DNA of 64,000 nt from Pleurotus djamor (Eukaryota; Basidiomycota; Agaricomycetes; Agaricales; Pleurotaceae), in NCBI GenBank assembly GCA_029747585.1, contig JAPEVF010000073.1, forward strand, positions 1 to 64,000, given 5' to 3'. The position numbers and the translations under genes are program-made. A model generated the notes under the pieces. The model worked only from the letters and a program-made list of their open reading frames with translations. It did not search any database and was not told the DNA's origin. Position 1 is the first letter of the stretch, and each line of letters opens with the position of its first letter. Below, piece by piece: positions 1-64,000 of this stretch.

Positions 1-2480
1 CTGCGCGTTCATGGTGGAATGTTTGTTCCTGGTGGACTTTGGCTTCCTCCACAGCCTGCAGTTGCTCCTGAAGTTCTTGGAACACTTGATCATCTGCTTC
101 AAGGGCTAGGAGCTATTGCGTTAACGTGCATAGCAAGAGGAACCAAGGGGAGCATACTCACACCGCCGTCGGGAAGATGTCGAAACCGCGAAGCCGAGAG
201 CACTAGAAATTAGAGTTAATAGATAATCTTGACAGGCAGGCAGAATGACATCCAACGTACGAGAGCGTTCCGCGATCCTGTCAAAAGCTGTTTCTAGATT
301 ATCCATCTTATTCACCAGTTTCTCGAGCCCGAGACGGCATTCCTTGATAGAACCCAAGGCAATCGCATCGTTACTGGCTCGGGAAAACTGCTCCAAATCA
401 TCTAAGATCTTGAAAACGCCTGTGCGGAAGGAAAAATTAATGACATCACGGCATAAGCAGGCCTGTCATCGAAGTCTGGGCAACTCACCACTTATGTCTT
501 CTCGCTCTAGGGTGTAGGTGACGTCGGCGTTGAGCGCAGAGGTGAAATCCACCGTTGGAACGGGAGTATCCATTCCTCCGACAACGAATGGCAGTTGCCC
601 GTGGACATCGCCACGATATACCTGGCGCCGCTTTTTCTCACTGGCGCTATGGAGAGGAGGGGGTGAGTCACAGGCTCAAGGAACGAAGGGGCGATGACCT
701 GGCTTACGAGAGCTTAGCCATGACTTCAAGGATACTTTGCGCTCTTTGGTTGAAGAACCGGGCTGCATTGGAGTCATCAATAACCAATGAACCAGGTTGA
801 CACGCCCCAAAGTCGACTCACAAAATTCTTTACGCCGCACAATCTCGATGACAGTCGCACCATAAGCGTACAACATATTGTGGAGACGTTGGATATGCGC
901 AAAGCTTGGTTTACTGCGAAACCCAGTCTGTAGGAGGGTGAGAGCCGGGGGGATCTGGATCAAGTCATTGTTCAACGCCCCAATTTGTTGGAGAAGACTG
1001 ATGCAGTGCTCCGTGTACGCATTCTTTGCTGTAAATGTGAGTATGCATGATGACATTGATGCAAACATCACTGGGGCTCACCTTGGAGTCGGCCATGAAC
1101 GCAACCTCATTACGGAGCGCGTTGTCCAGCTGCTTCAGGTCTGAGACACTATGTTAGTTACTGTGAGGAGACGGATAAATTGATGACCCACTCTGAAGTA
1201 CTACATCCGTATTCGCTGCTGGAGCTACAGAAAGCCTGTTGGGTTATATACTGGGCCGTGCAAAGGAAACAACTCACCTTCTAGCTGCCTCACCGCGTCC
1301 GCTATTTGTGATAGGATACCCTGAGTTCTACGAACGGAATCCTCGGCCTCCTGGAGTACTCTACCCAAACTCGGAATGAGACCACGATACGAGAGGACCC
1401 CACGTTCAACGTACTGCACAGAACCGACATATGTTCGAACGTTTGCGGCACCTTCTTGGAGAGAGCCAACGGCCTGTTCCGTCTCGTTGAACTTGTTCCG
1501 CATTTCCTCTTGCAAAACATCAACGAACTTGTTCAGTTGTATTTTTAGAACATACCATGAGTCCGAGCGCAGCTTCCTGAGACTTGCTTCATCTTCGTGT
1601 ACATGACATAATCGCCCAAGGTGCGAGGTTTCCCCCCGCTTTGTATGGCACCGCGCATGTTCTCCGACAGAAAGTCGCTGTGTACTTGAACCCGGCCGAT
1701 TATTTCAAGGTCTGCATCAACTCCAGCAACCAGCGCAGCCTGCTTCTCCAGCTCCTTGCGAGCACCAAGCGAGACGCTCTCAAACGCATCGAGAATGTTG
1801 AGTAGATGGTTATCTAAGCTATTAGACGCGACGCGTATGGCTTCGTGCTGGTAGGTCAGTGAGGTCATGATGGATTCCACATGCTGAACGTGAATGTGGG
1901 CACTCTGCGAGTAGGACTGTGCCAGTTCTGAGGGACGGAAAGGTGGTGTCGCTGCAATTCTATCTGATCTCGAAGTCAGCTCTAGAGGAAGCAGGTATGA
2001 ATATCTTGACGCGCCTTCTATTGGGGGCTCCAGCGGAGGTTCGACATGCAGTTCACGCAGTACTGACTCGATGTCCAAGTCAAGATAGTGCTTGTTGAAT
2101 ACGTATATGGTCTACCCAGAGACTTATTGAGTGATCCCAGCTTGGAGTTATCAACTAGCAAACGCACCTGGTCCTGTGATCCCGCCAGCTCCCTTATGTT
2201 TCCGTTCGTCAATCGTCTACCATCCGACAAGTACGCTAGGACCGCTTCCTGCGCAATGCCAACCTCTTGGTTGATGAACAACTCTAGGCTCCCAATCCTA
2301 TGCGACGAAGTCTGTCTCGATATCCAGTTCGCGGCAAGCACTACTGCGACTCACCGCTCGATATCTCGGAGGGTGGCATTGACCTTCAGGGGGCCCTGTG
2401 AGGAACTAGGAAAGCATGTGAGACACGAAATCACATACTTTGTGTACATGGCCGTTTTCTGCCTGACATATCTGTATCAT
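1..2480 (-). CDS. ATG11: Autophagy scaffold ATG11, left copy, 3' end outside window
   Basis: Atg11 is the scaffold of selective autophagy: it binds cargo receptors and recruits the Atg1 kinase complex at the forming autophagosome. The start codon is at 2480; a 14-codon first exon is followed by a short intron and a second exon starting GPLKVNATLRDIER. Next come the segment AYLSDGRRLTNGNIRELAGS and a long helical region holding HVQHVESIMTSLTYQHEAI. The C-terminal coiled coil lies beyond the window start; its equivalent is in the right-arm copy. The reading frame is cut by many short introns, and I see no clear break. It is transcribed away from the GH7 gene. Identification rests on the ATG11-type C-terminal domain seen in the right copy. 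Confidence 0.85.
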
Positions 2481-3348
2481 TTAAAGGCCACTATCGGAGG
2501 CGGCGGCGTTGGGATGGTGGTTGCAAAAAGTTGTAAAGTAGAACGGTGACGGGCGCTTGAACTCGGCGCAACCCAATTATGGCCTCCTCAACCCCATATC
2601 GGTCACATTACAATTTACAACAATATGAGAAAGCATTTGTGTCGTGCTCTAAGAGGTCTGTCACATGTCATGAAATATCCCAAGAACCAACGTACTCTAT
2701 CTGACTGTCTGCAGCAAATGCAAGTTGCAGTTGGGGGATCCAGCGTACTTAATCCTGCGGCGTCGCGAACCATCTAGAGGACGCGTGTCTACTACTTCCA
2801 AGTTCTTCGACTTTCAACGATTAACGTTTATTTAATCGTTGCCCAGTTCTCACCGCTGTCAGTCGACTCTTGACCTTGGTTAGGACCTCGAACCTTCTGG
2901 ACGATAGGCAGCCTCATCGCAGTTCCACGACCCTTGCAACAGGATAGAGGAGCTACGGTACACTTGTCCCTCGATTAAGCATTCTCGTTTGACCATCGGC
3001 CTCGAGAAGCCATGGAACAAATATAGAATCCTTTCTACTCACTACGACGACGGACCTGGTCCAAACTGCGACATGGAATCAGCTAATCTCCATATTCTTG
3101 TAGATGGTTTTTCCAGCCCAAACGCTTCGACTGAGCCAACATCGAAGTCCCTCAGCTGACTCGCCTTTGTCGCGTTCCTTTTCTTGACCAGGCACTCTAC
3201 ACATCTCAATTCGCCGACACCCTGAAACGGACAATCTCCGGACCTGCATTACCTGCAGGAGAACGTAGTTCTCTACTGCCCGAACGGAATCAAATAAAAT
3301 CAGGTTCTTCTCTCCTGATAGGTGTGGAGATACGCAACCCCCGCCATC
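2481..3348. other. Intergenic region between ATG11 and GH7-like gene
   Basis: Divergent promoters of ATG11 (minus) and the GH7-like gene (plus). The 250 bases next to the GH7 start match the right arm. The remainder (about 2,540-3,080) does not align visibly with the right-arm equivalent. No credible coding region. Confidence 0.6.
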
Positions 3349-4775
3349 ATGATACTTCTTCACTATGTACTTCTTGGTCTCTCTCTGGCGACCACAGCGT
3401 ATACTCAGCAACTCGGAACGGTCATTGCAGAAAACCATCCCCTCCTCGCCATCAAGCAATGTTTCCCCGGCTCGAACTGCCAGACGGTGCAGAAATCTGT
3501 CGTTCTTGATGCTAGTTGGCGATGGACCCATCTGACGTCGGGTTACACCAATTGCTATGAAGGGAATGAGTGGTCTCCGATCTGCGCCAATAACCCCGTT
3601 GGTTGCGCCCAACTGTGCGCTATCGATGGCGCAGATTATGCGGCCGAGTTTGGTGTTACAACTCACGCAGCGAGTATTAACCTCAAATTCGTTACACCGC
3701 ATCCATGGGGATACAACGTTGGCTCCAGAGTCTTCCTCCTGGCGGATAACACAAATTACGAGATGTTCAAGTTAGCGAACAGAGAGTTTTCGTTTGAGGT
3801 GGACTTGGTGGATATGCCCTGTGGGGTCAAGGCTTCGATCTACTTTGTCGATATGCAGCAAGACGGCGGCATTTCGAGCTTCCCAAATAACAAAGCTGGA
3901 GCCCAATATGGGACGGGGTATTGTGACTCCCAGTGTCCTCGAAATATCAAATGGATTGATGGAGAGGTATGTCCATGGTTCATCTCTTCAGCATAGAGCG
4001 TCATTACTCATTCTCCGATCAGGCGAACTCTGTGAACTGGATCCCATATTCAGGTTCGAAAGGCAAAGGTCATTACGGTAGTTGCTGCCGGGAAATGGAC
4101 CTATTCCATGGAAACGGGCACGCTCATCTTTGGTCTGCCCATCCTTGTCCATCAGACACTCCTCAACGTTGTGCGGGCGAGTTTGATTGTGGGGATCGCC
4201 CGGACTATACTCTCAATAGTGACTGTGACAAAGATGGCTGCGCGTTCAATGCATACCGCCTCGGGAATCCCTCTTTCTTTGGCCCTGGTCCAGGTCATAC
4301 CATCGATACCACTCTGCCTTTTACGGTTACTACGCAATTCATCACAGAAGATGGTACGGACGATAGCATTGTCGTTGAGATCCGTCGTTACTACAAACAA
4401 TTCGGCGTCGTCATCCCCGCTCCTTCCACCAGTATCACCCCTCCGCCGTCGTCTGGCATGTCCACATTCGGGCCTTTCGACTCCATCACGGATCAGTACT
4501 GCCACGACGTTAAGCAAGTCTTCGATGAGCCGGATGTATGGGATGGTGCTGGTGGCTTGCAGCATACTGTCATTCCCCAGGGACCAGATGTTGGCAAGGT
4601 TCTGGTCATGAGCATTGATGACGATTATGATCGTCATTTAGACTGGCTCGAAACGGATCCTCATGGACCTTGTCCTTCGGGCTCTGGTGACCCTGGTGAG
4701 GTTGAACTCGTCAGCCCGACTGCTCAAGTGCGTTTCTCCGACCTTAGATTCGGCCCGATTGGGTCCACAAATTGA
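3349..4775 (+). CDS. GH7-family secreted protein with altered catalytic triad, left copy
   Basis: Related to fungal GH7 cellobiohydrolases and endoglucanases, which cleave cellulose outside the cell. A signal peptide is followed by QQLGT, a typical GH7 mature start. Family landmarks are FEVDLVDMPCGVKASIYFV, NKAGAQYGTGYCDSQCPR and the C-terminal VRFSDLRFGPIGSTN. One intron (3967-4022) follows codon 206. The GH7 catalytic motif is E-x-D-x-x-E; here it reads E230-M-D232-L-F-H235, so the acid/base Glu is His. The region that usually has a Trp-Asp-Asp substrate platform reads MSIDDDYDRHLDWLET. There is no cellulose-binding module. The start at 3349 gives a clean signal peptide. It may be inactive, a binding protein, or an enzyme of changed mechanism. 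Its 3' end converges with the transcription factor gene. Confidence 0.88.
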
Positions 4776-5145
4776 GAGACCGCCGTATGTCATCGTTCAC
4801 NTTTTACTTCGTGTGTTTTCGAGTGTATAAATGTGGTTTTGTGTATATAATTCAGAATATCGATGAGTTTGAGAGGCCCACAGTGGCGGACAAGGCTTCT
4901 AATCCGATTATTTGACTTGATGAAACTACCCTTCCCAAGAGGAAGAGTCGATCGGTCTCATCGGAGAGCATGGAGGTGAGAGATGTTGCTGGCTTAGCGT
5001 ACCACCATACTGAGGCTGCGTCCCTGCTAGTAACACTACCAAGGTCTGAATTAGTCGTCCGCCTCTATGAGTGGAGAGTGTCACGTAGTATATCTAGAGT
5101 ATGCTATGGGAATAAGAAAAACGTGCAAAGACCAGGAAGTCTGGT
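4776..5145. other. Convergent 3' intergenic region
   Basis: Shared downstream region of the GH7-like gene (plus) and the transcription factor (minus). It has an ambiguous base at 4801 that is an extra position compared with the right arm. No gene seen. Confidence 0.6.
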
Positions 5146-7341
5146 CTACGGTGCAATGCTGGCGTAGGCAATCTGGACTTTCGTCAGTTCCATGCCTGCA
5201 AACCATAAGTCAGTCCACCAGGGGTAGGAAGCAAGAGCCTTGGGGCTTACCCATGTATGGTGAATCTTGTGCGAAGGCACCCATAACGGAGATCGCGGTC
5301 TCNATGATACGACCAAGTTGAACTTCTCTCTCGGAAACATCAGGAAGAAGCGAGAGTTCTCTGGCCGTTCGGAGCCGGGCGATCTCGTCTAAAATTACTT
5401 GACACGCTAACGGCCATAAGGACTACAGACCGAACGGTGAGAAGGAAGTTCGCAACACGAGGCAGAAAACGTACCGCCATGATCGGATTAATGACTCGAA
5501 GTTCGAGGATAATCGGGTCATTTGAGAAGTGTATCAAGATCTCCGCTGCTGTGAGACATCGTTGCCGAGACCATGCATTCGGCTGCATGAACAGTGAATG
5601 AAGCTTGATTACTGTCGCATTAGCTAGAGCATGTGCCACTACAACCAAACGACTAAGTGAGAAGTTGGTGTTGCGTATTTGTCCGAGAGTAGGGAGATGA
5701 GCTCGAATATTCTCAGCCAGGAGATCAAGTGTGTGGATTTCTGCTGTCATCTCTGAGGGATTGGTCTGCGAACCTAAATATAGAAGGTGTCAGGACGGTC
5801 TTGGTCGAGCAACAAATCGAGCACTTCACCAGATAAATAATCAAAGGCGATGGCAGCGCTTCTTTGGTACAGAAGGGCAGCCTTGGAAAGGAGGGCGGGA
5901 AGCGTCAAGCCAGAAGGCCCTCCGTCCTCGCCGTTGACAAGGAGGTTGTGAACCATGTTACGGCCCTGAACATTTTCCAGTGGTTCAGGGTTATCCTACA
6001 GCAAAGTGCAATGGTGAGGGACACAACAATTACACGAAGAAAAAAACCAACGGCTATTGTACTCCAAGGAACGTTTACTGGGAGAGTGACATCAAAGGCG
6101 AATGAGATAGGTGCTCCAAGTGCAGCCGACCAAAAATTATGAAGAGTAAAAACGGTCCAAAAGGCGGAAATTCGTTCCCCAAGTTCAATACTGTCTCTCG
6201 CGGGCTCAAGGACCGGTTGCACACTATCTTCTCCATTATGAACGGGGGCGGACTCCAAGGTGTAGGTGATAAGTTCCACCCTATGCAGTCCACAAGCGAC
6301 GGCTAGAGTACAGACACTGCTCGCATGGTGCCTAGCTTCGAGAAGCCGTCCATTACGGAAGAAGTAATTGGCCAGAAGAACCCCCGCCTGGAGCCTGTGC
6401 ATGATGCGAAGTGGGTGATCGCCTAACGTGGCGGTCGAGATTAACTGTAACGTAGATGTCAGAAACGTCGTTTCTTGTTCGGATCCGCCATCATGTCGGG
6501 ATATGGCCTGCCCAATGAGGTAAACCGCGCTGAGCAATGCGGGGGTTGGGCGAGAGGGATCACCTAGAGGTAAAGGGTGGAGAGCAGCTCGTTTAAACCG
6601 TTCCGGGTCTAAGAAAAATCCAAATTCGGTAGCATGGTTGAGAAAGGTATCAAGCCTAGTGCCTGATCAATGCAAATTATTTACGGCTTCCCTGAAATTG
6701 GACGCACAATATCTGCAATTGAGGGGCCGATGGAACCTAATAAGGTAGAAATGTATCAGCGAACCGTTCATGGCTTTAGGCATCAAGTCTTTGTCATTAT
6801 GGATACCTCTAACTGTCCCTGACTAGCAATAGCCGTATGTGTGGACTGTAAACCTAATTGAGGGTACTTAGTAGATGGCATTGACGCCGCTAAAAAGCCA
6901 CATACTTGCGGGAGCACCTGACATCGAAGCGGGAGGTGATTGTATTCGTATCTCTGGAGTTGTACTGGGTCCGGCTTCTGCGTGGCCCGTCTGCTCTAAT
7001 CGTTGAATCCGACCCTCAAGTTCAGAGACGGTGTCTTCTAGAACTTGGTTTTTGGATCTGACAGGATCCTGGTAGTCGCATGGTCCTTGGGGCTTGGTTG
7101 CGCGGGAACATTGTCCGCAGATAGGCCGAGCACCATCACAACGCTGAATGCGTAATGAGCGGGCTGGTCTATCTTCGTGGGGGAAGGGGATTAACCTACA
7201 ATCTTCCGTCTTCTGTGACAAGCATATGTTTGTGAGGCGACGTCCTTAACGAGTTGTTGAAACGTCTTACCTGCAATTCGAGCATGCTTGACCTCTGAGT
7301 AGATGAGAAGACGCTTTGCGTCCAAACGAAGACGAAGACAT
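5146..7341 (-). CDS. Zn2Cys6 fungal transcription factor, left copy
   Basis: Predicted nuclear DNA-binding regulator. Exon 1 (start 7341) encodes a Ser-rich N-terminus and GQACSNCR; a tiny second exon gives RRKI, and the third exon continues RCDGARPICGQCSRATKPQG. Together they form one binuclear zinc cluster with six cysteines. A coiled-coil dimerisation stretch (LEDTVSELEGRIQRLEQ) follows. The middle and C-terminal exons form the helical domain of fungal-specific factors, for example HPLRIMHRLQAGVLLANYFF and ISAFWTVFTLHNFWSAALG. A large intron (about 6656-6905, 250 nt) lies between the coiled coil and the middle domain. An ambiguous base at 5303 matches C in the other copy. Targets are unknown; neighbours are GH7-like and mL59 genes. 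Confidence 0.85.
6670..6822 (+). other. Antisense ORF inside the large intron of the transcription factor
   Basis: Fifty codons from ATG to TGA lie on the strand opposite to the host gene, wholly inside its 250-nt intron. A related frame occurs in the right arm (within 54,954-55,139, minus). Both end with HQVFVIMDTSNCP-like residues and share RTISAIEG and QRTVHGF. About five of the last 42 residues differ and the upstream part has an indel. I do not recognise it. It could be a relic of an inserted gene fragment or chance. Confidence 0.25.
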
Positions 7342-8200
7342 TTGAAATCTGATGTTCCCTGTGGGCGTTGAGATGACGGAGCACCTAGCCTAGACTTATA
7401 TACCTATCCTCATAATAAGTTATGTTTGGCTGTAGCTTTGGTATCGACCTCGGCGGTGAGTCATTTCGTTGAAACCAACAAACTCCACGACCGGCCACCA
7501 GGAACCGCAGAGCATGATGGCGTCGCAAATCTTCGATAGTGGAAAAAGCAACGAAAGATTGAGAAGGTCTCCGAAAGCCGAGCAAAATCTGTTCGGGGAA
7601 TGGGTCCTTGTCAAGGATGACGAAATCGACTTTGCATATAGGCTGTAAGGAACTTCCAGTAGCCCAAGCGCCCATGAATGAAAGGTCTACTGTGGGCGCC
7701 GACCGTCCTTCCTGCACGCATGCCCGTTCGCCGGTTCGTTCCGATCAGGCATCAAGGAAAAGACGGAATCTTTGTGAAATCACCAAAAGTTTTGAGATTG
7801 GAACTCTAACCACGATCTCACGAGAGAGTCTACACCGGAAGACGTGAGTATTGAACTTCCAGTCGACTTGAACCATTGGACAGCGCAGCCCTTGTCAAAA
7901 CTGCGGGACAATCCCGTTTCGACCGGCAGGAATCTCGCTCATTCACTTCCACCGCGATATAACTTTGCGTGGAGCCGCTCAAATTCGACTGGCCAAGGGT
8001 ATATCCTTGTCACAGCTCTGTCATTACGTGAGGGGCTTGACAATAGATGGGGTACGTCGACATGATGGTGTAAGAGGTAGAGAAGAGTCCAAGGCTACCG
8101 CTGATTAAGAAACGAGTGACCTGGAAAGACGGGTGCGTGAGTAAGCGTATGACGCTAACGAATACGATAGGGTAGATGCCAGGAATAAATCTAACCAGAA
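7342..8200. other. Intergenic region upstream of transcription factor
   Basis: About 860 bases between the transcription factor promoter and the mL59 stop. A minus-strand frame at 7385-7717 is partly kept in the right arm, but many changes alter residues and its end differs. I treat this as promoter sequence, not a gene. Confidence 0.55.
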
Positions 8201-8895
8201 CTAGAACGGAAGCTTTGGAGCTTTAGCAGAACGAGCAGGCTTAAGTGGGTTAGGTTTGCGTCGATGGTAATACTGTGGACGCGCGTTAGTCATGTAGGTA
8301 CGAAGTCTTCGGAGGAGCTGTTACTCACAGCTTTGTAGTTGGCGACGCGTTTAGCCATATCGCGCAGTAGTACGTTCCTCTTTTTCGTCCTAGCTTCCTT
8401 CACCCTCTCCCACTTGTGGCCCTTGAACATGCGCTTCTTGGCGGCGTAAAGTCGGTTGCCGACTTGCGAACCAGGTACGTCCTTGTCTCCAGTCTTACCA
8501 ATCCATTCGACAGGTGACAACCAAGCGTCCTCTTGCGCAGCGTCTTCTGTTAACAGCGCCGAAGATTTCTCAGCGCCTGGCTGAGTCTCGCCGAGGTTGG
8601 GACGCGTTAGCGATTCGGCGGCATGTATATGGGTACTTTTTGGACCGGAAGGTAGCAGATGAAGTGTATTTGACGCTTTTGCTTGCTTTATGAGGTCTGC
8701 CTGTCTCCGAAGAGAAATTTTGGCAGGGTGCCATCGGCCAGTATTCGAGTTGAACTGGGGTAAAAATGGATTCGGAATGGCCTTAGAGGCGGAAGTCTGG
8801 GTGTCGTTTAATGGTCCAAACCGCGCGACATGACTTTGAAGACCCTTGAGCTGTTGTAGTCGAAACTTTTTGAGGCACTGGACCGCGGCCGACAT
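8201..8895 (-). CDS. Mitochondrial large ribosomal subunit protein mL59, left copy
   Basis: Structural protein of the fungal mitochondrial 54S subunit (mL59, called MRPL25 in yeast). Conserved features are NPFLPQFNSNTGRWHPAKIS followed by LRRQADLIKQAK, then LHLLPSGPK near the middle. A basic C-terminal half includes AAKKRMFKGHKWERVKEAR and KKRNVLLRDMAKRVANYK. One intron near 8320 separates the last exon, which reads YYHRRKPNPLKPARSAKAPK and ends at the TAG at 8201. The N-terminus (MSAAVQCLKKFRLQQ) is basic, as expected for mitochondrial import. Length about 210 residues. It is a housekeeping gene that should be single copy, so its presence in both arms bears on whether the repeat is real. Confidence 0.85.
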
Positions 8896-9168
8896 CGAGG
8901 CAGACGGTGGTGGGGGGAATTAGGAAAGTGGCGGAGTGCTGACTAATACGTGGTCCTATGGCAGGCCCCTGTCTCGGCGCAACTTGGGACACTTGGTAAG
9001 ACTTGGTAGCACATCTGAACATCTTACCAATTTCTGTGGCCTGCGATGATATATGGGACACTCATAGTTTCTCTCTTATGCGAATTCAAGCCAAACGACC
9101 TCAAGGGTCAGGAATTTTCGGCCTCAAGAATGTATCTCGACTCTCTGTGCGATCAAATTACAACGCAA

Positions 9169-9597
9169 CTACGCAGGGCAAGCGGGTGTAGTAGGAGTGC
9201 TACCCCCAGCACTATCAGTTGGGGTCGCTGCACCATCTCCACCACCTGAAGGAGTACCTGCATCACCTCCCGATGCTCCGTCACCTCCAGTGCCCCCACT
9301 ACCACTGCCATCACCTCCAGCTGGTTGGCCTCCGCCCCCTCCGCTTCCGCCACTGGGCTTGAGATTGGCTATGGCTTTCTTAACTTCGGCTTTGATCAGC
9401 TTCTTGATAAATTTTCTGACTCTTCGCCTCCTTCCGTGCGTCATAGCCTCGAAATCTTGGCCAGCAATGTCAGTCTGCCAGGACTTCTCAATCAAGTCGT
9501 CGAGGTTGTCCAGCTTGGTCATATCACCAATCGCTGAAGCCGAAGGCCGTGCCACCACCAGTGTGGTCAGTGCAAGGAGTATGAACGCTGACCGCAT
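9169..9597 (-). CDS. WQDE-family secreted cationic protein 1, left copy
   Basis: Small secreted protein of unknown function, 142 residues, one coding exon. A signal peptide (about 1-16, ending VVARP) is followed by an acidic stretch with EKSWQTD (Trp40), the only member with T-D instead of D-E. Residues about 55-80 form a cationic block: GRRRR, then a helix beginning VRKFIKKLIKAEVKKA with hydrophobic residues every three to four positions. There are 12 Lys/Arg and a single Glu in this block. A long Gly/Ser/Asp/Thr/Pro tail follows. The GRRRR run could be a Kex2-type cleavage site. A TATA box lies upstream on the minus strand (9728-9734). Family membership is clear; an antimicrobial or membrane role is inference. 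Confidence 0.85.
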   Translation of the reverse strand: MRSAFILLALTTLVVARPSASAIGDMTKLDNLDDLIEKSWQTDIAGQDFEAMTHGRRRRVRKFIKKLIKAEVKKAIANLKPSGGSGGGGGQPAGGDGSGSGGTGGDGASGGDAGTPSGGGDGAATPTDSAGGSTPTTPACPA

Positions 9598-10128
9598 ACC
9601 TAGTTTCGGGGTCTAAAAGCTGATCTCTTGTGTTAGTATCTTGCGCAGCTGAGGTACAAGTCGGCCACCTACTCCACTAAGTGAGGGTACAAGAGACCTT
9701 GGAGAGTGATAACCATTTCTTGCTTGAATTTATAGTCGTGATGTTGGGAGCAATATTCGATTTACCCGCGCTTTCGCATCTAGAAGTGATCTAAGGTAGC
9801 TTCATGGCGCCACCTTCTTCAATCTACGATATGTAGTGTGAGTTATCATCCAGCGCATCAGTGGATTGAAGCGCCAAACAAGCTGCTTGATAACTGTGAA
9901 CCAACTACTTCACCGTGACTCGTTCACATCCTATGTCCATAATATCCCAACGAGACAGCAGTCATGCCCAGAACTTCCTCGATCACAGACATGGAGACGA
10001 GAAGCATGATCTCGAGACTAACTGTGAATCATCACGGGAAGGTGATCAAGCCCAACGCGATATCACATATTCAATTGACCTGGAACTGTTACACGCTTGT
10101 ACTCTACTATCCGGTCAGCTCTGACACT
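9598..10128. other. Promoter of WQDE protein 1 and 3' region of protein 2
   Basis: Holds the leader and TATA box (9728-9734, minus strand) of WQDE gene 1. The leader has an intron-like segment with an ACTAAC branch site and a CTTTTAG acceptor just before the start codon. The rest is non-coding. Confidence 0.6.
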
Positions 10129-10740
10129 TCACGCGCTAGCAGCAGGGGTGGGATCTGTGCTAGGTGAGTCGCTTGGCCCTCCAGCAGGATCACTGGCAGT
10201 AGGTGTAGGATCGTTAGGGTTGGTCGCCGTATCAGTAGGGGGAGGAGTGGGGTCAGTTCCAACGTCAGTTCCAGGGTTTCCATCGCCAGTAGAGGGCTGG
10301 CTGGTTGGGACTGGAACTGGGATCGGGATCGGAATTGGGAGGGGTACTGGAAATACCCCTCTCCCATTGGGACCGATCCCGCGAATGGCCCTCCTCACAG
10401 CCCTCCTAATTTCCCTCCTAACTACCTGTCGAATGATTCTTCGGACGTGGCGACGGATGGCGTGCCTAACAGCTCTTCGAACGTAGTGTCTGATACCGGC
10501 CCTGATCGCAGGACGCCGTCTGACGAGGATGATGAGCTCTTTGCTATTCATTTCATCTTGCCAGGCTTGTTCAATTTCGTCGTTGGCGTCCGCATTCAAG
10601 GAAAACCCAGATAACGCGTCAAGACTATCGGCGTTGTCGATGCTGTCTGTGACCGCGCCGAAATTATGGTCATCTTGAGTAGGGATGGCTACAACGAGAC
10701 CTAGAATGATGGCCAACAAGATGAGAACTGTAGAACGCAT
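10129..10740 (-). CDS. WQDE-family secreted Arg-rich protein 2, left copy
   Basis: Secreted protein of 203 residues, one coding exon. After the signal peptide (about 1-19, ending VVAIP) comes an acidic region rich in Asp, then EQAWQDE (Trp60). Residues about 74-123 form a remarkable helix with about 20 Arg in 50 residues and one Glu. Its pattern is Arg pairs alternating with Ala/Ile/Val pairs, for example HYVRRAVRHAIRRHVRR. Then comes a run of Pro alternating with Val/Ile/Leu (about 130-146), and a Pro/Thr/Asp/Ser tail. The helix is protamine-like in charge but amphipathic. Possible roles are membrane attack, nucleic-acid binding or a structural function; none is shown by the sequence. Confidence 0.85.
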   Translation of the reverse strand: MRSTVLILLAIILGLVVAIPTQDDHNFGAVTDSIDNADSLDALSGFSLNADANDEIEQAWQDEMNSKELIILVRRRPAIRAGIRHYVRRAVRHAIRRHVRRIIRQVVRREIRRAVRRAIRGIGPNGRGVFPVPLPIPIPIPVPVPTSQPSTGDGNPGTDVGTDPTPPPTDTATNPNDPTPTASDPAGGPSDSPSTDPTPAASA

Positions 10741-11865
10741 GATAACTCGCTCAGTGTCAGCGTTGTTGTAACTGTGTTAAGTGGTGACGTTGAGCATTTA
10801 AAATTCTTAGATCGAGTTGTCAAACTCACTTACCAAGGCCAACTCCAGCTGGAGCTCCTCTGAAGGTTGAGTTGCCCATTCAACTCACTTAAATACCTCT
10901 GAACATTGGGATATGTGTCCGGGAGCAGACGACCCATCCAGCAAAGTCGTTGGCCACAGAACCTAGCGGTGATTCCATCTTCGGAGGCGAAGAGATAGAG
11001 ATCAACTGTACCATATGTGGTGAAGGAGAGAAGGATGACCTTACTAAATTCTGCTTGAAGCAAGCTTACCATCGGCGTGTTTTGTTTAATTTTGCTCACC
11101 TTGATCAGTTTTGAGGCTAGAATACACGGACTGTATACGTGGCGAGCGATAGAANGGGGGGTCATATTGCTTTCCAGATTTTGAGCGATGGAGGGGAAGT
11201 TGGGTCGATTACATAAATAAGCAAACTCAGAACCAAGTTGGGTGTCATGAGTCGCGTTCAAGACATAGGATAGGGGCATCCTGACTTAGGAAGACATAAT
11301 TGCCACGATTGAACACTGCTATTTCTTTTCAACTTGCATGAAACACAATCATACTCGGTGTTGTATTATTCCTGTTCATTCGATGCCATACGTATGGGAC
11401 TACTCGCAAGTTAGTCGCAACTCGCACGAATGGCCTCGCTAACCAATTGATGACGGTATAAACACCGGAAGCCAATGAGGAAACAGGTAATTGTTTAGTA
11501 ATTCGTTCAAAGCCGTCGGCAGCGNTTTTGGTGTCAAGTAGCTGAAAGAAAGAAAGAGTGATGGAGCGAAATGAAGCCCAAACGCGTGCGGACGTGCTAG
11601 GGGGCGACAAAGCCTTCAGCTTCAGGAAGTAGTTGTAGGTAGTTGTAGCGGGAGGACTTGCAACTTCCCAGTTCAGAAGTTTATTTGAGCGCCGACATGG
11701 AAGCTCCGACCCAGGCAGCAATCATGTCATTTCCGCGGGGCCTGACCACAAGCCTCGCGGTCCTGGTCTCCGTGACTTATTCACGGACGATGCCACTGTG
11801 TTTCTAAACATGGCAGGGACGGTTTAGGTGATACAAAGTAGGACATTTACCCAAGGGAGTGCTAC
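10741..11865. other. Promoter region of WQDE protein 2 and site of lost P450
   Basis: Holds the leader and promoter of WQDE gene 2 and, at 11,411-11,449, the end of a P450 gene deleted from this arm. Minus-strand frames at 10,830-11,279 and 11,329-11,721 are interrupted by ambiguous bases (11,155 and 11,525) and are not kept in frame with the right arm. I do not call them genes. Confidence 0.55.
11411..11449 (-). pseudogene. Remnant: last codons of a P450 gene
   Basis: Reads QLVSEAIRASC plus one residue and a stop, matching the last codons of the P450 in the right arm (stop at 50,319). Everything upstream, about 2.4 kb, is missing. Sequence matching the P450's upstream flank (near 47,800-47,842) abuts directly. 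This fits a deletion in the left arm. An insertion in the right arm that borrowed a stop codon is less likely but possible. Confidence 0.55.
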
Positions 11866-12462
11866 TCATCTAGATGCATCTGGGACCGCACTGCTAGCTG
11901 CGTCTGTACTGTTATCTGGAGTAGAACCGGCATCGGCAGTACTTACATCGGCAGCCGGGGCCTCGGGGGCAGTTGCAGCGTCGCCATCTGAAGCAGCATC
12001 AGGCGACGAGGTTGCACCATCTGTTGACGCAGGAGAGTCTCCACCCGCATCGACATCAGGAGTAGCTGGTCCAGCTGGTGGTGGTGTCGGTGGGGGGGAG
12101 GGAGGAGGCGCGACCGTTCCACCCCCACCGGTTTGACCTAACTGCTTCTTGAGTCGCCTGAAAGCTTTCCTAACCGCCCTTCCAACTGCGACCCTCACGA
12201 CCTTCCTTATGTGCCTACGAAGCGCGAACCTATACCGAGGTCTCCTCAGGAAAATGAGGTCCTGGGTATTCATTTCATCCTGCCACGCTTTCTCAACTTC
12301 CGAGTGGATCGTTTCGGCCAAGAATGCACTGTCGATGCCGTCGCTGGTATGGACAACGCTAGCATCGTCTTGGAGCACTGAAGCATCAGAGCTTTGATGC
12401 AAGGGGCTCGCCATCACCGATCCCGTCACGAAGGCTAGAACAGCGATGAGGGAGAGACGCAT
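11866..12462 (-). CDS. WQDE-family secreted cationic protein 3, left copy
   Basis: Secreted protein of 198 residues, one coding exon. A signal peptide (about 1-19) is followed by an acidic stretch and EKAWQDEMNTQDLIF (Trp60). The cationic block (about 73-107) begins RRPRYRFALRRHIRKVVRV and has 16 Lys/Arg and no acid in about 35 residues. A Gly spacer leads to a Pro-rich run and an Ala/Asp/Ser/Pro tail. The block is identical in the right-arm copy while the tail differs by substitutions and indels. A TATA box sits on the minus strand at 12,621-12,628. The EMN(S/T)(K/Q) context after WQDE is shared with protein 2, so these two are the closest pair. Confidence 0.87.
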   Translation of the reverse strand: MRLSLIAVLAFVTGSVMASPLHQSSDASVLQDDASVVHTSDGIDSAFLAETIHSEVEKAWQDEMNTQDLIFLRRPRYRFALRRHIRKVVRVAVGRAVRKAFRRLKKQLGQTGGGGTVAPPPSPPPTPPPAGPATPDVDAGGDSPASTDGATSSPDAASDGDAATAPEAPAADVSTADAGSTPDNSTDAASSAVPDASR

Positions 12463-12959
12463 CTTGACTCTTTGGTAATGGGCTCAGAGTAAGTAGGCGC
12501 AAACAACCTTGGGACGGTTCAGTACGCGGCATGATGATGGTAGCGAATGCGAAAGGACGAACTCACCAAGGCCGAAACCAAGCCTTCACTGTGGAGGACC
12601 TAGAGTGAGGGGACGAGGGGTTTATATAGAGCACGCTTGAATTAGACGGTCGTTAGCCTGAGGGCCTGTTTCTTTAGCTAACGGGTCATTGGTATTCGGA
12701 GGCGACGACATGAAAAGACCACAGATTGCATGGAGCCAGCGCGCTCAATACTACTACTTTCGGATCCGAAGTCGCTTCATCGAGCTGGGTGACACTCAGC
12801 CGAAGGGAAGCTTGGGCGTATTTTGAATGCATAGTTGATGACCCAAACGCTGGACGTTTGTGGCCGTGATGAAGTAGTACTCCGCGTGAAGAGGTTCAAG
12901 AGCAGGTTTTCTTGGGTGTAGCCTTTCAAGTTAGGCAAAGCAAGCGAAAGAACGGGACG
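12463..12959. other. Promoter of WQDE protein 3
   Basis: Carries the TATA box at 12,621-12,628 (minus strand) and a leader with an intron-like segment whose acceptor lies just upstream of the start codon. Non-coding otherwise. Confidence 0.6.
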
Positions 12960-13205
12960 TATTGAGTTATTTGTAATGTGGGTGTCTTCGCGATTCTGCA
13001 ATCGAAGGTATGAATTCTGAGGATGGCTAGACGCGAGAGATTTGGGCGACAGTCTTACGAGAGTCTCCAATGAATTTTGACACTTGCGCCGTCCTCCCAA
13101 AAGTCTGAGGAACTGGAGTCGACAAGAACTCAAAGACGGCCCAAACTTATGAGCGTCCAAAGCCGCCCGCGTCGCATCGCGCCGCAAACGCTACAGTGCG
13201 ACGTC
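12960..13205 (-). pseudogene. Decayed 3' fragment of the F-box gene, left copy
   Basis: This stretch resembles the last exon of the adjacent F-box gene: a block equivalent to codons for ATWASLDAHL is recognisable as DATRAALDAHK, followed by a segment corresponding to the C-terminal MSEFMEDCLPH region. The frame is not kept. A matching relic lies in the right arm. The duplication therefore predates the split of the two arms. Confidence 0.55.
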
Positions 13206-13320
13206 GAGATAACTTTTGGGCGAACGATTCATAGTGACTGTTTGTAGCTTGAGTGGGTTTCTCTGGCAAACGCGTGAGATATTGTAGTTGGCTTGCGGAG
13301 GTAGTAGTAATACAAAGAGG

Positions 13321-14660
13321 TTATGGAGATTCTAAAGCCTTGATTTTGATGATATCAGAACGTGAGATATGTGGGAGACAGTCTTCCATGAATTCTGACA
13401 TTTGCAGGGACCTATCTTGCTTAGAATTTGGTAGGTTGCCCAAACGGTCGGAAAAATGAAAGTCAAAGAAGAGACTTTCGAGGCGTCCCGAACGTAAAAG
13501 CGTGTTTAAATGAGCGTCCAACGATGCCCATGTTGCATTGGGTCGTAGAGTCCGAAGTGCAATTTCAAAGTTGCATAGAATTTTAAACTTGAAAGAGACT
13601 GTCCGCAAGCCCAGCAAATTCTTCTGGCGGGCGGCGGAGAAGAGGGAGTCAATGGCGTCGAGGACACGATCGTGTATTTGCGCCATGGGGTCCAACTGCG
13701 CATTCAATGTCAAATGTTCGACATTGTTGTCATAGTCTCCGAAGGAGGGAAATTCATCGGATGAGCTTCGAGGGGCTGAGTTATGTTAGACTGAGTTCAT
13801 TTGAATGAGGATTAACGAACAAATCACTCACTATCGACGACCAGCTCAAGCGTCAACTTGGTTACTGAGAGCGGCATACGGGGGATGAGAGCCCACGCCG
13901 CAGCATCTAGTTCACGACTGCTTGAAAGGAAGATATGACACGAAAGCGCCTGAATGTTTGGAGTATGTAGCTTATACGCTTCAGGGTAAGAGGAACGCAG
14001 GGTGAGCGTTTGGAGGCCAGGCAGATTGATTGTTGGACGGGCCCCTTTGAAAACGGGCCTTTGGAATTGTGTTTGGATGGCTAGCTTCAGATGGCGTACA
14101 TACGTGCAGTGAGTCAGGATGTCGGCCACAGGTGTATAGTCGCCATCAACTAGTTTTCCAAGGGAAGTGAGGAAGAGCGATTCGAAGGTGGGGCGTGATA
14201 CTAGTGATTGGAGGGAATGAACGATGTTCGGCGTCCAGCAAGGGAAGTAAAGCATAATTTGTGCGCTTCGTGGTTGCTCGAGGTATCGAAGGAGATCGCA
14301 GAGCTTTTGCTCAACGTCAGAAGTCGTCCACCATTCTTCTTGTAGAACGACCATAAGACGTAAGTGACGAGTATACTGGCCAAGATGAGGGGAGGTAGTG
14401 CTGAGCAAACGGAGTAGTTTTCTGAAAGGTTGCGAAGTTACTCTTGGGTCAGTCAAGGAGATCTTCACATCGCAAAAGATGTAACGCTGTGCTAAAGGCA
14501 GCCACGATCGAGCCACCGTTGAACATACTCGGAGTGTGACTGTGTCCGTGGATAAGAAGCCCAAGATGTGGTCAATGACTTCTTCCGGAAGGAAAGGCAA
14601 ACATGGTGGCCTCCAGTCAGGATTTTGGGAGGGAGCGATGGCAGTAGTTCGCTCCGACAT
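13321..14660 (-). CDS. F-box protein, left copy
   Basis: F-box proteins are substrate adaptors of SCF ubiquitin ligases. Start 14,660 (MSERTTAIAP), intron 13,776-13,831, stop at 13,321; 427 residues with both exons in frame. The F-box lies at about residues 20-60 (LPEEVIDHILGFLSTDTVTL followed by RVCSTVARSWLPLAQRYIF). The rest is a leucine-rich, repeat-like region without a named domain, as in the many lineage-expanded F-box families of Agaricomycetes. A diverged third copy lies at 41,385 and a decayed fragment directly downstream. Substrate unknown. Confidence 0.85.
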
Positions 14661-15040
14661 ATGGCAAACACCAAGCAACTAGTTTGCCCAGGCACGACGT
14701 GACCGCGTGACGCGTGATGACTTCATGCATCAGGGGCGATAGGAGATGGCAGCTGAAGGCGACGAGCCCACTCCTTGACGGGCTTTTAACCTGGGTAGGA
14801 CGTGAAACTGTGGCGAACTATGTAGTACGAGTTATCAGTCTCCACGAACGCCCTTTTAGTATGAGTGAGGGCGTGGATGTCGATAAGAGGTCTACCCTTG
14901 CGAAGACAAAGAAGGCGCATTGGTGGACACTGGATTTTGAATACTTAACGGAGTTGATAGTATACATGCAACGGACAATGGTGACTTGTGGCAAATTCGA
15001 CCTTCACTTAGCAGCCGGGGTACAGTTTACTTTCTCTAAT
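14661..15040. other. Intergenic region between F-box gene and WQDE protein 4
   Basis: F-box promoter plus the 3' region of WQDE gene 4. Only partly alignable with the right arm. No gene seen. Confidence 0.55.
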
Positions 15041-15460
15041 CTAGGAAGCAGGGGCAGCGTCTCCGCCAGCGGCATCACCTCCAGCAGCAGCACCGTCACC
15101 ACCGGCAGCGCCATCAGCAGGTGCACTTCCGTCAGCAGGAGCAGCTCCTCCATCAGCTGGCGCACCACCATCAGCAGGAGCGTCGGGAGCACCTCCTCCT
15201 CCTTCCTTCTTCAAGGCCTTCTTGACGTACTTCTTGATGAGACGCTTGATATACTTCTTGAGTCTCCTACCCCGCCTGCCGTCTTCCATATCACCGGAGG
15301 CGATCTCGTCCTGCCATGCCTGCTCAACGAAGGTATCGATGTCTTGTGCCAAAGCTATTTCGGCGGTGCTATCGACGAGATCAAACGCGTTCGTGGCCGC
15401 CTCTAGGGGACGGGCAACTGCGAGGGCAGTAAGGGCAAGGAGGACAAAGGCTGGGCGCAT
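15041..15460 (-). CDS. WQDE-family secreted Lys-rich protein 4, left copy
   Basis: Secreted protein of 139 residues, one coding exon. A signal peptide (ending LAVARP) is followed by an acidic stretch and EQAWQDEIASGDMEDG (Trp49). The cationic block (about 61-86) is GRRGRR followed by LKKYIKRLIKKYVKKALKK: 14 Lys/Arg and one acidic residue in 26, with aliphatic or aromatic residues on one face of a helix. A Gly bridge then leads to a repetitive Ala/Pro/Asp/Gly tail with repeats of ADGGAPADG type. The block matches textbook cationic amphipathic peptides, and GRRGRR is a plausible Kex2-type site. A TATA box lies at 15,666-15,673 on the minus strand. Confidence 0.88.
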   Translation of the reverse strand: MRPAFVLLALTALAVARPLEAATNAFDLVDSTAEIALAQDIDTFVEQAWQDEIASGDMEDGRRGRRLKKYIKRLIKKYVKKALKKEGGGGAPDAPADGGAPADGGAAPADGSAPADGAAGGDGAAAGGDAAGGDAAPAS

Positions 15461-16587
15461 TGTAAGGATTGGAACCTAGGGAAATACAGCAAGAATCAGT
15501 TGTTGGGTCAATGGACGGCAGCGTGTAAAACACTGACGGGTGAAGCACGCTTTACGGTCTATGGAAGAGGAGCTGGTTAGACGTAGAAAGGTTTCAGATG
15601 AGTGTGGTAGTACTCACTAAAGGTGAAGAGCTGAACTGCTGAGGAAAATGGGTGTTGTGTCAAAGTTTATATATCGCGAGACATGGGGCGAGAGATAGAT
15701 AGAGCGGCGGTTGGTAATGGCATCTTGCCGTGAAACGACGCTATGGAGTGAACGGAGCAGTAGTACCAACGCGAGAAGACCTTTTGAACACAGAAATTCG
15801 CATCATAGGCGACACGATAAAACGCTAGATGCGACGGTCGTTACATAGCGGAGAACAGCCGCGCTATAACCACGCCCTTGTAGATCGGTGAGTTCACAGA
15901 CCGGAAACAAAGCTATCGCCACTCACTAAGCAAATGTAGTTTGCGTTATTCAACACACGAGAAGAAGGCGTGGGGAGCATCCCACGCACTGGTGCTTCAA
16001 GGGTAGCGCTGGATCATTGAATGAGAACCGTGTCATACGTCGGCGCGAAAGCCACCTACATAATGACAGGCAACACGCCAGGTCAGATAATTATGGATGT
16101 GATGGGAGAGACACTTACTTTGGATGGGTAGCTGATGAAGGTGAGGCGTGGATAGACATGGGATGGGGGAATATTTGGATCTTGCAATTGATGAGAGAGG
16201 CCGGTCAGTGGCCCAGAATTTTGGAAAGCGGTGACTATTTATTTACTCGATCTTGACTCTATCAAGAGAATTACTTGCCAGTCAGGGAACGGAGTGCTGT
16301 CGCGGCGGGGGGAGGGTAAAATTGGGCAGAAAGCAAGTTATTAAAATGTTATCTTGGGTATGCGCTGGTAGCGCGTTTGAGGTGGGAAGGTGAGAGACAC
16401 GATGAAGAATTACACCTGAGCGGTCGGTGATATATCTATGAACAGAGTCCGCGAAGCAAATACAAAATCCGATACATACAATATTCATACCAGTTGGATG
16501 GTAATCGGTGTCCCAAACAAGACTTTACCGTCTGACCGCCAGTTGGATGGCGGAATTTTCGGCGTGTACTAGCAGAATGTGTCGGTA
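15461..16587. other. Promoter of WQDE protein 4 and inner edge of left arm
   Basis: TATA box at 15,666-15,673 (minus strand) and a leader with an intron. Similarity with the right arm continues to about 16,100 and then stops. The remainder to the cystathionine gamma-synthase stop has no gene I can support. Confidence 0.6.
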
Positions 16588-18674
16588 TCATGATGCGATA
16601 GCATCCTGGGCAGCCTTCAAGGATGTCTTGAACCACTCCAGGAGAAGCTCCTTGTCCTCTGTACCCACACTAACCCTCACAAGCCCTTTCTCAACTCCCC
16701 ATTTGGCTGCCCAATCGAGTTCCGTGTAATGAGCCAGAATGGTGTACGGCGAAGCAAGGGTAAAGTTGGTCCCCAAGCTCGGCCCCTTGTAACAAGGAAG
16801 AGCGTCGAAGAAAGCTTCCGAGGCCGATTGACTCGTGAACGTCAACGAGAAAAGACCACCGTAGCCTCCTTCTGCGCCGTCCTCGTCCTTGACCTTGATG
16901 CGACATGTTTCGTAGTTCGAGGACGTGATGTACTTGGGGTAGTAAACTTCCTTGATGACGGTTGAGGGGGAGGTGTTGCCGCCGACAAGAGACTGAGAAC
17001 GAAGCAGGTCACAAACAGCTTCGGTATTCGTGTTGATCAACCTGCTTCGAGGTCTGAAGTTTCTTGAATTGCGCTCCATGAAGATGGCATCTTGGTCAAA
17101 ATAGACGTCTTCGTAGTTGCCCTCCATCCAGCTTTTCAAAGTCTGATAGTGGCGACTTGTTGGGTTGAGGATGAGACTGAAATCGCACGCATCAGTACTG
17201 GATGGTTGAGGAGCATAAGAGACAAACGAACCTCCCACCCATGACGTTTGAGTAGCCACTAAATACCTTGGTCAAGCTGCTGACGATGATATCAGAGTAC
17301 TTCTGTACGCGAACATTCGTATAATTCCCAATGGTCTCATCGACCACAATGAGGAAGTCGTATTTATCAGCGATTGTCCGAAGACGAGGGAGATTTGCTG
17401 AACGCAAGAGCGGATTTGACGGGAATTCAGTGAACAGGGCGAGGATGGGTGGTTTGGAGGGATCTTTAGCGGATTCCTGTTCTAGTATGTTCTCCAGCTC
17501 GTCGATGTCTTCATCCAAACCGTTCCCGAGGTGGTAACACCCTGGACCCCATTTCTCCAGGATTTTGAGCGTGTCGGTGTAAGGGAATCTGGATGATCAA
17601 ACATAAGAGGGAATCGTTGATGAAAAGCGGGGGGATATCTCACCCAAAGCAAACACTCTTCGCTTGTGGTCGAGTAGACAGAGCAAGTTTGTGAGCGGAC
17701 CAGATAGCCGCCATACCGGAAGGAAACAAGAACACGTCGGCCTCAGTTACGTTGCCTCCCCTTGCACTAGCACGCAGTGAAAGGTCCTTGTCGTCCGAGT
17801 CCGAGTCCGGGCGGGGAGAAGCCTCGACGTCACCAACGATAACCCCTGCTATCCTTCTCCTCAACGCTCGTTTAGCTCGCGTTGCCTGCTCTCGAGGTAG
17901 ATTCCGCCCATAACGCTCCTCTAAATACGTATTGTGGTCGCTGTCGATCTGATCCGAAGCAGTTTCAGTCGTTTGAAACGATGTACTCGAATTATTCAGT
18001 GGAACGGGTGTTTTGACAGAGTAATGTCGATTCGAAGGCTTCAACGGGAATCTAACTGGCGAGATGGTGGGCGATTGCGTTGGGGATTGTGGTTTCGAAG
18101 CGTTGGCATGGTTTTCAAGCAAGGAAAGACAGTATTCTGCCACTCTACTGGAAATTCCAAAACCAGCATGCTGCCAGAATTGTTTCGCAATCCCAAATGC
18201 AGGTGATGGGAATAGCACAACGTGTATAACGACGGGGGGAGGGGTTGAAGATCCCTCTTTCGGAGACTTCGGTTCCAAAACAGGTAGATGTGTCAGACGA
18301 GCGGTGAACTGTGCTGAAGACCGACGCTCGATGAACTCTTGACACTCGGTCGCGATTTTCAGGGTTGGGAAAAGCAGACACGATTCCTCCTCGCTCCCAA
18401 ACTTTTGCTCGCAAAGAGCGATAAGCTATTGCGCAATCGTTTCAGTGAGATTCCGTATGCTTCCACCAGTCATGAGACGTACTTTCTGGATAGTAGGATG
18501 GATAAAGAATCTGGGATAACCACAGACCATGGCATTTGAAACCCGTGGATCCCCTTCTTCGTAGTCGACGTTATCTTTCCAGGTCGGTAGCGAAACAGAG
18601 ATCGCGTGTGGCGTGAATGGTGGAACAGCTAATCCCAGAGCCGGGGGTGCGTGTATCGTAGTAGTTCCAGGCAT
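16588..18674 (-). CDS. Cystathionine gamma-synthase (PLP enzyme)
   Basis: Forms cystathionine from cysteine and an activated homoserine in the transsulfuration branch of sulfur amino-acid metabolism; likely ortholog of yeast Str2. Start at 18,674 ([20 protein letters not shown]). N-terminal landmarks are [16 protein letters not shown] and [17 protein letters not shown]. The central exon includes [20 protein letters not shown]. The PLP-binding Lys lies in SSLTKVFSG, preceded by [15 protein letters not shown]. The C-terminal exon (stop at 16,588) reads [20 protein letters not shown] and [15 protein letters not shown]. At least four short introns are present. It is the first gene of the spacer and runs toward the left arm. 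Confidence 0.9.
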
Positions 18675-19024
18675 GCTCGTTCTTCGTTGCACCTGGAAAC
18701 TGAGACTTTATGTCGTGGAATGAGAGAAGACGGGTGGGAGTCATCTTTAGCAGCGGCGAGGAAATCGGCCGATTGCCCGAATAAAGGTTTTTTCATATCG
18801 TCCACCAATCGTTGACTACGAATTTGAACCAGAACCATGAGGTCCTCCAGAAATAAAGACAGAAAAGGATTGGAGTTATGGGAATAGTGATGTGCGTGGA
18901 ATGAGCACAGGTTACAACTTCGTAAGGGGCGTAACTTTGAATCCCGATGGGATGTGTATGTAGTAGTATGTACTTTACAATATAACGCGACGAGTAAAGT
19001 GGGATGTAGCGCAGTCCCTTAGTC
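18675..19024. other. Intergenic region
   Basis: About 350 bases holding the cystathionine gamma-synthase promoter and the end of the next gene. Nothing else seen. Confidence 0.55.
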
Positions 19025-19606
19025 TCATTTATCTTCGACGTTTGCTTCCAAAGCAGCGACCTGGGCGCAAGTGTTAGGCAAGATTTATGCGATGTAAGCG
19101 TTGTAAAAGGCATACCCGTTCCAAGAGACCCACGACGGCATCTTCCAAGGAACTCTTGTCGCTCCTCAAAGAGATGATCTCCCGGAATAAGTGCATGAAC
19201 CTATCGTCAGGATCTCTCTGGCAACAAACTCGTTAGCAAGAAAGAAAACAACTCGACGAGAGTGTCGCAGACAGACCGCCATTAGTGCCTCCAGCTCGTC
19301 TTTGTCATCTTTGGAGAAGTCTGAGTTCTGTGCGAATGAAGCGACCTGTGAGAGCTGCTGAAAGTCGTCCGACGCCGGGTCGCTGTTGTGATTATCCGAA
19401 GACGAGGGTACGTATCGTCCTTTTGAACGGTGCCTTTCTCGCTCGTCCTTTGTCATGGTTTTGAAAACCAACTGGTTGCACGGAGGAGTATATGAAGATG
19501 AAGATTGATCTTGGGATGAGGTTGTCTTGATGCTTTTATGGGGACGCTCCGCATCGTCGCTTCCAGGTTCTTGCGATTGTGCCCGCTTCGACGGCACAGA
19601 AGACAT
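19025..19606 (-). CDS. Small hypothetical protein, probably nuclear
   Basis: Not recognised. Start 19,606 (MSSVPSKRAQSQEPGSDDAE). A Ser-rich, charged N-terminus is followed by QLVFKTMTKDERERHRSKGR and an acidic helix with DKDELEALMAVCLRHSRR. I place an intron after this Arg pair, with a GCTAACG branch site. The second exon is RDPDDRFMHLFREIISLRSD, and after another intron the last exon VAALEANVEDK ends at 19,025. About 163 residues. The C-terminal half looks like a short coiled coil. It lies downstream of RPC31 on the same strand. Exon joins are my own reading. Confidence 0.6.
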
Positions 19607-19840
19607 TGCGGGGAAAACTGAGGCGAAGGGATGACGGTAAAATTGAGGGGAGAAATCTTGTCGAGCTTAGGGAATGATTCGGGCTTATATACCTGGAGCC
19701 CTTTTGGTCAGAGGGTGACATTCCGAGCACTGACAAATCTTGTCTCAGGTGGGACAAGCGAGACATCAGGTAGAACCTCAATTGTGGAGAAGATACGGGA
19801 GGGCCAATGCAACGGTGTAAAGATCCACAATGGATATACA

Positions 19841-20776
19841 TCAATCATAGTCACCACCACCTATTTGACACGATCAGTTGTTATTATGATTGTAAGAGAA
19901 AGAGATACTGACCACCGCCCACATCGTCACCTCCGCCTCCATCACCCAGATTATCCATGTCGTCACCCTCGCCATTGTCAAAGTAATTCTCGGCATAATC
20001 ATTGTCATACTCTTCATCGACGTCATAGTCCTCTGCATCCGCTTGAGAGCCTGCTTCAGATCGTTCCTCGTCTGATTTTTCCTGAAGAATGGTCAGTAGT
20101 TAAACGGGAGAGGCGCAGACAAAGGAAATGACTCACGACATCTTCCTTGTCGTCATCCATCTCATCGAGATTCATACGAGTCGTAGATGTGACCTTTGCT
20201 TGGACTGAGAACCACAAGTTAGTCGCTGTTCCTTTGATATCAAATTCCTGCACACCTTTCCGCTTCTTCCGTGGGTTGAAGTAGCTATCGTAGACGTCCG
20301 AAGGGAAGAATGGTTCATGAAAGTCTTTCTTTTTGAGGGTTGGATGAGAAGTCGCAGCAGTCAGATACTTGTCAGAGTATCTGGGAAGGTCTTTTACAGC
20401 ACAAATTGTCAAGCAAAGGTTACGTTCGAACGAACGTTGTCTCGCACCATCAGAGGCGGTATTTTCCACCAGATAATAGGCTGATTTGCGTAGACGCGCT
20501 TCGTAGGCGACTTGGAGCTCGTAGATCTGTTTTTCTGACTCTTTGATTTCCTCTAGTACCGGCAACGAAGTTCTTGGCTAGTTTTCAAGGCGATCTAGTG
20601 AGCATGGTCAATGGGCTCAGCGATGTTCATGGTTTCATTCATACAGGATATAGGGCCGTTGCCTCGCGCGACATAGATTGTATATCGGCGAACGTAAGAC
20701 CCATCGGAGGGAGTTCGCCTCGTCCAAAGCCTCCACGACCTCCACCTCGACCGCCGCGACCGCCTCGGAATGACAT
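19841..20776 (-). CDS. RPC31: RNA polymerase III subunit Rpc31/RPC7
   Basis: Component of the Rpc82-Rpc34-Rpc31 subcomplex needed for promoter-specific initiation by Pol III (tRNA and 5S genes). Start 20,776: a Gly/Arg-rich N-terminus (MSFRGGRGGRGG) followed by PPMGLTFADIQSM, a hallmark of the family. The middle exon has IYELQVAYEARLRKSAYYL and FHEPFFPSDVYDSYFNPRKK. The C-terminus is strongly acidic (DVDEEYDNDYAENYFDNGEG) and, after a small last intron, ends in a Gly run plus DYD at 19,841, as expected. It shares a 171-bp divergent promoter with the Aly/REF gene. Confidence 0.9.
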
Positions 20777-20947
20777 TGTTTGAGAAAGACGTGGCCGCCA
20801 CAAAATGTCGGGGTTCATAACTTTGGGAATCCGCCTAGCGCCCTCGCAAGGCCTTCAAAAGGAACAGCTTCTTTGTTGGCTCTTTCTTTCAAACCATCAT
20901 CTCCTCTTCTCCTCCCTTGTACCACCCAAGTTTTTTTCTTCGCAGAA
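20777..20947. promoter_or_regulatory. Bidirectional promoter RPC31 / Aly-REF
   Basis: Only 171 bases separate the two divergent start codons, with a pyrimidine-rich stretch just before the Aly/REF start. Both genes serve RNA synthesis and export, so joint control is plausible but not shown. Confidence 0.6.
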
Positions 20948-22396
20948 ATGGACAAGTCCCTTGACGAGGTTCGCTTTTCGTTGGCTACAAAGTCTGCAAG
21001 ATAGGACGCTTTGGCTCAGCAAGCTTCTGTGTTTTTTCCGCACATTTAGATCATCTCTTCCCGCCCACGCAACTCCCGCCGTGGTGGTGCTCGTCGTACT
21101 TCCTCTGGTCGCGCACAAATCCTCGGAACCGCCGGTACTGGTCCGGCCGCTCGAGCTAGAGCTCCAGCTTCCAAGGCTGCCGCTGCTGCCACCGTCGCTC
21201 CGGCCGCGCAACCTCAAATTTCCGATAGAATCATGGTTTCGAACTTGCCTCAGGATGTAAATGAAGCCCAAGTCAAGGTTAGTTTTCACCTCGTACCGCT
21301 TTTGAACTGTATTCCTGACTTGTTTTCCATCAATAGGAGTTGTTCCATTCAACCGTCGGCCCTCTTCGTGATGTTCAACTTTACTTCGACCACGCCGGCA
21401 GGTCGAAGGGTATGGCTCAGGTCCACTTCCAGCGCAAGGGTGACGGAAACAAAGCGTACACCCAATACAACAACCGCCTCATCGATGGAAGTTAGTATCG
21501 CCTCATTCATTGCCTCCCCGTTTCATTCCTAGATATGGAATACGTTCCCTTTCAAACCCTCAACACTGCTTGCCACCTGTCATTGCCATTGCGATTGGTA
21601 CTCATGTGTTTGGCGCGTATTGTTGCGAGACAACGTCGGCGAAATAGGATGCACCTGCACAAAGGTCTGATCAACCTTCTGTCAGTGCTGCACCTTTCCA
21701 CGTTGTACCTTCGTGTCTCTTCACATCGATGGTGACATCATTGCGAAGCTGGCGAGGTAGCCGTCCAGATTGGCCTCCAGGTCTGGGATGGTTGCCAAAC
21801 GTCTAGAGGGCATTCAACTATCATGGAGGACGGTGAACAGGACTCTGAGTCCAATGGTACGGACAGATGGCAACAGTGCTTGGTAATGCGTAGTCATTGA
21901 TTCGCTCGGCTGCTATCCTTCAACTCCCATCTTTTGTGACTCCCTGCGATGTGAACAGCCAACTAATGACGCCCACTCCTCTCTCCGACTCTCCCTGGTC
22001 TTATAGAACGCCCGATGAAGATTGAGATCGTCGTCGACCCCTCTCGCCCAGCCGCCCCCCGCCCTCTTGCCGCTCGCGTTGCGCCTGCGCCTGCAGCCGT
22101 AGCTACCACTAGCGCTGCTGCTCAGCCTGCCGCTGGTGCTAGGTCAGTTCCAATGTGGCTCCCGTAGATGAAGTGACCTCATTACTCCATAGAAGACCGC
22201 GTGGTATCCGTCGAGGACGAGGACGTGGTGGAGCTCGCAAGAATGAGCGACCTGCCAAGTCCGCTGCCGATCTCGACGCAGAGATGGAGGTTTGTCCTCT
22301 CACTGTCCTAGTGGAGGTCGCCTGTCGGCTAATCTTATCAATTTCAAGGACTACACCTCCACTACTGCCCCCGCAGCCGCTACTGCCGCTGTCTGA
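20948..22396 (+). CDS. mRNA export adaptor Aly/REF (Yra1/Mlo3-like)
   Basis: Couples mRNA processing to nuclear export as part of TREX. Start 20,948: MDKSLDEII, the conserved N-terminal UAP56-binding box. An Arg/Gly-rich stretch is followed by one RRM (DRIMVSNLPQDVNEAQVKEL onward, with GRSKGMAQVHF and RPMKIEIVVDPSRP). An Ala/Pro linker, a GRGRGGARKNERPAKSAADL segment and a short C-terminus end at 22,396. Introns include one of 516 nt (21,491-22,006) after RLIDG, with donor GTTAGT and acceptor TTATAG; it is many times longer than the other introns in this window. Yeast YRA1 has a long intron used for autoregulation, which makes this notable. Confidence 0.9.
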
Positions 22397-22575
22397 GGGT
22401 ATGATTATGTAGCCCGTCCCTATCCCTTTCTTGTCTCACTTGTGTAACTTACGTCGTATGTCTTACTTGGTACTATCTGAAAATCTTTATTGTCTCCATT
22501 GCATTCCGTCATGAATAACGTTCAGACACGGTTAAACTCGTGCCTGCCTGATTCCTCTTTGTTCTCCCTACTACC

Positions 22576-23727
22576 ATGTCCAAGGAACCACTGTATTCTT
22601 CCCTCGCCGAGTGGGCTGATGTGCAGCCCCTTGAGCAGTATGAAAACGTCAACCCAGTGGCTCCCATCTTCTATAGTGATGAGTACAAAGATGCGACATC
22701 GTACTTCAGGGGGATTGTCAAAGCTGGGGAGATGAGTCCAAGGGTGCTTGATTTGACCGAACACATCATACGATTGAATCCAGCTCACTACACAGCATGG
22801 TGCGCGTCTTCTTCACCTCAGTCCGCTTTCTTTACCACTGATGCTGCACCAGGCAATATCGATATCGAACCTTGATGGCTTTGAAGTCGCCGCTCGATGT
22901 CGAGCTCAAGTTGATGGATGAGCTTGCCGTCGAACACTTGAAGACTTATCAAGTCTGGCATCATCGTCGCCTCATCCTCACAGAATCTCGTAACCCTGAA
23001 CAAGAACTCGAATTCATCGAACAATCTCTCAAACGCGATACAAAGAACTATCACACATGGTCTCACAGACAATGGGTCCTTTCGTACTTCAACGACGACG
23101 ATCTTTGGCGTGGAGAGTTGGATTTTGTGGATACGATGCTCAACCAAGACGTTCGAAATAACTCTGCGTGGCATCATCGCTTCTTCGTTGTGTTCCAATC
23201 TGGGGTGAGGGAGGGAGAATCAGATCGGGAGAGGGTGATCAAGAGGGAGTTGACGTATACGAAACAAAATATCTCCCTGGCACCGAACAATCCCTCTGCA
23301 TGGAACTACCTCCGAGGGGTGTTGGACCTTACCAAGACGCCGTACTCGACGTTGGAGACGTTTGTATCGTTGTATACGCGTCCAAGCGACCCGGATGCCG
23401 TCGATATCGTGGATTTGGACAATCCACCACCCTCCAAGCAAGCCGAGCTACCTTGCACGGCAGCCATAGAGTTCCTCGCGGATGTGTACGAGCAGGAGGG
23501 AAAGGGCAGTGTGACAAAGGCAACTGAGGTAAGAAGTATCGATCCTAAAGCAAACAAACCCGTCCCGCTGACTTCGTCGATAGCTCTGGAGATCCCTAGC
23601 TGATGAACATGACACAATGCGTAAAAAGTACGTTTTTACGTCTCTCGTTGCTGTCTCTCGACAGCCGACGCTCACGATACGGGTTCATAGTTACTGGGAA
23701 TATCGCATCCGAGAATCCCTTGCTTAA
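22576..23727 (+). CDS. RAM2: Protein farnesyltransferase / geranylgeranyltransferase-I alpha subunit
   Basis: Shared alpha subunit of the two CaaX prenyltransferases; it prenylates Ras, Rho and basidiomycete lipopeptide pheromones. Start 22,576 (MSKEPLYSSLAEWADVQPL). Tandem prenyltransferase-alpha repeats are visible: LNPAHYTAW, TYQVWHHRRLIL, NYHTWSHRQWVL, NSAWHHRFFVV and NPSAWNYLRGVL. Introns fall near 22,800-22,860, 23,530-23,582 and 23,630-23,690. The last exon (NYWEYRIRESLA) stops at 23,727. It lies downstream of Aly/REF on the same strand. Confidence 0.93.
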
Positions 23728-24210
23728 GCTGTACTTATGCTCCTGAAAGCATCATCCCTCTCCCATGATCGGAGTTTCATAGTGGCAAGAACAAAATGTA
23801 TGATCATCGATAGAAATATGACAACCTTAAGATCTCTTTTCAACGCCTCGGAATTTCAGGGAGTCTCCGCGCATGAAGCTGGGCTCGTCCAAGCGATATC
23901 GACGTCCCTGGAAATCCCTGCTATCGTTGGAGATGAAGCCCTGTCAGCACTAAGGGTAGTAGTTCCTGGTATGATACTGTGAGAGTCGTCGTGCGTCACC
24001 TAGGCAGGCCAAATTCATTTGATGGCCTCGTCGGTGTCCCATGGCGTACTCAGGCTCCAAACGTTCCGCTGATTATACTTTATCATAAAGTCGGTGAAGG
24101 TAACATCCATGGCATCGAGGGTATACGGTAGGGTGTGGTCAAAGCTAGTGGTATATGTGAGGCAGGGGCGCCAGTAAGGGTATACATAGATTGCAGGCGA
24201 TCTCCACCCA
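23728..24210. other. Convergent intergenic region
   Basis: About 480 bases between the prenyltransferase subunit (plus) and the cysteine-rich secreted gene (minus). A plus-strand frame here has no family features. No gene called. Confidence 0.55.
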
Positions 24211-24979
24211 TCAAGGGAACGTCGCCATTAGCGCAGTCATTTCAGATCGCCAGTCACAAGGCGCAGAGGGTTGCCCACAAATCGTTTCCACTCTTTTACA
24301 CATCTCGTCAAAGATTTCATCAACCTTGGCTACCAAGTCCGATGCAGGGAGGGGATATTTTGGAGAAACGACTCTTCCTCGAATGCGACGCGGTTCGGCG
24401 TCGAGAGCTGTCTTCACGTCGCGATCGAAGAGAATATGGGTTTGCTTCCTTGCAGGAGAGTCTTTCGCGAGTAATTCATTGCAATGTTCGAGGACGATTC
24501 CATAGGCGATTTCGTTGAACTTTGGCCAGAGTGAGATCATGGACGAAGATGTACCGCAAACGATAGGACAGTCGGGTTTGATGTTCGTCCGGCAGCCAGT
24601 TGGTTCGATTCCGTCGTCGCCAATGCATTTCCCATGGAAATATCCGGCAAAAAGACCCTCGTAAAGCCGCTGGGGGAGGTTGTAGATAGCAAAGTATTCA
24701 AGAAAGAAGCTGCAATAGTAGCCGTCCAAGCGGTTCTTAGTGACTGATTCAGGGAGAAGGCGCGCAATTTCCGCACTCTAGAAAAGATTGAGTTCCAGCT
24801 AAAGCAAGCAAGAAGACAAAAGGCGTGCTTACGCATTGTTTCGTAGCTGCGAGGATCGGACCCATGGTCGCCTTGTTTGCGTACGCTTGTGGGATAGTAA
24901 CCTTGCAGTCCAACTCACAAGCGCGAGCGAAAGTAACGAAGAAGAGAACCAGGAAGAGAGGTAGGAAAGACACGCGCAT
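24211..24979 (-). CDS. Cysteine-rich secreted protein of unknown function
   Basis: Not recognised. Start 24,979 gives a strong signal peptide (MRVSFLPLFLVLFFVTFARA). Exon 1 has 49 codons; after an intron (24,778-24,832) exon 2 adds 188 residues, total 237. I count 12 cysteines, an even number, enough for six disulfides: CELDC near the mature start, then single cysteines and a C-P-I-V-C pair. Other segments are RLYEGLFAGYFHGKCIGDDG and PKFNEIAYGIVLEHCNELLA. There is no transmembrane segment or GPI signal. An extracellular or cell-wall role, or an effector, is possible. Confidence 0.7.
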
Positions 24980-25225
24980 TGCAGAGAAAGTGAGGGTCAA
25001 CTCGTTATACAGCCGGCGTATTTACGAGATGATGGTGGAAGGAGGAAAGAGAGGGTTCGAGATTTACTTCCTGGTTATTTATAATTTAGAAGCGGAACCA
25101 AATATACCACTACATCGCGCAGACAAGCAGGTGACCTGACCAAAATAATGCGTGACTACTATCGACAACAAAGCTGCGAACCGAATTACCCAGTAGTAAA
25201 AATAGAGAAGTATATCTCAGCTAAT

Positions 25226-27034
25226 CTATGGTGATAGATAATCCAAGATACGTATGTCGTTTCCATCTACCACACACGCTCGGCCGGTTGCTGGACACAG
25301 GGTGGAAGAGGCACAACTCGGGGTCTGAATCAACCCTCCTACTGCTGGCTTGTCGGGAGGCGATCCCAACGAAAGCATCCCATAAGCCGCTTTCTCTTTA
25401 GGGTAACCAAACGGGGAGGGTTGTGCAATGGCGTTGGCTCGGACCAACCACCTCTCATGCTCTGACCTGAAGATGACTATCTCCTGGTCACTGAGCCACG
25501 TTGAGAAATAGTGGTCGTCATCACTTTGGTCCTCCGGAGGTATCGGTGACTCGCCCAAAAGTATAGGAAAGATTGATGGTTCTCTTGGGTTGACCAGTGG
25601 GTTCTCTTCGACCCCTGACGGTGCCGTAACGACATAACGCTTCAGGCGACACATTCGATCGGCTACTGCATCCGCGAATACGTCGACGTGGAAGCCTTTG
25701 AGGCTATTGGGCTGCCTGTACGCTGCATGCAGCGTGCGGAACCCCCCATGCTCGATGGAAGCCGATGGCAGGTTGTGCTCCCTATGCACATCGACCCCAG
25801 GAATTCGAGCGTGCAAACGAGGAATCTTCCAGACCGTAATCGAATCCTCGCCGACAAGAATGACGTGACCGTCATGAATACTGAACTGAGCGGTGATGAA
25901 TATGAGTGGGGGTAGAAGGTGGGTGGGTGAAACCAGTGAAAACAAGCTCTCACACCCAGGCCAAGAACCTTACCTCATCGTTTTCATTTACGAAGTCAAT
26001 ATCCCACTTCGCTGCCGTATTATCCGCGTAATTCCACACCAAAATCTCACCCCCTCCATCGCGAGCGGGGTATCCCATGATAACATAGGAGCCCGCGAAA
26101 TAGACCGTTGAGTGTACCTGCTTTAGGGGCTCACCAGAGAGGCTCCAGGACGCCAACCGATGCAACACTGCAGAATCTGGATACATCTCATAAACCTCGA
26201 GAAGTGATTGCCTATAATAACCGTCAAAGCGCTTCAGAATTGACCCATGCCAATAGGAGTCCCTTACGTTGGTAACAAGTCCGTTTTCGTGATCACCAAG
26301 AAGAGGACGCCCAGCGAGTCTGCCGTTGGTTGCACGAGAACGTCCTGTATTCGTCCATTCATTCGCTTACTCACCATAGGCTCTGGTAAAGGTTCAGCAG
26401 ACGGGGTAAATCCCAGGTCCCAGAGATGCATTTCGCGGTGGTCTGCGACGACGCCGATGAGAAACCGCCCGCCCGCCATCAATTTGACGTCGTTGATCAC
26501 CGGGCATGTCTGAGAATCAGACCGAGCCAGGACTCGAGTAGACACAGGCTCAAGTGCATGCTCAGAGGAGAGTCTATGGAGGAGTCGTCGGTGAAATCGT
26601 GGAGGGGAAGAAACAATGTGTTCCATCTGCTGTGTGGGCATCCTGTCGATAGGGAACACTCCAATGCATATGGAGTGTTCCCAACAGAAGCGGCGAAGAA
26701 ATTTGATCCAAACAGTACGTTCGCGGGTAGCCGCGTACATTCTTTTGGAACACTAAAGGGTTCCAAGAAGGGGTTGAGAGGAAATTTGTTTAGCGGTCGT
26801 GCATGTGGAAAGACAATAGAAACTGCTCACTTGACGAAGTACGAAGATGTCAAAGGCACCAAGTTCCAGGAATATGCGGAGGAGAGTGTCCTGAGATAGG
26901 TCTTGTATGTAGCACATCCTCCTGAGCGATGCACGGTGGACGTTGGAAGGAGGATTCATATCTAGGCTGCGCGGATAATTGGGTACTTTTGAGTAGGACG
27001 GAAAGGGGAGGAAGGGCACATGGTCGACGCGCAT
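25226..27034 (-). CDS. F-box protein with propeller-like C-terminal region
   Basis: N-terminal F-box (IQDLSQDTLLRIFLELGAFD followed by IFVLRQVSSFY) with a long C-terminal region that reads like irregular beta-propeller blades. Examples are VINDVKLMAGGRFLIGVVAD, GEILVWNYADNTAAKWDIDF, and HDGHVILVGEDSITVWKIPR near the end. Exons joined in my reading include the intron near 26,220-26,275 (donor GTAAGG, acceptor TTATAG). The stop is at 25,226. The start may be 27,034 (longest) or 26,959 (MNPPSNVHRA). Such proteins are numerous in Agaricomycetes and likely act as SCF adaptors; substrate unknown. It is not closely related to the F-box genes in the repeat arms. Confidence 0.75.
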
Positions 27035-27530
27035 TACTTCTAAAGACTATAAGTAGCGATCAATTCCGACGAACTGACTGGTGAGATTATCCCCATATTG
27101 TGGACCTGACCAATAAAACAGGGTGCACAAACAATCAATCAGATCCGAAAAGTCAGATTGGTTGACCTACCGGAAACATCCCTTCCTGTCAAAACCCTCC
27201 ACATAGAGTCTTCTCTGCACTCCTGCCATTTCACGCTTGTTGGGTCTGTGCATGAGGCGTAAACACTGGTCATCATAGGGGAAATGGGGGCCGTTTAAGT
27301 TCGCCGTCATTTGACATCAGGAACTTAGCCCACGAAATAAATACGTAGCCAGTGTCTTGAACACACGCGGCTCATGGTGACGAACGCTAAAATATGCCTC
27401 CATTTGAGCATTCCTTGTGGCGTCACGGGTAGAAGTACTTAGGCACTGCACATAGTTAATGCATTACGAAATCCAGAACAGTACTAGCATCGCGATCCGG
27501 GTCCATGAAACTAGTGAAAGAAGTTATGCA
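27035..27530. other. Intergenic region downstream of truncated Vps39-like gene
   Basis: About 500 bases where the remaining two thirds of a Vps39-type gene would be expected. I see no matching coding sequence or other gene. Confidence 0.5.
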
Positions 27531-28917
27531 TCATGTACGCAATAGGCGAACAGGTGTCGTCTTCATCTTATCGGAGCGTTGTGAAGAAGGCACCAAATAA
27601 CCATTGTGACACGAAGCGAGCTTTAGCCAGGGTTGAACGGCAGAGGAGGAGACAGAAGGTGCTGGTATAACTTGCGCGATCGTTTGCGTATCCACATTGT
27701 GTATCTCGATCGTCTCATTCGGAAGAAGGCAAGTGACGTAAGGATAATCCAGGCCTACGAAGGATTGAGCTGGTAAAACGGTCCCCGCGCACAGTAAGAC
27801 CTCACTCACAAACAGAAAGTGGATAGCTAGGCCACTGGAGTGTCCCCCGCACGGGGGTGCCTTCACCCGTCACAAACACACCGAGTGTACCACCATCTGC
27901 CCAAGATAGGAGGAGGAACTCATTATCCGCGACGACCGTAATGGAAGGCTTCAAAAGAACCTGGGGGGCATCCGTTTGACATATAGGCAACAGGGGAAAG
28001 AGGGAAGCGGCTTCCAAGTCGACGATGCTATACATCTCCTGGTCGGCTATGAGTAAAGCTCGGCCATACCTGCGGGCCAAAAAAAACCGAAGTGGGTAAA
28101 GGAATTTCCTAAAAGTTTCTATCAACAAAAGAGTCGACGATAGGAGGTCAAGCGACAGCACCTTCTGAAATATCAACCTCTCACGAAGACTATAGAGCGC
28201 GATTGCATTACGCTTGATGACACAAAGTTCGACCGGTTCCATAGGCGCTGACGAATTCGACATAGAAGGTGGGGGTCGCTGAAGATGTTGATGGTCGACA
28301 GCAAAGGTCACTACATGCCTGATCGGCTTTATGGGAACGGGATCTAAACTGGGTAGCGTATAAAAATGAACCTGTCTGTCTAACAAAGTATAAAGACACT
28401 TTAATACCTCATGGGACCGGCAACGCAAGAGGCTCACCGGAATAGACAAGGGCACGTGAGATAGACGGAATCAAGACGATTTCTTCCACAGGTTTATCCA
28501 AAGGAAGATTCTGGTGAGACAGAATTTGATATGACTGAAGCTGACGGCAGCCTTGTTGTTAAGAGATGGACGCAGAGGCGGCAAGGCGGTTACTCACTCA
28601 CTTCGTATGGGTTATCGGCCTGCAATGCAAAGCGAATCAGCTGACCCTCCGAGCATCCAACATATATCTCTGAACCTAATCCATTGAATGGGTTAGTAAC
28701 AAGGCAGCGAGAATCCGAAAGACAACGTAAATCCCACCTAGCGCCTGAGCACACCGGACCTGCACATTTTGGGAGCCTCCTTGTTTCATGTCAAACTGGA
28801 ACGGAGATTTGAATCTATTGGAGAAATAATACCTCCCAAAGCTTCCGCAACATTGGATAGCAAACTTTGGACCTGGTACGGAGGGACTTCGAGGGGATTT
28901 GTGGGGGCAGAAGACAT
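27531..28917 (-). pseudogene. Truncated Vps39/TRAP1-type gene (CNH domain only)
   Basis: Full-length family members act in HOPS/CORVET tethering at the vacuole and have about 1,000 residues: a CNH domain, clathrin-type repeats and a C-terminal zinc-binding region. Here the start (28,917, MSSAPTNPLEVPPYQVQSLL), the first blade (GSEIYVGCSEGQLIRFALQA) and the rest of the CNH domain are present. This includes GEGTPVRGTLQWPSYPLSVC and FVGLDYPYVTCLLPNETIEI. It stops at 27,531 just after SSQRSDKMKTTPVRLLR, where intact proteins continue. No downstream exons are found. It is probably a truncated duplicate or pseudogene, though a short CNH-only protein could still be made. Confidence 0.7.
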
Positions 28918-29364
28918 AGTCCGTGTTGTCGTCGCAGATGGCCGTTAAGAACAAGAGATTTGATAGGCTAGTGATAGTTTGAACATCCGAAGCATGAAGT
29001 AACGTAAGTGATGCCCCAGTAACAGTTTCAGAATGACATACTTGGGTCTTTCCTGTGAGAAAGCTCACCGGCGCAGTGGTGAGTCGTTGGACGCGTCGGT
29101 GTAACCAAAGTAGCTTCAATCTGGAGAATTTTGGGGTTTTCTTTGGCGTCGACCAAGACTTGTCAAGATGTCGTAGGAGCGTGATGATGGTAACGGAAGA
29201 ACCCTTAGCTCATATGGTAGTGTCCCTACTTCTCGGTTGGACGCAACTCATACCTTTCTCACGCCTGGCTCTTTGTCTAGACTGTCTGCTCATCGTTCTT
29301 CACAACCACCATCACCCCTCCATCATCGTTTGCAACGGGCACTTAGCGTGTCGAGCGTGTGGAA
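28918..29364. promoter_or_regulatory. Divergent promoter region, Vps39-like fragment and SDS23
   Basis: About 450 bases between divergent starts. A plus-strand stretch near 29,237-29,360, rich in Ser and Pro codons, may be an upstream exon of SDS23. Confidence 0.4.
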
Positions 29365-31705
29365 ATGTCTTATAGCAGGAGATTGTCGGAATCATTCACA
29401 ATCGAATCGCCACTTCAGGTTCCGACCTTCATAGCTTCGGAGGCAGACAGAGATAACTGGATCCACGACTGGCAGCGAGCTCTCGCGAAAGGTTCACATG
29501 CTGCTTGGATACGATACGAAGCCGCTGATGTATCCCACGGATCAGATATAATAGACTCACGCGTTATCGCTGTCGACGCAGACACTTCTGTCGAGGATGC
29601 TTGCGAAGTGAGCTCTTGATTTTACTCACAAGCGTGATACATATGGACGGCTTCTCCCTTTCAGCTCCTTCTATCTGAGGATATACTCTGTCTAGCCGTC
29701 AAAGGTTCAAATGTTGATGCTGGTCAGATATACACGGGACTATTCGACGTGAGTCGCAGTCATCCCCGTTTGATCAATCAGACAGCTCCCATCCCTATGC
29801 TTGTGACTTCAGTTCTCGGACGTCAATGCTTTTCTAACTCTAGCCGCCACGCGGCATACCCTTCAATCCGAGTATCTTGCTCAAAACCCGAAGATCGACA
29901 GCATTGTGTCGGCGGCTATGGCTGGTAGAGTGCCGGTGGCCCTTGTCAGTGGTATGGATGTTCCAGACACATTATGCACCCACCCACCAAGTACTTGCTG
30001 CCAGATTTGTCCGAGAAGAATCCTCTGAAGATTGTCTCCTATGATGCGACCATCATATCACTTCTTGAAGTGTTTGCGGGCGGTGCTCACCGAGGTACTG
30101 CTGCTCCCTTTGATACACTTTGATCGACTGAGGAACGTTGCCTAGTTCTCGTTAGATCGGAAACCTCCTCTGAATTCCTTGGTATGGTATCCGACCGTCG
30201 TCTTTTATCTTGGTACGCTTCGTATGCAAAGGAAACGCCTGCATTTTCGGACTGTCTCGCTCAGCCTCTATCAGCGTTCGCCCTCCCATCCCTCAATATA
30301 TTTGATGCCGTAGTTTCCGCTTCATCAAATGCCACGGTACTAGACGCGATGAAGTTAATGAGTGAAGAAGGTGTTAGTAGCGTGGCAGTCCTTGACAATG
30401 AGACTGGGGCCCTTCTTAGCGCAGTGAGCGTGACTGATATTGGCAAGGTCTGTCTTTTACCCGATCTCACAACTCCCAGAACTCATCACATAGATATAAT
30501 CTCAGCTCGTCGTGCCCTCCCAAAGCAACCACATTCTCTCAACACCTCTACAGCAATTCATCGCCCAGATCAAGGTATGTGTGATCTTCCACCTCAATGG
30601 GGTCTTCCAACTTGATGTCCCTGCCACGTATCCTCATTTCTCTTCCGTATCACAGGAGCCTGATGGTTCAACTGATGGTGCTGACAAGTATCCAGGTAAG
30701 CTTGCAGATTCTCGCCGTTCTTCATATTATTTTCCGCCGTGATACATTGTTTGAACGCCATCTCAATCTGTGTTCATGACTGATGTACATGAGTGTGCGT
30801 TCTTATTACTCACCCTCATTGGTTTCTAGTCTATTCCGTTTCCTACTTGACCCCATTAGTATACACAATAGAGAAACTTTTAGCCAGTGAGTTCCTTCCA
30901 CTCTCACGTTTGCGATTACCCTGCCATCGCCCTCAGTTGACGTATCGTCACTCCCCTTTTCAAGCCAATGCTCATCGACTTTTCATCACGAGAGATTCCT
31001 CTTTATCGTCCTCCACCTCGTCCAAGACAGGCGCATCGCCCGTTATCTCGCCCACATATCCAACCAACCTGACAGGAATAGTCTCTGTCGTTGATAGTAA
31101 GCATGCCTCGCTTCCGTTTACATGATGCCACAGCGCCCCTGATCCACTCGATTGCTTTGCCCACCTCGCCGTTTCCTTCCTTCCATATATCGTCTCCCTA
31201 TCAACATATCATTGCAATCACTTTTAATCTCGCCATTACCCTCAACCACGAATCTCGATTTGAAAAACACGACATTCCGCTGTGGAACCCTATCCTGGAC
31301 GAAACCCTGTAACCGTTAACACCGCCGTGTTTATTTTCTGGCTATTTTCTCTTTTTTCGGTAACATGTAATCTGTCCTCGATTCCTTGGCTGGTCGCCTC
31401 CTCCGTACTACCGATTGTCTCTTGTTTGTGATGACGTTGGAATTTCGTTATCGTTCCTGACACTCTTCTCATAATTTCTCGCCGTAGTCCTCTCCCTCTT
31501 CGCTCAGCTCGCTAATATCCCAGATGTTGATCCAACAAGGATGCAGCGACATAGGCGCGCTTCATCAGCATCTTCGCACTCTTCTCTATCAGCCGATCTT
31601 GAAGCAATAAGGTCGAGGTCAAGCAGTAGGACGAGTACAAGGAGGAGTCCCATGATTATCCCAGTCTCCCCGAGGTCTGCGCCCGTCGGTGATTTTATCG
31701 TTTGA
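29365..31705 (+). CDS. SDS23: CBS-domain protein Sds23/Moc1
   Basis: Fungal regulator with two pairs of CBS domains that binds and restrains type 2A-like phosphatases and links nutrient state to cell division and stress. SRRLSESFTIESPLQVP lies at the N-terminus. CBS segments include DIIDSRVIAVDADTSVEDAC, LSEDILCLAVKGSN, FSDVNAFLTLAATRH, DLSEKNPLKIVSYDATIISL, ASSNATVLDAMKLMSEEGVS and TGIVSVVD. The last exon reads VLSLFAQLANIPDVDPTRMQ followed by a Ser/Arg-rich tail typical of the family; stop at 31,705. At least seven short introns. The true start may lie upstream in a Ser/Pro-rich exon (29,237 onward). Confidence 0.87.
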
Positions 31706-32039
31706 ACTACGTAGTATTTTCAGCTCATGCTAGACGAATGTGGTTGTGTTCCGCCACGACGAGTAACAAATCCATTTACTATCATTATATCGACGGAGGG
31801 CAAGAAATATTACGGTATTTAAGTAACAAAGATCCAAGCTACGGATGAGGGGGTGATCGACCTGTATAAGTATTATATGCACAGCAAAACTGAAGCACGA
31901 CAACTCCAGCATCGTGCCTAATTTACATAAATATGAGAGTACACAAATCAGAGGGGGGGAAGATAATACACCGATAAAACGACTTGTGCCCGATTAGACC
32001 GCATGGCTCCTCGAAGAGGAAAGTGACGGTGGAGGGGAC
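31706..32039. other. Convergent intergenic region
   Basis: A/T-rich 3' region shared by SDS23 (plus) and the UBE3D-like gene (minus). No gene seen. Confidence 0.55.
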
Positions 32040-33792
32040 TCACACTTTCCGCAGCCAACCGACGTCGAGCCCGGTCATCGTGCGCATATTCTCAGGATAG
32101 CTTTGATTGCTTTCTGTGAGCAGACTCGCTAAGCGATGACAGATGTTCATCGGGTAGTACAGGTACTCGGCCTGCGGAAAGCCTGGGTACTTCGCGACAA
32201 TTCTACAGCATGGAAATTAGGGTGTCTTATCGAAGTAATCAGGTACGGGCACGTACGAACTAAGGTCGCCAGAGGATTCAGAAGGGCCAAGTCTCTTGTA
32301 TAGCACTTTCGCAGCGTGTATCGAGGCAGATTGCGTGATAGCATACGACCTGGGAAGCTTGTACGCTATCCGAATATTGGGTTTGAACAGCCATATCTTT
32401 ACAGCATAATGATCAGCCCCAAGCCTATCTGTCTGAGTATTGCAAGAACATACTAGCAGCCTGGGTTTCTCCTCCTCTTCATCGAGAATGATGAAACGGT
32501 AGGTGGCATGTGCATGAACAAACTCGTTCATATCTTCAACGACAAATGCCGACAAAGGAATCCTCACGGGCCTGCAGAGCGGGTATATGTGAGCAAGTCT
32601 CATGAGGGGAATATAGTAAGGCATACTCTGCGGTCTGGCTCACGGGACGGATGGCAAATTTGAGAATTCTGAACACCGAACCGTTGGGGGAGGCATCACT
32701 TGACTCACTCGCCCCGTGTTGGCGACGGAGTTGGGAGCGGCCCACGACGGCTCCGCACAGACATCGTACAATCCGCCAAGTATCGTCACGTTCCTAAGGA
32801 GGGATGGAATTCAGTGGATCTGCGTAAGCGGAATGGAGAAGAGTCGAAAGACAAGAAATTGTGCTCTCAAGCGTAGCCCCCGTAACAGTGATCTCTGAAG
32901 AATGCGAGAGTTGTTTGAAAGAGTAGCTAGGGCATTCACCCAATCAATATAGGACATTTGGTATCAACCAAAAGCTGCTGACCGAACAAGAACTGCAACA
33001 CATGCCCAACAAGCAAAGTCGAACCGACAGAGGGTTCAACCTACTGCTGAAAGGCTGCAGCCCCAGTCGAGCCAACGAATCGGTAGGATGGCCGATCTTG
33101 GTCTTCTTTATTGTCCATTGTACGAGAAGAATTCGGTGAAGTTAAGGAATAACAGTCTTGGAGCTCACCGTAGTTTCTGATGAAGGATGAATGTTTCCCT
33201 TGACGATTGCATCCTCTCGGAAGAGAATGTAGCTGCCTCCAACCAATGCCTGGCCTGGGCTTGGTTGGAATCCATTCTTCTCTTCGTTAGCGTGCCGCAT
33301 GACTTGATCCGTCAGCTTTTGGTCCGAGTGGCACATCCAAGCGTCAACAAGTTCTTGCCAATGCTCCGAAGGAAGGTCTCGATATGAGAGAAGGCTGCTC
33401 GAAGGCGATGAGGGCGATGAGGACGAAGGGGAGGACGACTTGGTGGATTGCACAATAGGGAGGGAGCATGAAGAGCAAATGAATGATGTAGGCGCTGCTG
33501 CGTTGAGCTGCGTCGCGTCCATCAGCGGAGGGGTTTCCTGCACGGCAGGGTTGGATGAAGGAATGGTAGAAATTTTGATTTCGTAATGATGGCCTTGAAC
33601 CTTGATAGCCTTTTTACCTGGAGTTGTGCGTCCGGGCAAGGAGAGTGGCAGGGAGACATGAACACCACTTTTGATGATTAGTCGATCGCCTTGATTGTGT
33701 GGATCCGAGGATGACGCAGAAGTAAGGCTATCGTTGAAAGACGGAAGCACCTCAGCTTCCAAATCGACACCAGGAACAGCACCAGACACCAT
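32040..33792 (-). CDS. UBE3D-like HECT_2 ubiquitin ligase
   Basis: Homolog of UBE3D (E2-binding, HECT-like) proteins. Start 33,792 (MVSGAVPGVDLEAEVLPSF). A CxxC pair (FICSSCSLPIV), a Ser-rich linker, then the family signature YRDLPSEHWQELVDAWMCHS and FQPSPGQALVGGSYILF. Further exons give VRIPLSAFVVEDMNEFVHAH, KIWLFKPNIRIAY and IHAAKVLYK, characteristic of the C-terminal half. The last exon, joined after GDLSS, reads YPGFPQAEYLYYPMNICHRL and ends MTGLDVGWLRKV at 32,040. About six short introns. Cytosolic; substrate unknown. Confidence 0.85.
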
Positions 33793-33869
33793 GAGAAAGA
33801 CTATTATGTGGTGAAGGGATTCATGGTATTCAGCGACATAATTGACCTCAAGGTTGCCTAGTTGTAGTG

Positions 33870-35806
33870 TTAGGAACCACCGGGAAGTTGGGAAGAACGG
33901 AGGGACATACTGCTGGTAGTCGGGCTATTGACTTCAGGGACGGGCTGGGGCAGTCCTGTCGACCGTGAAGCCTTCATCTCCGATTTGGAAGATTTCAGCC
34001 ATGACATACTCGGTGCAGACAAACTCCGTACGCGATTGCGTTTCTTCTTCGATGGAGAGGCTGGGGATACCGATAGTGGCGATATTTCCTTCTTCGATGG
34101 GGGTGTCGAACTTTTGACGAACTCGGGTAGTGTGAGCATGTCGTCCATGTCTTGTTCTTTCGGGAGAGCTGAATCCGGAATAGCCTCGCGCATGAATTCA
34201 GGTAGGGTCAACAGGGCATTAGGATCTTTGGTTCGGGGGTGTTGATGAAGCTCGGCATCCTGCATGTGTAGGCGACCTGCATCTGAATGTTGAGCAAGAT
34301 GTTCGACAAAAGCCTCTCTCTAAAGCATAGACATTTAATACAAGAAAAGCAGTGGGAAGACGAAAGCTGACCCTTGCACTCTCACGTCGCTTCGTCTTCT
34401 CCAACGGTGACGGAGCCCCTCTAACCACAACAAACGATTGGTCCTTCAACGTCCGACTCGACGCTTTGCCGATTAGATCCAACATTTTCTCCAAATCCTT
34501 GATATCGGGGTCCATGGCCTTTTGCTTCCCTCGCGCAACACGAGAGAGAGGCTCAGCGGAAGACAGTCGATTGGTAGTGACACCTGCTAGTCGAGCCATT
34601 TCGAGTTGCTTGACCTTATCTGACTTGAGTTCGACGCGCTGATTGTGCAACTGCGGGGCCACCATATATAGTCTATCGATAGCCATGGTGACGGCCTCCA
34701 AGTCCAGGCGCATCTTTTCGTCTAGCGGCCGTGTTCTGTCCTTGTCCTGCCCTGATAACGCGAGTGTTGGAGATCTCGGAGGCTTATCTAAATAAGCTGA
34801 CGCTTGACCATGGGTTTCAAGATCGTATTCCGGTGGCTTGTCCGCGTTGAGCTGCTCCGCGTCATCATCATAAGAGTAACGAGGGGGATGGTGCTCTGCA
34901 TGGAAGAGAGGTAGGCTCTCAGTTCGCCCACGACACATCGAAACGACGTTCTCGAGCTCTTCATCTATCCGAGCCCAAAGCAAAGATGTTTCCACAGTGG
35001 CAACTGGTGAAATGACAGATCTTGGCCTCCATAAATCATCGACTGATGTGAGACGTTCGACTTGGAAATCGCTGAGCTGGCGCCGCAGGGCATCAAGAGT
35101 ATTCGAAGTCGATGGAGGAGAGTTAACATAGCCGGTTGATAGACGCGACCCAGCCAAGTGGTTGCCTTGCATAGCCGAAAGCCGTTGGAAGTTTGATAGC
35201 AGGGAGACGAGTGATTGAGCGAGCTGAGCATCGGCCACAGGTAAGGTAGGTGAGAGCGCATCCACACGAGCCCGAAGTTCATTGATGAGATCTTCGTCTT
35301 GTCCCATCATTTTCTCATCAGCACTTCGAAGGTTGGATACCAGGGTTTGTAGTGCAGCGGCCGTCGATGGCTCAGTGTCCGCAGGAGACTGTGGAACGCT
35401 GGGCATGGAATGTCTGCGATCTGGTACAATTGGACTCCATCGCATCTCCCCAGAGAGAAGGTCGTTCAATGTCGTTATGCAAGATCGTTGTACGCAAGCA
35501 ATAGAGGGCATGAGCTCCTGCTTCATTCATAGAAAATCAATGATCAACGTCCAGTCTATTGGCAAACAAAAAGCAACGCACCGTTACTGCTCCGCGTGGC
35601 TCAACGGTCTCAGTAGCAGTAGACGCAGCCACCGCACCGCTCGATGAACAAGAAGCATCTAAAACTTCGGGAAGAACATCGTTGGACTCCAGGAGGATGC
35701 GCTGGTGTTCTTCTCTAGGAAATGGTGCTGGAACTCCAGAATCGAGCGAGTCTACTGGTCGAGCAGTGTCGCTCTCTGTGGTCTTGGATCTGACCACCGT
35801 CGCCAT
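33870..35806 (-). CDS. Large, mostly disordered conserved hypothetical protein
   Basis: Not recognised. Start 35,806 (MATVVRSKTTESDTARPVDS). Exon 1 ends after an acidic, Ser/Thr-rich stretch, and exon 2 (about 35,525-34,325) holds most of the protein. Helical segments include TLVSNLRSADEKMMGQDEDL and DALRRQLSDFQVERLTSVDD; later come LDLEAVTMAIDRLYMVAPQL and DPDIKDLEKMLDLIGKASSR. Two copies of a short motif, ALLTLPEFMREAIPDS and DDMLTLPEFVKSSTPP, sit near the C-terminus, followed by a Lys/Ser-rich basic tail ending at 33,870. The repeated LTLPEF motif may be a docking site. It is transcribed toward the UBE3D-like gene, 78 bases upstream of it. Confidence 0.65.
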
Positions 35807-36053
35807 ACTCTTGGAGGAAGGAAAAAGGCCGTAAAGCCAACAGATGTTGATGGTGCACTGGTCTACTTTGCATTTTATGCGTCCTTAGCGCCGGACAACC
35901 GCTTGGGAAGGCACGGTGGAGCCCCTGTTTTCAGGGGACAATTCCATAGACATCCTCCAAGCAAGTGTCATCGTTTGGTCATCGTACGTACGTTTACATG
36001 GGCCTAAGTACCAGTAGACAGACAAACACGTATGTAGAAGAGTGAGGGTAGTC

Positions 36054-36581
36054 TTAAGCACTCTTTGTAGCAGGGAGAGCGGCAGCTGTCGCCGACGCGA
36101 CAGCCAGGGATGCGGATAAACTGTTTAGAGCAGCGGTAGGGGTTCCTTGGGCAGATGCAACAGTGACAGTTGCGTCTGGCACGCTTTCATCGACCATGAC
36201 CTCCTTTGTGATGACAGTAGTGGTGTTTGGAACTTCGAGGGTGATTGAGGACAACGGAACAGTGAAAGCACCGGCCGCCTTCAATTTCGCTAGTGCCGAG
36301 TTCACCGCAAGAGCAACCTCCTTAGCAACTTGGGCTTTGATAAGGCTACGGATGAGCTTGCGGAGGTGCTTGTGCTTGTGCTTCTTCTTGTCGGCGAAGT
36401 CAGAGGTGTCATAAACAGCGACATCGTCTTGCCAGGCCTGCTCGACCATGGCGTCGACAGCCTTGTTCAAGGCCACTTCATCGGAGCTCTTGGACAAGCC
36501 CTTCTCAGCCGGAGCGAGGGCCTGGAGGGGCTTTGCGATGGTGAAAGCTGCCAAAGATAGGGTAATGAAGGCGACACGCAT
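36054..36581 (-). CDS. WQDE-family secreted protein 5 (spacer copy)
   Basis: Diverged fifth member, 175 residues, one coding exon, outside the repeat arms. Signal peptide MRVAFITLSLAAFTIAKP, acidic/amphipathic stretch, then VEQAWQDDVAVYDTSDFAD (Trp50; D-D instead of D-E). The basic block (about 65-83) is DKKKHKHKHLRKLIRSLIKA, with His alternating with Lys, and lacks the GRR-type start of proteins 1 and 4. The helix continues as a weakly charged Ala/Leu/Lys stretch. The tail is Thr/Val/Ala-rich, not Gly/Pro/Asp. TATA box at 36,702-36,709 (minus) and an intron in the 5' leader ending just before the ATG. The His content could make its charge pH-dependent. Confidence 0.82.
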   Translation of the reverse strand: MRVAFITLSLAAFTIAKPLQALAPAEKGLSKSSDEVALNKAVDAMVEQAWQDDVAVYDTSDFADKKKHKHKHLRKLIRSLIKAQVAKEVALAVNSALAKLKAAGAFTVPLSSITLEVPNTTTVITKEVMVDESVPDATVTVASAQGTPTAALNSLSASLAVASATAAALPATKSA

Positions 36582-37224
36582 GCTGATCTACAAACAACAA
36601 ATAAGTCAATCTGCCACGGTAGAACAAGAGGAGATACTCACCTCGAGGGTAGGTGAAAGGGCTTTTGAGCGACCACAGCAGGGTGTGACATTGGTCGACT
36701 CTTTTTATATCTGCTGCGATGAATGGTCAAATGCTACACAGTTAAGAAAAGACATACGAGCAAGTTCCAGACCAGAAGGTTTAAGAACGCCTTCTCAAGC
36801 GAGAAGCGCATGGCAAGCTAAGTCTAGGATGGCAGATGAATAGTGTGAGACGTTTGCTCACGAATCATCACATTAACACCTACTATATATTTGATCCTCC
36901 ACTTAGGTAGAGGAAGCACCGTGTCGGTGCTCATCATATCGTCCAAGTGTGGACCCGGCGTCACAGTAATAGCGGATCTAAATCGTATACGATGAGCGCA
37001 GCCAGCTGTCGCGTATACCCCTCTATTTCCATGGCCTAAGTCATCGTCAGAGTGAATGGGCGATTGAATGAGATGGTCAGGATCAAGAAAGGCACAAACC
37101 GTGACCGTAATACACAGTGGATGCGTGGGAACGTCCCATGCTCTACCTCTCGCTAAGTTCAAACGTCCAGCTACCATCGAATGCCCTTGGTAGCCCGGCT
37201 CATCGCTCCTTCAGTTCCCCCATA
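36582..37224. other. Promoter of WQDE protein 5 and of the golgin
   Basis: Holds the WQDE-5 leader with its intron (donor GTGAGT, acceptor TTTGTAG on the minus strand) and TATA box (36,702-36,709). The rest up to the golgin start has no supportable gene. Confidence 0.6.
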
Positions 37225-39028
37225 ATGTCGTCCAATGGTAACGGAAATCAAGTCTAACTGGACTCAGAGACTCATGCGACTGCTCTAGGGTCAGCTTCAG
37301 CCGAGCCACGCGGTTCACTGGATAGTGTATCGAGCTCAACGTCACCCAGGACGAGTATTCATGTCAATGGCACGACGCGAACGACAGAAGATGCCCAAGA
37401 CGCTACGGATATCCAACGGCTGAAGGACGAACTCGCCAAGACGAAAGAGGAGAAGGAGGTCCTTGCATCGCAGTACAATAATCTCCTCGCAAAGTTGACA
37501 GCGATGCGCACAACGCTGGGGAATAAATTAAAGCAAGATGCGGTGCGTTTCCTTCCTTCTGTCCCATCTCTCCAGGTCGACGTCTTAATAATCTCTGCCA
37601 CAGGAAGAATTAGATCGGAGAGAACAACTCCTCCAGCAATTGACTGCTCAGAACGAAGACCTTGCTTCCACCGTAGAAACGCTGAAGCAGGAGTTGGTTT
37701 CTTCGAATCAGGATGCAGAAAGAGCACACGCAGAACTCGACAACGTGCGGAGTCGTGCTCTCCTCGAAAGCACCCAGGAATCCGTCTTCCGTGAACGCGA
37801 GCTCCGAGAAACCCAGACCGAACTGGAACGATGTCGGATGGAGCGGGATGAGTGGCAGAGGTCGGCGGAGCAGGAAAAGGTCACTGCGGATGAAGTCAGA
37901 TCCCTTCTGGAGGAATACCAACGGGACGTGGAGCTGGAACGCGAGTCGGCTGGTAGACTGTCGGCGGAACTGGAGGCTGAAAGAGAAAAGTCGGCGAATC
38001 TACAGTCGGTGCTGCAGGACTTTCAGGCCGGTAGGGTTCAATCTTCAGTGAAGAATGACTGTGCTGATGCTTGTATTATTTGCATCTAGCCAAGGATCAT
38101 GAGCTTCGTCAAGCGGTCAAGGACCTCGACGTTCAGCTCACGCAGGCAACACAGTCATTGGCGGAATTCAAGAGCAGGGCATTGAATGCCGAAGTATGTC
38201 GTGAAGAACTCTCTGATTTCATGTTTCTTACCCTGCTTGGTCTGTAGCTCCAGCTCGAGGAGACGCAAACAACATCAACGCGCGTCCAGGAACTCGAGAA
38301 GGAAGTCAAGGAGAAACATCTCCTTATCGGCAAGCTGCGCCATGAAGGTACGCTCCATCGATTCCACTACACTACTCTCATTCCCATCCTCACCGAACAC
38401 GCCAGCTGTGATCATCAACGAACATCTCATGGAAGCTCTGCGGCGACTGCGGCGAAACTCGTCCGAGTCGAATGTGGACCGGCGGCTCGTCACGAATGTG
38501 CTGCTATCGTTCCTGGCTACGCCGCGGGGCGACAACAAGCGGTTTGAGATGCTTGGGCTGCTCGCAACGATACTATCGTGGAGTGACGCGGAACGAGAAA
38601 AGGCTGGGTTGCAGAGGGCGAGTAGCACGGTGCCTACGAGTGGTTCTGGAGGGTTCTGGAGTAAATCACCTACGCCGGCACCCAAGGCAGAGCTTGAGAA
38701 AACGGATGAAACGGAGGTGAGTATTTCGTCATCGTCGTTGTAGCTCTTCACCCACTCATCTCCGTTGTGTCGGATATAGTCATTCTCTCGATTATGGGTT
38801 GAATTCCTCCTTACTGAAGCCAATTCTGGGGACGCCACGCCGCCGCCGCCTCGCAATCCTTCACTACCCGGTAGCCCGACTTTAGCTATGCATTCGTTGT
38901 CTCCGTCCTCCATCAAAGGCGGCCCCAGGCGGATAGTATCCTCCTCTTCCGTACCAATGGCCAGTTCGCCGAACCTCACGCTTTCCGCACCTCCTTCGAG
39001 GAAGGGCAAGGAAAAGGAGGTGCAGTAG
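37225..39028 (+). CDS. Golgin with GRAB domain (Rud3/GMAP-210-like)
   Basis: Coiled-coil Golgi tether recruited by Arf-type GTPases. Start 37,225 (MSSNGNGNQ), short first exon. A Ser/Thr-rich N-terminus is followed by a long coiled coil from IQRLKDELAKTKEEKEVLAS through several exons. Then comes the GRIP-related Arf-binding region: AVIINEHLMEALRRLRRNSS, DRRLVTNVLLSFLATPRGDN and KRFEMLGLLATILSWSDAER. A Ser/Pro-rich tail ends GKEKEVQ at 39,028. At least five short introns. Family known; ortholog identity with Rud3 inferred from the GRAB-like segment. Confidence 0.83.
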
Positions 39029-39361
39029 TATAATTAGGATGCTCTTGGTTCGGTTTTGAGGACAGACTTTGTTATCGTTTTCTACATTATTCGTTACATC
39101 TTCATGTTATCGACAACTTCAATGAGGGAACTGCTGAAGTACGTCCCGATACCCTCCTGCTCACAGCAAACCGAGAAGTAGTGACCCAAATACTGGATTA
39201 CGAGCGATGCTGTATTCCCAAGTATACAGCTGCGGAGGAAGGACGGACGCGATGACGTGGAGTTCCAAAAAGATTATGATTGAAGCCCGTAGACCATACA
39301 AGTACAACAAATAAGCGAATAAATATCTAGAAGGAAACAGGCGAAGGTATAAGACAAGTTC
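39029..39361. other. Convergent intergenic region
   Basis: 3' region between the golgin (plus) and H2A (minus). No gene seen. Confidence 0.6.
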
Positions 39362-39948
<587 letters not shown>

Positions 39949-40282
39949 TGCGTTGGAAAGTGGTTGAAGGTGAAGGCGAAGAGGTTGTTGGGGTGAGTTG
40001 GTTGAGGGTGATGGAAGTCGACGATAAAGCGATGGGGGAGCAGTCAGCGTGTGACGGTCCTCCTATTTATACCTTTTGGGCGCCACAAAAGTTTGTTGAT
40101 CAACAATACAAAACGCGACGTGACTTGCCCAACGCGTCGAGACCAAACAAGTGCAAACTCACGTGCCTCTATATATAGTCAGCATGCCACACCGAGGGCT
40201 TCGTTTAACTCTTGCCTTTGCTCCCCCACCCACGCCTCTACGCCTCTACGCCCTTCGCATCTAACCTCTCTAAATCGTCGAA
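39949..40282. promoter_or_regulatory. Shared H2A/H2B divergent promoter
   Basis: 334 bases between the two divergent histone start codons, the usual fungal arrangement for balanced S-phase expression. TATATATA-like sequence lies on the H2B side near 40,170. Confidence 0.75.
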
Positions 40283-40898
40283 ATGGCACCCAAACCTGCT
40301 TCCACTGCTGGCAAAGCACCTGCCTCCACCGCCTCTAAAGCGCCTGCGAAATCAGCTGAGGGCTCAAAGGCTGCGAAGAAAACCGCGAAAGCCGCTGCCC
40401 CAGCTGATGGGGAGAAGAAGAAGCGACGAAAGATCCGCAAGGAGACGTACTCTTCTTACATCTACAAAGGTATGCTCGGACTTGGGACGCATCGTACTTG
40501 GAGGTCACTTTCTTATCTTTTGTGCGCGTTCTCTAGTTTTGAAGCAAGTTCACCCCGACACGGGTATCTCGAACAAGGCTATGGCCATCCTCAACAGCTT
40601 CGTCAACGATATCTTCGAGCGCATTGCCACCGAAGCTTCTAGTACGTCGCGTCGTCATTCACCTCCAACTAATCAACTCATTGCGTTGCAGAACTTGCTG
40701 CGTACTCGAAGAAGTCTACGATTTCATCTCGAGAAATCCAGACCTCTGTCCGACTCATCCTTCCTGGAGAATTGGCCAAACACGCCATCTCCGAGGGAAC
40801 GAAGTCCGTTACTAAGGTCAGTAGTTATACTTTCGAAGGGGGCCATCGTAAGCTTACGTCTTTCCTCCTCTCAGTTCTCATCAGCGGGAGCCAAGTAA
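40283..40898 (+). CDS. Histone H2B
   Basis: Core nucleosome histone. Start 40,283 ([20 protein letters not shown]), Lys/Ala-rich tail, then [92 protein letters not shown] and TKFSSAGAK, stop 40,898. Three short introns at positions common in basidiomycete H2B genes. The C-terminal TK(F/Y) Lys context is the conserved monoubiquitination site. Confidence 0.96.
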
Positions 40899-41384
40899 TT
40901 CGCTCTATCTTGCCCACTTCCTATCTCTTGTACAACAGTGTATCGTTCGCTTGAGCATCTGTCCCTTAGTACCAGGTGTTGTATATTAATGTCATTACAT
41001 TTGCAAAGCCCTCGCAGGATAGCTTACCAACGAGTCTTCGTCTATCAGCTCGAGCGTCGCCTTTCCGTTATTAACTCGTACCTCCGAAAACAAACAACTT
41101 GCCACGTGGATCGCAACGATGCCAACTACGAGCTTCCGTCAAATGCTTTTGTGCCCTTTCGTTTGCGTTGCAACCCTTTCGCTTCCATCAGTGCACCATG
41201 ATCAGATCAGCCTGACCATGGTGCTTGGTGACTACTCCAGCGTTAGAAGGCTTGTGTTCTCATGTTTCTCGACTGAACTACACTGAAAATGGGATCTAAG
41301 TCGGTGGCTGGTGGTGTTAATCCCCCCTGAAATCGTCAACAAGGGAGTCTCCTCTCAAGTACACATCACCTCGAGCCACGAAGC
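40899..41384. other. Intergenic region
   Basis: 3' region of H2B and promoter of the third F-box copy. No gene seen. Confidence 0.55.
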
Positions 41385-42889
41385 ATGTCGTGTCGTGTCG
41401 AAGTCAAGGAGGACGATGATGTAACAGGATATGGCGGTCTTTGGCCGATCGGATTGGGACCTCCTTTCTGTAATGCGTGCCCAGTTGAAGCGCTGGCACT
41501 GCAATTTCCCTTTATCTGTCATCCCCTTACTCACAAAGCGTTACATATGCCATCTCTACCAGAAGAGGTCGTCGACTACATTCTAGGGTTCCTGTCTACA
41601 CGCATGAATGCGTTGAGGAGGTGCTCCTTGGTGGCCCGTTCATGGACACCTTTGACTCAGCGTCGCATCTTCCATCAAGTCAACCTTTCGACTCCGATGA
41701 CCCCTACGAAGAAACAGCAATACGGAAATCTCATCGGATTGCTCAGGACGACGTCCTCTCATATTTCGTGCTACATACGCTCCGTGCGTATCCTGATCCC
41801 AGATCACATGGAACGTCAACCAAGCTCTAAAGTTGTTGACGCTCTCAAAGAACTTTGTCTGCTCATCCCTCTCATTGAGCGACCGCAAAGCGTACATATT
41901 GTCCTTCGTCGAATTCCTCGTGCCTACTCGCCCGACTTCGATGCTTGTCTCCAAGCTTTACTTTCTCGATCTACGTTGGAGTCAGTTTCCTTTGCGACTA
42001 ATGGTTGGGCGCCGGCAGCAGCACTGTTGCACCATTGCCCTAACATACGACACCTTAGCCTAACCATCGATGTGCCATTACCGACGGAGCTCGAAGCCGA
42101 GTCACGCTCACTCGAAATCCATCTAGAACACGTAGAGACACTCAAAGTATACCCTGGGTACATCCCTCTGCGAATTACATTCATCCTTCCGAACCTACAC
42201 AAGTTCTCTCGCCCTATTTCATTGAGAAGTTCACCTCCATCACCAGGTTCTTGTTTGACCCTACTCCCTCCGACAATACCATCTTCGGTTGCACATCTAG
42301 AACTGAAATTTGGCATAGGTGGTGAGGAGTCTCGCTTTTGTCAGAAACGCAAGTCAGGGTTACTTACAACGTTTGCTTCCCCTTTACATAATAGCTCCAG
42401 CCCCTTCTCCTCTCTCACCGCCTCACCTCCCCGTTTTTGGAGACTATGCTGATATGCAGCGTCTTACTATCATTCTGGACATGGATCCTAACCTTCAACG
42501 ACGTCAAGACGTTGCTCTTCGCGCCTTAAATACGTTTTTCTCTGACACTCCTTCGAAAAACCTCCTTAAGTTGGAGGAGATAGTTATACGATTCCCTGAC
42601 CCACGGGAATGTGGCGCTACAAACACTGTGGTACAAACCGACATGGGCCGTGTTGGACACCTGTCTAATGGTCATCGTTCGCCTGGGGCACCTCAGAAGC
42701 ATCCTCCTCGATTTCCAATTCCCAATGGGTATGAATGTTTTCGATTTGATGTACCCTCAGGAGAATTTGAGGCGAGGATTGCAATTCATGCAAGAGCGTC
42801 TCCCAGAGACTTATAGGACAGGGCTGCTCACGGTGAAGATCGCCTCACCTCGACGAGAGTGGTTCATGCGCCGCCCGTATCTGAGGTAG
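41385..42889 (+). pseudogene. Third F-box gene copy, with frameshift
   Basis: Diverged paralog of the F-box genes in both arms. Exon 1 holds the F-box (MPSLPEEVVDYILGFLSTRM then NALRRCSLVARSWTPLTQRR) and a Leu-rich body. After an intron, exon 2 reads VFGDYADMQRLTIILDMDPN and LRALNTFFSDTPSKNLLKLE, parallel to the arm copies. Near 42,595-42,615 the frame matching the arm copies changes: the upstream frame ends with IVIRFPDPRE, while TWAVLDTCLMVIVRLGHLRS and the C-terminus are in another frame, ending at 42,889. Spacing differs by two bases from the intact copies. It is either a real disabling indel or a sequencing error. Confidence 0.65.
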
Positions 42890-43894
42890 AATCTCCCGTC
42901 AAAGGCAATATAGAGTCCTGACGCTCACTGTCCGTCCTTTGGCATCAATTCTGTACCATCAGTGTAACCTGTGAAATTTACCGTGCGGGTGCAGTTCGAT
43001 TTCTAGTCATGTCCTTTGCGTGGACCTCCCGTGCCATAGGAAATGATCTCTCGAATTTCTGGAACCTGCCAGCCCGTCTTTTTCGTGCAGCAGACCCATA
43101 TCATTCGTATCCAGCTTTGTCTCCACACTTGTTTTGTTGTAGGTCCAAGTTTCGCCTCCATCTTATTGCCCCCCCCCCCCGGTGCACTTGCTCTCTATCG
43201 CAGCCTAACCGGCAAGAGCTACGCATTCTCATGGCAAGTGTTAGTTGCAATAATTCGCCGTCCTCTAAATTTATCTCACCTGGCGTGTCTCCTGTCATTT
43301 TAGGTGATTGTCGCGCCGACGTTTGTCACTGTTCTCATCCAGTGATTCAGCGCTCAGCCTTGAAGCCTAGTGCGTGGGATGTTCCCCACGCCGTCTTCTC
43401 GTGTGTTGAATGACGCAAACTACATTTGCTTAGTGAGTGGCGATAGCTTTTTTTTCCGGTCTGTGAACTCACCGATTTACAAGGGCGTGGTTAAAGCGCG
43501 GCTGTTCTCCGCTATGTAACGACCGTCGCATCTAGCGTTTTATCGTGTCGCCTATGATGCGAATTTCTGTGTTCAAAAGGTCTTCTCGCGCTGGTACTAC
43601 TACTCCGTTCACTCCATAGCGTCGTTTCACGGCAAGATTCAACTACCAGTCGCCGTTCCATCCATCTCTTGCGTTATGTTCCACAATATATAAACTCTGA
43701 CAGAGTACCCATTTTCCTCAGCAGTTCAGCTCTTCACCTTTAGTGAGTACTCAGACTATTTCTGACCTTTCTCGATCTAACCAGCTCCATCCATAACCCG
43801 TAAAGCGTGCTTCACCCGTCAGTACTTTACACGCTGCCGTCCATTGACCCATCAACTAACTCTTACTGCATTTTCCTAGGTCCCGATCCTTACA
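42890..43894. other. Inner edge of right arm and promoter of WQDE protein 4
   Basis: Similarity to the left arm starts near 43,270. A run of Cs lies near 43,170. The WQDE-4 promoter has a TATA box at 43,687-43,694 and a leader intron at 43,743-43,879 with an AACTAAC branch site. No other gene seen. Confidence 0.65.
43687..43694 (+). promoter_or_regulatory. TATA box of WQDE gene 4, right copy
   Basis: TATATAAA, about 200 bases upstream of the start codon; most of that distance is the 137-nt leader intron. Confidence 0.7.
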
Positions 43895-44308
43895 ATGCGC
43901 CCAGCCTTTATCCTGCTTGCCCTTACTGCCCTCGCAGTTGCCCGTCCCCTTGAAGCCGCCACCAACTCGTTTGATCTTGTCGATAGCACCGCCGAAATAG
44001 CTTTGGCACAAGACATCGACACCTTCGTTGAGCAGGCATGGCAAGACGAGATCGCCTCCGGTGATATGGAAGACGGCAGGCGGGGTAGGAGACTCAAGAA
44101 GTATATCAAGCGTCTCATCAAGAAGTACGTCAAGAAGGCCCTGAAGAAGGAAGGAGGAGGAGGAGGAGCTCCCGATGCTCCTGCTGATGGCGGCGCGCCG
44201 GCTGATGGAGGAGCTGCTCCTGCTGACGGAAGTGCACCTGCTGATGGTGGTGACGGTGCTGCTGCTGGAGGTGATGCCGCTGGTGGAGACGCTGCCCCTG
44301 CTTCCTAG
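43895..44308 (+). CDS. WQDE-family secreted Lys-rich protein 4, right copy
   Basis: 137 residues; counterpart of the left-arm gene ending at 15,041. Signal peptide, acidic stretch and EQAWQDEIASGDMEDG are kept, and the cationic block (61-86) is identical to the left copy. Differences fall in the signal/pro region (Ile for Val, Ser for Ala) and in the Gly bridge and Ala/Pro/Asp repeats, where codon-sized indels change the length. The leader intron is 43,743-43,879, and the start codon follows 15 bases after its acceptor. Unchanged helix with changing tail suggests the helix is the selected part. Confidence 0.88.
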   Translation: MRPAFILLALTALAVARPLEAATNSFDLVDSTAEIALAQDIDTFVEQAWQDEIASGDMEDGRRGRRLKKYIKRLIKKYVKKALKKEGGGGGAPDAPADGGAPADGGAAPADGSAPADGGDGAAAGGDAAGGDAAPAS

Positions 44309-44610
44309 ATTAGAGCAAGCAACTTGTACTACAATGACTAAATGCAGGTTGAGTTGTCGCATCACCACGGTACATTGCATATCCGCCGTGCCTGCCTTGC
44401 TTTCGGACAAAGTCGCGAAGTAGACCTCTTATTGGCATCCATATACTCAAGGAGCGTCTATTAGTATGGCTAAGTTGTACTACTTTGCTCTAACATCGTA
44501 CCCTCCCCTGCACAACTGAGCTCTTCGCCGTCGACTTCAGCCATCCCCCTATCGCCCCTAAGGATGAAGCCGCCACCGTGCCTGGGCAAACTGGTCGGTT
44601 CTTGTTTCCC
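44309..44610. other. Intergenic region
   Basis: About 300 bases between WQDE gene 4 and the F-box gene. No gene seen. Confidence 0.55.
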
Positions 44611-45950
44611 ATGCCGGAGCGAACCACTGCCATCGCTCCCTCCCAAAATTCTGACTGGAATCCACCATGTCTACCTTTCCTTCCGGAAGAAGTCATTGAC
44701 CATATCTTGGGGTTCCTATCCACGGACACAGTCACACTCCGAGCATGTTCGACGGTGGCTCGATCATGGCTACCTTTGGCACAGCGTTACATCTTTTGCG
44801 ATGTGAAGATCTCATTGACTGACCCAAGAGTAACCTCGCAACCTTTCAGAAAACTACTCCGTCTGCTCAGCACTACCTCCCCTCATCTTGGCCAATATAC
44901 TCGTCACTTACGTCTTATGGTCGTTCTACAAGGGGAATGGTGGACGACTTCTGACGTTGAGCAAAAGCTCTGCGATCTCCTTCGATACCTCGAGCAACCA
45001 CGAAGCGCACAAATTATGCTTTACTCCCCTTGCTGGACGCCGAACATCGTTCATTCCCTCCAATCACTAATATCACGCCCCACCTTCGAATCTCTCTTCC
45101 TCACTTCCCTTGGAAAACTAGTAGATGGGGACTATGCACCTGTGGTCAACATCCTGACTCACTGCACGTATGTACGGCATCTGAAGCTAGCCATCCAAAC
45201 ACGATTCCAAAGGCCCGCTTCCAAAGCGGCCTGTCCAACAATCAATCTACATGGCCTCCAAACGCTCACCCTGTGTTCCTCTTACCCTGAAACGTATAGG
45301 CTACATACTCCAAACATTCAGGCGCTTTCGTTTCACGTCTGCCTTTCAAGCTGTCGTGAACTCGATACTGCGGCATTGTCTCTCATTCCCCGTATACCGC
45401 TCTCAGTAACCAAGTTGACGCTCGAGTTGGTCGTCGATAGTCAGTGATTTGTTCGTTAATCCTCATTCACATGAACTCAGTCTAGCATAACGCAGCTCCT
45501 CAACGCTCATCCGATGAATTTCCCTCCTTCGGAGACTATGATAACAATGTCGAACATTTGACATTAATTGCGCAGTTGGATCTCATGGCGCGAATACACG
45601 ATCGTGTCCTGGACGCCATTGACTCTCTCTTCTCCGCCGCCCGCCAGAAGAATTTACTGGGCTTGCGGACAATCTCTTTCAAGTTTTACGTTCCATGCAA
45701 CTTTGAAATTGCACTTCGGACTCTACAACCCAATGCAACATGGGCATCGTTGGACGCTCATTTAAACACGCTTTTGCGTTCGGGACGCCTCGAAAGTCTC
45801 CTCTTTGACTTGCAATTTTCCGACCGTTTGGGCAACCTACCAAATTCTAGGCAGGACAGGTCCCTGCAAATGTCCGAATTCATGGAAGACTGTCTCCCAC
45901 ATGTCTCACGTTCTGGTATCATCAAAATCAAGGCTTTAGAATCTTCATAA
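44611..45950 (+). CDS. F-box protein, right copy
   Basis: Intact counterpart of the left-arm gene, also 427 residues: exon 1 44,611-45,439, intron 45,440-45,495, exon 2 45,496-45,950. Exon lengths (829 and 455 nt) equal those of the left copy. The F-box is LPEEVIDHILGFLSTDTVTL then RACSTVARSWLPLAQRYIF. Start chosen at MPERTTAIAP, equivalent to MSERTTAIAP on the left. Despite about 6% nucleotide divergence the frame is fully kept, which argues that both copies were under selection or parted recently. Confidence 0.87.
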
Positions 45951-46059
45951 CCTCTTTGTATTACTACTACCTCAGCAGGCCAACTACGATTTTTCACGCG
46001 TTCGCCAGAGAAACTCACTGAAGCTACAGACAGTCACTATGAATTATTCGCCCAAAAGT

Positions 46060-46290
46060 TATCTCGACGTTGCACTGTAGCGTTCGCGGCGCGATGCGAC
46101 GCGGGCGGCTTTGGACGCTCATAAGTTTGGGCCGTCTTCGAGGTCTTGTCGACTTTGGTTCCTCAGACTTTGGGGAGGACGGCGCAAGTGTCAAAATTCA
46201 TGGGAGACTGTCGCAAGCCCGTCGCCCAAATCTCTCGCGTCCAGCCACCCTCAGAATCCATATCTTCGATTGCGGAATCGTGAAGACGCC
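46060..46290 (+). pseudogene. Decayed 3' fragment of the F-box gene, right copy
   Basis: Counterpart of 12,960-13,205. The block DARG... to LDAHKFGPSSRSC matches the ATWASLDAHL region of the F-box last exon. It is out of frame and has indels. Confidence 0.5.
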
Positions 46291-46646
46291 CACATTACAA
46301 ACAACTCGATATGTTCCGTTCTTTCGCTTGCTTTTCCTAACTTGAAAGGCTACACCCAAGATAACCTGCTCTTGAACCTCTCCACACGGAGCACTACTTC
46401 ATCACGGCCACCATGACGCGTCCAGCGTTTCGGTAATCAACTATGAATTTAAAATCCCGCCAAGTTTCCCTTCGGCTGAGTGACTCTCAGCTTGATGAGG
46501 CAACTTCGGGTCCGAAAGTGGCAGTCTTGAGCTTGCTGGCTCCATGCAATCTGTGGTCTTTTCATGTCGTCGCCTCCGAATACCAATGACCCGTTAGCTA
46601 AAGAAACAGACCCTCAGGCTAACGACCGTCTAATTTAAGCGTGCTC

Positions 46647-46654
46647 TATATAAA
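46647..46654 (+). promoter_or_regulatory. TATA box of WQDE gene 3, right copy
   Basis: TATATAAA; the same sequence context is kept in the left arm (12,621-12,628, minus strand). Confidence 0.7.
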
Positions 46655-46812
46655 CCCCTCGTCCCCTCACTCTAGGTCCTCCACAGTGAAGGCTTGGTTC
46701 CAGCCTTGGTGAGTTCGTCCTTTCGCATTCGCTGCCATCGTCATGCCGCGTACTGAACCGTCCGAAGGTTGTTTGCGCCTACTTAGTCTGAGCCCATTAC
46801 CAAAGAGTCAAG

Positions 46813-47418
46813 ATGCGTTTCTCCCTCATCGCTGTTCTAGCCTTCGTGACGAGATCGGTAACGGCGAGCCCCTTGCATCAAAGCTCCGATGCTTCAGCGC
46901 TCCAAGACGATGCTAGCTTTGTCCATACCAGCGACGGCATCGATGGTGAATTCTTGGCCGAAACGATCCACTCTGAAGTTGAGAAAGCGTGGCAGGATGA
47001 AATGAATACCCAGGACCTCATTTTCCTGAGGAGACCTCGGTATAGGTTCGCGCTCCGCAGGCACATAAGAAAGGTGGTGAGGGTGGCAGTTGGAAGGGCT
47101 GTCAGGAAAGCTTTCAGGCGACTCAAGAAGCAATTAGGTCAAGCTGATGGGGGTGGAACGGTCGCGCCTCCTCCCTCTCCCCCACCACCAACACCACCAA
47201 CTGAACCAGCTACTCCTGATGCTGGTGCGGGTGGAGACCCCCCTGCGTCAGCAGATGGTGCAACCCCGTCGCCTGATGCTGCTTCAGATAGTGATGCTGC
47301 AACTGTCCCCGATGCCCCGGCTGCCGATTCAAGCACTCCTTCTGATGCCGGTGCTCCTCCAGATAACAGTACCGACGCAGTAGCGTCTAGTGACGCGGCC
47401 CCAGATGTGTCCAGATGA
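46813..47418 (+). CDS. WQDE-family secreted cationic protein 3, right copy
   Basis: 201 residues; counterpart of 11,866-12,462. EKAWQDEMNTQDLIF and the cationic block are identical to the left copy. The pro-region has a few changes (for example Glu for Ala near position 46), and the tail differs by several substitutions and small in-frame indels in the Pro/Ala/Asp/Ser repeats. Leader intron 46,709-46,786; the start codon follows 26 bases later. It lies upstream of the P450 gene on the same strand. Confidence 0.87.
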   Translation: MRFSLIAVLAFVTRSVTASPLHQSSDASALQDDASFVHTSDGIDGEFLAETIHSEVEKAWQDEMNTQDLIFLRRPRYRFALRRHIRKVVRVAVGRAVRKAFRRLKKQLGQADGGGTVAPPPSPPPPTPPTEPATPDAGAGGDPPASADGATPSPDAASDSDAATVPDAPAADSSTPSDAGAPPDNSTDAVASSDAAPDVSR

Positions 47419-48129
47419 ATAACGCTATCTTTGGTGAATGACATACTGTGTATCAAAATTGTCCTTGTCCTATTCCGAAACCCCCGGCGCAATGACTTCG
47501 TCCCTGGCGACCCAAGAGATTATATATGCTTGAAGTCGCTGGCTAGCTCAGGCTCCGCGGACATTGCTCGGGGGCGGTCGAGACTGGGTCGGAGCTTTCG
47601 CCACCCGAGCTCCCGAGCCGGCGCTCAAATAAGCTTTCAAACTGGGAAGTGGTAAACCCTCCATCCTCAATGCTACAACCACATCATGACGGCGTTGTCG
47701 CCATCTCCCGACTTCATTTCGCTTACTTTCCAGAGTCCAGACACTTGACGTCAATACGCCGTCTGCAGACCTGAGCGAATGACCAAACAATTACCTGTTT
47801 CCTCATTGGCTCAACATTGGCTTCTGGTGTTTATACGTGCCCAGGCTTCGCGACTTCTCGGAATTGGTCACACTTTCTGTCCAGAGAATTGACAGCAGTA
47901 ATTCGCTGACAGGCTTGGGAGAATCGTCAGTCCATTGACACACTCGGATACTGGAACTTCGTGAGAAGGCTTTCCGTTTTGTCGCGCAATGTACTCGGCC
48001 TCGGTACTGTTGACCACGCGATGACAATGACTTCGCTCCGTATCAATGGTACCTGAGAACTGCCTATTTATCGATTATCATTTATAAGACGAGGCAATCT
48101 TCAGGCCCCATCTTCCGCTACTCATAGCA
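47419..48129. other. Intergenic region and P450 promoter
   Basis: Similarity to the left arm runs to about 47,842 (GGTGTTTATAC) and then ends; 47,842-48,129 exists only here and is probably the P450 promoter. No gene seen. Confidence 0.6.
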
Positions 48130-50319
48130 ATGAGCTTCAATATCCCGATTCAACTGGTTCTTGGAGGCTGGTTTGTCTTCGCCGTCTCCCACCTGGTAGC
48201 TCGCGCTAGGAAGCGATCACTTCTCCCTCCTGGTCCGCCGAGTGACCCAATCATTGGTAACCTTCGCTCGATGCCCACGGAAAATATTCACATCCAGTTT
48301 CACGAGTGGGCGAAGAAATATGGTTAGTCACACATACCTATCCATATACAGAGTTCTTTAATGCTGGTTAGGTGATGTGATGCACCTCACTCTCCCTGGA
48401 CAGCACTTGGTCGTTCTGGATAGCGACAAATCTGCCCTCGATTTGCTCGAGAAACGGAGCTCACTATATAGTGATCGGCCGCCTATCGTTGTGTACCCCT
48501 TGTAAGAATTTCGCTCCGCCGTCAAATCAAACACTAAGCACCGCACATACACTAGAATGGGATGGGAAAAGATTCTCGCCTTCATGCGTTATGGCGATGA
48601 ATGGCGCTACCATCGAAAGCTCATCCATTCGCACCTCACAGTAACCGCAAGTCGAGCTTACCAACCGATACAACTCAAAAATGCCTACATCCTTGCTAAA
48701 GATCTACTTAAGAACGACGGTAACTTCAACCAACTTTTGGGACGGTTAGTTCTTGTCAACCATTGCTCAGGTCGCAACTGCCTCAGACTTCTAAACCACA
48801 CTTTCCAGGTTTTCGACTGCGATTATCATTGAAGTTGCTTATGGCCACCAAGTGCAGACAGAAAATGACAAGTACTTACAGCTAGCTTCTGAAGCTGGGG
48901 ATGCTCTTTCTGCCGGGGGTCCGCCCGGGGGATCAGCCGTTGACCTTCTCCCAATACGTGAGTCGCAGCCTGATACCTCGTGCCCATCACCCAAAGTAGC
49001 ATCCTTTTCTCCCAGTGCAATATTTCCCGTCTTGGTTTCCTGGAACGCACTACGCCAATGTAGCTCGTCATTTCAAGGGCACGGTTGATCAATTATTTCA
49101 AATCCCTTTCCAGGAGACCTTGGAGGCGATTGTGAGCGAGTCTAGTTACATGAACCTTTACTCACTGATAACCATTATCAAAGAAAGCGGGTAATGCTAC
49201 GGAATCATTTCTTTCTCGGTGCATTGCCGAACTGGGCGAGTTACTACTAAGTGACTCCGATAAAGATGCACTACGAGGAGCGGCTGCACAACTCTATGCT
49301 GCTGGAGCTGAAACGGTGCGTTTCCACTCTGCCCTTCTACATTTCAAAGGCATGACTGTCTTGCATGCTTTTAGACTTGGTCGACCCTTGCAACCTTCAT
49401 GCTAGCTATGATCTTGCATCCAGAATGTCAGCGGCTCGGGCAAGAAGAGGTGGACCGCGTAGTAGGGAGGGACCGTCTCCCTTCATTTCAAGATCTCAAG
49501 TCCCTCCCGTATATCAACGCCATCGTTGAAGAGACTCTTCGGTCTGTCCTTGAAAATATGTATTGGCCATGCTTAGGCTGACACTCATCTCTTCATTTGA
49601 CCTGGGGGTCCGAAGGTGGCACCCCGCTGTTCCGCTCGGTACTATCCATATTCTTTCTACTTGCACGGGCAACTGATCCCTTTCGATAAAGGCGTTCCTC
49701 ACCGCGTGACACACGATGACACCTATCGTGGAATGTTTATACCTAAAGGAGCTACAATTTTTGCAAACACAATGTTCGTTCAATCCTCGTTTCGAACTGT
49801 TTCCCCACGCGTCTCTGATCAGATCTATGCTTTTGAAGGGGAATGTCACGCGATGCCAATGTATACGAAAGTCCCGAAGTGTTCAATCCTACGCGGTTTC
49901 TCCCCAGGTCTCAAGGCGGTAACGACGAGCCTGGCTTTAGCGCAGCCTTTGGTTACGGAAGAAGGTGAGAGGCGGTCATGAAGCATTCTCAGATTAAAAA
50001 GTAATCGTATCAATAACTTTCCCCTTCCCTAGGATTTGCCCTGGTCGCCATCTTGCCAACTCAAGTCTATTCATTGCTGTTGCCACCATCTTATCCACTC
50101 TGAATCTCTCAAAGGTCAAGGGTCCGAACGGCAACGAAATAACACCGGAAGTGGAGTACGTCACCGGAATAACCAGGTATGGCCGTTCCATTGATAAAGA
50201 TGATATGCTTACAATAGCCTTTGGTCAGCCATCCGAAAGCGTTTGTGTGTGATATTTCCCCCAGACGCGCCAACACACATCAATTGGTTAGCGAGGCCAT
50301 TCGTGCGAGTTGCGAGTAG
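48130..50319 (+). CDS. Cytochrome P450 monooxygenase (CYP64-like), right arm only
   Basis: Heme-thiolate oxygenase anchored in the ER membrane. Start 48,130: hydrophobic anchor, then the Pro-rich hinge LLPPGPPSDPIIGNLRSMP. Later exons give YSDRPPIVVYPL, MGWEKILAFMRYGDEWRYHR, the I-helix AQLYAAGAET, the ExxR motif (IVEETLR), WHPAVPL, GVPHRVTHDDTYRGMFIPKG and the heme loop FGYGRRICPGRH with its Cys ligand. The last exon (SHPKAFVCDISPRRANTHQL) ends at 50,319. About nine short introns; all exons can be joined in frame. It resembles the CYP64/O-methylsterigmatocystin oxidoreductase-like group common in Agaricomycetes. Substrate unknown. Only its last codons remain in the left arm. Confidence 0.88.
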
Positions 50320-50978
50320 TCCCATACGTATGGCATCGAATGAACAGGAATAATACAACACCGAGTATGATTGTGTTTCATTCAAATTGAAAAGAAGTAG
50401 CAATCGCGGTCTTCTGTCTTTACTTCCCAAGTCAGGATGCCCCTATCCTATGTCCTGAACGTGATGACACCCAACTTGGTTCTGAGTTTGTTTATTTATG
50501 TTTTCGACCCAACTTCCCCTCCATCGTTCAAAATCTGGAAAGGGAGCAATATGACCCCCTCTATCGCTCGCCACGTATACAGTCCGTGTATTCTAGCCTC
50601 AAAACTAATCAAGGTGAGCAAAATTAAACAAAACACTCCGATGGTAAGCTTGCTTCAAGCAGAATTTAGTAAGGTCATCCTTCTCACCTTCACCACATAT
50701 GGTACAGTTGATCTCTATCCCTTCGCCTCCGAAGATGGAATCACCGCTAGGTTCTGTGGTCAACGACTTTGCTGGATGGATCGTCTGCTCCCGGACACAT
50801 ACCCCAATGTTCAGAGATATTTAAGTGAGTTGAACGAGTACCTCAACCTTCAGAGGAGCTCCAACAAGTTGAATTGGTCTTGGTAAGCGAGTTTTCCGAC
50901 CTAATTTAAGGATTTCTGAGGCTCATCATCACTTCACACAGTTACAACAACGCTGACACCGAGCGAGTTATCGTTATC
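50320..50978. other. Promoter and leader of WQDE protein 2
   Basis: Leader intron 50,883-50,941 and a weak TATA-like ATATTTAA at 50,817-50,824. A plus-strand frame at 50,437-50,886 is partly kept in the left arm, but frame changes in its first part and its overlap with the promoter and leader argue against a gene. Confidence 0.55.
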
Positions 50979-51584
50979 ATGCGTGCTGCACTTCTCATCT
51001 TGTTGGCCATATTCCTGGGTCTCGTCGTAGCCATTCCGGCTCAAGATGACCATAATTTTGGCGCGGTCACAGACAGTATCGACAACACCGATAGTCTTGA
51101 CGCGTTATCTGGGTTTTCCTTGAATGCGGACGCTAACGACGAAATTGAACACGCCTGGCAAGATGAAATGAATAGCAAAGAGCTTGTCATCCTTGTCAGA
51201 CGACGTCCTGCGATCAGGGCTGGTATCAGACACTACGTTCGAAGAGCTGTTAGGCAAGCCATCCGTCGCCACGTCCGAAGGATCGTCCGCCAGGTAGTTA
51301 GGAGGGAAATTAGGAGGGCTGTGAGGAGGGTTATCCGCGGGATCGGTCCCAATGGGAGAGGGGTATTTCCAGTCCCCCTCCCAGTTCCAGTCCCGGTACC
51401 AGTTCCAGTCCCGACCAGCCAGCCCTCTACTGGGGATGAAAACCCCGGAACTGACGTTGGAACCGACCCTACTCCTCCTCCTACTGATACGGCGAACAAC
51501 CCTAACGATCCTGCACCGACTGATCCTGCTGGAGGGTCAAGTGATGCGCCTAGCATAGATCCCACCCCTGCAACTAGCGCGTGA
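50979..51584 (+). CDS. WQDE-family secreted Arg-rich protein 2, right copy
   Basis: 201 residues; counterpart of 10,129-10,740. The motif is EHAWQDEMNSKELVILV. Within the 50-residue Arg-rich helix only three residues differ (Gln for His, Val for Ile, Val for Ala), and all Arg positions are kept. The Pro-alternating run is nearly pure Val here (PVPVPVPVPVP), while the left copy has Ile and Val. The tail has a small deletion. One coding exon; start codon 37 bases after the leader intron. Confidence 0.86.
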   Translation: MRAALLILLAIFLGLVVAIPAQDDHNFGAVTDSIDNTDSLDALSGFSLNADANDEIEHAWQDEMNSKELVILVRRRPAIRAGIRHYVRRAVRQAIRRHVRRIVRQVVRREIRRAVRRVIRGIGPNGRGVFPVPLPVPVPVPVPVPTSQPSTGDENPGTDVGTDPTPPPTDTANNPNDPAPTDPAGGSSDAPSIDPTPATSA

Positions 51585-52142
51585 AGTGACTGTGCTGGCC
51601 GGTTAGTACAACGAGTGTGCATGTAGGTAGAAGGTAGTCAGATAATTCCAGATGAATTGAATGTGACGTCGTGTGGGACTTGATTACCTTCCCATGATGA
51701 TTCACGGTTAGTCCCCGAGATCATGCTTCTCGTCCTCATTTCTGTGATCGAGGAAGTTCTCAACATGTCTGCTGTCTCATATTGATGGGTATAGGATGTG
51801 AACGACGGTGAGTTACGGTGAAGTACTTTGTTACATCCACCGATCAACTTGTTTGGCGCGTTGACCCATCGATTCGCTGGACGGTAACTCACACTATATG
51901 TTGTAGATTGAAGAAGGTGGCGCCATGAGACTACGTTAGATTACTTCCCGCTTCTTCTAGATGCGAAAGCGCGGGTAAATCGAATATTGTTCCCAACATG
52001 GGAACTATAAATTCAAGCAAGGAATGAGTATCATTCTCCAAGGTCTTTTGCACCCTCACATAGTGGAGTAGGTGGCCGACTTTTACCTCATCTACGCAAG
52101 ATACTAACATGAGAGACCAGCTTTTAGATCTCGAGACTAGCT
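51585..52142. other. 3' region of WQDE protein 2 and promoter of protein 1
   Basis: TATA box at 52,006-52,012 and leader intron 52,068-52,127 with an ATACTAAC branch site, just upstream of the start codon. No other gene. Confidence 0.6.
52006..52012 (+). promoter_or_regulatory. TATA box of WQDE gene 1, right copy
   Basis: TATAAAT, kept in the left arm at 9,728-9,734 (minus strand). Confidence 0.65.
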
Positions 52143-52568
52143 ATGCGGTTGGCGTTCATACTCCTTGCACTGACCACACTTGTGGTGGCACGGCCTTCGG
52201 TACCAGCGATTGATGATATGACCAAGATGGATAACCTCGACGACTTGATTGAGAAGTCCTGGCAGACTGACATTGCTGGCCAAGATTTCGAGGCTATGAC
52301 GCACGGAAGGAGGCGAAGAGTCAGAAAATTTATTAAGAAGCTGATCAAAGCCGAAGTTAAGAAAGCCATAGCCAATCTCAAGCCCAGTGGCGGAAGCGGA
52401 GGGGGCGGAAGCCAACCAGCTGGAGGTGACAGTGGTAATGGGGGCACTGGAGGCGACGGAGCTTCAGGAGGTGATGCAGGTACTCCTTCAGGTGGTGGAG
52501 ATGGTGCGGCGACCCCAAGTGATAGTGCTGGAGGTAGTAGTCCTACTACACCTTCTTGCTCTGCGTAG
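52143..52568 (+). CDS. WQDE-family secreted cationic protein 1, right copy
   Basis: 141 residues; counterpart of 9,169-9,597. EKSWQTDIAGQDFEAM and the following GRRRR plus Lys-rich helix are identical to the left copy. Changes lie in the pro-region (Val-Pro for Ala-Ser, Asp for Gly, Met for Leu) and the Gly/Ser/Asp tail. One coding exon, leader intron 52,068-52,127. It is the outermost family member and neighbours mL59. Confidence 0.85.
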   Translation: MRLAFILLALTTLVVARPSVPAIDDMTKMDNLDDLIEKSWQTDIAGQDFEAMTHGRRRRVRKFIKKLIKAEVKKAIANLKPSGGSGGGGSQPAGGDSGNGGTGGDGASGGDAGTPSGGGDGAATPSDSAGGSSPTTPSCSA

Positions 52569-52878
52569 TTGCGTTGTAATTTGATCGCACCCCGAAGTTG
52601 AGATGCAATCGACTCGATGACATCCTTGAAGCCGAAAATGCCTGACCATTAGAGGGGCATTCAGCTTCAATTGGAATAGGAAAGAAAGTATGAATGTCCC
52701 AGATATTATCGCAGGCCACAGGAATAGGCAAAATCTTTAAGTGTGGTTACTGTGGTACTCCCCAAGTACTCCCAAAATCTGACGCAAAGTTGCGCAGAGA
52801 CAGGGGCTGGTCATAGGACCAAGTATTAGTCAGCGCCCCCGCCACTTTCCTAATTCCCCCCCACCACCGTCTGCTTCG
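52569..52878. other. Intergenic region
   Basis: Promoter of mL59; no other gene seen. Confidence 0.6.
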
Positions 52879-53574
52879 ATGTCCGCCGCAGTCCAGTGCG
52901 TCAAAAAGTTTCGACTGCAACAGTTCAAGGGTCTTCAAAGTCATGTCGCACGGTTTGGACCACTAAACGATACCCAGACTTCCGCCTCGAAGGCCATTCC
53001 GAATCCGTTTTTACCCCAGTTCAACTCAAATACTGGCCGATGGCACCCTGCTAAAATCTCTCTTCGGAGACAGGCAGACCTCATAAAGCAAGCAAAAGCG
53101 TCAAATACACTTCATTTGCTACCTTCCGGTCCCAAAAGTAGCCATATACATGCCGCCGAATCGCTAACGCGTCCCAACCTCGGCGAGACTCAGCAAGGCG
53201 CCGAGAAATCTTCGGCGCCGCTAGCAGGAGACGCTGCGCAAGAGGACGCTTGGTTGTCACCTGTCGAATGGATTGGTAAGACTGGAGACAAAGACGTACC
53301 TGGTTCGCAAGTCGGCAACCGACTCTACGCTGCCAAGAAGCGCATGTTCAAGGGCCACAAGTGGGAGAGGGTCAAGGAAGCTAGGACGAAAAAGAGGAAC
53401 GTACTGCTGCGCGATATGGCTNAAACGCGTCGCCAACTACAAAGCTGTGAGTAACAGCTCCTCCGAAGACTTCGTACCTACATGACTAACGCGCGTCCAC
53501 AGTATTACCATCGACGCAAACCTAACCCACTTAAGCCTGCTCGTTCTGCCAAAGCTCCAAAGCTTCCGTTCTAG
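52879..53574 (+). CDS. Mitochondrial ribosomal protein mL59, right copy
   Basis: Counterpart of 8,201-8,895. The protein is nearly identical (Val for Leu and Phe for Leu near the N-terminus, a few changes in the Ser/Ala-rich middle). An ambiguous base at 53,422 is an extra position compared with the left copy and shifts the frame within DMAKRVANYK. Since both flanks match the left copy exactly, I take this as a sequencing artefact. The last exon ends with a TAG at 53,572-53,574. Confidence 0.83.
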
Positions 53575-54428
53575 TTCTGGTTAGATTTACTCCTGGCATC
53601 TACCCAATCGTGTTGGTTAGCGTCATACGCTTACTCACGCACCGTCTTTCCAGGTCACTTGTTTCTTAATCAGCGGCAGCCTTGGGCTCTTCTCTACCTC
53701 TTACACCATCATGTCGACGTACTCCATCTATTGTCAATCCCCTCACGTAATGACAGAGCTGTGGCAAGGATATGTCCTTGGCCAGTCGAATTTGAGCGGC
53801 TCCACGCAAAGTTCTATCGCGGTGGAAGTGAATGAGCGAGATTCATGCCGGTCGCAACGGGATTGTCTCGCAGTTTTGACAAGGACTGCGCTGTCCAATG
53901 GTCCAAGCCGACTGCAAGGTTTTCACTCACGTCTCCCGGTGTGGACTCTCTCATGAGATCATAGATGAAGGTAACTTTTGGTGATTTCACAAAGATTCCG
54001 TCTTTGCCATGATGCCTGATCGGAACGAACCGGCGAACGGGCATGCGTGCAGAGAGGACGGTCGCGCCCACAAGTAGACCATTGGTACATGGGCGCTTGG
54101 GCCACTGAAAGTTCCTTACAGCCTATGCGCAATATCGATTCCGTCATCTTTAACAAGATCCCATTCCCCGGACAGGTTTCGCTCGGCATTCGGAGACCTT
54201 CTCAATCTTTCGTTGCCTTTTCCTCTACTGATTTGCGACGCCATCATCTTCTGCGGTTCCTGGTGGCCGGTCGTGGTGTTTGTTGGTTTCAACGAAATGA
54301 CTCACCGCCCGAGGTCAATACTAAAGCTACAGCCAAACATAACTTATTATGAGGATATGTATATAAGTCGAGGCTAGGTGCTTCGCATCTTCGCATCTCA
54401 ACGCCCTCAAGGGAACATCAAGTTTCAA
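53575..54428. other. Intergenic region upstream of transcription factor
   Basis: Counterpart of 7,342-8,200. No convincing gene. Confidence 0.55.
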
Positions 54429-56632
54429 ATGTCTTCGTCTTCGTTTGGACGCAAAGCGTCTTCTCATCTACTCAGAGGTCAAGCATGCTCGAATTGCAGG
54501 TAAGACGTTTCAACAACTCTTGTCAGACGTTGCCTCACAAACATACGCTTGTCGCACAGAAGACGGAAGATTGTAGGTTAATCTTCCCCTACGAAGAGAG
54601 ACCAGCTCGCTCATCGTGCATTCAGCGTTGTGATGGTGCTCGACCTATCTGTGGACAATGTTCCCGCGCAACCAAACCCCAAGGACCATGCGATTACCAG
54701 GAGCCTGTCAGATCCAAAAACCAAGTTCTAGAAGACACCGTTTCTGAGCTTGAGGGCCGGATCCAACAATTAGAGCAGACGGGCGACGCAGAAGCAGGAC
54801 CCAGTACAACACCAGAGATACGGATACAATCACCTCCCGCTTCGATGTCAGGTGCTTCAGCCAGTAGGTGACTTTTTAGCTGCGTCGATGCACTCCACTA
54901 AGTGCTCGGAAATTAGGGACTGGCTTACAGTCCACATATACGACTATTGCTAGTCAGGGGCAGTTAGAGGTATCCATAATGACAAAGACTTGATACCCAA
55001 AACCATGAACGGTTCGCTGATACTTTTCTACCTTATTAGGTTCCATCCGCCCCTCAATCGCAGATATTGTGCGTCCAATCCCAAAGAAGCCGTAAAATAA
55101 TTTGCACTGATCGAGCGCTAGACTTGATACCTTCCTCAACCATGCTACCGAATTTGGATTTTTCTTAGACCCGGAACGGTTTAAACGAGCTGCTCTCCAA
55201 CCTTTACCTCTAGGTGATCCCTCTCGCCCAACCCCCGCATTACTCAGCGCGGTTTACCTCATTGGGCAGGCCATATCCCGACATGATGGCGGATCCGAAC
55301 AAGAAACGACGTATCTGACATCTACGTTACAGTTAATCTCGACCGCCTTGTTAGGCGATCACCCGCTTCGCATCATGCACAGGCTCCAGGCGGGGGTTCT
55401 TCTGGCCAATTATTTCTTCCGGAATGGACGGCTTCTCGAAGCTAGGCACCATGCGAGCAGTGTCTGTACCCTAGCCGTCGCTTGTGGACTGCATAGGATG
55501 GAACTTATCGCCAATACCTTGGAGTCCGCCCCCGTTCATCATGGAGAGGATACTGTGCAACCGATCCTTGAGCCCGCGAGCGACCGTACTGAACTTGGGG
55601 AACGAATTTCCGCCTTTTGGACCGTTTTTACTCTTCATAATTTTTGGTCGGCTGCACTTGGAGCACCTATCTCGTTTGCCTTTGATGTCACTCTCCCAGT
55701 AAATGTTCCTTGGGGTATAGTAGCCGTTGGTTTTTTTTCTTCGTGTGATTGTTGTGTCTCTCATCATTGCACTTTGCTGTAGGATAACCCTGAACCACTG
55801 GAAAATGTTCAGTGGCGTAACATGGTTCACAACCTCCTTGTCAATGGCGAGGACGGAGGGCCTTCTGGCTTGACGATTCCCGCCCTCCTTTCCAAGGCTG
55901 CCCTTCTGTACCAGAGAAGCGCTGCCATCGCCTTTGATTATTTATCTGGTGAAGTGCCCGATTTGTTGCTCGACCAAGACCGTCCTGACACCTTCTATAT
56001 TTAGGTTCGCAGACCAATCCCTCAGAGATGACAGCAGAAATCCACACACTTGATCTCCTGGCTGAGAATATTCGAGCTCATCTCCCTACTCTCGGACAAA
56101 TACGCAACACCAACTTCTCACTTAGTCGTTTGGTTGTAGTGGCACATGCTCTAGCTAATGCGACAGTAATCAAGCTTCATTCATTGTTCATGCAGCCGAA
56201 TGCATGGTCTCGGCAACGATGTCTCACAGCAGCGGAGATCTTGATACACTTCTCAAATGACCCGATTATCCTCGAACTTCGAGTCATTAATCCGATCATG
56301 GCGGTACGTTTTCTGCCTCGTGTTGCGAACTTCCTTCTCACCGTTCGGTCTGTAGTCCTTATGGCCGTTAGCGTGTCAAGTAATTTTAGACGAGATCGCC
56401 CGGCTCCGAACGGCCAGAGAACTCTCGCTTCTTCCTGATGTTTCCGAGAGAGAAGTTCAACTTGGTCGTATCATCGAGACCGCGATCTCCGTTATGGGTG
56501 CCTTCGCACAAGATTCACCATACATGGGTAAGCCCCAAGGCTCCTGCTTCCTACCCCTGGTGGACTGACTTATGGTTCGCAGGCATGGAACTGACGAAAG
56601 TCCAGATTGCCTACGCCAGCATTGCACCGTAG
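54429..56632 (+). CDS. Zn2Cys6 fungal transcription factor, right copy
   Basis: Counterpart of 5,146-7,341. Exons 1-3 join to the same six-cysteine cluster (GQACSNCR, RRKI, RCDGARPICGQCSRATKPQG) and coiled coil. The large intron (about 54,864-55,121, 258 nt) uses donor GTAGGT, while the left copy uses GTATGT. The middle domain is kept (HPLRIMHRLQAGVLLANYFF). The exon MTAEIHTLDLLAENIRAHLP is identical over its 136 residues, including the segment up to PIILELRVINPIMA. The C-terminal exon ends GMELTKVQIAYASIAP at 56,632. Confidence 0.85.
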
Positions 56633-57008
56633 ACCAGACTTCCTGGTCTGTTGCACATTTTTCTTATTCCCATAGCACACTCTTAAGTAGATATATTACG
56701 TGACACTCTCCACTCATAGAAGGCGGACGACTAATTCAGACTTTGGTAGTGTTACTAGCAGGGACGCAGCCTCAGTATGGTGGTACGCTAAGCCAGCAAC
56801 ATCTCTCACCTCCATGCTCTCCGANGAGACCGATCGACTCTTCCTCTTGGGAAGGGTAGTTTCATCAAGTCAAATAATCGGATTAGAAGCCTTGTCCGCC
56901 ACTGTGGGCCTCTCAANCTCATCGATATTCTGAATTATATACACAAAACCACATTTATANACTCGAAAACACACGAAGTAAAAGTGAACGATGACATACG
57001 GCGGTCTC
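56633..57008. other. Convergent 3' intergenic region
   Basis: Between the transcription factor (plus) and the GH7-like gene (minus). Ambiguous bases at 56,825, 56,917 and 56,960. No gene seen. Confidence 0.6.
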
Positions 57009-58434
57009 TCAATTTGTGGACCCAATCGGGCCGAATCTAAGGTCGGAGAAACGCACTTGAGCAGTCGGGCTGACGAGTTCAACCTCACCAGGGTCACCAG
57101 AGCCCGAAGGACAAGGTCCATGAGGATCCGTTTCGAGCCAGTCTAAATGACGATCATAATCGTCATCAATGCTCATGACCAGAACCTTGCCAACATCTGG
57201 TCCCTGGGGAATGACAGTATGCTGCAAGCCGCCAGCACCATCCCATACATCCGGCTCATCGAAGACTTGCTTGACGTCGTGGCAGTACTGATCCGTGATG
57301 GAGTCGAAAGGTCCGAACGTGGACATGCCAGACGAAGGCGGAGGGGTGATACTGGTGGAAGGAGCGGGGATGACGACGCCGAATTGCTTGTAGTAACGAC
57401 GGATCTCAACGACAATGCTATCGTCTGTGCCGTCTTCTGTGATGAATTGCGTAGTCACCGTAAAAGGCAGAGTGGTATCGATGGTATGACCTGGACCAGG
57501 GCCAAAGAAAGTGGGATTCCCGAGGCGGTAAGCATTGAACGCGCAGCCATCTTTGTCACAGGCGCTATTGAGAGTATAGTCCGGGCGATCTCCACAATCG
57601 AACTCGCCCACACAACGTTGAGGAGTGTCCGACGGACAGGGATGGGCAGACCAAAGATGAGCGTGCCCGTTTCCATGGAATAGGTCCACTTCCCGGCAGC
57701 AACTACCGTAATGACCTTTGCCTTTCGAATCTGAATATGGGATCCAGTTCACAGAGTTCGCCTGGTCGGAGAATGAGTAATGGCGCTATGCTGAAGAGAT
57801 GAACCACGGACATACCTCTCCATCAATCCATTTGATATTTCGAGGACATTGTGAGTCACAATACCCCGTCCCATATTGGGCCCCAGCTTTGTTATTTGGG
57901 AAGCTTGAAATACCACCGTCTTGCTGCATATCAACAAAGTAGATGGAAGCCTTGACTCCACAGGGCATATCCACTAAGTCCACCTCAAACGAAAACTCTC
58001 TGTTCGCTAACTTGAACATCTCGTAATTTGTGCTATCTGCCAAGAGGAAGACTCTGGAGCCGACGTTGTATCCCCATGGATGCGGAGTAACGAATTTGAG
58101 GTTGATACTCGTTGCATGAGTTGTAACACCGAACTCGCCCGCGTAATCTGCACCATCGATAGCGCACAGTTGGGCGCAACCAACGGGGTTATTGGCGCAG
58201 ATCGGAGACCAGTCATTCCCTTCATAGCAGTTGGTGTAACCCGACGTCAGATGGGTCCATCGCCAACTAGCATCCAGAACGACAGATTTCTGCACCGTCT
58301 GGCAGTTCGAGCCGGGGAAACACTGCTTGATGGCGAGGGGGGGGATGGTTTTCTGCAATAACCGTCCCGAGTTGCTGGGTATACGTTGTGGTCGCCAAAG
58401 AGAGAGCGAGAAGTACATAGCGAAGAGGTATCAT
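57009..58434 (-). CDS. GH7-family secreted protein with altered catalytic triad, right copy
   Basis: Counterpart of 3,349-4,775. The catalytic stretch reads CCREVDLFHGNGHAH, again E-x-D-x-x-H instead of E-x-D-x-x-E. The C-terminus VRFSDLRFGPIGSTN is the same. Just after the signal peptide a run of eight Cs (coding strand, near 58,337-58,344) replaces CCCCTCCT of the left copy and adds one base, breaking the frame between the signal peptide and the mature protein. This homopolymer could be a base-calling error. If real, this copy would lose secretion or be null. Confidence 0.8.
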
Positions 58435-59452
58435 GGTGGCAGCGACTGCGTATCTCCACGCCTATGAGAAAGGAAGATACTGAATATATTTGATTCCGTT
58501 CGGACGACAGAGAACTGCGTTCCCTGGGTATGCAGGTCCGGAGATTGTCCGTTTCAGGGTGTCGGCGAATTAAGTTGTATAAAGTGCCTGGTCAAGAAAA
58601 GGAACGCGAAAAGGACAGTCAGCTGAGTGACTTCCACTGGAGGAGTTTGTGATGGATAAACCATCTACAGGAATAGGGAGATCTGGCAACTTGAAGCTGC
58701 AAGGCTCCTCCAGTGTTTTTTTCGCCAGATCGGCCGTCGCAGTGCGTAGGAGCGGTGGTGCATTGGGGCCCAGCTGCCCGAGATGGGGATCAGACAAAAA
58801 TGTCGGTCGATAGGTAGGCGCACCGCCAGAGGTCCTATAACCGTATGCAAGGGTTGTTAGATTGCTATGAGGCTATCTAGCATTTCGTAATCCCAAGCAA
58901 CCTCAGTGCCAACGAGACTGAGAGCACGGGGTGACAGAGAACCACTGGCAGGAAGGGATATATGGGCACGGCGTGCCCTTTTGGTTGGAACCATTTGCAA
59001 TTCGGGGATACTGACTGAAGTTCTTGATCAGAAGAAGTTACATGCTGGGGGACATATCGCAGCATTGCTATTGAAGCTCGAATCCTTCTGCCCCACTGCA
59101 ACTTGCGTTTGCTACATAGTCCGACAATCAATTATCAGACGAATTGGCTTCGGTTGATATGGTATAGTACAAACCAGTGCGATTTTGATAGAAATGCCCG
59201 GAAAGCATCGCTACTCGAAGAACCTGTTCGAAGCATAAGCAGAAAGGATCTCCATTTTTGTAGCCTGTTATGTGTTGTCCGGGTCGTTCAAGGGTTGTTT
59301 CACTGTTTTGAAGTACATCGACGAGGATCGCTCACTTCGAAGTACTGAATTGGGATTGTAACCGAGCGGAAGCGCCCACGGTCTTGCCGCCACCACCACC
59401 TCCGCAACTGGCTACTTGCTTACCACCACGCGCGTCCACCAGTGACACATAA
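58435..59452. other. Intergenic region between GH7-like gene and ATG11
   Basis: About 1 kb. The 200 bases next to the GH7 start match the left arm (with a TTTATAC TATA-like box near 58,578 on the minus strand), but the middle (about 58,640-59,340) does not. No credible gene; an insertion or replacement in one arm is likely. Confidence 0.5.
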
Positions 59453-62400
59453 ATGATACAGATATGTCGGGCAGAAAACGGCCATGTTCACAAAGTGTGT
59501 GATTTCGTGTCTCACATGCTTTCCGCGATCCTCACAGCCCCCCCTGAAGGTCAATGCCACTCTCCGAGATATCGAGCGGTGAGTTTGGTTTGAATCCTGT
59601 GAAATGGTTGTAGAACTTGGCATAGGATTGGGAGCCTAGAGTTGTTCATCAACCAAGAAACTGGAATTGCGCAGGAAGCGGTCCTAGCGTACTTGTCGGA
59701 TGGGAGACGATTGACGAACGGAAACATAAGGGAGTTGGCAGGATCACAGGATCAGGTGCGTCGCTGAATCTTGGTAGTTCGAAGCTGGGATCACTCATTA
59801 GGTCTTCGGGTAGACCATATACGTATTCAACAAGCACTATCTTGACTTGGACATCGAGTCAGTACTGCGTGAACTACATGTCGAACCTCCGCTGGAGCCC
59901 CCAATAGAAGGCGCGTCAATATCTTCATACCTGCTTCCTCCAGGCCTGACTTTGAGAATAGATAGAATTGCAGCGACGCCACCTTTCCGTCCCTCAGAAC
60001 TAGCGCAGTCCTACTCGCAGACTGCTCACATTCACGTTCAGCATGTGGAATCCATCATGACCTCGCTGACCTACCAACACGAAGCCATACGCGTCGCGTC
60101 TAATAGCTTAGATACGCACTTTCTCAACATTCTCGACGCGTTCGAGAGCGTCTCGCTTGGTGCTCGCAAGGAGCTGGAGAAGCAGGCTGCGCTGGTTGCT
60201 GGAGTTGATGCAGACCTCGAAATTATCGGCCGGGTTCAAGTACACAGCGACTTTCTGTCAGAGAACATGCGCGGCGCCATACAAAGCGGCGGGAAACCTC
60301 GCACCTTGGGCGATTATGTCATGTACACGAAGATGAAGCAAGTTTCTGGAAGCTGCGCTCGGACTCATGGTATGTTCCAAAAATACACATGAACAAGTTT
60401 GTTGATGCTTTTGCAAGAGGAAATGCAGAACAAGTTCAACGAGACGGAACAGGCTGTTGGTTCGCTTCAAGAAGGTGCCGCAAACGTTCGAACATATGTT
60501 GGTTCTGTGCAGTACGTTGAACGTGGGCTCCTCTCGTATCGTGGTCTCATTCCGAGTTTGTGTAGAGTACTTCAGGAGGCCGAGGATTCCGTTCGTAGAA
60601 CTCAGGGTATCCTATCACAAATAGCGGACGCGGTGGGGCAGCTAGAAGGTGAGTTGTTTCCTTTGCACGGCCCAGTATATAACCCAACAGGCTTTCTGTA
60701 GCTCCAGTAGCGAATACGGATGTAGTACTTCAGAGTGGGTCATCAATTTATCCGTCTCCTCACAGTAACTAACATAGTGTCTCAGACCTGAAGCAGCTGG
60801 ACAACGCGCTCCGTAATGAGGTTGCGTTCATGGCCGACTCCAAGGTGAGCCCCAGTGATGTTTGCATCAATGTCATCATGCATACTCACATTTACAGCAA
60901 AGAATGCGTACACGGAGCACTGCATCAGTCTTCTCCAACAAATTGGGGCGTTGAACAATGACTTGATCCAGATNCCCCCCCGCCCTCACCCTACTACAGA
61001 CTGGGTTTCGCAGTAAACCAAGCTTTGCGCATATCCAACGTCTCCACAATATGTTGTACGCTTATGGTGCGACCGTTATCGAGATTGTGCGGCGTAAAGA
61101 ATTTTGTGAGTCGAATTCGGAGCGTGCCAACCTGGTTCATTGGTTATTGATGACTCTAATACAGCCCGGTTCTTCAACCAAAGAGCGCAAAGTATCCTTG
61201 AAGTCATGGCTAAGCTCTCGTAAGCCACGGCATCGCCCCTTCGTTCCTTGAGCCTGTGACTCACCCCCTCCTCTCCATAGCGCCAGTGAGAAAAAGCGGC
61301 GCCAGGTATATCGTGGCGATGTCCATGGGCAACTGCCGTTCGTTGTTGGAGGAATGGATACTCCTGTTCCAACGGTGGATTTCACCTCTGCGCTCAACGC
61401 CGACGTCACTTACACCCTAGAGCGAGAAGACATAAGTGGTGAGTTGACCAGACTTCGATGACAGGCCTGCTTGTGCCGTGATGTCATTAATTTTTCCTTC
61501 CGCACAGGTGTTTTCAAGATCTTAGATGATTTGGAGCAGTTTTCCCGAGCCAGTAACGATGCGATTGCCTTGGGTTCTATTAAGGAATGCCGTCTCGGGC
61601 TCGAGAAACTGGTGAACAAGATGGATAATCTAGAAACAGCTTTTGACAGGATCGCGGAACGCTCTCGTACGTTGGATGTCATTCTGCCTGCCTGTCAAGA
61701 TTATCTATTAACTCTAATTTCTAGTGCTCTCGGCTTCGCGGTTGACATCTTCCCGACGGCGGTGTGAGTATGCTCCCCTTGGTTCCTCTTGCTATGCACG
61801 TTAACGCAATAGCTCCTAGCCCTTGAAGCAGATGATCAAGTGTTCCAAGAACTTCAGGAGCAACTGCAGGCTGTGGAGGAAGCCAAAGTCCACCAGGAAC
61901 AAACATTCCACCATGAACGCGCAGCAATGGAGGCGGAAATCTCCCGTCTTCGAGGGGATCTGGAAAGCGTACGAGGCACCCTAACAGAAGAACGGGCGCG
62001 GGCAGATCGTGTGGAGAGGGAACTCCATCAAGCTCGTGCACAGGCTGAAGTGGAAGCGACTGCCAGACGAATTCTAGACGAACGACATGTCGGCCTAACG
62101 AATCAGTTCAAAGATCTCCACCAAGAGCTAAACAAGGCGCTTGCCGAGGTCACAGAGAAAGTTAGGGAAGCTGAGAAGGCTCGTCAAGAGCTGACGCAGA
62201 TTCGAACTGAATTCGAGGATGTGAAAGCTCTTGAGGCGAGGAATTCGGCGAAGATGGCTAGTTTGTTGGAGGAACAGGCGAACAACTTGCAACGGCTAGA
62301 AGAGGCTCGGTCGANGGGGGGAGGACTTGGAGAGTCAGATCAAGGCCGCCAGGTCGGAAAGCGATCAGGTTCACCGTGCCCTCAAGGAGGCCGCGTCGGA

Positions 62401-64000
62401 GAAGGATAGACTACTCCGCGCTCAAGCCACCGAACACGACCGTATCATTCGGGACCACATCGCCGAAGCTGATGGTGATAGGGCTGTTCTCGAGCAACGT
62501 TTCCATGAACTGAAGGCAGTCTTGGAGGATACGGAACGGCAGTTGAAGGATGCTCTCGCCAATGCTGATGTGAACAACGCCGATGCCATTGGGCTACGGG
62601 AGGAACTTCAACGTGTCGAGCACGAGCTACGTGAAGCCCACCACGTCGAACGTATCCTCAGGGAAGACCTCAGTGCTGGCAGGGCATCTCAGTCTGGCTA
62701 CGAGCAACGATTAGAAAATTCGGAACAACTCATCGCGCAAATATTGGACGTTGCACTCGCGTTCCGGGTCTCTCATGTCAAAGCCATGAACATGGCCCAA
62801 GCAATGACAGCTCATCCTGGCTCAAAGCAACCAGCGAGCCTGGCAGAGTCGGTGTTCGGACCTGCGATGAGACATAGCATGATTGGCCAGCCCGACGAGC
62901 CCTCTCCCATAGATCCGTCCGACCCCCAAGCAGCGTTGGAGACGCTCCGCGACTTTGATCACGACCATTTCTTAGAGGCAATAACGAAGACGGGGACGAC
63001 GATTAGGAAGTGGCAGAAGCAGTGCAAGGAGTACCGTGAACGCGCCAAAGGCAAGATCTCATTCAGGAACTTTGGCAAAGGTGACCTAGCCTTGTTCCTT
63101 CCCACACGCAACTCGGTGTCTAAACCCTGGGCTGCCTTCAACGGTAAGTCCTACCTTATTCTTATTTTCACATTCTGATAGCGACCTCGATCGCTGATGT
63201 CACCGATAATTCGCCGTTGCTTCTCCAATAGTCTCCTTCCCGCATTATTTCCTGCAAGCTTCAGGGCACCTTGCGGAGCAACTCAGAACTCGAGAGTGGA
63301 TTGTGGCCAGGATCACCTCGATAACAGAACGCTTGGTCGACCGAAACGTGAGTCAATTCCCCGTTCCAGACAAACATACAAGTGATTAAGCTCGGATTAA
63401 CTAAATTGACGATTTGATAACATCCAGGACCCTTCGAGCAACCCGTTCGGACTTGGGGATGGCATCAAGTACTATATGCTGGAAGTTGAAGACTGGACCC
63501 AACAGAGCCAACAAAACAAGCGCAAGACCTCATCCACCAAGAAGGCTTCTTCCTCTGATCGCGATAAGGAACCTACAGAAGACTCGCCCTTGACAGCTGG
63601 CACCAGCCCACCCGATATACCCCCTGGCCCTCCTCAAGCGGAGGTAGAAGACACGTTTCGGGTTACACGACCTCCAACCTCGCACCTTTTCCCTTCACGC
63701 TCGCGTGCCAATTCTTCTCCGCTCGCGGGACCGTCATCACTATCGCGTCTGTTAGCTCAAGCTTCTTCAGAAGCACCCCCATCATCCCATCTCGATCCCA
63801 TACCTCCTTCGCGAAGCGACTCCCCATCTCCCACTCAAGACATCAATGCTTCTTCCCCACCTGGTGCCTACCGAACGCCTACTTCTCGAAACGCCCATTC
63901 ACCGCAAGTAGCATCATCACCGCCTCTTCCCTCTCCTTCAATCCCAGTAACGCACCATGTGCCCACTCTACCCTCACCATTACGACCTGGCTCTCGAGCC
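59453..64000 (+). CDS. ATG11: Autophagy scaffold ATG11, right copy, 3' end outside window
   Basis: Start 59,453: MIQICRAENGHVHK, intron, PPLKVNATLRDIER, matching the left copy. N-terminal half as on the left. From 61,840 a long coiled coil follows (FQELQEQLQAVEEAKVHQEQ onward, through VLEDTERQLKDALANADVNN). The C-terminal ATG11 domain has FRNFGKGDLALFLPTRNSVS, PWAAFN, then after an intron VSFPHYFLQASGHLAEQLRT, REWIVARITSITERLVDRN, a third segment DGIKYYMLEVEDWTQQSQQ and a Ser/Pro-rich tail still open at the window end. Ambiguous bases at 60,974 and 62,315 shift the frame locally and look like base-calling faults, because the frame resumes beyond them. Confidence 0.9.

Follow-up and report, generated by a model that had tools for sequence, protein, structure and literature searches.

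The window, the whole 64,000-nt stretch of Pleurotus djamor DNA analysed here (contig JAPEVF010000073.1, positions 1–64,000, forward strand), contains nine uninterrupted open reading frames, each beginning with ATG, at the coordinates proposed in the initial annotation. Eight of them form four pairs across the two mirror-image arms of an inverted repeat, and the ninth, paralog E, lies in the spacer between the arms. The features are as follows (aa, amino acids).

1–16090, no strand: left arm of the inverted repeat, containing A, B, C and D
9169–9597, minus strand: paralog A, left arm, 142 aa, motif EKSWQTD, basic helix at 9358–9432
10129–10740, minus strand: paralog B, left arm, 203 aa, motif EQAWQDE, basic four-residue-repeat helix at 10372–10524
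11866–12462, minus strand: paralog C, left arm, 198 aa, motif EKAWQDE, basic helix at 12127–12249
15041–15460, minus strand: paralog D, left arm, 139 aa, motif EQAWQDE at 15305–15325, basic helix at 15203–15280
36054–36581, minus strand: paralog E, spacer between the arms, 175 aa, motif EQAWQDD, basic helix at 36270–36395
43271–61924, no strand: right arm of the inverted repeat, with D, C, B and A in mirror order
43895–44308, plus strand: paralog D, right arm, 137 aa, basic helix at 44075–44152
46813–47418, plus strand: paralog C, right arm, 201 aa, basic helix at 47026–47148
50979–51584, plus strand: paralog B, right arm, 201 aa, motif EHAWQDE, basic helix at 51195–51347
52143–52568, plus strand: paralog A, right arm, 141 aa, basic helix at 52308–52382

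The arms align in four blocks that are 90–95% identical. For A, B and C, haplotypes of a dikaryon are a likelier explanation of the pairs than duplication, which probably brings the haploid count here to around six (A, B, C and E once each, with D counted on either side of the spacer); the figure of nine given earlier holds for intact reading frames but probably not for haploid gene number. Copy counts taken from dikaryon assemblies may be inflated where haplotypes are joined head to head. For left-arm paralog B, the NCBI model ONZ45_g4132 has 56 extra residues upstream. The right arm also contains a GH7 cellulase gene, a neighbour that hints weakly at an extracellular, substrate-facing setting.

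All nine copies share the order of parts described previously, namely a predicted signal peptide, an acidic stretch, the motif E-x-[AS]-W-Q-[DT]-[DE], a basic helix and a low-complexity tail, in proteins of 137–203 aa that fall under the 300-residue SSP limit. The same anatomy was found in a sixth paralog, F, which lies outside the window on C53/C824, and paralogs A–F served as the six representatives. The tryptophan of the motif falls between residues 40 and 60, as had been claimed, in the five representatives measured. Read by eye, the N-termini of the representatives are hydrophobic, with A at −1 and A, V or T at −3 before the apparent cut, which fits the −3/−1 rule for signal peptides. The tails are rich in Gly, Pro, Ser, Thr or Ala, and each representative has at most one cysteine.

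Between the arms, the paired copies have changed in the manner of coding genes, and least of all in the helix. Synonymous change exceeded non-synonymous change in all four pairs, with omega values of 0.04 (D), 0.20 (B), 0.27 (A) and 0.41 (C). Pooled over the A–D pairs, the helix had 5 non-synonymous changes at 318 sites versus 18 synonymous changes at 105 sites, the acidic part with the motif had 13 at 453 versus 19 at 114, and the tail had 40 at 592 versus 41 at 233; between the arms, D had no non-synonymous change in either the tail or the helix. Two alleles of E differed by two synonymous and four non-synonymous changes (omega 0.67), showing no synonymous excess, with too few differences to judge. 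Antisense reading frames overlapping D were rejected because of the omega of 0.04 in its sense frame. The reading frames thus belong to a real and constrained gene family, the products of which are, judging by their sequences, probably secreted. It is improbable that these products are wall or matrix polyelectrolytes, attached harmlessly to glucan, acidic polysaccharide or lignin through their charged helix and low-complexity tail. The composition of the tails, the scarcity of cysteines and the freely varying C tail would suit such a role, but the helix is conserved beyond what mere charge would need, and no known wall-binding domain was matched at cut-off.

When each representative in turn was left out of an 18-residue profile of the module and then scanned with it, the motif was the best site in all six, and none of 3,000 shuffles equalled it. 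The WQDE motif is one form of this module, which is shared by a sister branch: acidic proteins, also secreted in appearance, that have it at both ends. The central helix of the sister branch is weakly charged (0 to +10). The motif therefore need not mark antimicrobial precursors, and charge shielding cannot be the general job of the module.

A Pfam scan gave no match at cut-off, with the lowest E value (0.00025) going to a sister protein; the best E values were 0.013 in NCBIfam and 0.062 among PDB sequences, the latter between D and a botulinum neurotoxin construct. This last match was not significant and was put down to chance, as were the Pfam matches below cut-off, and two sister proteins touched frog antimicrobial families at sub-cut-off level (dermaseptin, E 0.0034; ocellatin, E 0.27). 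Among the matches listed in a protein-database search, alignment A2, for which 7,992 candidates were considered, found at least two, both from the P. djamor genome, and the sister alignment A3 found at least six, all from P. djamor. Residues 1–88 of D gave 67 candidates, none at E ≤ 10, and the search missed the D and A of this genome too, which indicates that unannotated genes go unseen in that database. Bacterial and archaeal genomes, when scanned, yielded 87 pattern matches and no confirmed relatives. In agreement with the earlier statement that no named fungal family with the WQDE motif is known, none was met in the open-licence literature, which was searched by topic rather than by motif.

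The closest described counterpart in the genus is the Ssp family of P. ostreatus, which belongs to the Agaricales SSP family. According to excerpts of the published accounts, P. ostreatus has six ssp genes, the ssp1–3 products are about 18 kDa and altered ssp1 expression changes ligninolytic enzymes (PMC5674062), and contact with rival fungi raised Ssp1 more than any other gene (PMC7105643). Ssp1–6 likewise form a multi-copy family of small secreted proteins, and the sister branch agrees with them in size, its six single-unit proteins having precursors of 16.9–21.5 kDa. TATA[AT]A was found within 400 nt upstream of 10 of 12 genes, right-arm copies left out (present in A, C, D, E and S1–S6; absent from B and F), with a chance rate estimated at about 18% per gene, and would fit inducible promoters. 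By analogy with Ssp1, the P. djamor proteins might act between hyphae as secreted regulators that time secondary metabolism, lignin-degrading enzymes and fruiting. We regard this as unlikely, since the likeness drawn here is one of size and description, the sister-branch search listed P. djamor matches only, and the cationic branch stands apart as a highly charged offshoot. The excerpted descriptions of Ssp1–6, on which the comparison was based, make no mention of a cationic helix with a low-complexity tail, and the rise of Ssp1 on contact with rival fungi fits antagonism as well as signalling (PMC7105643, excerpt).

By composition, the basic helix carries a charge of +9 to +19 and the mature protein a net charge of −9 to +1 in the 14 sequences analysed, near neutral or acidic despite the strongly basic helix; the acidic stretch noted earlier beside the helix indeed balances its positive charge. 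Over the six paralogs, helix charge and flank charge were not significantly related (r = −0.79, p = 0.06). With helix limits drawn by eye, the hydrophobic moment at 90 degrees exceeded that of shuffles in all six representatives, and in the longer helices the hydrophobic period is 4.0 residues, not 3.6, with the four-residue repeat, x-hydrophobic-basic-basic, clearest there. When any angle was allowed, the periodicity of A and E was not significant (p = 0.16 and 0.45). At 100 degrees, the whole-helix moment reached p < 0.05 in D (p = 0.005) and in none of the other five (p = 0.22–0.80, with 0.80, 0.69 and 0.67 for B, C and E), and in the 51-residue B helix the signal was gone. The best 18-residue moment, compared with re-maximised shuffles, was significant in D (p = 0.0025) and F (p = 0.0255), borderline in C (p = 0.05) and not significant in A, B and E (p = 0.06–0.07). 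The amphipathic helix proposed originally is borne out over its whole length at 100 degrees for D among the six representatives; in B and C, the periodicity test led us to reject a single amphipathic face running from end to end. AlphaFold2 predicted helices at residues 32–54 and 61–86 of D, with ten-residue pLDDT means there of 51 to 72, in a model that was poor overall (mean pLDDT 50.1, pTM 0.26) and too weak to show how the two helices pack. Both structure models made, that of D among them, were of low confidence.

The initial annotation likened the proteins to precursors of a stored antimicrobial peptide. In such a model, a protease would cut the acidic part from the basic helix at a dibasic site and the free helix would permeabilise bacterial or fungal membranes. 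The acidic stretch does precede the basic helix, RR occurs near the helix start in five of the six representatives, the helix is under constraint, and the 100-degree moment of D and the sub-cut-off frog matches point the same way. The dibasic pairs, however, are poorly placed for release: KR is present in one of the six representatives, mid-helix, E has neither KR nor RR, all RR lie within the stretch counted as helix, and most KK pairs are inside it. Kex2 cutting at KR, RR and KK, as in dikaritin-type precursors (PMC9769878, excerpt), would sever the helix itself. Nor is the helix C-terminal, as an acidic tail of 49–89 residues follows it in 14 of 14 sequences, and B, C and E lack the 100-degree moment. 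Precursors of the dermaseptin-type frog phylloseptins share the order of signal peptide, acidic piece and helical peptide, but in the excerpted account their processing signal, KR, stands where the acidic piece ends and their peptide is C-terminal (PMC3742671), whereas the Pleurotus proteins have no KR there, an internal helix and a period near 4. The candidalysin precursor Ece1 of Candida albicans, also a secreted fungal protein with an amphipathic helix, uses KR as its processing signal at seven regularly spaced sites (PMC6687503, excerpt), in contrast to the absence of KR from five of the six representatives. KEX2-processed repeat proteins of Agaricomycetes, as described in the excerpts, resemble the family in signal peptide and basic pairs, but repeated cores between dibasic sites were absent here. 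Of the proposed precursor layout, the acidic stretch followed by a basic helix stands, but Kex2-type release of a stored peptide at a dibasic site is poorly supported by these sequences, and a stored-peptide precursor seems doubtful. An antimicrobial role is plausible as one of several readings for the family.

We tentatively propose that the proteins are a cationic branch of Pleurotus small secreted proteins, in which a shielded cationic helix would bind anionic surfaces without being excised. The putative signal peptide would take the protein into the secretory pathway. The protein is predicted, with moderate to low confidence, to form two helices, the first acidic and holding the EQAWQDE module, the second basic and built on the four-residue repeat, and to end in a disordered acidic tail. 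As the composition shows, the positive charge is offset by the acidic helix and the tail, which leaves the whole protein near neutral or acidic. Outside the cell, the basic helix may bind to bacterial or rival-fungal membranes, or to acidic wall or plant polymers, and contact would displace the acidic partner and unmask the helix with no Kex2 excision. It is a more speculative, rather unlikely suggestion that such proteins define a new class of self-neutralised, gene-encoded cationic helices, harmless in the secretory pathway and surface-active at an anionic target without proteolysis; here the [x-hydrophobic-basic-basic] repeat would wind a hydrophobic stripe fully round a helix adjoining its own acidic counter-helix.

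Orphans for which no testable mechanism has been proposed are common among the small secreted proteins of fungi (PMC7105643, excerpt). The Pleurotus family, from an edible mushroom that is cultivated, supplies such an idea in its constrained basic helix, which comes with an acidic partner of its own. The sister branch shares the module but is weakly charged at its centre, and so provides a natural comparison for the cationic branch.

All nine ORFs of the proposed family were found with intact reading frames in the window, which is bases 1–64,000 of contig C1118 (122,911 bases; assembly 55.9 Mb). They fall into five paralogs:

Paralog A: starts 9169 and 52143
Paralog B: starts 10129 and 50979
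Paralog C: starts 11866 and 46813
Paralog D: starts 15041 and 43895
Paralog E: start 36054, single in the window

The order of parts proposed in the initial annotation was borne out in nine of nine, with an acidic stretch leading into E-x-[AS]-W-Q-[DT]-[DE] (the WQDE motif), then a basic helix and finally a tail of low complexity. Leave-one-out profile scans placed the motif as the top-scoring site in all six representatives (A–E and F, a paralog outside the window), and none of 3,000 shuffles equalled it. At B (10129–10740), the likely signal peptide is preceded by 56 further residues in the NCBI model ONZ45_g4132, and these point to a putative spliced intron directly before the B ATG.

The pairing of paralogs A–D reflects a large inverted repeat that makes up the window: bases 1–16,090 mirror 43,271–61,924 in four blocks of 90–95% identity, and the spacer between these arms holds E. 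Other genes nearby are:

57789–58418, minus strand: GH7 cellulase-like exon of the right arm (Pfam PF00840, E 3e-71, in a scan that covered this exon), with a mirror at about 3.4–4.0 kb
13827–14660 and 41385–42449: F-box-like genes next to D and within the spacer, slightly below the Pfam cut-off
39550–40642: divergent pair, read by eye as histone H2A and H2B

Contig C805 (37 kb) carries the same spacer at 92–96% identity, with E within it and a D copy at each end, so the spacer is flanked on both sides by D in two contigs. Outside D these contigs disagree, since identity between the C805 flanks and the F-box region of the window is only 75–86%, whereas the two ends of C805 match each other at 89–98%. 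Genome searches located A, B and C on C1118 alone (A and C being recovered via relatives, not as queries), and outer-arm bases 5,200–9,160 occur in only two places in the whole assembly, both on C1118. A true inverted duplication is less likely: as the spacer has two haplotypes, it should yield four copies of A, B and C. Within bases 61,700–64,000 a second copy exists only for 61,700–61,924, at the contig start, and the first 181 contig bases are identical to the right arm. Because the outer arm lies only on C1118 and the contig starts with right-arm sequence, we consider it probable that the A-B-C arms represent two haplotypes, joined at the D repeat in head-to-head orientation. The earlier count of nine copies of five paralogs thus holds for ORFs and paralogs, but the pairs lie in mirror arms, and those of A, B and C are probably haplotypes.

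The paired ORFs are real genes under coding constraint: omega between arm copies is lowest in D (0.04), followed by B (0.20), A (0.27) and C (0.41). Summed over these four arm pairs, the helix showed 5 non-synonymous changes (318 sites) against 18 synonymous (105 sites), the acidic part including the motif 13 (453 sites) against 19 (114 sites), and the tail 40 (592 sites) against 41 (233 sites). Among the parts, the helix is therefore under the strongest constraint, although counts are small, and the tail of D changed as little between arms as its helix. The two alleles of E are separated by 2 synonymous and 4 non-synonymous differences, too few to inform on selection. Antisense ORFs over D were rejected as unlikely coding frames because the sense-frame pattern of change between arms (omega 0.04) shows constraint.

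A genome search with D as query returned 27 matches (22 with E ≤ 0.003); beyond the window and C805, these extended the family as follows:

Contigs C53 and C824: sixth paralog F, an allele-like pair
Contigs C645 and C939: seventh paralog, shorter
Contigs C696, C550, C334, C1143 and C1363: sister branch of related acidic, secreted-looking proteins

Similarity between the sister branch and the cationic branch (proteins of the A–F type) is modest; D copies matched C696 members at E 1.8e-5 to 0.0025, with the signal peptide contributing much. Scanned with a profile of the sister N-terminal module, A, D, E and F each yielded the motif (0 of 3,000 shuffles), C did so weakly (p 0.049), and the site in B was not significant (p 0.14). 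B is tied to the family via C (E 1.9e-15), and C via F (E 2.2e-4). The branches share this module, and sister proteins repeat it near the C-terminus (in six of seven, 0 of 5,000 shuffles scored as well; in the seventh, 1 of 5,000 did); scored with a cationic-branch-only profile, the C-terminal copy gave p 0 to 0.038. The WQDE motif is thus, by sequence profile, one form of a wider module, single in the cationic branch and double in the sister branch, where it flanks a weakly charged, apparently helical centre. One sister gene (L031:2683–3162 and C334:62567–63028) occurs twice on C334, as inverted copies separated by about 1.4 kb, and again on the small contigs C1143 and C1363. Locus L030:3148–4026 encodes a 293-aa sister protein, apparently two family units in tandem in which the module recurs. 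A lysine-rich, secreted-looking ORF at C640:28670–28996 (L034) has a similar signal peptide, lacks a clear motif and matched only at E 6.4.

Searches of known families gave no match up to the cut-off in Pfam, a best E of 0.013 in NCBIfam and 0.062 among PDB sequences. Protein-database searches returned P. djamor only, among the matches listed, or none; restriction to this species is not claimed because coverage of other mushrooms is uncertain. The nearest functional lead, by description rather than sequence, is the Ssp family of P. ostreatus. PMC5674062 describes six members, of which ssp1-3 encode proteins of ~18 kDa, seen as ~15-kDa bands, and are strongly induced by HMF, whereas ssp4-6 do not respond; ligninolytic enzymes change when ssp1 expression is altered. 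PMC7105643 reports homologs from 22 fungal species and Ssp1 as the strongest rise on contact with rival fungi. Single-unit sister precursors (16.9–21.5 kDa) roughly fit the ~18-kDa Ssp proteins, a likeness of size and description, and we regard an Ssp-like regulatory role as rather unlikely.

The initial annotation had likened the layout to that of antimicrobial-peptide precursors, with an acidic pro-region and dibasic residues ahead of a cationic helix, and had inferred an antimicrobial, membrane or cell-wall role. The defining features of such precursors were absent. Of the six representatives, D alone holds KR, which lies within the helix; RR is present in five, in each case inside the stretch counted as helix; and E has KK only, with neither KR nor RR. 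Dikaritin-type KEX2 precursors are described as cleaved at KR, RR or KK (PMC9769878); because the pairs sit within the helix, such cleavage would cut the cationic helix itself. Frog phylloseptin precursors, in which KR closes the acidic piece and the peptide is C-terminal (PMC3742671), and Ece1, with seven spaced KR sites (PMC6687503), both differ from the pattern found here. The precursor reading is, like the Ssp-like one, rather unlikely, although the proteins may work like an antimicrobial peptide.

Charge is balanced within each protein. In the 14 sequences examined, charge is +9 to +19 in the helix, -5 to -12 in the acidic stretch and -3 to -13 in the tail, leaving the whole mature protein at -9 to +1; the correlation of helix with flank charge across six paralogs (r -0.79, p 0.06) is suggestive only. 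The helical-moment check upheld the claimed amphipathic helix in part: the moment at 90 degrees exceeded that of shuffles in all six paralogs (p 0/5,000 to 0.017), a period of about four residues, but at 100 degrees only in D (p 0.005; others 0.22–0.80), and short helices separate these angles poorly. A free-angle periodicity test was not significant for A (p 0.16) or E (p 0.45). The longer helices carry the four-residue period, which in B spans a 51-residue stretch; on a normal alpha helix its hydrophobic stripe would make more than one full turn about the helix axis. Two helices per protein are predicted: AlphaFold2 placed them in D at 32–54 and 61–86 (ten-residue confidence means 51–72) with an unstructured tail, in a model poor overall (mean 50.1), and sister-branch confidence (38.6) fell below the usable level. 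We favour a secreted polyampholyte, in which the basic helix would be held in check by the protein's own acidic helix and tail and would, on presumed secretion, bind anionic surfaces.
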